Positions 1-64,000 of a stretch of DNA of 64,000 nt are shown here, piece by piece. The translations under genes and the position numbers were made by a program. Within the stretch, counting starts at the first letter, position 1. The number at the start of each line of letters is the position of its first letter. The notes under the pieces are model-generated. The model searched no databases, was not told the DNA's origin, and saw only the letters and a program-made list of their open reading frames with translations. This DNA is from Argopecten irradians (lineage: Eukaryota > Mollusca > Bivalvia > Pectinida > Pectinidae), in assembly GCF_041381155.1 (NCBI RefSeq), contig NC_091138.1:32419604-32483603 (forward strand). The letters are read 5' to 3'.

Positions 1-743
1 AAACACATTCATTGATTGTGTAACAACATATCCTTTCATATATCAAGACCATTCCCTACCAGTGAGCGAAAAATTGTTGAGATACTAAGCAATGTAACAA
101 GCATTCTCATAAACAATATTGCACAGATTGATTTATGGTACCTCTTTTGATTGTTAGGTTGGTTTTTTTTTTTTAACTTTTTGACAATAATTTGTATATC
201 ACTTTAAATATTTTCAATGGTGTGATGAATAAGACGGTGAAATATTGACGATAAATCAAAAGTGAATTTCCTTTACTAAGTTTTTTTACAATAACAAGTT
301 TTCCTACTTTCTCTATGCAGAATTACATGTGAACTACAGTAAAGATAACTACATAACTGTCAAACCCCTCGCAGTGAATCTCCTAACACTATGACATTTT
401 ATCAAAGAAGAATGTGTACATACATTGCATTCGTATATCTTCATCGATAGCTTTCCGTAAACAGCTTAATATCCCTCTTGCCTCTTTGACAGGTTTTCAA
501 ACTCTGCCAAAAGAAATCAACATGGCGTTCTGAACCGAGCGCGTTTGCAAGCGTTGTTTTGATTGGCTTCAGCGATATTGGATTTTTATTTATTTTTTTA
601 TAAACAACTTTTCTTAAAATATAAGATATGATATTAATCTAGTTTTACCAATAAACATCTTATGGTACAAAATTAAATCACAATTATTTTTTATTTAGAG
701 TTCGTAAATTAGCGGTAATTACCGTAAATACTACTTTTCCAAT
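1..743. other. Upstream flank of MRPL1
   Basis: AT-rich DNA in which I see no convincing exon on either strand. It should hold the MRPL1 promoter and 5' leader. No TATA box is obvious close to the start codon. The start codon lies in an AATATGGCTGCG context, common for nuclear genes of mitochondrial ribosomal proteins. Confidence 0.4.
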
Positions 744-3700
744 ATGGCTGCGCCTATGCGTAAACATGGGACAGGTGCGATTTTCAATGTTAATGCAATA
801 TTCTTACGAAAATACGTATTGTTGCTGGTGCAAAGTTGCATGACAGCCTTGAAGCACGTGCAAGATTCAGATAATGTAACAAGAATGAAGGAAATCTAGC
901 AGCCAGGCAAGGATTCAGATCGGGCTCATTCAGATCCATCTCATCTGAAAACTTGACAGGCTGGGCATATGTAAATTTATTGCTATTATAGCAATATATA
1001 GCTATAATAGCTATTTATAGCTATACAAAACTGACAGTAAACAACATTTTTGAAGATAAAAAAGCTTCCGCTCAAAAACCGACTCCTGAAATTTGCAGGG
1101 AATGTGTATAAGGATAATTTGAACACTATGCAACCACTTTTCGTTCGAAACAATAGAGCAATAATTAGCCTAATTATACCTCATCAAAACTGCTTTCAAT
1201 ATGTTTGAATGATCGTTATAGATAACCACTGCAAGTTTCAGGAGTCGGTTTTGAGCGGAAGCATTTTTATCTTCAAAAATGTTGTTTACCGTCAGTTTTG
1301 TATAGCTATAAATAGCTATTAGAGCTATATATCGCTATAATAGCAATAAATTTACATGTGCCCAACCTGCTTGAGTCCGGATTTCTGACGAACTTGCTAG
1401 GCCTACCGCCAGTTGGTGTTCTGGCCAGTAATTATCATAGTTTCGGACGACCCTCTTCAGATAATTACTGAAGGCTGTGTGTCAGACCATTTTGGTAGGG
1501 GTGGGGGTGGTTCATTATGAATTCTGATTGTCGTTTATTCAAATACCCAACTCTTTCCAAAATCAGCTGACCATCTCGTAAGTTGGGAGATTACTGTGCA
1601 TTTTCAAATATAATATATTTTTCTTTGAATATTGACAAACAAATGGTACTTGTTGCTTAAAGTTATATATATATTTGCCATTCATAAAAGAGCTTTTAAT
1701 ATACAAATTATATCTTAATCATTCACAAGCAAAACTTACCAATATTTAATGCATATATAATGTTTTGTTTCTCTAGCACAGATAAGAGCTCAAAATCAGT
1801 CTTAAACAGTATTGCAAATAATCATAACATTTACGTCTATAGTCAGACCATGATTGAAGCAATTATAGTTTTCACAGCGGTAAAGTGATTTCTGCAGGTA
1901 TAATTTCATCTTAACATACATAAGATACATAAAAAAAAACATACTGTACATAATTTCTGTGTTTAACTAATGTTTATAGGACATCACACATCTTTGTGCA
2001 TTTGAATGATTTTTACAGCTTGATTTAACAAACCTTATTACTGAAGAAAAAATAACATGTCAAAATTTTAACCAAGTTATGGCACATATTTCTTTGACAG
2101 GGTTGCTTGTGAAACCTGATTTTCATTCATTTCTCATAATATGGTGCTAGCCACAAAGGCATTTTCACCAACAGAACCATGTGCACTAGCTTTGTAGGCC
2201 TAGTATACATAGACAAGGATGGTGCAGTGGTTGAGCCACTCGCCTTTCATATAGCTGGCCGGGTGTGATCCCTGGTGATGACTCGTTCATGAAAAGGTCC
2301 AATATGTACTGTTAACTATTTACCATTAGAGAGATCTCTTCTGATATTACAAAATTGTAATGCAAATTAGTTTTGTGTGGGATGATTATTGATGTGCAAT
2401 ATTATATGCGATAAACAGGTAATCAACATTATTTATTCATGTTGTTCAAAGACATCTTCAGATTCAGTCTCTGTCTAATGATACATTATTTGAATTTAAG
2501 CTTTGAGCTGATAAAGTTCCAAATAATTTGGACTACTTAAGATCATACAATAAAAAATCCACAACAGATATTATGTGTTATAAATGTATTGATTTGATTG
2601 ATTTCAGTGATACAGCGGCTTTACACAGCCTTGACACAGGCCTGGCGTCTGGAGAGTAGGGTGACAGCAGGGGGATTTTACACTCAGACTAGAAATGCCA
2701 GCACGAAAAAGGAAAAAGCAAAGAAGGTCAGGAAAAAGTAAGTTACCCATCTCAAACTTATGCCACCAAGGTATGTTGCTTAGAATGTTCGGTCACTCAG
2801 GTTAATTTAATAATTTCATATTATGGAATATTTTATTAAACACAGTTAACCAAGAAAAATTAACTTTAAACCTTAATAGGAATTTTACTGCATACAGAAA
2901 CAAATTATATCTTACTAAAATTATTAATCAAGTAAGCAAAAATCAAACATTTTTCTCTGAAGAAATGTGATGTTACATTCACAAACACTTGATGTAACAA
3001 TCAATATCCATCTGCAAGGGCAGATAACTCCTTAAATATGCAAATACACAATGTACAGAGAACACTCATGATCCAGACAGAAATGTTGGGTAATAGATTT
3101 CATTATTGGTTAAGTAGACATAATTTGACAGTCTGGAAAATAACGAACTTAAATAGGTGAAAATTGTCTACATATAATATTGAATGTTTAAAATCATTAA
3201 ATAAATCAAATAAAAGCAGTGAAGTGAAAATTATATGCTATCTCTGAGGTTTTTGCGGTCCCTGTCGTAAATGGGAATGGATTTTTAAACACCGGAAGTG
3301 CCGTTCGTCACTATAAATCATAAGAGGGGACCCGGCCCGACCGAAATTCCGGAATTCTAAAAACATCGCACACGGATTTCCTTTAAACACACAATTTGGA
3401 GAAAATCATAAAAACAAACAGATATAAACCAGATATAATATCACAAAAACGTATGAACTGATGTGGAATGTTTTTTGGCGGCATGATTTTCAAAAAAATA
3501 ATCAATTATAACCCATCTAAGCACTGGATGAAATGGGGGGTAGGGTTGCGAGTTACAAACTTCAAGCTTACAAAATTGTGAAATTTTGATCGAGGACCTC
3601 GTGTTTTTATATGATATTTGAAAAACATATTACCTTGGGCATATCATATACAAATATTGTGAAATTGACATGGATTTTCATTTCCTTTTTGGCCTATTCA

Positions 3701-6700
3701 TTGATTTTTTACTGGCAAAAATATGGCAAAACATGATAATTACGTATAGAAACGGTCCTGGGAAATAACAAAAATTAGTTAGCATTTGTAAAAATAAAAT
3801 AGTTTTGTATAGTGTTCTATCGTAAGAAAATTAGGACAAAAAATCAACAGGATCGAGAATACATTCACCCTAATATTACAGAAAACATAATTTTATGAAT
3901 TTTTCTATTTTCGGTCAGCAAATTTGCAGGGATGGTATATTTCAAGCTCAAATATCTCAAAAAGTAGTTCGAGAACACCCATTTATCTTTATAGATTTGA
4001 AATCTACATGAAAAATGCAAGAAAATAAGACCTGTTAGAAAACAATGAACATGGGTTTTTCCCAAAAATGGGCCTACCTTAAATTACAGAATTTGACATA
4101 AATACAACAGCATATATATATGTATTACAATGTATTTTTGTTCATAACTGTCACCGCCTTTGAAATTATTTTGAAAGGAAAAAAAATGAATACCATTTCT
4201 TCATTGTTGATTTGTGGAAAACAAAATTGGCTTTTGTACGCATTCTCAGAGTTCATATATATATTATTATGAAGACTTTTTTTTCATTTTCCTGATTTAT
4301 ACTATATTATAAAGACTTTGTTGCCAGCTTTCATTTTCCTGATTACTATGTTACAGGACGTTCACTGTTCCTGAGATGGAGTACATTAAAAGTGAGAAGT
4401 TGAGCACACATATTGGAGAAGTTCCTACAGATAATGTATGGTTTACGTCAGACTACCCAGAACCATATTTCAGTTTTGACGATGCTGTAAACAGACACAA
4501 GCTGATGGCAATGCCTAGTATTTACGACTACATGGATAACTATGTATTTGTCAACATGATCCTCAACACATGGACAAACAGGGAGGTATGTTTACCATAG
4601 TAGACTGGCCACTAGCCACTAAGTTACTGATAAGAATTTCTCAGCAGATTTCTTTACTAGGTTATCTCCCCCAAAACTGGTCATCAGACCATAAGTTGTT
4701 GATAAGACTTTCTCAGCAGAGTTCTTTACTAGGTTATCTCCCCCTAGACTGGTCACCAGACCATAAGTTGTTGATAAGAATTTCTCATCAGAGTTCTTTA
4801 CTAGATTATCTCCCCCTAGTAGTTTGAAACTCAGAAATCAGACAGTAAAGACAAAAATATTTAAGCCAAATTATAGTGACATTTTCAATATTCTAGAGAC
4901 TGATGGCCAGTATAATACCAATTTTGTAGCACAAAAAACTTCGAGAAATATAATGGTGTCGTCTTTAGGGCTACAATTGCTGTCAATTACTGCTAGTGAG
5001 CCAAAACAAAAAAATGAAATGGAAAAAAAATTAAAAGGTCATTTTTGTATGCATGTTATTGAGCCAGTTTTATATCACTTACTAACTAAGTAATGTATAA
5101 AAGAGGCAACAGATAATTTATTTGAAATTACTTATAAATAGAGCAGTCTTTTCAAAGAAAAAAATGTACAGCAATTCTACAGGTTGTAAAATTAGCGTCT
5201 TTTGAGTGGTAAGATAGATATTATTACTGTCTCCGCCATAACTAGTGCCCTTATCCCTATTAGCATCCCTATCCTCTTCTGGAGAAGGAGTTGAAGTTAT
5301 GTTAACACCATCCCCTGGTACCCCCATCCTATGGATTTCTCCATGCTTATCTACATTTACTTGTGATGCTTATTATATGTATCCCATTTTATTTTACATG
5401 AACATTCGAGTCTTTCATGCATGAATAATGACATTAATGCGTCTAAAATGAAAGAAGGCATATGCATGGTTACTGTGACAGATTGATGTGCTATTAGTAA
5501 AGAAAGATTTAAAATATGGCTGAATTATTCCATCCACAACTTACATTTTGGTTCCCTAATAAGTGCCCTCCTATGTTCAATTGTTTCAATTGTTAAATCC
5601 CATAACTAGTGCCTTTATCCCTATTAGCATCCCTATCCTCTTCTGGAGAAGGAGTTGAAGTTATGTTAACACCATCCCCTGGTACCCCCATCCTATGGAT
5701 TTCTCCATGCTTATCTACATTTACTTGTGATGCTTATTATATGTATCCCATTTTATTTTACATGAACATTCGAGTCTTTCATGCATGAATAATGACATTA
5801 ATGCGTCTAAAATGAAAGAAGGCATATGCATGGTTACTGTGACAAATTGTCTATGAGTAAAGAAAGATTTAAAATATGGCTGAATTATTCCATCCACAAC
5901 ATACATTTTGGTTTCCTAATTAGTGCCCTCCTATGTTTCAATTGTTAAATGCCCTTTATGCTAATTACGACAAACACAGTAAAGATTTTTATGTTGGGTA
6001 CCCTGAAATGATGTATAGATGCATATAAGCATGTAATGATTGGAAACCTATAGAAATTTTTCCCAAGTGTTGCACTATAGCAGTGCTTCACTAGCATACA
6101 TTGGGACCATTATTAGATAACCAAAATGTAAGTTGTGTATGAAAAAAGGTCTGCCATATTTCTACTCGTTTGTCCTGATTTGTCAAAATAAACATGCATA
6201 TGCCTTCTTTACTTGAATTTCTCACATCTCAAGTTTTAACACACACAATACTGTATGTTATGTATACACTTTAATCATATTTTACCTGAAACCATTACAT
6301 TTTGTTCCAGGGGGTGTTTACATCCATGTTAAAGTCTGTTATTGTCCCTCATCCCTTTGTTCCACCTGTGAAAGCAAGACTGGCCTTTTTGACAAAGGTT
6401 TGTATAAAAACATTTATTTTCTTTCAATTTTCAAACATGGATCCTGACTTAGTGGAGTGAAAGTACAGTTAAAAGTAAGATTTTCAATACCTGTAACATT
6501 TTGACAAAATGCTAAAATAACATGAAAATTGAGACAAAGTAAGGAACGAAAATTGAGACAAAGAAAGGAACAATATAAGTAGCACTTATTTTCTACAGTA
6601 TAGTTCTTTACTTTGTAGATGATTTTAACTCATTTACCCCTAAAGACACATTTAGGCTCTACTGTATCAAAGAATAGACCTGTCCATTATGAAATTTCAG

Positions 6701-9700
6701 GGGTAAATGTGGTAACTGTTACATGAATATGTTTTCATTTTAGCAAAAGGAGTATGTGAGTCAGGCCCTGGAATGTGGAGCAACTCACGCTGGAGGTACA
6801 GAGCTCCTAGCTCAGGTAATAATACAGATATTCTTTCTCTGGGTAATGTAAACTTGTAGTATACAGAGCTCTTCGCTCAGACAATTACAAGCTCTCTTGA
6901 TACAGATCTTCTTTGTTGGGTAATATAAGCTTGTACAGAGCTCCTTGCTCAGGTAATTACAAGCTCTCATGATACAGAACTTCTTCCTCTGGGTAATTTA
7001 AGATTGTACTATACAGAGTTCCTCACTCAGTAATTACAAGCTCTTGTGATACAGATCTTCTTCCTCTGGGTAATATAAGATTGTAGTATAAAGAGTTCCT
7101 CACTCAGTAATTACAAGCTCTCATGATACAGATCTTCTTCCTCTGGGTAATATAAGATTGTAGTATACAGAGTTCCTCACTCAGTAATTACAAGCTCTCA
7201 TGATACAGATCTTCTTTCTTGGGTAATATAAGTTTGTAGTATACAGAGTTCCTCACTCAGTAATTACAAGCTCTTATGATACAGATCTTCTTCCTCTGGG
7301 TAATATAAGATTGTAGTATACAGAGCTCCTCACTCAGTAATTACAAGCTCTCATGATACAGATCTTCTTCCTCTGGGTAATATAAGTTTGAACTATACAG
7401 AGTTCCTCACTCAGTAATTACAAGCTCTCATGATACAGATCTTCTTCCTCTGGGTAATATAAGATTGTAGTATACTGAGTTCCTCACTCAGTAATTACAA
7501 GCTCTCATGATACAGATCTTCTTTCTTGGGTAATATAAGTTTGTAGTATTCCGAACTTCTTGCTCAGGTAATTACAAGCTCTTGTTGTACATAGTTTCTC
7601 CTTTTGTTAATTACAAACTTCCATTCTAAGAGCTCATTGCCCAAAGAATTACAAGCTCTTGTTGTACATAGTTTCTCCTTTTGTTAATTACAAACTTCCA
7701 TTCTAAGAGCTCATTGCCCAAAGAATTACAAGCTCTTGTACATAATTCCCTTACATGCCCTCTATTCTATTGATCGTAACTGACATCTAATTATTCCTTA
7801 CAGATCCAGGCAGACCAAATATCTATATATGAGTTGGATCACGTCCTAGCAACACCAGATATGGCTAAACAGTTAAAAGCTTTGAGACCATTATTTGGGG
7901 AAATGTTTCCGAACGAGAAAAAAGGTAAAGATATTTTTCATTAAATCAGATAATTCCACATGATACAGAAAATTAAATTTTAACGCTTTCAATTAAAAAC
8001 CTTGTTGCAAACAAATTAAATTAGGGTTTTATGGTTGATTGGCATTCATTTTGAAAAAGTAAAATGCAAAAATGTATAAGCAAAGAAACTAATTCATAGA
8101 AAAACCCTCACACCAATACATTTTACTATAAACATGAAAATAGAGACACTCTTTTACTTTATGCTCTACAGAACCCCAAGTTTAAACATTTTGTTCACAA
8201 TGAAGAGAAATGAAAAGAAAAACAAAAATTAACTTCATGCTTAACAGAACATCACATTTTCTTACTATGTTTAATTACATGTGTACTTCCTAACCCTTAC
8301 AGGTAGTATGGGTGAAGATATTCCTGCTATGGTTGGAAGATTTCTCAATGGAGTTATGTTGAAAATAGAACACACTAAAACCAAAGGAGTAGCAAACATC
8401 AAATTTCCTATAGGAAAAGTAAGTTTTAGAAAATGATATACAGTACATGGAAACTGCATTAAAGTGAACAGTCGGGCAAGGATGGCTAAAGTCGGTAAAA
8501 ATGGTGTGAATGTATCCAGTATAATTTCTTATGAAAAAGAAACAGAATATCTCTCGTCAAAATCTGTCTGCGTACGAAGAAATTAATTTTAAGTATAGGA
8601 ATCCTAAAACGTCCTCCCGGCTGCCTATGTCGGTGGTTACATTTCCACGCAGCCTCGCTTTCAATGCTCCAACTTTTATTTATTTCAATGGTCAGAACTG
8701 GGAAATGTAAGCAGAACTTTACCGTCGTATTAATATGTGAGAACTTTTGGAAGGCCAATGAACGCATTTAGACTGGTTTTCTTTGCCCGACTATTCACTT
8801 TAAACCAAATCTCTTTTGCCAATGCTAAATTGCAAAGTTCTCACTTCAGAGCAAGTCTGAATGAATTTCCTTTCAATCATTAACTCATTCACCCCTGAAG
8901 TCACATTTGGACTCTTCTAAATTCATACGCTGGAAGAGTTCATTAAGAAATTTTCAGGGATGAATGAGTTACCAGTAATACATTTCAATAAAAATTCAAG
9001 GTAGGTAATAATTTGTTGAGATAAACTTTCAAACAAGAGCTGTTGGAGAACAGCAAAGCTCGCCTATTCAGAAGAAGTTGATGTTCAAGTATTTACTATT
9101 TAAACATGGAAATATGACAAATTAACAGACTTAAAAACCCCTAAAGGGCCCCAAATTGGTTGTATTATCACGTTCAGTATCCATACACATTAGGAAAATA
9201 AAATCATAAACATTTATGATGACTTAAGCTTAAACAATTGACGAAACAGAAACTTGCTCAAAAACTTTAACGTGAAATGGGATGCCAACGCCGGGGTGAC
9301 AGCATTAGCTCCCCCCTATTCTTCGGATAGGCGAGCTAAGAATTAGTTTACTGTGAAAGATTTAAAGACTAAACTATTACCATTGATACAAGCAGTACAA
9401 TACAATCAAGGCTTTATCATTTGTTACTATAGAAATCGATGAGGAATTATTTTAATGTTGCATGTTTTTATCTAATGACTGGTGTTCACATTGTTTTTTG
9501 TTTAGCTAAATATGACAAACCAAGAGTTATCGGCAAATTTGGATGCTTTGAAGATGGAAATATTTGGTGCTCGTCCATTAAAGGCAACAGGTATTAGTGA
9601 TGCTACAATAAATTGGTCAAAAACAGTTTAATCAATACTACAGTTCCTCGAGCTTGTAGGTTTGGATTCTGTTCATGATTGATCTTGTCCAAACTCTACC

Positions 9701-10605
9701 TCCTATATCATGAGGCATTAAATATTCATACGTAGTATATGGGGTCCCAAAACCAGGTCACTACAACCTACATTTTGACCTTTTACCTGCATTCAAATTG
9801 AAATAACAACTTATTCAAGCTCTTGCCTAATATTAGACAAGGCACTATTTTTTTTTGCTTCCAACATTTAGAATTGTCCTGTATTAATGGTATAAAGAAG
9901 TTATTGGGGAAATATTATGTGTATAATGATAATTTCGAAGTGGTCTGAAAATCATGCATAGGATTACTTTTAATTGCGCATTCAGATGAAGAACAGTCTT
10001 CTTGTTAAACCCTAGACTGGCCACCAGACCCTAAGTTTGGTTTTATTAGTTTAACGTCCTATGAACAGCCATGGTCATTTTAAGACATGTGCAGGTTTCT
10101 TGGTGGAGGAAAGCCGGTATACACACAGAAAAACCACCGACCAGCGGCCAGTACTGGGCAACTGCCCCCACATGGGATTCGAACTCACAACTCAAAGGTG
10201 GAGGGCTTGTGGTGATATGTCAGGACATATTAACCACCCATAAGTTGTTGATAAGACTTTCTCAGTAGAGTTCTTCACTAGATTATCTCCCCCTTGATTG
10301 AAACGTTTACAGGACAGACATGTATTAAGGGCAAAATTTATCCAGCTAAAGTTTAGTTAATTTTTTTTCAATATTCTAGAGACTGGTGGCCAGTCTAAAT
10401 TAGTTAAACACTTGTAATGTAACAGTATAAGAAATATACCATTTCAGTAACTGTATAACAATTTGGAATTATTGTTATTTTCATTTTTACAGGTAAATAT
10501 GTACTACATTTAGATATAGAAGTTCCACCATCACCTACAAAGTATAAACTGGATCCTGTTCAGTATGACTTGACAGAATCCGTTACCAAGAAGAAACGAC
10601 GCTGA
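744..10605 (+). CDS. MRPL1: Mitochondrial large-subunit ribosomal protein uL1m (MRPL1), 9 exons
   Basis: Exons: 744-774, 2608-2737, 4357-4585, 6311-6397, 6744-6815, 7804-7924, 8303-8418, 9506-9590 and 10493-10605. All phases agree and give 327 aa. The product is uL1 of the mitochondrial ribosome, which by family knowledge forms the L1 stalk at the tRNA exit site. The N-terminus (RLYTALTQAWRLESR then GGFYTQTRNASTKKEKAKK) is basic and poor in acidic residues, like a mitochondrial targeting peptide. Exon 5 encodes ATHAGGTELLAQ, matching the AGGTSLIQ motif of animal MRPL1. Exon 7 encodes GEDIPAMVGRFLNG, matching the family's GRDIPKMLELFKNG. The tail ends in KKKRR. Exon 1 was chosen because its ATG, 31-nt length and CAG|GTGCGA donor restore the frame of exon 2, so it is the least certain exon. 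Exon 5's donor is followed by a tandem array copied from it. Introns carry several MITEs. Confidence 0.93.
957..1369. mobile_element. Long-TIR inverted-repeat element in MRPL1 intron 1
   Basis: The two ends are near-perfect inverted copies over about 135 bp, from CAGGCTGGGCATATG at the left to the complement of CATGTGCCCAACCTG at the right. The arms include repeated TAGCTATA motifs and a shared AACAACATTTTTGAAGAT stretch. The centre has no ORF. This is a non-autonomous foldback or MITE-type DNA element. Confidence 0.8.
2216..2330 (+). repeat. tRNA-like SINE head in MRPL1 intron 1
   Basis: GGTGCAGTGGTTGAGCC resembles a tRNA A box, and GGGTGTGATCCCTGG, about 35 nt later, resembles a degenerate B box. 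No sound tRNA cloverleaf is visible and AT-rich sequence follows, so this is more likely a decayed tRNA-derived SINE than a tRNA gene. Confidence 0.4.
3149..4082 (-). mobile_element. TTAA-flanked non-autonomous DNA element, copy 1 (inverted)
   Basis: About 0.9 kb in MRPL1 intron 2 is a close inverted match to 18205-19262. Shared blocks include ACCGGAAGTGCCGTTCGTC, GAATTCCGGAATT-type sequence and GTCCTCG. The right end reads GGGCCTACC|TTAA and matches the terminus of the other copy. The left end also meets a TTAA but lacks roughly 100 bp of the other copy's terminal arm, so it appears truncated. No transposase ORF is present. TTAA flanks suggest, but do not prove, a piggyBac-type origin. Confidence 0.7.
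4602..4911. mobile_element. MITE with ACTGGCCAC-type ends and internal ~75-bp tandem repeat
   Basis: It begins AGACTGGCCACTAG and ends with the inverted counterpart CTAGAGACTGATGGCCAGT. The interior is built from three copies of a ~75-bp unit containing AAGTTGTTGATAAGA and AGGTTATCTCCCCCTAGACTGG. It starts 16 nt past the donor of MRPL1 exon 3. A second family member lies at 10009-10397. Confidence 0.65.
4924..5213. mobile_element. Short TIR element (AGC-CAAAAGAC family), copy 1
   Basis: This ~290-bp segment is homologous to 32474-32775: GTGTCGTCTTTAG, TATATCACTTA, CTTTTCAAAG-type blocks and a GTCTTTTGAG right end occur in the same order. CTCAAAAGAC and GTCTTTTGAG are inverted counterparts, so both are decayed copies of one MITE family. 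Confidence 0.55.
5237..5951 (+). repeat. 364-bp tandem direct duplication in MRPL1 intron 3
   Basis: The unit starting CATAACTAGTGCC at 5237 recurs at 5601 with very few differences, through the landmarks GGAGAAGGAGTTGAAG, CATGCATGAATAATGAC and GAATTATTCCATCCACAAC. The offset is 364 bp. The high identity points to a recent unequal exchange or replication slip. Confidence 0.85.
6795..7740 (+). repeat. Tandem array seeded from the MRPL1 exon 5 splice donor
   Basis: The end of exon 5 plus its donor (TACAGAGCTCCTAGCTCAG|GTAAT) recurs about ten times in the intron as a ~77-bp unit. Each unit has a TACAGAGTTCCTCACTCAG-like block, then TAATTACAAGCTCT, then CTTCTTCCTCTGGGTAATA. Some copies keep CAG|GTAATT, while most middle copies read CTCAGTAATTAC. 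The last ~160 bp are two diverged copies of a related unit. Confidence 0.85.
8459..8803. mobile_element. TTAA-flanked MITE in MRPL1 intron 7
   Basis: TTAA|AGTGAACAGTCGGGCA at the left mirrors TGCCCGACTATTCACT|TTAA at the right. About 345 bp with no coding capacity. The insertion starts 41 nt after the donor of exon 7 (end 8418). Confidence 0.8.
9032..9339 (+). mobile_element. Short Helitron/HINE-like element in MRPL1 intron 7
   Basis: It starts AACAAGAGCTGTTGG and ends in a hairpin (CCTATTCTTCGGATAGG) followed by CGAGCTAA. A subterminal inverted repeat pairs AGCTCGCCTAT near the left end with ATAGGCGAGCT at the right end. The same layout (AACAAGAG start, 3' hairpin, CTAA end) is seen at 20216-24835, 44528-45847 and 50230-51773, so these form a superfamily in this genome. 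Confidence 0.65.
10009..10397. mobile_element. ACTGGCCAC-type MITE interrupted by a SINE
   Basis: CCTAGACTGGCCACCAGAC at the left mirrors TAGAGACTGGTGGCCAGTC at the right. The interior matches the 4602-4911 copy but is split by a SINE at 10038-10240. Confidence 0.7.
10038..10240 (-). mobile_element. tRNA-derived SINE with 6-bp target duplication
   Basis: Read on the minus strand it has a tRNA-like head, with GAGTTCGAATCCC-type sequence as B box. A body containing CACTGCGGC-like, CCGGCTTTCC and GGACGTTAAACTAATAAAACC sequence follows. TAAGTT stands at both ends (10032-10037 and 10241-10246), a target-site duplication that re-joins the host MITE. Relatives are at 28830-28994, 47964-48185 and 57290-57432. 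Confidence 0.75.
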
Positions 10606-10660
10606 CTGTGGATTAATGAAAGTAACTTTGCTCTGTATTTGATGAATTGTAATGCTAGAA

Positions 10661-10666
10661 AATAAA
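10661..10666 (+). terminator. Poly(A) signal of MRPL1
   Basis: An AATAAA hexamer lies 56 nt after the MRPL1 stop codon and is followed by T-rich sequence, as expected for the 3' end of the transcript. Confidence 0.75.
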
Positions 10667-11114
10667 TTCTATTAAATTTTCTTTCCTGTTCTGGTTGAAT
10701 GTCACTTTAAGACTGATAACAGTCATCATGGTAAACTATACTTTTATTTGAACTTTGTTTCTATCGATGCTAAAACATCATAATGCACACTTGCACAACT
10801 TTTTGGTGACATTTGAAATCATTCAGCATCATAGAACATTTATAAGCATGAACATGCGATATGATGATTTATTACTGCAGTAGAGTACAATGTGAGACAA
10901 GATATCTGTCAAATGAAAGTATAGAGAAAGCTAAAAATTCTAAAAATTCAATATGGCTCTCTGACATTTTGCTTTCCATCAGTCTCAAAATATTCAACCC
11001 AACTAGTTTACATGTGAAATTTGAGAAAATTCCATTTGGTACATTTTGGGAAATCACGATAATAAACTTAATTGAGAAAATCAACAACGGATGTCTGTCA
11101 GCTGTTGTTTTCAG

Positions 11115-11333
11115 ATTGGTTCTGCACATGACCCAAAAGGAAAATTTGCTCAAATCATTGTACTTCCTAAGAAAAAGAATTATCAAGGATTGTATACAGA
11201 TGGACAGGCATTCGGCAGGCGATGTAGGAAAGTGGAATTGAAAAGCATACAATCTGTGGAAAGTAGAATATAATGTAATCAGGTGCTGCCTCTGTCCATG
11301 CACAATTTTTGTTGCTGCTTGTTCTAAAATAAA
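11115..11333 (+). CDS. Orphan terminal exon with poly(A) signal, product unknown
   Basis: A TTGTTTTCAG acceptor is followed by a 52-codon open frame (11115-11273) ending in TAA, with AATAAA at 11328-11333, 55 nt after the stop. The encoded tail contains IGSAHDPKGKFAQIIVLPKK, then a YQGLYTDGQAFGRRCRKVEL stretch: basic, rich in aromatic residues, and unlike repeat noise. It starts in phase 0. I do not recognise the family, nor find matching upstream exons. It lies 450 bp after MRPL1's own poly(A) signal on the same strand, so it could be an alternative MRPL1 last exon, the end of a gene nested over MRPL1, or a stranded pseudo-exon. Confidence 0.4.
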
Positions 11334-13336
11334 GTGTCAAGAGATCTTACCCAAATGTTATATGTTTGTTTCTTTTGTTTAGGGAGAATTACAGAATTCG
11401 CTGGAAAAAGTCAGATAAATATACAAAATCACACTTTTTGTCCCCAAAATTGTTTTAAAAAATAAAACCAGATGTTTGGGGTTATGAAACTCTGGTCACT
11501 GTAAATGTGTATTAAGGGGGTCATAAAATTGAAACGTGATGGAATGGTTAACTTTTAGCACTGACTTCTGTAGCTCCCCATTAACTGATGAGGAAAGTTT
11601 CTCAGTCATAAAAGTTCAACAGCTCAATAGACCAGATGAGCCAAACAAACAACAAAAATATCACAAAACAGTGTAATACTTTTTTATTTATATATCGAAA
11701 GTACAAATACTTTCACAATGGAACAGATTCACATATTCTCGATTTTGAAAAACTAATAAATGCAAAGCACTATTCAAACAGTACTGTATATTTGGTGATG
11801 TAAAAGACACTAAGACAAAGTGTGCAAACAGATTATATATTGTGAAGTAGAAAAATAGGAAAAACCTAAGGGGGAAAAGCACGAATAAAAGGTCAATGTG
11901 GTAGAGAATATAAGACAGCACTAAATCAGCAAGTTACACCTCACAATTCTGAGCATTCTTTCAATTACGACAGTGGAGATAATCTGACCAGCACAAGTGG
12001 AATGGAATGAAGTACGTGTCGATAGTATACTATTATGGAAATTGCAGTAAAATATACTGCAAATAAACCAACTTAATTTCACAGGGAATTGAATTTCGTG
12101 TATTATGCAGACAATGAGAATTTCTGAAATAATTTGTAGGGAAAATGTCTCAATTACCAGGTATAAGTGTTTGGCAAGAAAACATGAAATTAGCCACTGC
12201 AAAAATGTGTTGCTTTATTGTACTGTGAATTAATATTTTTAAGATAATGTGTTGTGACTTCTATTACAGTGTAAGAGTGATACTGGCCAGTTGCTGTTTT
12301 CTTCTTATAAATGCATGTTGTTGTTTTTTATAGTACCACAATCACTAAATGTATTACACAAAATTAGATTGAGAATTTTGATTTGAAGATTGAATTATAT
12401 TTTGATGAAGCACATTTACCCATCTTCACTCTGCTCTTACACAATTATTATGTAAACTGTGAAGGCTAACAAACTGTAAAAATAAATGCATTAGAACCGT
12501 TTTGAGAATGAACGATCCGGCAGTATCACAAGACTCAACTATTATATACATCTAAACAATTAATTTTCTCAATCCAAGTTACCCATATACTGTATAATGC
12601 TATTAAATATCAAGTTCAACATTTGTCTTCAATTAAATATATACAAGTGCAAACAAACCTGACTGACGACACAACATATTGCATAAAAAGAGTCTCTACA
12701 GATCTACAGATAAATATTCTCATACACTTGAAGTCTCTCTAATACTAAAATACAACTTTCAGCTGAAGCACGTGGTTTTTCTCGGGAGTAGAAAACCATG
12801 GGATTTCCTATATAGACAATTTAATACCTCTTTTTTACAAGTTAACAGATTTTAACTCAGCAGATAAGAACCATACCAGTAATGCTTTAGCTTATATCAA
12901 TATTTAGTAATTACCATATACAGCATGTAACTTTCATGGTAATGAAATTTTCGTCATTTGGACCTGTTTAAACAACAGCTATATGGTAATCTAATGTTGT
13001 ATCCTTTTTTTTTACATGAACCAAAGTTTGAACCAGACTGATATACAGGGAGCAATATTGAATCCAGCATCATCTAAAGATATAAAGACATCTGACTGAT
13101 ACTGAAATTAATTTTAAAATTCTAGATCCCATACTCAACTGCTTTGAGAATCTGAACAGAAATACATGTATGTAAAATATTGTAAATTAGTAAAACCCTA
13201 AATTTGATGATTTTTTCCCCAGAAGACTGTTGTCAAGACAAAACTTTACGATTGATATGATCCCAATTTCTGACTATGAAAAACTGCTCACTCTCAGCCC
13301 AAATATCACAGGATATGACACAGTCCCTGAGTAGAT
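11334..13336 (-). other. Convergent intergenic stretch and probable GDH 3' UTR
   Basis: No coding exon is seen here. The part next to 13337 should be the GDH 3' UTR on the minus strand. AATAAA-type signals on the minus strand occur as TTTATT at 12213-12218 and 11684-11689; I cannot tell which is used. Confidence 0.4.
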
Positions 13337-27576
<14,240 letters not shown>

Positions 27577-28560
27577 GGTTCTTGTATGGAAGAAAATTTA
27601 ACAGCCGACAGTTTCTTCCTCGAATGTCCTTGTGGCACTGTTTGTTCACCTTAACATCCTGCTGTAACAACGTTTTTCATTGGTCGAGAACAATGAAACG
27701 ATGGAAGGTGTGTCGGCTATGAACCAATCAAATCTCACGCAGCGGCTCGCCTTTATTTGCCATGCAGAGTCATCGTTCCTTTCTCAGACATAAACATTTC
27801 ATAGGTCACCTTAAAATGTTAATCCCATGAAAATCACGTCGTTCGTCGCGTGTCCATTCGACTTCTTCTCCCAAACTACCACCACAAATTCTATGAAAGT
27901 TTTGTAAAACATTCTATGATGTTAAGGCTCATCAAAATATGAATAATGTTAAATTGTATATGAAACTAAATCCCAGCCGGCGGCTCATAGAACAACAATT
28001 TAACATTAGGTCATAAAGGTCTTTTGAAGTATTTTGGAAATTTATCTTGCATCTATTCAATGTCGGAGCAAACGTAATGTTGTAGCATACACAATACAAA
28101 ATGCAGATGAAACGTTAATTAAGTACTGAATAACACCATTAATCTAATGGACAGACATTCGTTGTTTTGTTGCAAGTACAAATGTAAATAACTTTCTTTC
28201 ATTTTACATATTAAAGTAATAACTATAAAACTGTTTGAAAACCAATTTTATTGATGACATGATCCTTTTTACTGTATAGCGTGGATTTTCATTTTCACGA
28301 ACTATCGAAATCGATAGTAGATCTACAGAGTGACAAGTACAATAATTTACATACATGTAGCTTATTACAAAGTAACTGTTAGAAATTAACAACTGCAGGA
28401 TATCCCCCTTGAATAAGAAGTATTAAGTAAATCACTATATCCCTCCCCCCTGCCCTGGAAATAAGAAACTATGCGGTAATAATAATAATGAAAATCATGT
28501 GTTCAGATTCCAGATGTTTGACTTACTAAGTACCTTTACAGTGGCTACATGTATGTATAG
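27577..28560. other. GDH upstream region and promoter candidate
   Basis: No ORF of note. The 27.60-27.80 kb stretch is less AT-rich than its surroundings and contains CCAAT boxes on both strands (CATTGGTC near 27678, GAACCAATC near 27720), consistent with a TATA-less promoter reading leftward into GDH. Confidence 0.35.
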
Positions 28561-28567
28561 ATCAAGG

Positions 28568-29429
28568 TTGCGTATATTTGGTAGGCTCTGGGACATTTGG
28601 AAGAGGACAAAGAAGGTCTTTTGAAGGGTCTTTTACAAAAGGTTTGATGTTTTTATACAGATACCATGTACGCTCTGGAGAAAGACCTTTTGCTTCTAGT
28701 CTTACTGGCATGCCATTTGGTATTTCCTTTCCCCTCTTCAGAAGTCTCACGACTGTGCAATCTCCATCAAAGCTAGTCTTCAAATACACAGTAAAATTAT
28801 TTTCAGTAAACTATTACCGTTTAACAACCTTACTTGGTTTGGTTTGGTTATTTTGACATCCTATTAACAGTCAGTTGGTGGAAAGCCAGAGTACCCAGAG
28901 AAAAACACCAACCATCGGTCAGTAACTGAAGGCTTGTGGTATATATATATCAGTACAATTTACATTATGTTACCACTCAGCCATTGCGGCTTGGTAACAA
29001 ACTTAAAAAATACAATCAAGAAAACAAACAGCCTGTTATTCTAGGTAAACAATAATTTGAGGTTCATATAGTAATTTTGTGTTTAGATAAATAAAATAAT
29101 TCCAGAAATGTAAAAAAAAAAAAAAAAAAAAAACAAGAAAAGTGGAAGTGATGATATTTGCTAATCCCAGGAACAGCTCTGAAAACAGGTTTAAAAATTT
29201 TGAGTTTGGTGACAGCTCACTAAACATCTGCCTGGTTATGTGTGGATGACGCATCGATGGTAATTTTGAGGTCGGACAAACTATCAACATCATTCCTCCG
29301 AATTTTCCTTCTGGCAATACCAAACATCCCATCTACAAGACATCGAGCATGGTATGGTTTCATGAAGTGAAGATGGATGTCTTTGAGATAACCATTTGCG
29401 ACACTCCATGCCAGATAGCTTGTGACAAC
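28568..29429 (-). pseudogene. Broken DUF7869-like gene remnant
   Basis: After a TTTTTTCAG acceptor the minus strand encodes VVTSYLAWSVANGYLKD, HFMKPYHARCLVDGMFG and RRKIRRNDVDSLSDL (29429-29226). The same frame then meets TAG TGA and resumes with KPVFRAVPGISKYHHFHFS (to about 29142). A later exon (28780-28568) encodes GLSPERTWYLYKNIKPFV and ends in TGA. These blocks resemble the C-terminal DUF7869 module of a protein family that is multicopy in many invertebrates and fish (cf. HFM..H..D..FG, GIS.YHHF, L...R..YLY..I..F). The in-frame stops and missing N-terminal part indicate a decayed copy. The family match is from memory. Confidence 0.5.
28830..28994 (-). mobile_element. tRNA-derived SINE copy, decayed
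   Basis: It shares TTGGTTATTTTGACATCCTA, GGAAAGCCAGAGTACCCAGA and ACCACTCAGCCATTGCGGC with the SINEs at 10038-10240 and 47964-48185. The middle B-box part is missing. It lies inside the DUF7869-like remnant. Confidence 0.65.
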
Positions 29430-29808
29430 CTGAAAAAATTAAATCATATTTATAGTACTACTTTGTACAAAGCAGAACCGACACGCTTATTGATCTGTTA
29501 TCATAAAATGGGGTGGGACATGTCGCATATAGATATTTTGTTGATATAGTATTGCACATAATTACACAATACTTATAGGAAAAATTCACTTGGAGACAGA
29601 GACTTATAGATTATAGTTTAATACCGGTAACATTATGATGATTATATTAATCACATGACAGGACAGCCATGTCAAAAAATTTGCATGAACATACCACTGT
29701 ACGCACTAACACAGCTGTTACACCCCAAGTACCTTTTCAATATAAATTAAGTATGTTAATTTACATAAAATACAAACAGAGCACGTGATTCGATACAATC
29801 ATAATCAC

Positions 29809-29893
29809 TGCCTCTGCTAGGGTTCGAACTCGGGACTTCTTGGTTACTAGTCTGACGCTCAACTGATCACTTACAATCTCTACACCCCTGGAC
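29809..29893 (-). repeat. tRNA-like SINE head abutting a MITE
   Basis: On the minus strand it reads TGAGCGTCAGACTAGTAACC then GAGTTCGAACCCTAG, tRNA-like A and B boxes. It lacks the stems of a sound tRNA gene. It touches the MITE pair starting at 29894. Confidence 0.4.
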
Positions 29894-30480
29894 CATCCTC
29901 GATATTCCAGGGGTTCCGATCACTTACAATCTCTACACCCCTGGACTATCTCATAGTAAAACTGGAGGCAACACAATCGAACAGATAATTTAGTCATTTG
30001 ATGTACATCAAAAGAGCCGTATAACGGTACACTGTGGTTGACTGTGTGGCTTTGATGTTAGGCGTCGCTCTCTTTGTAGTCTTCAATGGAAATTTTTGCT
30101 AGCCAGTGATTGGTCAAAAATTTCAGCTGAGCTGCCTTCAATTTCAGTATGAGATAGTCCAGGGGTGTAGAGATCGTAAGTGATCGGAACCCCTGGAGTA
30201 TCGAGGATGCCCCTGGACTATCTCATAGTAAAACTGGAGGCAACAGAATAGAACAGGTAATTTAGTCATTTGATGTACATCAAAAGAGTCGTATAACGGT
30301 ACACTGTGGTTGACCGTGTGGCTTTGATGTTAGGCGTCTCTCTCTGTAGTCTTCAAAGGAAATCTTTGCTAGCCTGTGATTGGTCAAATGTTTTCCATTG
30401 GGCTGCCTTCATTTTCACTATGAGATAGTCCAGGGGTGTAGAGATCGAAAGTGATCGGAAACCCTGGAGTATCGAGGATG
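29894..30480. mobile_element. Two adjacent copies of a ~60-bp-TIR MITE
   Basis: Copy A (29894-30209) has near-perfect ~60-bp terminal inverted repeats, CATCCTCGATATTCCAGGGG through CACCCCTGGACTATCTCATA. Copy B (30210-30480) follows at once, sharing the junction and lacking most of its left repeat. The interiors (ATTTAGTCATTTGATGTACA, GTATAACGGTACACTGTGG) are almost identical. Relatives: 39021-39099 (fragment) and 47834-48376 (diverged). Confidence 0.8.
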
Positions 30481-30688
30481 GCTATATATAGGCCTATATA
30501 TATATATATTATTTTTATTTTTTTTTTTAATTTTTGAAATTAATAAAACCTAACATTAAATTTATGGGTATGAAACTTGCATTTGCCTTTTTTCAAGCAG
30601 TTAATTTATACTGTAAATCTTGTTGGGGGAGTACGCAGCATTGTGATCGGTGATGTAACTCAATATACATGTAGTATCATCAAGGGGA

Positions 30689-31228
30689 GGCCCTGCAGGT
30701 AGGGCGTTAGAATTGTACCTGCTGCCCCTATTGCATGATCGTAAAAGGCGACTAAATTTAGGATCTTATCTTTTCTATTCTTCCTAACTCACTTTATCCT
30801 TCCTAATGCCTCCCTTGGCACCGCCTCACTTTTGGCCTTGAGTTGAGCGTTCGCCCCTGTGAGGAAGGCTCTGGGTTCTGTCCCCTGGCCGAGACACACC
30901 AAAGTCTATAAAAGTGGTAGTTTCTGCTCCTGCTTAGCGCTCAGCAAAAAGGGAGTGGGACGACTGGTTCGCCCGTTGTCAGTATAATGTGACCGGGTGG
31001 GGTGTGTTGCTTGGTGTCTTCGGCGGCATGCTCCAGTGCTATAGCACTATAAAAAGGGCAAAAGTTCCACTATACAAGAAGACACAACATGAATATACCG
31101 TAGTCTCCCGAAACACGCACCTCGCACAACATACACGCAACACACCGCATACATGGGAGGCCGTCCTTACATGACCATAGCTGTTAATAGGACGTTAATT
31201 AATCAAACAAACAAACAAACAAACAAAA
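30689..31228 (+). mobile_element. Full-length SINE-type retroposon with perfect 13-bp target duplication
   Basis: ATCATCAAGGGGA stands exactly at both ends (30676-30688 and 31229-31241). The 540-bp insert starts GGCCCTGCAGGTAGGGCG and ends in an (AAAC)n tail, with CTGTTAATAGGACGTTAATT just before it. There is no ORF for reverse transcriptase, so it must be non-autonomous. A decayed relative is at 31420-31588. Confidence 0.85.
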
Positions 31229-31241
31229 ATCATCAAGGGGA

Positions 31242-32059
31242 ATAACATTTAGTACCAGAATAAACTCGGTCCGATGTCTGATCCTTGGAGAACCCCTGAT
31301 CATTTTTAAAGCTTCAATATATTAACTGCCGAAAGCCGTGTTGTAAGGGCGGGATAAAGAATATCATGACTATCAACATTAGAGATAATATTACTGGCAA
31401 TGATATGCTCCGGGAGCATGTTTTAGTGAGATATCATTTTTAATAAGGGCAATGTAGTTCCACTATTTCAAAGAAACACAACACAAGTATACTACAATCT
31501 CCCGTAATATACTATGATACAGACATTCACAAACGCAACACACCACATAGACACAGTTGCACTGACTTATCGACCAACCAACCAACAGATTTAACGCAAA
31601 ATAATAGACTCTTAAAAAAAACAACTGAGTTTTTAACCTAAAATACTGTAATGTAGAGGACGCCGATGTAATATAAGGCTAGATAAATTATCCCAGATTA
31701 TAGGCATTTAGCAAACTTCCAAATAATTTCTACAATTTTAAGATGTCAACCAATCAGGGTTTTACTGAAATGTACCAAAAATCGACACTCAAAAATGGTG
31801 GGAAACTGCTTTTAGAGGTCATAAATTAAGACAGAAAATTTTCTTTTTCACAAAAGGTTTTAGCTCTTTGTAGTACTCATACGATCATAATTGCATTTCA
31901 TAGCAAATAATTTATCTGGTTCATACAGTCATTTTGGATGTAGTTAAAGGTAGAAAAAAAACTTTGTTAATGCTACAGATATGACATAAGAAATGTACTT
32001 GATGCACTGATACTACACAAACATTGATAATTACATCTTACCTGCTTTACCTGTTGTCA
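31242..32059. other. Gene-free stretch with a decayed SINE fragment
   Basis: 31420-31588 repeats the 3' half of the 30689-31228 retroposon (AAGGGCAA, GTTCCACTAT, ACACAAC, CAATCTCCCG, CGCAACACACC) and ends in a CCAACCAACCAACAG-type tail. Nothing else is recognised. Confidence 0.55.
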
Positions 32060-32473
32060 TAGTGCTGCTGCCCTTATGCTGCATACATGTATTATAATCA
32101 TTCCTCGTGTCCCACTGCTGTATACCGGTATTATAGACTAATTGTTCCTACTGCTCAAATACTACGTATTGGCATTATCCAGCTGTCCTAATACTGCATC
32201 ACTAATGCGGCTGTATACAGGCATTGCATACAGGAATTACAATCGTTACTGTTGTCCAAATACTGCATACAGATATTATAATTGTTTTTGTTGCCCTAAT
32301 GCTGCATACAGGAATTATAATAATTCCTACGGCTCAAACACTGTATCCAGGAATTGTAATCATTCCCGTTGCCCATATACTGCATACAGGTATTATAATC
32401 ATTCCTGTCACCCTAATACTGCATACAGGCGTTATAATCATTCGCGTTGTCCAAATACTGTTAGCTGCAATAT

Positions 32474-32775
32474 TGTAGCTCAAAAGACTTTTAGACGGAT
32501 AATAGTGTCGTCTTTAGAGCTATAATTGATGCCTCTTATCGCTAATAGAGCAAAGAAATGTTTGCGCAAACCATTATTTAAACGTCTGTTCGCATTTTAT
32601 CTTACTTGTCTTATATCACTTAACTATATACTAGGCAATAAAACTGAACCGTATAAAATATCAAATTCACAGGGAGACATGATTTTTTTTCACATATGAA
32701 TATGATGGTCTTTTCGAAAGAAAATTATACGACAGGTCTACAAATTATGAATTTGACGTCTTGTGAGAAGTAAAG
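32474..32775. mobile_element. Short TIR element (AGC-CAAAAGAC family), copy 2, in the minisatellite
   Basis: TAGCTCAAAAGAC at the left pairs with GACGTCTTGTGAG at the right. The internal blocks match 4924-5213 in order. It splits the left edge of the 39-bp array, so it arrived after that part of the array existed. Confidence 0.55.
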
Positions 32776-35700
32776 TAGATATTCAGAATGGCTGTTATGT
32801 TTCTTTTGGACAAAACTAATACATAAATGCATATATACGACTAAAATAATATTGGAAACCTACAACAAAGTTTAGAAAATTGTGCACGAGTGATTTTCTG
32901 AGGCACTGCTCTACTAGCACACATGGGTGGCATTTCGTATCCGGCCGAAAGGTATAGCAGGCCGGGTACGTAAATTAGTTATACAATGCTGTATACAGGC
33001 ATTATAATCATTTCCTACGGCCCAAATACTGCTTGCAGACATTATAATAGTTTCTACAGACCAAATTTTGCATACAGTCATTTCAATCGTTCATATGGCC
33101 TGTGCACAAATACTGCATAAAAGCATTATAATAATTCCTGTTGCCCTAATGCTGCATACAAGTATTATAATCATTCCTATGACCAAATACTCCATACAGG
33201 CATTATAATCATTCCTGTTACCCTAATGCTGCATAAAGGCATTATAACAATTCCCATTCCCATATACGTACTGCATACCGGTATTATAATCATCCATGTC
33301 ACCCTAATGCTGCATACAGGCATTATAATCATTCCCGTTGTCCCATTGCTGTATATAGGCATTATAATCATTCCTACGGCCAAAATACTGTATACAGGAA
33401 TTATAATCGTCACTGTTTCCCAAAACTGCATGCACTTACAGGTTTTATATTTGTTTCTGTTGTCCAAATACTGCATGCAGGCATTATACTAATTTCTGTT
33501 ACTCTAATGCTGCATACAGGCATTATAATCATTCCTACGGCCCACATACTGTAACAGGCATTGTAATCATAGACATTCCTGTTGCCCGAAGATATTATAA
33601 TCATTCCTACGGTCCAAATTCTGCATACAGGAATTATAATTGTTCCAGTTATCGAAATACTGCATACAGGAATTATGATTATTAAATACTGCTTACAGGC
33701 AATGTAATAATTCCTGTTACCCTAATGCTTCATGGTAGTATTATGATCATTCTGATAGCCCTAATACTGCATACAGAAATTATAATCGTTCCTGCTGTCC
33801 CAATGCTGTACGCAGGCAATTTACAATAATTCCTATTCCCATATACTGAGCGCCGGAATTATAATCATTCCTATGCACAAATACTGCATACAAGCATTAT
33901 AATCATTCCTGTTACCCTTGTGCTGCATACACGCATTATACTCATTCCCGTAGCCCTAATATTGCATGGAAGCATCATGCTCATCCCTGTTGCCCCAATG
34001 CTGTATACAGGCATTATACTCATTCCTGTTGCCCTAATGCTGTATACAGGCATTATACTCATTCCTGTTGCCCTAATGCTGCATACAAGCATTATAAGCA
34101 TTCCTGTTGCCCTAATGATGCATACATGATCATTCCTGTTGCCCTAATGATGCATACAAGCATTATAATCATTCATGTTGCCCTAATGATGCATACAAGC
34201 ATTATAATCATTCATGTTGCCCTAATGATGCATACAAGCATTATAATCATTCATGCTGCCCTACTGATGCATACGAGCATTATAATCATTCATGTTGCCC
34301 TAATGATGCATACAAGCATTATAATCATTCATGCTGCCCTACTGATGCATACAAGCATTATGCTCATTCCTGTTGCCCTAATGCTGCATACAAGCATTAC
34401 AATAATTCCTGTTGCCTCAAAGCTGCTTACAAGCATTACAATAATTCCTGTTGCCTCAAAGCTGCATACAAGCATTATGCTTATTCCTGTTGTCCTAATG
34501 ACGCATACAAGCACTATACTTATTCCTGTTGCCCTAATGCTGCATACAAGCATTATAATTATTCCTGTTGCCCTAATGCTGTATACAAGCATTATAATCA
34601 TTCCTGTTGCCCTAATGCTGTATACAAGCATTGTAATAATTCCTGTTGCCCCAATGCTGCATACAAGTATTATAATCATTCCTGTTGCCCTAATGCTGTA
34701 TACAGGCATTGTAATAATCTCTGTAACCCTAATGCTACTTAAGGCATTATAATCATTCATGTTGCCATAATGCTGCATACAAGCATTTTGCTCATTTCTA
34801 TTGCCCTAATGCTGCATACAAGCATTTTGCTCATTTCTGTTGCCCTAATGATGCATACAAGCATTATGCTCATTTCTGTTGCCCTAATGATGCATACAAG
34901 CATTATAATCATTCATGTTGCCCTACTGATGCATACAAGCATTATGCTCATTCCTGTTGCCCTAATGCTGCATACAAGTATTACAATAATTCCTGTTGCC
35001 TCAAAGCTGCATACAAGCATTATGCTCATTCTTGTTGGCCCGATGATGCATACAAGCATTATGCTCATTACTGTTGCCCTAAAGCTGCATCCAAGCATTT
35101 TGCTTATTTCTGTTGCCCTAATGCTGCATACAAGCATTATAATCATTCCTGTTGCCCTAATGCTGCATACAAGCATTATAATCATTCCTGTTGCCTCTAT
35201 GCTGTAAACAAGTTTTGTAATCATTCCTGTTGCCCTAATGCTGTATGTATGTTAAAGCATTACAATAAATACTGTTGCCCTAATGAGGCCTACAAGCATT
35301 ATGCTCATTCTTGTTGGCCCGATGATGCATACAAGCATTATGCTCATTACTGTTGCCCTAAAGCTGCATACAAGCATTATAATCATTCCTGTAACCCTAA
35401 TGCTACTTAAGGCATTATAATCATTCATGTTGCCCTAATGCTGCATACAAGCATTTTGCTCATTTCTGTTGCCCTAATGCTGCATACAAGCATTATAATC
35501 ATTCCTGTTGCCCTAATGCTGCATACAAGCATTACAATAATTCCTGTTGCCCTAATGCTGCATACAAGCATTATGCTCATTCTGTTGCCCGATGATGCAT
35601 ACAAGCATTATGCTCATTCCTGTTGCCCTAATGCTGCATACAAGCATTATAATCATTCTGTTGCCCTAATGCTGCATACAAGCATTATAATCATTCCTGT

Positions 35701-38700
35701 TGCCCCTAATGCTGCATACAAGCATTATAATCATTCCTGTTGCCCTAATGCTGCATACAAGCATTTGTAATCATTCCTGTTGCCCTAATGCTGTATACAA
35801 GCATTTAATAATTTCTGTTGCCCTAATGCTGCATACAAGCATTATAATCATTCCTGTTGCCCTAATGCTGCATACAAGCATTATGCTCATTCCTGTTGCC
35901 CTATGATTGCATACAAGCATTATCATTTCTGTTGCCCTAATGATGCATACAAGCATATAATCATTCATGTTGCCCTAATGCTTGCATACAAGCATTATGC
36001 TCATTCCTGTTGCCCTAATGCTGCATACAAGCATTATAATCATTCCTGTTGCCCTAATGATGCATACAAGCATTATAATCATTCATGTTGCCCTAATGAT
36101 GCATACAAGCATTATAATCATTCATGTTGCCCTAATGATGCATACAAGCATTATGCTCATTCTTGTTGGCCCGATGATGCATACAAGCATTATGCTCATT
36201 TCTGTTGCCCTAATGATGCATACAAGCATTACAATAATTCCTGTTGCCCTAATGATGCATACAAGCATTATGCTCATTCCTGTTGCCCTAATGCTGCATA
36301 CAAGCATTACAATCATTACTGTTGCCCTAAAGCTGCATCCAAGCATTTTGCTTATTTCTGTTGCCCTAATGCTGCATACAAGCATTATAATCATTCATGT
36401 TGCCCTAATGATGCATACGAGCATTATAATCATTCATGTTGCCCTAATGATGCATACAAGCATTATAATCATTCATGCTGCCCTACTGCTGCATACAAGC
36501 ATTATAATCATTCCTGTTGCCCTAATGCTGCATACAAGCATTACAATAATTCCTGTTGCCCTAATGAGGCCTACAAGCATTATGCTCATTCTTGTTGGCC
36601 CGATGATGCATACAAGCATTATGCTCATTACTGTTGCCCTAATGCTGCATACAAGCATTATAATAATTCCTGTTGCCCTAATGCTGCATACAAGTATTAC
36701 AATAATTCCTGTTGCCTCAAAGCTGCATACAAGCATTATGCTCATTCTTGTTGGCCCGATGATGCATACAAGCATTATGCTCATTACTGTTGCCCTAAAG
36801 CTGCATCCAAGCATTATGCTCATTTCTGTTGCCCTAATGCTGCATACAAGCATTATAATCATTCCTGTTGCCCTAATGATGCATACAAGCATTATGCTCA
36901 TTCCTGTTGCCCTAATGCTGCATACAAGCATTATAATCATTCCTGTTGCCCTAATGCTGCATACAAGCATTATAATCATTCCTGTTGCCCTAATGCTGTA
37001 TACAAGCATTACAATCATTCCTGTTGCCCTAATGCTGCATACAAGCATTATGCTCATTCTTGTTGGCCCGATGATGCATACAAGCATTATGCTCATTACT
37101 GTTGCCCTAAAGCTGCATCCAAGCATTTTGCTTATTTCTGTTGCCCTAATGCTGCATACAAGCATTATAATCATTCCTGTTGCCCTAATGCTGCATACAA
37201 GCATTATAATAATTCCTGTTGCCTCAATGCTGCATACAAGCATTATAATCATTCCTGTTGCCCTAATGCTGTATACAGGCATTGTAATCATTTCTGTTGC
37301 CCTAATGCTGCATACAAGCATTATACTCATTCCTGTTGCCCTAATGCTGCATACAAGCATTATGCATTCCTGTTGCCCTAATGCTGCATACAAGCATTAT
37401 AATCATTCATGTTGCCCTAATGATGCATACGAGCATTATAATCATTCATGTTGCCCTAATGATGCATACAAGCATTATAATCATTCATGTTGCCCTACTG
37501 ATGCATACAAGCATTATGCTCATTTCTGTTGCCCTAATGCTGCATATAAGCATTACAATAATTCCTGTTGTCCTAATGAGGCATACAAGCATTATGCTCA
37601 TTCCTGTTGCCCTAATGCTGCATACAAGCATTATAATCATTCCTGTTGCCCTAATGCTGCATACAAGTATTATAATAATTCCTGTTGCCCAAATGCTGCA
37701 TACAAGATTATTACATTCCTGTTGCCCTAATGCGTGCATACAAGCATTATGCTCATTACTGTTGCCCTAAAGCTGCATCCAAGCATTTTGCTTATTTCTG
37801 TTGCCCTAATGCTGCAAACAAGCATTATAATCATTCCTGTTGCCCTAATGCTGCATACAAGCATTATAATCATTCCTGTTGCCTCTATGCTGTAAACAAG
37901 TTTTGTAAATTCCGGTTGCCCTAATGCTGTATACAGGCATTGTAATCATTTCTGTTGCCCTAATGCTGTATACAAGCATTACAATAATTCCTGTTGCCCT
38001 AATGAGGCCTACAAGCATTATGCTCATTCTTGTTGGCCCGATGATGCATACAAGCATTATGCTCATTACTGTTGCCCTAATGCTGCATACAAGCATTATA
38101 ATCATTCCTGTTGCCCTAATGCTGCATACAAGCATTATAATCATTCCTGTTGCCTCTATGCTGTAAACAAGTTTTGTAATCATTCCTGTTGCCCTAATGC
38201 TGTATACAAGCATTACAATAATTCCTGTTGCCTCAAAGCTGCATACAAGCATTATGCTCATTCTTGTTGGCCCGATGATGCATACAAGCATTATGCTCAT
38301 TACTGTTGCCCTAAAGCTGCATCCAAGCATTTTGCTTATTTCTGTTGCCCTAATGCTGCATACAAGCATTATAATCATTCCTGTTGCCCTAATGCTGCAT
38401 ACAAGCATTATAATCATTCCTGTTGCCCTAATGCTGCATACAAGCATTATAATCATTCCTGTTGCCCTAATGCTGCATACAAGCATTACAATAATTCCTG
38501 TTGCCCTAATGCTGCATACAAGCATTATACTCATTCCTGTTGCCCTAATGCTGCATACAAGCATTATAATCATTCCTGTTGCCCTAATGCTGCATACAAG
38601 TATTGTAATAATTCCTGTTGCCCCAAAGCTACTTAAGGCATTATAATCATTCATGTTGCCCTAATGCTGCATACAAGCATTTTGCTCATTTCTGTTGCCC

Positions 38701-39020
38701 TAATGCTGCACACAAGCATTATGATAATTCTTGTTGCCCTAATGCTGCATACAAGCATTACAATAATTCCTGTTTCCCTAATGACGCATACAAGCACTAT
38801 ACTCCAGGGTTCCGTTGTCTAATCTGCATACAAGCATTATAATCATTCCTGTTGCCCAATGCTGCATACAAGTATTATAATCATTCCTTTGTTGTCGTAA
38901 TGCTGTATACAGGCATTGTAATAATTCCTGTTTGCCCCAATGCTGCATACACTGTATTATCAAATCAATCTTGTTGCCCTAATGCTGTGTACAGGCATTG
39001 TAATATTCCGTTGTCCCAAT

Positions 39021-39099
39021 GCTGCCTTCAATTTCACTATGAGATAGTCCAGGGGTGTAGAGATCGTAAGTGATCGTAACTCCTGGAGTATCGAGGATG
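39021..39099. mobile_element. MITE end fragment inside the minisatellite
   Basis: This segment matches the right terminal ~75 bp of the MITE at 29894-30209 (GCTGCCTTCAATTTCA, GAGATAGTCCAGGGGTGTAG, GAGTATCGAGGATG), with 39-bp units on both sides. Confidence 0.8.
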
Positions 39100-39330
39100 C
39101 AATGCTGCATACAAGCATTGTAATCATTTTTGTTACTCTAATGCTGCATACAGACATTATAATCATTCTTTCACTAAAATACTGCATATAAGCATTATAA
39201 TCATTCCTACAGCCCAAATACTGCATACAAGCATTATAATCATTCCTACAGCCCAAATACTGCATTACAATCGTTTCCAATGCCCTAAAAGAGCATACAG
39301 ACATTTGAGTCATACCTGATGTCTACATAC

Positions 39331-40851
39331 TGCGTGTAGGCATACGAGTTATTTCTACTGCAAAAAATGTTGCAGGAGGGACATAAGATTTGTAAATGCT
39401 GATCTCAGTCTACTGCCCATCATTGACCAGAAGGGTAGAATTTGCTATCCATATGCTAAAGATACTTCAGACCAAATAAACTAATAAAAACAGAGTTAAA
39501 ATTTAAATGTTTTATTTTATTTTAGTGTAAAAGATGGAAACCTACCAATTAATTCAGAACTAATTCCCACAGATTTGAAAGGTTTCACAATACAAAATAA
39601 AAAAAGGTTAATTATATGACAATATTTTAGCTGTATTGGTAAATGATACACAACTAAACATCACAAATAATGAGCATTGATTAAGGAAATGAGCATGAGC
39701 AACTGGTGTACAAATGTATTTTCTTTATACTGTATTTGTAACATGTTGTCCTCCAATGTCGACATAACATTGGGACTTGTTAAAAACAAATTACATGGCT
39801 GTGAAAATTTTCCATTTTATTCTATAAGTGTTGACAGAAATATGGAAGCTGATTACATAAGAATTTAATTACCCACCTTTTTGTCTATATATCACAGTAT
39901 GAATAATTCCTCTTTTATAATAAAGACAATAAAATATATCAAAAATTATTTTTTTCTCACAGATAACAAATTGTATTTCAAATCATGTTCATGCATTCAA
40001 TATGTTTTAAACCCTAGATAATATCAACTTTTAGACAAATGCTTGAATGAATTACTTGAAAATCAAATTCAAGAAATAATCATCAAAGAAGTATGTGTAC
40101 TGATAAATTAATACCATACAATCGATTCCTAAATCCGTGTGTACCAGGTATACATTATTCTATCACATCATGCCTTTGTAGCGCCAAGAGCAGGTACGGT
40201 ATGGTTGCTAATATCTGCGAGCTTTTTAATTTCACTTAATTTGCAGATTCATTAAAATTTGCGAAAATAAATATCTTGTGAAATTGATCAAAATCATGGT
40301 TTTACATGTTAGAGCCTGTCCTGTGAATCACAATTTCTAAAGCTATAAATATGATTCGCGAAACTATGAGAAAAAGTGTATCACAAAATTTTACACCTGC
40401 AAAATTGAACAACTATACACTAGCCCAAAAGCAATTCTGGTAACAACAGAAAATATTCCATGCATGAGGACCTTGAGCAAGCTAACACATATGATATTGC
40501 TTCCTTAAATTTAAATGTGTAATGAAATCCTTCTCTGAATAATTAAATTAGATTTCAACACCTTTAAATAACATTTAGATCTACCCAAGTTGGAAGATGC
40601 CATTTTCCTATTAAGAATCTCAAGACCAATAGGGCTTACATAATATTTTCATTTGTATATACCGTATTATATTCATTAAAGGGCTAATATCCATACATAC
40701 TATCATACGCTGTATTATACACAACATTATTATGTAATTGTTATATATTCAGAGGATCATTGGAACCATCTCTGATATTGATGCACTATAAAAACAGTCT
40801 GATATTTCTGATCCCAGCAGAACGATATAATAGAAGTTTGATGATAAATTG
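39331..40851. other. Gene-free stretch, probable CHMP6 3' UTR
   Basis: AT-rich with no convincing exon. The portion next to 40852 should be the 3' UTR of CHMP6 on the minus strand. No repeat family from elsewhere in the window is recognised here. Confidence 0.4.
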
Positions 40852-43800
40852 TCAAGATGCTGGTATTGCTTCTGCTTGTCTTTCCTCTTTTTGAGCTTTC
40901 CCTGAAAATAAAAGCCAAGCTTTTGATAACAAATTATCTTACAAACAACCTATAGTTTAATTAAGATACAATTAATTCTTCGTTATTTCTCTTTGGTCAA
41001 AATTTTCAAAATCTGTAGCTGTTTTGAATTTTCACTTGTTGATAGTTAGGGCTTATATGACTTAAATGTTTCTAATTTTGCAGATTAAATTCATTACTAA
41101 ATAAAACATTGAAGTAGCTCTTTCGAGCCCAGAACTTAAAGGGACAATTCACTCTGGCTAATTCTTTTACATAACAAGAAGCAAAATATGGCATAAATGT
41201 ATTGTTCTACGTTTCTTATGAAACATATAATATAAAATATTGATAAATTCCACGTCATTGTTTAATATTTTAATTCATATCGTTGAAATATCAAATCGTT
41301 GATCAATACGATTAAACAGGTACAATATGGACGCTGTACCCATACCCGAGCCAAAGTCACGCACGTTTAACAAATAAACTACATAACCACTGCGAAGGTG
41401 ATAAAATAATTTTTAGGCAAGACAATTCACCTAATAAGGTAAACACACCACTGTCAGAGCGATTTGAGCAGTTCTAGACAAAAGTTGCATTACTCTACGA
41501 GCAAGGGACAGGGTGCGGCATACAAGAAGTTCGACCACAATGTGTAATGGCGGACAGCGAGCGAGTTTGAACATCTACACACATGTCACAACCATGGGCT
41601 TTTCAGGCATATCACAGTAAAACCGACTGATCTAATTTCCATTAGAACTGGTTTTTTCCGATATATATACACATTATAATGTTCTCTTAGACTGAATTGT
41701 CCTTTTAATACTTTATTTTGAATGCTATCAGATTCTGTCTTTGCATATTAGCATTAGGTAGTAGGTAGGTATTGATTTTGACATCAAGTATTTACGAGTG
41801 TAACATCAGAGTTTTCAGAGAAAACATCACAAGTTTTAGTCGCAAAATAATGACGTCGAAATTGAACCGATCAACAAGGGAGGTAACTCTGTAATATGCA
41901 AAGATGGAAAACTCTTCAATATCATTTATCTTACTCTTCTCTTTTTGAACTTCTGGTAGTTCGTCTGTAGGCACATCTGGTAAAGCAATGTCTTGCTGTA
42001 ATAAATAGAAATATTTAGGTGTTACCATCTCACCATTTATTTTCTTTCATTGCTGGCAGATGTGTCTAAAATGGCTTTGTGACTATGGAGAACCAACATG
42101 AAAAATTTCTACCTTTTCCTTATAAGAAATAGCAGTGTCACAATTTTCACATTGTCTGATTGACAATGATATTTTGTGTTGATCAATTCCAAAATGGAAT
42201 ACATATATCAACAATGGATCAGAGATACCAGTAACCTATACAGAAATAATACATTAATAAATATTAACTCAAAACAACCATGATAATTAATATTACCGGT
42301 AAAGTTTTAGTAAATTACCTTTGTTAGTTCATCTAGTTCAGCTAAGACGTCCTCTTCATCGTCCTCGGTCAATCCTCCAGCTAATAAGTCATCTATCTCC
42401 TAGTTGAGGAAGAATTAAGAAATTATCAAACTGTGACATGTATCATAAAGTAAATCAAGTCATGTGTATAGCTTCTTGCACAATCTGGATTATAGTACCG
42501 GTAAACATAATAATTTTCTAAAAGGCTCATTAAATATGCTCCACCGCTGACAAATGATATTTTTTCACTGTCAAAAACAGGAGCAGATGATTTAGTATTT
42601 TTCTTCAGTTACAAAAGTTACTTACTTTACATCATTACTATCATTGAAAAGCTTGAGCTTCTAATTTTACTTTAAATTAAAAATATTAAAAATAATTAAT
42701 TACATCCCGAAAAAATTCTGTGGCACTATATGCTATATGGAATGTAGTACTGTTTGTGCATGCACCAAAGAGAAATCAAATGATGAATATAATTTCTGCT
42801 CTGTCGGCGGTGGAGCTTCTTTAAGGTTTTTGCAAATTGCTGTTATATGTACCCACTCCTTATTTTGATACGTTTTATCAGAATAACCACAGGTTTTGTA
42901 TGGTTGGCATAGTACTTTACAAATTTGTTTGAATAATCTTACACTATCTCCTTCTTTCCAAATAAAATAATGCCTTAGATGTCCCATGATAAGGCTGCAA
43001 TATATGGCAGTTATCTCTGTGGTACAGATGTTTACATTTTTTTTTACAAAATTATCTGCCCTTGCCAGTAGTGTTTGGTTGTGATATATGTATAAAAGAT
43101 GTATGTCACATATAGGGAAAACAAGACAAGTTTACCTCACAAATTAATGACACCACAATCAATATCAACACACAAGGGACAATAACTCTGTATTCATATT
43201 ATGCAAAGACAGGATATGTTCTTATGCAAATTTACAACATAGTGTACTGACAAAATTCTGCTAGCTCCAGATACATGTCCTTATCTACAAACTTAAGTCA
43301 AATTTTTACATTACGTTATTAAGGAAAAACAAATATTTACCCTCTGGTATTCTATAGACTCTTGTGTTTCATCCATCAGTTTTTCTACATCTTCAATTGA
43401 CATAAGCTGAAAGACAAAACAAAAATCAATAATAAAAGCATGGCCCACAATGACATTGTCTATAATTATGTTTAATTTCCATTTACAGAATTATTTTACT
43501 GTTACATTTAATTGTGATATTGTTAGTAAAAGTCTGTCGAATGAAAGGAAAAGTAGGGTAAGCCAACTTTCCTTAATGTACAATGAATTTCACAAATTTC
43601 ACAATCACAGTTAATTACCTAGCAGCAAAAGTTCATCTTTGCGAACAAATGTCTACCACACCAATATTAAATGTTCAATTTATATGAATCTGAAGAAGTT
43701 AATATTTGTAAATTTATTTTTAAGCAGAAAACATGAATTGTATTAATTTACAGTATCTTTTGAGCAACTTCTATGAAGCATATAAGTTTGTTGATATATC

Positions 43801-46644
43801 TCCTAACCATACTTTTCCAGTAACCTGATTAAATATAAGTATGATTTAAACAAAATGTTTCATATTTACCTGGTGTAGCTTTTTGAGTGACTCATTTCCT
43901 GCCTTTAATCCTTCAAAGACCTTGGCCTCAATTTGAGCAAATTCAAGGTCATGCACCTGAAGAAAAATAAATCAAATCCCTGTTAAAAAGTTGATTAAAA
44001 ACTAATACTAGCCATTTAGCCTATTTCTAAGAGATTTGGCTAATAGGACAAATAGTATTTTCATTGGATTTTTAGCATTGAAGTGTGTCTATGAGTTAGC
44101 TAATAAAGTTCAACTGAATCTTAGTTTTAAAATATTTTCACAAAATTTAGCCCCAAAAAAATTGCAACTATGTAATACATGAAGGTGAAAAACAAAGAAA
44201 AAGAAGGAAAAAATCGGGGCCGCACAATTTTATGCAAATAACCAAATTATCAAATTATTCGAATAACCGTTATGCGATTAAGTGGAGTCCACTGCATGCA
44301 AGTTTATATGTATTTACCAGCTGTTCTATATTTTCCAACTGCCCATCAGTTTTCTCTATTAGAGACTCTTGGAACCTTTTCTTCCTCAACATAAGCTTTG
44401 CTTTACTGCAATAAAATGCAAAATGTATCATCGTATTTCTTATCTATTATCATTGCATCATAACAAGTACATATGTAACTGGTATCCTTGTAACTGTTTA
44501 AGGTATAGAAACATTAAGTAAATGATTAACAAGAGGCCGAAAGGGCCTGTATCATTCACCTGGTTTTTTTTAAGTAATTATCACAAAGACTCTTACATCA
44601 TTTGTACAATTTTGAATTTTGAATCCCACCCTATAAGGATGCTACCATTGCATTATAAGTGCTATCCCACGCTTAATTTCAGAGAAGAAGTCATTTATAT
44701 GGAAATAGCCAAAGTGACCCCTTTTGACCCCGCCCTTCAGGCCCTCGGGGGGCCAGCCCCATCATTTACTCACCCTATAAGGATGCTACCATTGCATTAT
44801 GAGTGCTCTCTCATGCTTAGTTGCACAAAATAAGTTGTTTATTTAAGCAATAAACTGTTACCAGATTGGACATACAGTTGATACGAAGCCCATTCGGAAG
44901 GAAGATAAATAAAATGGCGCCCGTTTGGGCGCGATGAATATTTATCTTTCGGACTGATTGGCTTCATATCAACTGTATGTACAATCTGGTAACAGTTTAT
45001 TACTTATATTTCCATTACGATCAATCAAATTCAAAACTACACACGTATATCCTTTAAATTTCCCGCTTGCGCTAGTGTTGACGTCACCAAGTTCAATAGA
45101 CGGAACAGCAATAGCATCAGCTTCTCAATATAGTTCAACACAAAACGGTTTGAAACAAGCGAACAAATGAAAATTATGCGATGACGTTTTTTAATACAAG
45201 TGATTTTGTCAACACGATAATACTATTAGATTTCATAGACTACACAACTTTAAAACCACTTTTGAAATTATTTGACCGTTATGTATAGGCGTAAGTATAC
45301 ATTGAATACATTGTCAGTGACGCGGCGGAAACGTTAAATATTCATATGCTTGACCAGATTGGAGTTCATAGCCAGATATTGCCCATCTTGTTTAACATAG
45401 ATTAAACGGGAAACTGAAAGTAGAATGGAAATATATTGAAATAGCCAAATTAACCCCTTTTGACCCGTCCTTCAAGCCCCATCTTTTGTACAATTTTGAA
45501 TCCCCACCCTATAAGGATGCTACCATTGCATTATGGGTGTTATCCCATGCTCAGTTTCAGAGAAGAAGTCATTTAATTGGAAATAGTCAAATTGACCCTT
45601 TTGACCCAATCCTCAGGCCTCTGGGGGGTCAGCCCCATCATTTGTACAATTTTCAGTCAGTAGCCCATAAGAATCTACCAGTCAAATTTAGTTGAAATCC
45701 GACCAGCGGTTATGGAAAAGAAGGTGATTGTTGACGGACAGACGGACGCCGGATGACGGACGACAGACGCCAGACGCCGGACCCCACATGCCAGACGCCC
45801 ACGGTATGGCATAAGCTCACTTTGGTCCTTCGGACCAGGTAAGCTAATAATGATAAATTAGTTAAATATCTGAAAACAGAGGTAACTATTGAATGTAAAA
45901 AGGACAAATTATTGAAAACATTTCTGAGATGTTTAAAGGAATTGTAAAAATATTACCCTTGGTAATATACTGTGTGATTATAGTACAGTCAAATCAAAAC
46001 TTAAATTCAGCGAGCCACAATTTATCCAAGCATTTTTGTTAGGTTTAGTTGAATCCCAACAAAATAGAAAGGGTCTTCAAGTTAAATAAGATAAGTTAAT
46101 GAGGCTCAACTGTACTGTAAAAACCCATGTGTACCTCTTTTTGCCATCATGTAGTAGCTGCTTGGCCACCTGTCGATCTTTTTCAATCTGTACTAATATT
46201 TTCTTCTGATACTGTTTCAGTTTATCTCTTTGCTGTTTTAATTGCTGAAAGCAGAAGCGAAAAAAATTGCTAAGGGTGACACAATGAATTTGATTGAATA
46301 TGCATGTAACATCACTAATACGGTAAAATAAATACACTGTAAATGATAACAGCTAGTTCAGGTAATTTTGAAATCATATTCATGTTCACTCGTTCTTGTT
46401 CTTATGGCCAAGACAACATATAAGCTATATCTATTTGTAATATTTATCATTATTTCCATCAAAAATGTTTCTAAACTAGGCAGTCAGTGTTTTATAAATG
46501 TTTTGTATGTATAGGTTTAGACTACAAAGATTTAAACTGATCCTCCCTACAAAATGTCACAAGATAGTAAATTACCAAAACAGCTTTATCCTGTTCCGTG
46601 ACCCTAGATGGCGGTTTCTTTGGTTTTGAAGATGATCTGCCCAT
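40852..46644 (-). CDS. CHMP6: ESCRT-III subunit CHMP6 (VPS20), 8 coding exons
   Basis: Exons in transcript order: 46644-46576, 46244-46135, 44405-44318, 43956-43870, 43406-43341, 42399-42319, 41995-41935 and 40901-40852. Phases agree, giving 203 aa, close to the usual ~200. By family knowledge it links ESCRT-II to CHMP4 polymerisation on endosomes during multivesicular body sorting and membrane scission. The N-terminus MGRSSSKPKK keeps Gly2 and Ser6, fitting N-myristoylation. RVTEQDKAVLQLKQQRDKL matches human CHMP6 almost exactly. The basic first helices are followed by MSIEDVEKLMDETQESIEYQ and the acidic LTEDDEEDVLAELDELTK. Intron 2 carries a Helitron-like element and intron 7 a TTAA MITE. 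A non-coding first exon probably lies at about 47192-47275. Confidence 0.96.
41136..41708. mobile_element. TTAA-flanked MITE (GGGACAATTCA family), copy 1
   Basis: TTAAAGGGACAATTCACTC mirrors GACTGAATTGTCCTTTTAA. About 570 bp, non-coding, in CHMP6 intron 7. The copy at 61028-61593 is in the same orientation and highly similar throughout. Confidence 0.85.
42530..42824. mobile_element. TTAA-flanked MITE (GCTCCACCGCTGAC family), copy 1
   Basis: TTAAATATGCTCCACCGCTG mirrors GTCGGCGGTGGAGCTTCTTTAA-type sequence. About 295 bp, in CHMP6 intron 5. The second copy, at 62197-62562, shares the interior (CAGTTACAAAAGTTACTTAC) and is longer. Confidence 0.85.
44528..45847 (+). mobile_element. Helitron/HINE-like element in CHMP6 intron 2 with nested insertion
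   Basis: It starts AACAAGAGGCCGAAAGGGCC and ends with a CGGACGxx microsatellite-like stretch, the hairpin GGTCCTTCGGACC, AGGTAAG and CTAA. Monomers containing CCACCCTATAAGGATGCTAC and TTGACCC flank an unrelated block (~44849-45435) that begins with a palindrome, so another element inserted into it. Confidence 0.75.
44849..45001. repeat. Near-perfect 153-bp palindrome
   Basis: AATAAACTGTTACCAGATTG is mirrored by CAATCTGGTAACAGTTTATT, and the arms continue inward through CATACAGTTGATACGAAGCC. The centre AAATGGCGCCCGTTTGGGCG is itself GC-rich and partly palindromic. It could fold into a long hairpin and is probably a foldback MITE or one arm of a larger element. Confidence 0.85.
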
Positions 46645-47270
46645 ATTTTTATTCTTCTATCAAGACAATTTTCATGCAAATTTCCTCATTCTCTTGAAAA
46701 TCTGTAGTAAACAAAAATATCGAAAAAAATAAGTTGACAAAATTATACATGCAGATAATGTGTAACTGATCTACCTTTTTCCCCACTAATTTTTTTTCCT
46801 TATTCCAAAGACGTATATTCTCACTTATAAATCCTTGGTTATTCTCATGGTTGGTAATTTATGAAAATTAAAACACAAATAAAATTAAAACAAAAATGTT
46901 GTTACACTAATTTTTTATATCACTCTTAAACAGTCTTTGCTTTTATAATAGACATTTTAAGTGGACATGATGACACGTAAAGTGTGAAGGATAAAGGGGT
47001 TAAACCAGAAACATATATTAGATGTGGCTAAACGGGTGGAATCATGCAATGTTACAAGTCCCTGTGTACAGCAATGCCAGTATTGACAGGTGACTGGATA
47101 TGATAGACAGTAGGATTCTGTTGACTATTTATGAAGGGGAGCGAATAATCATCTTAAGCAGAGCAACATGTATCGCATGTAATATACTCACGCCGAATAA
47201 AACTTCTCTTGTGGAATAATGACAGCAAAATTTACATTATTTTATCGGTGGCGAAGGAGCAGTCTCTCAA

Positions 47271-47278
47271 CCGGAAGT
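47271..47278 (-). promoter_or_regulatory. ETS-type site (ACTTCCGG) at the probable CHMP6 start
   Basis: CCGGAAGT on the plus strand (ACTTCCGG in the direction of CHMP6) is the core ETS/GABP motif, common at TATA-less promoters of housekeeping genes. It sits about 80 nt upstream of a good GTGAGT donor at 47191-47186. Confidence 0.4.
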
Positions 47279-47833
47279 AGGAAACATGTTCATCTAAAAA
47301 TATGCCCCAATATTTTAACCCATGGGAAATTAACCCGGAAAATGATATATTCATCGAGGGTCATAACAAATTTATAGACAGAGAACTTGAAATATACAAC
47401 ATAGATATAATTCAGTATTCATCGGCATAAAATGTTTGCCATTCTTAAAATGGTCTTTAAAATGTGAGAACACAAACTCCATACCCCATTTTAATAGCCC
47501 GCAAGAAGCGACGTCGATGGATCCCGCAGCCCGGGCACCTGTGCAATGGATAGGCCTAGTTATACTGAGGATCCAATAATGTAATTTTGGCGATTATCGA
47601 CGAATGGCCGACATCTGACTGTACACTTATTTTATATCGCCCATTTGCATACAGTACCGGTAATATCCTGTTAAACAAACCATGGTAGAATACCGCTTTC
47701 AGAGACATCCAAGTCCCTGTGATTAATGTATGTATCTATATCTTTGTTGGTTCTCGGCGGTATATATTACTTATATTACCAAATGTCTTTGACTTATTAG
47801 AATAACATAAATAGGGCATTAACACTACATGTA

Positions 47834-48376
47834 ATCCTCAATATTCCAGAGGTTACTATCAGAAATATTCTATCCACCTCTATATTATGTCAAAGCAAAA
47901 ATGAAGACAGTTCATGACAAAAATAACTGACCAATCACAGACCTACAGAGACTTCCTTTGATACAGTTTGATTTGGTTTTATCAGTTGAATGTCCTATTA
48001 ACAGCCAGGGTCATGTAAGGACGTGCCAGGTTTGATGGTGGAAGAAAGAGTACCCGGAGAAAAAACGCTGACCAGTGGTCAGTATCAGGCAACTGTCCCA
48101 CATGGAATTTGAATCGGCATCACAGAGGTGGAGGGCTTGTGGTTATATGTCAGGACATCTTAACCACTCGGCCACCGCGGCCCCTATTTGATAAAAGAGA
48201 GTGACATCCAACCTCAAAGCCACATAGTGTACCATTATTCAATTCTTGTAAAGTACATCAAAGGACCAAATTACTTGCTCATCTGTTGTCGCTTATACAC
48301 AGCCTTCAGTTTTTTTATGACATAACCAAGAGGTGGATATTATGACATTTGTTGTAGCCCATGGAATATCAAGGAT
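47834..48376. mobile_element. Diverged CATCCTCGATATTCC-family MITE interrupted by a SINE
   Basis: The left end ATCCTCAATATTCCAGAGGT and right end CATGGAATATCAAGGATGG are inverted counterparts resembling the TIRs at 29894-30209. Internal motifs (AAGCCACATAGTGTACC, AAAGTACATCAAA) match that family in reverse. Confidence 0.6.
47964..48185 (-). mobile_element. Full-length tRNA-derived SINE with TTTGATA target duplication
   Basis: TTTGATA occurs at 47957-47963 and 48186-48192. Read on the minus strand it starts GGGGCCGCGGTGGCCGAGTG GTTAAG, clearly derived from a Leu/Ser-type tRNA (A box), then GATTCAAATTCC as a B box. The tail ends at ATAAAACCAAAT. This is the best-preserved copy of the family. 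Confidence 0.85.
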
Positions 48377-48742
48377 GGCAAAGTGTATTCTCATTATACA
48401 CGTAGATAATTTTTAAATACAATATACATTTATTAACTTATCAGTTTAATCATTTTGGCTCTGAAAATTAAAAAGTTTAAATGTGGTAGATTGCAACAAA
48501 TGTGAGCTGATATTAACTATACACACAATATAATATTTCACAAGAGATACCCTTAGCCTTATTTCATGCTTTGTCACCAGTACATCATTGTAATTGGTAT
48601 TTAACTTTGCTAGATCAGAATGGCAGTATGTTTGAGCTTTGAATCAAATCTAGTTCATCCATGTAATTGACCAGATGCATTTTCTATAAGAGTTTTTTTA
48701 TGTCTGTTGTAGATTTGAAAGGATTTGTTCAAAAAAGTGACA

Positions 48743-51700
48743 ATGGAAGTTCCTGTTCTGACAAGCCTGTTGGTAATTTGTTTACTGATATTTCATGTAT
48801 GTGATTGTGTGGACTTACCCAGGGTGGAAAGAACTTTGATAAAAAATGGTTTTCATAGGTGAGTACAAGTTTTTCATAAAAATTACTTTTTTTTTGTCTC
48901 AGGCCACTGGTATTTAGTTTCATCACCAATATGCTGATACATATCATTATTATTTCATGTTATAAAAAAGGAACAACTTCCACTACATCACAGATACAGG
49001 GAAAATCATTAAATTAACAGGATAGTGTTATACAAGGGGGAGATAATTCTTATGTAACCTTAATTGTTGATCATTTATAGTTGCTGTTCTGAAGTTATTC
49101 ATGGTAGATCTCATAAATGATGGCTATTGATTGGGGGGGGGGGGGGTTATCCTAGAAATTAATTATATCTGTCGATTGGACGTAAATAGGGAAAATATTC
49201 CTTAAAACTTTTATTTGAAGCTATACAGGGGAGATAATCCTAAACAACATTTGTAGCTGGTGCTTGGAAATTATATAAGGGATCTAGCTTTTGATTAGAA
49301 GTTATACATGACTGATTTAATTACTACATTACCGCCTGCATCACTATCTGTAACTAAGCTTTGTCTCAGTAACTAAAGGTAGTGTTCTGTGATTATTATT
49401 GGAGATAATCCTGAAAACCTTTGGAGACCATTTGCAAATTTACTTTAAAGCTGTTGATAAGATGTTAAGAAAAAGGACTAGTTTATCATAGGAAAATAAA
49501 TCCTTTTTGACTTATTGATATAGAAATACATTTCTTATTACTAAATGTTTTTCATTTTTCATCAACAGAGAATTAACAACAAAAATAACATTTGGAAGAT
49601 CTCTCTTCAAAAATGTGTCAAACTGTGATGTGATGTTGCTAGAGTTACTTCCCCCTGGTGCCTATATTGATCCCTTTCAGATGAGATCACTTCGGGAGTT
49701 TGGTGGTCCTAAGGTATGTTTTTATCGAATAAATATTTTTCTGCTTAATATGGCCCAATTACATAAGAAAATTGATTGCTGTTTTTTTTTTTCTTCTTCT
49801 CTCGATGATTTTCATTTGTTTCCTTAATCTGCTAAACTTCAATACCTGCCTATGTTATTAGGCTTTTTTAATTTTTTTTTGTTTTGTTTATATAAGGCCA
49901 AAATTTTTTTTTTAAAGCATTACGATATACCGTAGGCATGTTTAGCGGACTATTGTTTCTTTAGTTAATTATTATTTTTTGCCTACTGTGATGAATAATT
50001 CAAATAATCATCTGATACATCTGTCCATAAACAAATATATTACATGTACTATTATTTCTCAGAATATGTTGAAGGTATCTTCTAGATTCCCGTTGGTTCC
50101 TTAGTTATTCACAGTCTATCTCGGCACCAACCTGAAAGCAAATTGGGAGTAACGAGAGAGTGAAAGGAAACCCAAATTTCAAATTTGTTCAACAGGTCAA
50201 TTAATCATGTCACTTATATGAATGAATTTTTAGGTCATCTGACCCGTAGTCATCGTGATTCATCCGACGTCGCCCGCCGCCCGTCTTGCGTAAACTTTTT
50301 CCTTTAAAACGCTACTCCTCCTTAACCGCTAAGCGGATTTCATCCGTATTTGATGTGAAACATCATTGGGGAAGGACAATCATATTTTTTATAAATGAGC
50401 CTGATCAGACCCCTAGGGGCTGAGGGGTGGGGCCCAAAAGGGCAAATTTTCTTAGTTTTAGCTTTAAAAACCTACTCCTCCTTCATCCTTGAATGGATTT
50501 CATCCATATTTGGTGTGAAACATCATTGGGGACAGACAATCATATTTTATATAAATAAGCTAGGTCCGACCCCTAGGGGCTGAGGGGTGGGGCCCCAAAA
50601 GGGCAAATTTTCTTAATTTTAGCTATAAAACCCTACTCCTCCTTCATCCTTGAATGGATTTCATCCATATTTGGTGTAAAACATTATTGGGGAAAGACAA
50701 TTATATTTTATATAAATCAGCGTGGTCAGACCCATAGGGGCTGAGGGGTGGGGCCCCAAAAGGGCAAATTTTCTTAATTTTAGCTATAAAACCCTACTCC
50801 TCCTTCATCCTTGAATGGATTTCATCCATATTTGGTGTAAAACATTATTGGGGAAAGACAATTATATTTTATATAAATCAGCGTGGTCAGACCCATAGGG
50901 GCTGAGGGGTGGGACCCCAAAAGGGCAAATTCTCTTAATTTTAGCTTTAAAATCCTACTCCTACTTCATCCTTAAATGAATTTTATCCATATTTGGTGTA
51001 AAACATTATTGGGGAAAGACAATTATATTTTATATAAATCAGCGTGGTCAGACCCATAGGGGCTGAGGGGTGGGGCCCCAAAAGGGCAAATATTCTCAAT
51101 TTTAGCTGGCCCACTTCCTGTTTTCAGGTTTCGGTCTCCGATCTCAATGAAAATTGGTCTATAGTTTTATAGGGTTTTAATTGATGCCGAACAACATGCT
51201 AACATTTTCGTAAAGATTTTGGTATTCCAAGATGGCCGCTGGCCCACTTCCTGTTTTAAGGTTTCAGTCTCCGATCTTAATGAAAATTGGTCTATAGGGG
51301 TTTTAATTGATGCCAAACAACATGCAAACATTTTCGTAAAGATTTTGGTATTCCAAGATGGTCGCTGGCCCATTTCCTGTTTTCAGTCTTCGATCTCAAT
51401 GAAAATCGGTCTATAGGGGTTTTAATTGATTCAGAAGGGGGAATTTTAGGTAAGGACAATCATATTTTATAAAGGACCGAGGTAAGACCCATGGGGATAG
51501 TAGGACGGAGGTCCAAAATGGGAGCTTTGCTGAAATTTGGCTTTAAAATCTGGCTCCTATTTTTTTAATCCTTGAATGGGTTTCGACCATATATGGATGA
51601 AGGGCTACCAAGTTTGTTCAACAAATGACATTTACATATTTCAGAAACTTGCATATTCAACTTAGGAGTTCCTTGTATTGTTTATATTAATCGTTAACCA

Positions 51701-53601
51701 ATACTTTATACTGTGACTTTGTTGTTTTGTGCCATGAGTCAGATGACCATTAAGGCCCATGGGCCTCTTGTTTTCATCTTTAGGCAGTTCAGAAAAATGA
51801 TGTTTGACCTTATTAGTAACGTTAAAGTATGGTTATGACCACTAAAATCGAACATGATCTGCATGATATAGGCCCATCGAGCCTTTCAATTTATTACCTC
51901 ACTGACCCTTTTAATATATTACCTTACATATCTAAAATGTTGTATAAAATGTAAATGGATGTTATTTTGTAGTTCCTCAGTGACCCTGTGGATGTAGAAC
52001 AGCCAGAATACCTCGCTCCATCTTTGAATGTTTCCCTGTACACATCTGACCTGAGTGATGCCACCGACAGTATGACGACTAGTGTTACTATACCCGTACA
52101 TCTTCGCTATCACAGACCATCGTCCGCATCAGACTACACATCCGTCATCATCCCAAACCCACTGCTACTTTTATCATGTACAGCAAAAGGTTATCTTCTC
52201 TTTGATGTCTTATTTCAGCGAAATTTCAATTTCTCTGTGAGATTAATTCATGGGGATGATATTTTCAATATTTTGTGGGTTAGTGCAATGATGAACGAGA
52301 TTACACTTGGCCAAACTCTATTTTTACTCTTCTACTTCAAGAATAGAACTTCCAATCACTTGATTTGTAGCTGTTTTGCTTCAGGGGGCTCTTCTGTTTT
52401 TAAGCTGGAAGATCTTCTGTGAAGACTTCCCTGCTGCAAAGAACACAATTGAAGTTTGCCTCTGTAGATTTATCATTAATTAATGCTTCTTTTTACACCA
52501 GATTACACTGGAGATGTTATTGGTAAAGAAGACCTGCCTTGTACATGTGCTACCCTCATCAAATGTAGATGGATGGTCATTAAATATTTATCAGTAAGTC
52601 ATCTTAATGTAGGTTGTCTGAAATCAGTTAGTCATCTTAATGTAGATTGTCTGAAATCAGTAAGTCATCTTAATGTAGATTGTCTGAAATCAGTAAGTCA
52701 TCTTAATGTAGATTGTCTGAAATCAGTAAGTCATCTTAATGTAGATTGTCTGAAATCAGTAAGTCATCTTAATGTAGATTGTCTGAAATCAGTTAGTCAT
52801 TTTAATGTAGATTGTCTGAAATCAGTAAGTCATTTTAATGTAGATTGTCTGAAATCAGTAAGTCATTTTAATGTGCATTGTGTAAATTAAGTAAGTCATT
52901 TAAAAGTACATTCTCTTAATTCATTAAGTCATTTTAATGTATATTCTCTGAATTCATTAAGTCATAACAATGTAAATTACATAGTTAATATGTATTTAAT
53001 CTGTAAATCATTTTAATGTACATATACCAGTACATTACCAGTATATGTTGTACTCAGTATCTTTATCCTGTAAGTTATCTTTCTGTTCAATACTGGTATT
53101 GGTCTGAGTAATGCAACATATTTTATTGGAAGATGGTCTAGTTGTGAGATAAGAAGTTGAGTATTATCAGTAAGCTATCTTTGTATAAACCTTTACTCTA
53201 AAATATTATGTTGTGAGAAGATATTCCGTGTTTGCATATTACAGGGTTACCTTCGTTACGGGGATGTATCCATTGTTAAATTCATGTCATTTCAAAGAAA
53301 ATTATTAATTTCTCTTGCAAACACACCACATCACAATCAATACCTACCCACATGAGCAGATAAATCTGTAATATGCATATATGGAATATGGAAGTGAAGC
53401 CATTTCTGGTCTATTTTGTTACTTTTACCTTATATATTTGTCTGTTTGCAGGATGTTGATGCCATAGAAGTACGAGTGCCAGTTGGTCAGACAAGTCATA
53501 CATTTCTAGTACTGGTAGGGACGATACTCATGACAGTCGCCGGATCCTTCCTCATCTTATTAAAAGTATTTAATCATAAAAATAAACAGAAAGCCAGCTG
53601 A
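48743..53601 (+). CDS. PIGX: PIG-X, GPI mannosyltransferase I regulatory subunit, 5 exons
   Basis: Exons: 48743-48858, 49569-49713, 51973-52189, 52502-52593 and 53452-53601. Phases agree and give 239 aa. By family knowledge PIG-X stabilises PIG-M, which adds the first mannose to the GPI anchor on the ER lumenal side. A signal peptide (VPVLTSLLVICLLIFHVCDC) opens the protein. LLPPGAYIDPFQMRSLREFG matches the human AGLYVDPYELASLRE block. Exon 3 encodes HLRYHRPSSASDYTSVIIPN, matching the human CRYHRPHSEDGEASIVVNNP hallmark. The last exon gives EVRVPVGQTSHT, a transmembrane helix (FLVLVGTILMTVAGSFLILL) and a short basic tail. This is a type I ER membrane protein. Intron 2 carries a reversed Helitron-like element. 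Exon 4's donor starts a 33-bp tandem array. Confidence 0.95.
50230..51773 (-). mobile_element. Helitron/HINE-like element in PIGX intron 2, reverse orientation
   Basis: On the minus strand it begins AACAAGAGGCCCATGGGCCT and ends GGGTCAGATGACCTAA. Subterminal GGTCATCTGAC and GTCAGATGACC pair. The core holds about five ~160-bp monomers (CTCCTTCATCCTTGAATGG, GGGGCTGAGGGGTGGGGCCC) and a shorter repeat with AATTGGTCTATAG and AAGATGGCCGCTGGCCCA. No ORF of note. Confidence 0.8.
52589..52935 (+). repeat. 33-bp tandem array seeded from the PIGX exon 4 donor
   Basis: The exon 4 junction (TTATCA|GTAAGTCATC) is the first copy of a 33-bp unit, ATCAGTAAGTCATCTTAATG TAGATTGTCTGAA, repeated about nine times and fading out by 52.94 kb. 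Nearly every copy retains CAGTAAGT, a strong donor consensus. The unit length keeps one frame open. Confidence 0.9.
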
Positions 53602-55431
53602 GATCAGAGAGTTGTTGTTTTTCCATATTTAGATGCTTTTCAAAGCATATGTCAAATAGATTATCACATGGTGTAGGCAGTACTGTTAGGGAATCGCTTG
53701 TATGAGGGAAGGATTTGCTTTTTACATCCGTACCTCTTGTTGGGAAAAGTTGTAACGTTTATATCAGTAATTATCAGTATTGGTTGTTTTATGATGTAAT
53801 TATCCTAAAAAAGTGTATTTAAGTTTTCCTCTTAAAGTTTTCAATAAGTAAAAGAAATGAACATATGTTTTCTGGATTTGCACAATCTTGGTCTTTTTAT
53901 CAGTCCCTCCTCTCTTAATACAAGCAATGCTCTTTTTCTACCACCATCATCCAGTGTAACATGGAGGTAAGAACCATGTTTTTCAGAAAAGTAAGTCACA
54001 AGTTACAAATCTGTCAAATCGGGGATAAGTAAAAATCTCCTAGTGACCAAGTGTCTTTACTCAGTTTGTTTTTATACAAAGTCTACTTCTTTAACAACTC
54101 CCGAGTTCCAACCTCTCAATTTGTAGCTCTTCTGCTTCTGGAAGCTCATCCATCTATAAGGTGGAAGATTTGAGAAGATTTCTCTTCTTAAAAGAGTGCA
54201 AATCGAGATTGCCTCTGAAGTCACAACAAGAATACATATTCCATATTAGAGTGAAATGATAAAACATTACTTTTGACAATATTAATCTATGTCAGCTGTT
54301 GACATGGAAATTGTTTAAACTGAATCCTGTTCCATAATGTCATCTCATTAAATAGCAAGACTAGAATCCTGACATGAACTTAATGTTCTGAGGGCGGAAG
54401 TATAAATGTATGTGATATGATGGTTGTAACCATAAAAATACTTAAGAAAGATAAGGAATAAGATTTATGGAGTGAGTATAGAAATAGACAAAACAGGATA
54501 ATGATGTGTCAATATATTTGGCTTATAAGTCAAGTGTCACTATCTTGAATTCAATAACAGACGAAACTGGGTGATTTACCTTTTGTTAGACATTATAGAC
54601 AACGGGACTAATTCACGTCCACCACGTGATACCCGATAACGTTTGTGCAGAACCAGTATTTACAATAGTGATGGAACATAACTATTTGAAAACTTCCCGC
54701 TGAAATGACGCAAGTGCTAGACATTATCTTTTGACGTCATTCCATCACCAATAGAAACAATACTCCCGCACAAACATTATCGGGTATTACATGGTACACG
54801 AATTATTATTATTGTTTGACAGTATAAGAATGAGAAACCAGAGAGGCCTTCACATCCAACTTGAGAATTTTTTCTAGAAAACAAAACACAACAAAAGATC
54901 ATTCATGTTCATTCCAAAAAACTTGTATTCCAATAGCAAATAATTTATGTATGTGCAGGGGTTGATACTAACTGTTGTCCTGTGGCCCGAGACCACCACA
55001 ATATTGGAAGGACTTTGTAAGGCTAATGGTCTGCTGGACCATCACATATTAAAATATCCTATCTTATATGATCAGATCAATTAATATAAAACATTTTGGC
55101 CTGACATATATATGTAGAAGACAAGACCATGGCAGTTAACAAATCACTCATTTTGAAAAAGTGGAGGTAATTATTTAAATATTTTTTCTATCATACTTTA
55201 TATTGATACTTGAAAGAAAGAAAACATCTATATCTATTTTTTAAATGTGATCGGAAATTAGGAGGACTGCCAGAAATACTTACCTGGTGGTACTGCTGGC
55301 CATTGTTTAAAATAAGTTAGTAGAGTATCAACCCCCTGATGTGCTGGTTATATTGATTTTGTTATCAGTTATAAAATTATGCTAATACTCCTGTAACAAA
55401 ACCTATATATATACTGTCCACACTGTATTTT
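53602..55431. other. Intergenic stretch between convergent PIGX and AIMP2
   Basis: It should hold both 3' UTRs. A foldback element lies at 54621-54794 (GATACCCGATAACGTTTGTG mirrored by CACAAACATTATCGGGTAT). A block at 54090-54240 is a diverged relative of 52320-52470 in PIGX intron 3 (TTGTAGCT, GCTTC, AGGTGGAAGAT, TTGCCTCTG). I see no coding exon. Confidence 0.5.
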
Positions 55432-57644
55432 TTAACTTCCATTCAGTACAGTCTTGGCAAACTGAAACACAGAATTTTTATCACAAGCTGACAACCACTT
55501 TTTCACATTGTTCGGAGCACTAGACATTTGATTGGTTTGTAGCAATGCTGCCCACATCACCATATCAGCCAATGAGATTTCAGATCCTACCAGCCAATCG
55601 TTTCGTCCTAGTCTGGCATTGAGAGACTTGACAGCAGCAGCTTTTTCTTTGGAGTTGCCACGGTGAAGCTGTTGTTGGGCGGAATCTAACCAATCATCGA
55701 CTTGTGTTGTGGCGACTGGGTTTGCGGTGTCGTAATCCTGGTCAATGAGTCGCATTATGTATCTGGCTATATTGGCTTCCCCCTGTATAGCTGTCTGGTT
55801 ATGTGGCGAAACCATCATTGTTGGTCCATTCTCAACTATGTGTGAATAAAAATGTTATTTTTGTATCTATCATCTAAATAACAATAGTCTTACACTTGTA
55901 AATATTAAGTATGTTGTCAATGTAACAGGTCAAAATAATATGACTCTCCTAGATTATCTACTATTGATAGGATATGAAGTAAAACGAAACAAACTGCTGA
56001 TAAAGTAAAATGTGAATACCATTAGCCAGACATTTTCGCAAATCAAAAATTGTGCAATTTGAACATAGAAGATTTTATTTTAATCATAAAATAATCTCTG
56101 GGGAAATTATCAGCTATAAAGTATAAAGCACCAAGATATTTTAAAACAAACACTTTCTTTAATGGACAGTTACAGTATTATATTTACATTAAACAAACCT
56201 TTTTTCCATATAACTGTGATCGCAACCTGGTGGCTGCTCCGTGTAGATTTGTCATCTTCGTTACTGAAGATGTTACGTAATCGGTCTGGAACGTTGGCCA
56301 CACTCGAGTGAACAAGACATGATCCATACACCCGACATCTTTCCTTGAGGAGTGTGAAGAGTACAAACACGATGACAGGCGGGTTCTCTGGATCGGCATT
56401 GATGACTATGTCATGGACAACACCATTCTGTAACAAATAATACAATGTTATCAACATTCTTTTAAAATTCCTAGACTATTTCCAAATATTTTAATGACAA
56501 AAAACATGTAAAAAGGTAACAATAGGATTAAACAGGTGGTACAAACAAACAAAATAAAAATAAAACAATATTTTTATATACAGGGCATACATGGTGGTGT
56601 TTATGAAGGTAAGGGGAGGTAACTCCCTAATGAAGAAACACATCATCATTCTTTTTTACTATAAGTCTTTAAATAAGCATTTTATGTGTTTTCCAAGGTA
56701 ATAGTTATAAATATGATTCCAAACCTACTCAATAGTCTGTCTATTAGCTCTATTCAGCACAATAGATGCAGGCTATAAAGTGGCATACGTATAACTCATT
56801 AGCAACCTGTTACACACCAATGTCTTGATGAATAATAGTCAAATCAAATTGATTCTGGTTCATAAAACAAGAATAGCCAGGGGCTATATGCTTACAGTCT
56901 GCAGTTTCTTTAGCAATCATGCTATAAGAAATTACAAATCTAATTGTATATATGAAAATTGTTCATCAAACAATCCATCAGTGTTGTAATAAAAATCAAT
57001 TAACTCAATCCCTTTTTAAAACATTTGGTTACAAGTCAGATTAGAAGTTACACAATCATGATCATAAGGTTTTTTTTGGCTATTGTAAGCAATAATCCAC
57101 TGAAATACTTTCCGAGTGTAGGGAAAATGTTTGATAAGTTTTAACATTTGTGGTAACAGCCAGGGTTATTTTACTAATCACCTCTGACCCCTAAAATTTC
57201 ATAATGGACTGATCTAGTCTTTGATTTAGAAGAGCCTAAATGTGTCTTCAGGGGTGACTGAGTTAAGGATGTTAAAGTTATAAGTGGATGACAGCCGCAG
57301 TACCCGGACAAAAATCACCAACTAGAGGTCAGTACTTATCAACTGCCCCACATGGGATTCAAACTCGCAACCCAGAGGTAGAAGGCTTGTGTTAATGTTG
57401 ATACATCTTAACCACTCAGTCACCACAGCCCCTTAAGAGAGTGGTCCAATAAACACACAAAAGAAATGATACTCACAGGTAGTGACATGGTTGAGGACTT
57501 TTTGGATGCTGTAGTTACACCGCCGTACTTGGTGCTGAGCTGATCTAGAACACCTTTTAACTCTCCTAATTTGTCTAAGATTGACGTTTGTTTGTTCTCA
57601 AGGACTGATACAGCATTGTCCTCTCCCACTGAGGCTGTTCTCGT
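55432..57644 (-). CDS. AIMP2: AIMP2 (multisynthetase complex scaffold p38), last three exons
   Basis: Exons in transcript order: 57644-57477, 56427-56199 and 55835-55432, in phase, giving 265 aa from an open 5' side. By family knowledge AIMP2 scaffolds the cytosolic aminoacyl-tRNA synthetase complex. The first exon here encodes a heptad-like stretch (ENKQTSILDKLGELKGVLDQ) matching the human leucine-zipper part [20 protein letters not shown]. The middle exon has VVHDIVINADPENPP (human LKDIVINANPASPP) and VAITVIWKK. The last exon is the GST-C-like domain: QGEANIARYIMRL, SKEKAAAVKSLNARLGRNDW, LVGSEISLADMVMWAALLQT. The N-terminal exon (MYQVKP-type) was not found and probably lies beyond 60.4 kb or outside the window. 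A SINE ends 45 bp from exon 57644-57477. Confidence 0.92.
57290..57432 (-). mobile_element. tRNA-derived SINE copy in an AIMP2 intron
   Basis: GCAGTACCCGGACAAAAATC, CCCCACATGGGATTCAAACT and TTAACCACTCAGTCACCACA match the SINE family at 47964-48185. Its outer 5' segment is lost. Confidence 0.75.
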
Positions 57645-58694
57645 CTACAACAAAATAAATAACATTTCATGATATACAATACAATGATAATCACGATTAA
57701 TTTTCACAATGCAGATTGTAAATTGTTTCCCGCAGTCATCCTAATTACCACACGTTAGTTGACTATGGCTGCCCCAAATGTCAAAACAGTGAAATGAATC
57801 TTACAGGGAATTGTGCATTTGTTTGCTGTTGTAACCTCATCTTAGATCTTCAATATCAATTTTATGATGTTATATTTGTTTTTAAGAATCTTTTTTATTT
57901 AAATTTTGTTTTGGAAAGGTAATGGGCTTGTAAACTGACTATGTTTTCATCTGCAATGATATAAACAACACATTTAGGCTTCACTTCGGACCAGTTGATC
58001 TAGTAAAGGTAAAATACATTCTTCATTATTAGATACGTAGAATATATATACATGTATCTACTGACCAAAAATAATACTAATAGTACAGCAATCTATGTGA
58101 GAAAATTTTTGTACAAGGTATACCTGATGTAAGCACAAGCTGAATATAACTTACAACAATTATTTCTGTGGAAAAGAATCACTATCATTGAAAACTTGCT
58201 CATGTGAATCAGACTGCGAAACCTTGAACTAAAGGTAGTTTGCTGCTCATAAAAAATGAAATATAAAATAATCTAATATTTTGTTATATAGTCTAGTGTA
58301 TTGTCATATAGAAACCAGCTATGCATATACATTATATGAAGTATTGTTCATGTCCAGCTAGGGTATAACTATTCTACAGTAAGGTACTGTCACCTACAAA
58401 GACTGCACAGAACAATATAATTTCTAGTACACCAGTATACAGTATACTTATGACTCTTATCTCCAATATACCATACATCACTGTATATAGGTTTCTTTAT
58501 CACAGATTTGAAGTTTTATCCCTGTACCTCCAACTTAAGATTTTCAATCATTCTCGTGAGTATTAAAATGATCACTACAATATTAATTTGGATGATGATT
58601 TTTGTCTCTATACATGTCTTATTTTCAAACTAAGGGGATATAATCTAACATTAGAATTTGGCTGAGAAACTCTACATCAAATTGATGCTTGTAA
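57645..58694. other. Gene-free stretch upstream of the AIMP2 coiled-coil exon
   Basis: AT-rich, presumably AIMP2 intron 1. No exon, clear repeat or RNA gene is recognised. Confidence 0.4.
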
Positions 58695-59292
58695 AAACCT
58701 AACATGGCGCAACCCAAATTGGAACTCTTTTTGAAGATAATTGAAAAAAAATTCTAATGTGTGCATGAATCCGGATTTTTCTCTTAACTTTCCACAAATA
58801 GTTGTCTTCAGTTTTAATTTTATGATTCGTTTACTTGTCAGCAGTACATATATTTTGAAATAGAGAGCTTGAAGCAAGCCTGGTCTAGCCCCGTGTTTCA
58901 ACAGGTTTGAGTGTCCAAAATGGAACATCTCCTACATATAGTTTGATTAAAAAATGTATAGACATAAAAAAAAATGTTTGAACTCATTTAAGGAAAGTTA
59001 AAACATTTTTTTTTAGTTTATTTACGTCACATATCTGTCAAAAATATCCACAATGTGCATTCGTTTTTCTTGTTTTAAAATACATTCGCCCGACGTCGTT
59101 TCCCAGAATTTTTCACAATTTTACTCTTTTTGTTTTTAAATACAGATAATAAGCAACCTGAAAGAAAAAAACATCTAAAAGAGTCACACTTACTATTCAG
59201 CACCTTATTTTTTGTTTGGTAGTTTTGATTGTAAACGGAAAATTCTGTATCACATATTTTTAAAGCGTTCCAATTTGGGTAGTGTCAGGTTA
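58695..59292. mobile_element. TIR element upstream of AIMP2 exons
   Basis: AACCTAACATGGCGCAACCC at the left and GGGTAGTGTCAGGTT at the right are inverted counterparts, and both are followed inward by CAAATTGGAAC or its complement. About 600 bp with only a short ORF; a non-autonomous DNA element. Confidence 0.65.
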
Positions 59293-59413
59293 GTCCTAAC
59301 TTAGACCTATAATTTGACCCATGTAGTCTTCTGACCTGTATTTGATCTCTACGATTTTTTCACTTTACTAATTCAGTTTGGTATTGCACTTTGATTTACG
59401 ATTTCTCTCTTTT

Positions 59414-60370
59414 TTAATACACAAAGTAAAATTTTGCCTTTTCTTGGTTCTTCCATACTAATTCAGCTTCATTTTTCATGGTATTTTCTTCTTTATCCTC
59501 TAACAGTTCATTTACATGGTCTCTTCCTTGTTTCTTCACTAATTCACTTTGTTTGACTATTATTTCTTTATCTTCTAAACTTTGCTTTAATTCTAAATCA
59601 CTTTGCTTGTTGTTTTCTAATTTCTCCACTAATTCACTTTGCTTGACCTTTTCTTGTCTCTCCACTAAATCAATTTGTTCGTCCTTTTCTTGTGTCTCCA
59701 CTATATCACTTTGCTTGGTATTTTCTTGTTTTTCCTCTAAATATCTTTGTTTGGCCTTTTTGTGTTTCTCCTCTAAATCACTTTGCTTGGCTTTTTCTTG
59801 TTTTTCTACTAAATCACTGTGCATGGCCTTTTCTTGTTTTTCCTCTAAATCACTTTGCTTGGCCTTTTCTTGTTTCCTCGCTATTTCACTTTGCTTGGCC
59901 CTTTCTTGTTTCCCCGCTAATTCACTTTGTTTGGCCTTTATATGTTTCTCCTCAAAATCACTTTGCTTGGCCTTTTCATGTTTCTCCTCTAAATCACTTT
60001 GCATGGCATTTTCTTGTTTCTCTACTAAATCACTTTGTTTGTTGTCCTTTTCTTGTTTCTCTACTACAGCATCACTTTGCTTGGCCCTTTCTTGTTTTCC
60101 CACTAATTCACTTTGCTTGGCCTTTAGATGTTTCTCCTCTAAATCACTCTGCTTGGCCTTTTCTTGATTCTCCACTAAATCACTTTGTTTGGACTGTTTT
60201 TGTTTCTCCACTAAATCACTTTGTTTGGCCTTTTCTTCATTTTCCACTAAATCACTTTGCTTTGCCTCATCTTGTTTCTCTTTCGAAGTACTGCCATTTT
60301 TTCGGGTCTTTTTCCTGTTTACAAATGGCTGTGTAATTTTCTCCTTACATGAACTAATGACATTACCCAT
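59414..60370 (-). CDS. Unrecognised 318-aa charged-repeat protein with lipidation-type N-terminus
   Basis: A single uninterrupted frame encodes MGNVISSCKEKITQPFVNRK, a basic linker, then about 22 repeats of a ~12-residue unit close to AKQSDLVEKQEK (variants SDLEEKHLK, SELVGKQER). A less regular tail ends in KAKFYFVY and TAA. MGNxxSSC has Gly2, Ser6 and Cys8, the pattern for N-myristoylation plus palmitoylation, so inner-leaflet membrane anchoring is inferred. The repeats are rich in K, E and Q, contain no proline, and should be helical or coiled-coil. A TATATA on the minus strand near 60534 lies ~165 nt upstream of the ATG, and ATTAAA overlaps the stop. I do not recognise a family. It is on the AIMP2 strand and may sit in AIMP2 intron 1. 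Alternative: a 36-bp minisatellite that happens to be open. Conserved acidic/basic spacing with many third-position changes favours coding. Confidence 0.6.
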   Translation of the reverse strand: MGNVISSCKEKITQPFVNRKKTRKNGSTSKEKQDEAKQSDLVENEEKAKQSDLVEKQKQSKQSDLVENQEKAKQSDLEEKHLKAKQSELVGKQERAKQSDAVVEKQEKDNKQSDLVEKQENAMQSDLEEKHEKAKQSDFEEKHIKAKQSELAGKQERAKQSEIARKQEKAKQSDLEEKQEKAMHSDLVEKQEKAKQSDLEEKHKKAKQRYLEEKQENTKQSDIVETQEKDEQIDLVERQEKVKQSELVEKLENNKQSDLELKQSLEDKEIIVKQSELVKKQGRDHVNELLEDKEENTMKNEAELVWKNQEKAKFYFVY

Positions 60371-61027
60371 AGCTGTCGATATTTGGTACGACTATACGCT
60401 GTAACATTCAAGTTAAGTGGGATCCACGTGCAGAGTTTTCTGAAAAGCTCCTGATGTATGCTATAGAACACACATAAGTTGCTGCAGCAAGGCTGTGTGT
60501 CAGCTTTGTAGGAATGTCGGGGGAGGTGTGTGTATATAGGGGGAGATCAGTTTACCACTAACTGCCTACAGTCTTACATCTCAACACTGTGGCTGTATAA
60601 CAATCTCACAGAACATCATAGTAAAATATATTGTATAAGTTTGGTTGGTCTCCATAGAAACCATACAGACAACAGGTCCATGTCATAACAGTTGTCACAT
60701 GACTTCTTCAATATCAAAAGAGAATGTGTTTTTCTTATTACCCATCTATCATCTCCTATGATCAGTATGTGCCTTCCCAACTTTCAGACCAAAATCACTC
60801 TCATGATATCCATGTTATATCATATACATTTGTACCCACTCATTTCACAAAAAAATATATACTACCAGGTATACACCTGACATCAGGTTTCTAGACTTTT
60901 TTACAGATAAAGTTTTAAAATTTAACATTCAAATCCAAAGTTTTTAACACAGCCAACTTGTCCATAATTTTTTCCATTATAAATCAATTATAATTTTGTA
61001 TGATATGTGATTTTTTTTCCGAGCTTA
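60371..61027. other. Gene-free stretch upstream of the repeat-protein gene
   Basis: Apart from the TATA candidate I see no exon, RNA gene or repeat family in this AT-rich segment. Confidence 0.4.
60524..60550 (-). promoter_or_regulatory. TATA-box candidate for the repeat-protein gene
   Basis: The minus strand reads CCCCCTATATACACACACC. A start site 25-30 nt downstream would leave a ~130-nt leader before the ATG at 60370. Confidence 0.35.
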
Positions 61028-61593
61028 TTAAAGGGACAATTCACTCAGGCTAATTCTTTTACATAACCAAGAAGCAAAATATGGCATAAATGTATTGTTC
61101 TACATTTCTTATGAAACATATAACACAAAATATTGACAAATTCCACGTAATTGTTAAATATTTTAATTGATACTGTTGTAATTACAAATCGTTGATGATG
61201 ATCAATACGATTAAGCAGGTACAGTATGTACGCTGTACCCATACCAGAGCCAAAGTCGTACACGTTAAACAAATGAACTACAGAACCACTGAGGAGGTGA
61301 TAAAATGACTTTTTAGACAAGACAATTCACCTAATAAGGTAAACACACTACTGTCAGAGCGATTTGAGCAGTTCTAGACAAAAGTTGCATTACGAGCATG
61401 GGACAGGGTTTGGCAAACAAGATGTTCGACCACAATGTGTAATGGCGGACAGCGAGCGAGTATGAACATTTCACATGCATTTCACTACCATGGGTGTTTC
61501 TGGCATATAACAGTAAAACCAACTGATCTAATTTCCATTAGAAATATATATGTACAAATTTTAATGTTCTCTTACACTGAATTGTACCTTTAA
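61028..61593. mobile_element. TTAA-flanked MITE (GGGACAATTCA family), copy 2
   Basis: TTAAAGGGACAATTCACTC mirrors CACTGAATTGTACCTTTAA. The interior matches 41136-41708 closely (AGCAAAATATGGCATAAATG, GGCGGACAGCGAGCGAG). Confidence 0.85.
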
Positions 61594-61679
61594 CGTTCAT
61601 TTTCCCTTAATTTCATGATACAGACTCAACCTTTAAGCAAAATATAAATTTGATTATTATTTTATATTCTAATATAACC

Positions 61680-61745
61680 ATCAGTAACAACTAGGATCAT
61701 TTAAGGATGTGCCAGGTCTAGGATATAGAGGAAAGCTAGGACTTT
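61680..61745 (-). repeat. SINE fragment
   Basis: AGTAACAACTAGGATCATTTAAGG and ATGTGCCAGG resemble the outer part of the 47964-48185 SINE family. It is short and diverged, so this is a weak call. Confidence 0.3.
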
Positions 61746-62196
61746 TTAGCTGCTAAAGTCAGGCTAGGTCAGGTAGATTTATGGAGTCTGCAAGCTTTCG
61801 ATCCACCCTATTATACAACATGTAGGATATGATTTTTACTATTTTTTTTTTAAAGCTAGACCACCAAAATGTCTGAAATGATCTATGTACATTCTGGTAG
61901 GTCCAAATATACCTATAATATATACCTAATTAGACATATCAAATTAACACAAATTAACTAAGGATGACAATATATTGATTATTATTCGTGCCCTATCCAG
62001 GCCTAGAACTCATGATCTACGGCACCAAATCCCCTATCCAGATATATGCCCATATTGGGCCCTGAATTATGCTGCAAAGAGTCTTGTCATGAACATGTTA
62101 TTATAATTAAGATTAGATATCTAAATGCATGCATGTACAATGTGCATTGTATTAAACTTACAGAGTAAAATATTAAGTGTTCCAGTGGATTGTTTT

Positions 62197-62562
62197 TTAA
62201 AGATGCTCCACCGCTGACAAATGGTATTTTTTCACTATCAAAAACAGCAGCAGACGATTTCATATTTTTCTTCAGTTACAAAAGTTACTTACTTTACACC
62301 ATTACAATCGTTGAAAAGTTTGAGCTTCTAATTTTACTTCAAGTTTAAAATATCGAAAATAATTAATTGCATCCCGAAAAAATTCCGTTGCACTATATAT
62401 CCTATATGGAATGATGTACTGATTGCGCATGCACCTAAGGCAAAATAAATCATTTCATATTATATTTTGTGTTAACTAGACATATATATACACGATTAAA
62501 CACCAATTATTCTTCAAATTATGAATACCATTTATGCTCTGTTGACGGTGGAGCATCTTTAA
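62197..62562. mobile_element. TTAA-flanked MITE (GCTCCACCGCTGAC family), copy 2
   Basis: TTAAAGATGCTCCACCGCTG mirrors ACGGTGGAGCATCTTTAA. It matches 42530-42824, with about 70 bp more in its right half. Confidence 0.85.
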
Positions 62563-64000
62563 TAATAATCCTTTTACATGGCAGCTCTCGCATGTCCGTC
62601 GCCTCCAGTGATTGGTCACCAAAATAATGTTGTTATTGGTAGATTTGAAAAACATTATCCAAATTTCACCAGTAAAAATCTTGATATCTTAATAGGAGTT
62701 TTAAATTACAAAGGTAATGATAATTTAGATGAAAATGCAAGAAGTGAATACTGTACTTGTGCAACATTTATTTTATTTTTTACACCCAGACAGTTAACTA
62801 TTACATAATATTGTATGACTGCATCACCTGATTCACTTGATTCTGGTCTGTTTATTAAGCTTGAATGAGAGTAGTGAATATTATAAGACATGGGACCTGT
62901 CTGTGTGCTTAAAGGATTTGTGCAGTCAAAAATGATAATTTCAGTTTATGCTGGAAATGGCCTTAATCATGTGTAGAAACCTCTCCGTGCTGCGCGCGAC
63001 CGGAATAACCCGTAAGAAGTTGATATCGAGGTCCAAAATTCTGGCCGCCCGATTATGCATATTTTCTAGCTCTAAACCATGTGACGTCACAATAGTCCGT
63101 GGTTTATAGCTGTACTATAACTGATGTGCTATCACTTACATCGACGATCACAGGAAAAGCCGATCAACGATTTTTTTATGATTACTTTTGAGTGAAGTTA
63201 ATCGTAAAATAACTTTGGCTCGAATGTAAATAACTAAAAGAGTGAAATTCGATGTTTCAAATACTCTAATTTATGCTCTAATAGCAGGTATCTTCATGTA
63301 ATTATGAAAGAAAATCCACACAGAAATAAAAGTTTCGGATTTTTTGTCGAGGATTTCAGCAACGAATAAGCTTTAATTAGATAATAATTTTCCTATAGTC
63401 TGTATCTTTGATACATTGTGAATTACAAAGTTTGTGACTGTAAAATGAAATTTTACGTACATGTAGCAATTTAAGAAATCCTTGATTAAAGTATTGACAT
63501 ACGTACACACCGATGATTGATCATTACAAACATCGTGTTGTGTGTTGTTAACCGAAGAAATTGAGATACATTTATTACAATACCGTAAAACGTTTCAACA
63601 TATGGTAGAAAGAAATTATTTTTGATATTATAAAAGATCTAAATATTGAGATATTAAACAAAACAAACTATCTTTTCAGACCGTGCGGTCGCTTTCAATT
63701 TTTTAATCGATATACGAGTAGATACTCCGATATAGATATATAATTAGCCATGCCTTTAGTTTGATGGTTATTTAATACCTGGACCAGGATGTTGTTTACC
63801 TGTACACAACGCCATTCATCGAACTCACCTGTAATTACCTGGCCGCGGGCAATTTGCTATTCGGTGGACTATATCGGGTATTTGCTATTGTCTTACTGTC
63901 AATCAGGTTAGGACATCTGTTAATTGGATTGTGATTTGAATTATGGAAACCCCGTACATCTATGCTGTAGGTTTTTTATTGTCACCTCCATTTTTAAAAT
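62563..64000. other. Right end of window, no assignable gene
   Basis: One short plus-strand frame at 62578-62808 starts MAALACPSPPVIGHQNN and has a possible donor (AAAG|GTAATG) near 62712, but nothing identifies it. The 62.9-63.2 kb part contains TGACGTCAC near 63082, a CRE-like palindrome, in what may be a decayed repeat. Nothing else is recognised. Confidence 0.35.

Follow-up and report, generated by a model that had tools for sequence, protein, structure and literature searches.

Tandem arrays spanning splice junctions in Argopecten irradians and the background of local copies in introns

Genes and junction arrays in the window

The window is a stretch of 64,000 nucleotides (64 kb) from Argopecten irradians, in which genes were modelled manually, with GT/AG ends and reading frames that join. 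The five spliced products obtained by joining the frames of normal exons are all open. Four of them match the Pfam families Ribosomal_L1, ELFV dehydrogenase, Snf7 and PIG-X, and the fifth corresponds to a thioredoxin-like plus GST_C protein; the names MRPL1, CHMP6 and AIMP2 are our reading of such matches and designate putative genes. The exons and arrays considered below are the following (positions within the window).

6744–6815, forward strand: MRPL1 exon; its last 20 nt and the donor at 6815 (CAG/GTAATA) are array unit 1; supported by frame, GT/AG ends and alignment
6796–7545, forward strand: MRPL1 donor array; 10 units, unit 1 of 63 bp, the rest of 74–76 bp plus spacer
16498–16635, reverse strand: GDH exon 6, acceptor at 16635; supported by GT/AG ends, frame and open product
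16620–16897, reverse strand: GDH exon 6 acceptor array; about 6.5 units of 43–45 bp
17700–18066, reverse strand: GDH exon 4 donor array; 6 contiguous units of 61–63 bp, unit 1 being the last 36–45 exon nt plus the donor
18031–18119, reverse strand: GDH exon 4, donor at 18031; supported by GT/AG ends, frame and open product
52502–52593, forward strand: PIGX exon 4, donor TCA/GTAAGT at 52593; supported by GT/AG ends, frame and open product
52590–52985, forward strand: PIGX donor array; 12 units of 33 bp (11 codons)

As the initial annotation had proposed, each of these four junctions (MRPL1, GDH exon 4, GDH exon 6, PIGX) belongs to a head-to-tail array that occupies the neighbouring intron, forming its unit on the exon side, and the unit lengths of 77, 61–63, about 43–45 and 33 bp agree with those it had given. 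The exon share, put there at 5–40 nt, amounts to about 20 nt for MRPL1, 45 for GDH exon 4, 15–21 for GDH exon 6 and 4 for PIGX: the arrays do span the junctions, but PIGX shares only 4 exon nt with its array and the overlap there is therefore minimal. The description of the junction copy as the first unit also needs correction at the GDH exon 6 acceptor, where the exon copy is the last one. Alignment scores are 42 for PIGX, 38 for the GDH exon 6 acceptor, 33 for the GDH exon 4 donor and 30 for MRPL1, against a maximum of 17 in the reverse-strand control on the same introns (64 window junctions; 15.5 for 123 others, see below). The junction copies are not chance alignments, and the exon-edge position is no more frequent than other points in these introns.

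The arrays differ in their internal organization. In MRPL1, unit 1 carries the functional donor and units 4–10 are near-identical, with mean identities of 0.90–0.92 versus 0.70 (unit 1), 0.85 and 0.86 on the exon side; the aligned GT is lost in most inner units. TRF extends this array to 7582, and a further 77-bp pair reaches 7739. Close to the exon, the units of the GDH exon 4 array have degenerated to 60–70% identity; units 4 and 5 are 98% identical and the others 60–75%; TRF reports only 17730–17884, about 147 bp from the exon, the contiguous units bridging the gap, and a lone further unit lies at 17236–17296. Most GDH exon 6 units retain a TATTTCAG/GGTTTA-like acceptor together with 15–21 exon nt, the AG being lost in one, and divergence is found at the far end (0.56; exon-side unit 0.84). 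The PIGX array likewise diverges at its far end (0.63; exon-side unit 0.88). The exact sequence TCAGTAAGT occurs in 7 of its 12 units, the working one included and always in one reading phase, and an open frame (52483–52890) spans the first nine units.

Unit lengths vary among the four loci. A search of the 846-Mb genome, in which very common words were skipped, recovered each array at a single place in the assembly, its own locus. The view that they are local duplications and not one mobile family is thus borne out for the four window arrays, whose units this search did not find dispersed.

Frequency of copies at junctions and within introns

Each junction was scored by the best local alignment of an 80-bp window around it with the next 1 kb of intron. 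The window set comprises 64 junctions, uncertain models (a gene near 28.5–29.4 kb, first exons and last-exon ends) being omitted. Outside the window, 68 of 285 family matches had enough flank to be used; their 136 possible exon ends gave 123 junctions above a splice-score cut of 3, from about 24 gene clusters of this one genome (71 myosin, 25 kinesin, 19 CCT and 8 aldehyde dehydrogenase). The sample loci partly overlap (251,663 bases counted, 241,550 unique), and all 123 junctions are distinct. The total is 187 junctions, which is not a genome-wide count.

Units made of an exon part, the splice site and intron were found at the four window junctions (PIGX with just 4 exon nt) and at 12 of the 123 junctions elsewhere, where a number of the matches are weak or consist of one copy; with PIGX counted, the total is 16/187. 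Weak ones among the twelve are the donor (score 21) and acceptor (19.5) of locus L053 and a junction of L047 (20); the L053 acceptor match falls short of the exon once the windows are widened. The reverse-strand control at junctions gave 0/187, and so did exon interiors.

Random intron points carry local copies as well. In the sample, the 12/123 junctions compare with 302/2653 intron points, a junction-to-intron ratio of 0.85 (95% interval 0.45–1.46), and at the stricter score of 25 the counts are 9/123 and 259/2653. In the window, 3/64 junctions (4/64 with at least 4 exon nt) compare with 239/1408 intron points, a ratio of 0.28 (0–0.56); the pooled ratio is 0.60 (0.34–0.95). Reverse-strand copies also occur at intron points (58/2653 in the sample, 56/1408 in the window), and part of the intron rate is therefore not head-to-tail duplication. 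TRF arrays make up 14.2% of the 252 kb of sample loci. The check suggested with the initial annotation, array overlap at junctions versus shifted intervals, was run on the 187 junctions and gave no more than expected, the result that had been named there as refuting the idea: 9/123 sample junctions lie within 10 bp of a TRF array versus 18.8 in shifted controls, and in the window the count is 3/64 versus 15.3, a control value that drops to 5.5 when two giant arrays are left out. Not every one of these nine sample junctions belongs to the twelve with copies, as some arrays flank the junction and contain no exon bases.

Fate and reading frame of the copied splice sites

Among 53 copies, most of which come from few arrays and are not independent, the splice dinucleotide is intact in 44, versus 45.2 expected from the identity elsewhere in the unit. 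Copied dinucleotides are thus neither preferentially kept nor purged; selection for or against them left no sign in this comparison, and the suggested function as decoy sites or exon-definition elements finds no support.

Near the exon, three homogeneous arrays, those of PIGX and of the myosin loci L052 and L031, stay in frame and free of stops. The PIGX units are open and in phase. In L052 the 12 units measure 54 bp and their donors score equally; each of the 11 copies in the intron is in frame and open. L031 has at least 25 copies of a 60-bp acceptor unit, and the 11 closest to the exon keep the frame and contain no stop. If arrays are mere passengers of local duplication, such in-frame open arrays are predicted by chance only. 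The CCT-family locus L048 has an equally scored, in-frame and stop-free acceptor 57 nt upstream. An intact copy was found for 13 junctions; the nearest such copy keeps the frame at 6 of them and lacks stops as well at 4, one third being expected in frame by chance; no excess attributable to a frame filter is claimed from the 6/13.

Discussion

The initial annotation knew of no named class for such arrays. They belong to a known kind, the "mirages" of amphioxus, and their frequency is the notable part. As described in amphioxus, mirages in the Adh3, globin (BflGb6 and BflGb9), TnC and PGBD5 genes are minisatellite-like tandem duplications across an exon-intron boundary, 5' or 3', with units of 10–72 bp (Adh3) or 150–160 bp (globins) and AG/GT kept in many, not all, copies (PMC3087553, PMC3902484). 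As described there, copy number differs between haplotypes, RT-PCR shows regular splicing and the interior is homogenised (PMC3087553). The scallop arrays share the boundary-spanning tandem units with the mirages so described. As to homogenisation, exon-side units that differ from a uniform interior are clear in MRPL1; in PIGX and GDH exon 6 the divergent units are those farthest from the exon, and GDH exon 4 has one 98% pair. Unlike in those accounts, a rate was measured in the scallop (12/123 sampled junctions), and it is not above the intron background; splicing and haplotype variation belong to the amphioxus evidence, whereas the scallop arrays are known from the sequence of one assembly. 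In a limited literature search, none of the titles and abstract openings listed dealt with mirages, or minisatellites across splice sites, in scallops or other molluscs.

A minisatellite reportedly yields multiple splice donors in human IFI6 (6-16), as Turri is said to have described in 1995, and the IFI6 repeat unit is 12 bp. Similarly, the unit of the scallop donor arrays carries the donor at the exon end, and the PIGX and L052 arrays add whole codons. In one account, downstream IFI6 units serve as donors (PMC4526556), a role for which the intact, in-phase PIGX copies would be candidates. Rogers is said to have proposed in 1989 that introns are gained via tandem genomic duplication of AGGT. 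A review has an exonic segment doubled into a new intron (PMC3443670); the scallop duplications also copy splice-like sites, but the copies sit in existing introns. Human internal tandem repeats, as described, are likewise minisatellites at exon-intron boundaries; these alter splicing and, in segmental duplicates of recent origin, can give rise to introns, as transcripts support (PMC2812944), features that set them apart from arrays read in genomic DNA as here.

We consider it very probable that the arrays are mirages, minisatellites that span an exon-intron boundary by chance, with nothing targeting exon edges. What is observed is the structure of the arrays, how often they occur among 187 junctions, that junctions are not enriched in them and that the copied sites bear no sign of selection, and the arrays look like a by-product of repeat-rich introns. 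Where short repeat arrays cross the exon/intron border, as is often the case in this genome, the splice site is copied several times. A high rate of local head-to-tail duplication across the introns of this genome would at times double a segment that takes in a splice junction together with some tens of exon nucleotides. The copy next to the exon, whether the first donor or the last acceptor, would stay functional, and the others would go unused and turn into intron, while the interior may expand and homogenise via slippage or unequal exchange. Splice-site copies would then decay at the same pace as the remainder of the unit, and selection would presumably eliminate duplications that fall within an exon or shift the functional site.

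A frame filter, by which arrays with many intact splice sites survive chiefly if their unit is made of whole codons and stop-free, is conceivable but improbable; the reason would be that the decoy sites see some use and that no extension other than an in-frame one is tolerated. The post hoc subset with at least 4 intact copies leans toward it (PIGX, L052 and L031, versus GDH exon 6). That the copied sites are in fact used as alternative donors or acceptors, each extending the exon by a whole number of units in the manner of IFI6, is rather less likely still. The open, in-phase arrays of PIGX, L052 and L031 and the upstream L048 acceptor speak for it; against it, the nearest intact copy is in frame at 6/13 junctions, with one third expected by chance, splicing at the intact copy in MRPL1 or at those of GDH exon 6 would lead to a frame shift or to stops, and the L031 copies score 2.7–3.8 versus 5.6 for the working acceptor. 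In the amphioxus account, such copies leave regular splicing undisturbed (PMC3087553).

The four junctions in one window, and 16/187 overall including PIGX, could suggest duplication anchored at exon edges, for example triggered at the junction, as first proposed. This is very unlikely, as random intron points carry copies as often or more often, and arrays at junctions are rarer than in shifted controls. It is hardly credible that the arrays are remnants of whole-exon tandem duplication: the sample does include myosin genes, which are known for mutually exclusive exons, but the copies hold only part of an exon (mostly 4–45 nt, 77 nt in L023), and several arrays have 6 to 25 units around a single boundary. 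An empty state in paralogous introns was sought at the neighbouring myosin loci L024 and L027, where nothing aligned at E values of 1e-3 or below. Equally remote is an assembly artefact, or a mobile or dispersed repeat inserting at junctions: dispersed repeats abound in the genome, tandem arrays are prone to assembly error and a 30-bp stretch (17690–17719), located where the GDH exon 4 array ends away from the exon, is found at three other places, but that stretch lies outside the TRF array and overlaps just the unlike tail of the sixth unit, every array is otherwise at its own locus only in the search without very common words, and old diverged copies and joined frames argue against an artefact, exact copy numbers being uncertain. 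Within the scope of that search, a mobile family is rejected.

Taken as mirages, the arrays suggest that this class requires no special exon-edge mechanism, a high local duplication rate being enough. If the frame filter were true, PIGX and the myosins L052 and L031 would be living sources of coding length variation. If something like 7–10% of splice junctions adjoin duplicated sites, this genome would offer a natural test of how the spliceosome chooses among near-identical sites; it would likewise put to the test the idea that introns or extended exons can originate from mirages.

Tandem arrays at splice junctions

Five genes of the 64-kb window were modelled by hand, with GT/AG ends and reading frames as guides, and the spliced products of all five are open along their whole length. 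Four products match the Pfam families Ribosomal_L1, ELFV dehydrogenase, Snf7 and PIG-X, and we name the first three genes MRPL1, GDH and CHMP6 after these matches; the fifth, which matches a thioredoxin-like plus GST_C protein in Pfam, is here called AIMP2-like. Together the five models define 64 junctions (31 donors and 33 acceptors). TRF calls arrays at 6822–7582, 16620–16897, 17730–17884 and 52590–52965; taken out in register, beyond these calls, the units are arranged as follows:

MRPL1 donor, from 6796: 10 units, unit 1 holding the exon end (about 20 nt) and the donor.
GDH exon 4 donor, coding strand from 18066 to 17700: six contiguous units of 61–63 bp, the first holding the exon end (about 45 nt) and the donor.
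GDH exon 6 acceptor: about six units of 43–45 bp with 15–21 nt of exon, the working acceptor being the last unit.
PIGX donor: twelve 33-bp units starting four bases before the donor (4 nt of exon), seven of them containing exact TCAGTAAGT.

Local alignment scores at the four junctions are 30–42 vs. a reverse-strand maximum of 17, which together with the in-register units confirms the observation of the initial annotation that splice junctions form units of tandem arrays running into the adjoining introns. Each array was also searched against the whole genome (846 Mb, 1508 contigs; the search skips very common words) and was returned at its own locus only, save one 30-bp stretch (window positions 17690–17719) that occurs at three further genomic places. 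This stretch falls outside the TRF call, and all that it shares with the array is the dissimilar tail of the sixth GDH exon 4 unit. With that exception the units are not dispersed, in agreement with the proposal that they are not one mobile family.

Other repeats are present in the window. GDH intron 2 consists mostly of one repeat-like block (20232–24839, starting with caagaggcccagagggcc and ending with ggccaggtgagctaataa), which contains a 157-bp array of 28 copies and a GACG run, and stops a few bases short of 24843, the donor edge of GDH exon 2. Beside CHMP6, at 33685–39025, some 137 copies of a 39-bp unit form a large satellite. The open frame 59414–60370 on the reverse strand (318 aa), for which no Pfam match was found, is mostly made of 12-residue repeats resembling EKQEKAKQSDLV, encoded by 36-bp units.

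Comparison of junctions with other positions

Comparison junctions were obtained by searching the genome for exons of the myosin, kinesin, CCT/Cpn60 and aldehyde dehydrogenase families; 68 of the 285 matches define 123 distinct junctions (71 myosin, 25 kinesin, 19 CCT and 8 aldehyde dehydrogenase) spread over about 24 gene clusters. For each junction an 80-bp segment, half exon and half intron, was aligned with the 1 kb of adjoining intron that follows, and a copy was counted if it reached 6 nt or more past the junction in both directions with a score of at least 18; the control applied the same one-sided test at points 150–990 bp inside the same introns. Copies were found at 12/123 sample and 3/64 window junctions (4/64 at 4 nt or more, a threshold that admits PIGX), vs. 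302/2653 and 239/1408 intron points, respectively. At a score of 25 the sample gives 9/123 junctions vs. 259/2653 points. Reverse-strand copies amount to 0/187 at junctions, and exon interiors likewise give 0/187; at intron points they number 58/2653 (sample) and 56/1408 (window), so that head-to-tail duplication accounts for only part of the intron rate. Resampling by locus puts the junction rate at 0.85 times the intron rate (0.45–1.46) for the sample, 0.28 times (0–0.56) for the window and 0.60 times (0.34–0.95) when pooled. A second test compared TRF arrays with circular shifts, a junction being scored if an array lay within 10 bp: 9/123 sample junctions were hit vs. 18.8 expected, and 3/64 window junctions vs. 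15.3, or 5.5 without two giant arrays.

The rate at junctions exceeds that at other places in neither test, and may be lower. The arrays are not anchored at exon edges as had been claimed: across these 187 junctions, a partial sample of the genome, comparison with intron points and with shifted intervals reveals no excess of arrays overlapping junctions, the outcome that the initial annotation had itself named as refuting its claim.

Two sample cases at myosin junctions have many copies:

Locus L052 (C16:3233618), donor: 12 units of 54 bp including the working one, each joining the last 39–42 nt of the exon to 15 intronic nt that carry the donor GTGAGT; all 11 intronic copies in frame and open.
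Locus L031 (C5:36366015), upstream of the acceptor: a 60-bp unit present 25 times or more, in which 41 nt from the intron end, AG included, are followed by 19 nt of exon; the nearest eleven in frame and open, farther ones not.

The remaining cases have one or few copies each, several with decayed sites. The weak ones (donor and acceptor of locus L053, and locus L047) score just 19.5–21, and the L053 acceptor match stops short of the exon once the aligned windows are widened. Two near-alike stretches with CCT-like matches (L056 and L057) share one small contig, C451; one match has stop codons.

Fate of the copied splice sites

The splice dinucleotide is intact in 44 of the 53 copies covering it, which are not independent, vs. 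45.2 predicted by identity elsewhere in the copies; these 53 copies thus give no sign of upkeep or removal of the dinucleotide. At the 13 junctions having an intact copy, use of the nearest one found would preserve the frame in 6 and be stop-free in 4. Among arrays that have many intact sites, the most homogeneous ones, PIGX, L052 and L031, are in frame and open beside the exon; that of GDH exon 6 has intact sites too, yet is not in frame and open. We regard the in-frame, open state of homogeneous arrays as a lead, not a result.

Origin and relation to known arrays

Head-to-tail duplication on a local scale is common in these introns: TRF arrays with a period of at least 10 make up 14.2% of the sample loci (252 kb). 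Most likely, a duplication that by chance takes in a junction is tolerated as long as the exon-side copy stays in use, after which the array grows and its interior homogenises, the molecular step being presumably slippage or unequal exchange. Mean identity to the other units is 0.90–0.92 for MRPL1 units 4–10 and 0.70 for unit 1; in the GDH exon 4 array an inner pair of units reaches 98% identity, the rest 60–75%. In the PIGX and GDH exon 6 arrays divergence is at the far end, not at the exon side.

Arrays spanning exon–intron boundaries have been named mirages in amphioxus (PMC3087553), with further cases described in PGBD5, TnC and Adh (PMC3902484), and repeat donors are described as used in splicing of human IFI6 (PMC4526556). 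The window arrays, for which the initial annotation knew of no named class, have the structure that defines mirages and, the likeness being one of sequence structure, appear to belong to this known class under its amphioxus name, not to a new one. The primary paper on the Adh case, Canestro 2002, is cited here by way of the mirage articles above. What deserves to be retained is the frequency of junction copies, between 9 (score 25) and 12 (score 18) of the 123 junctions in the sample, together with the question of the reading frame.
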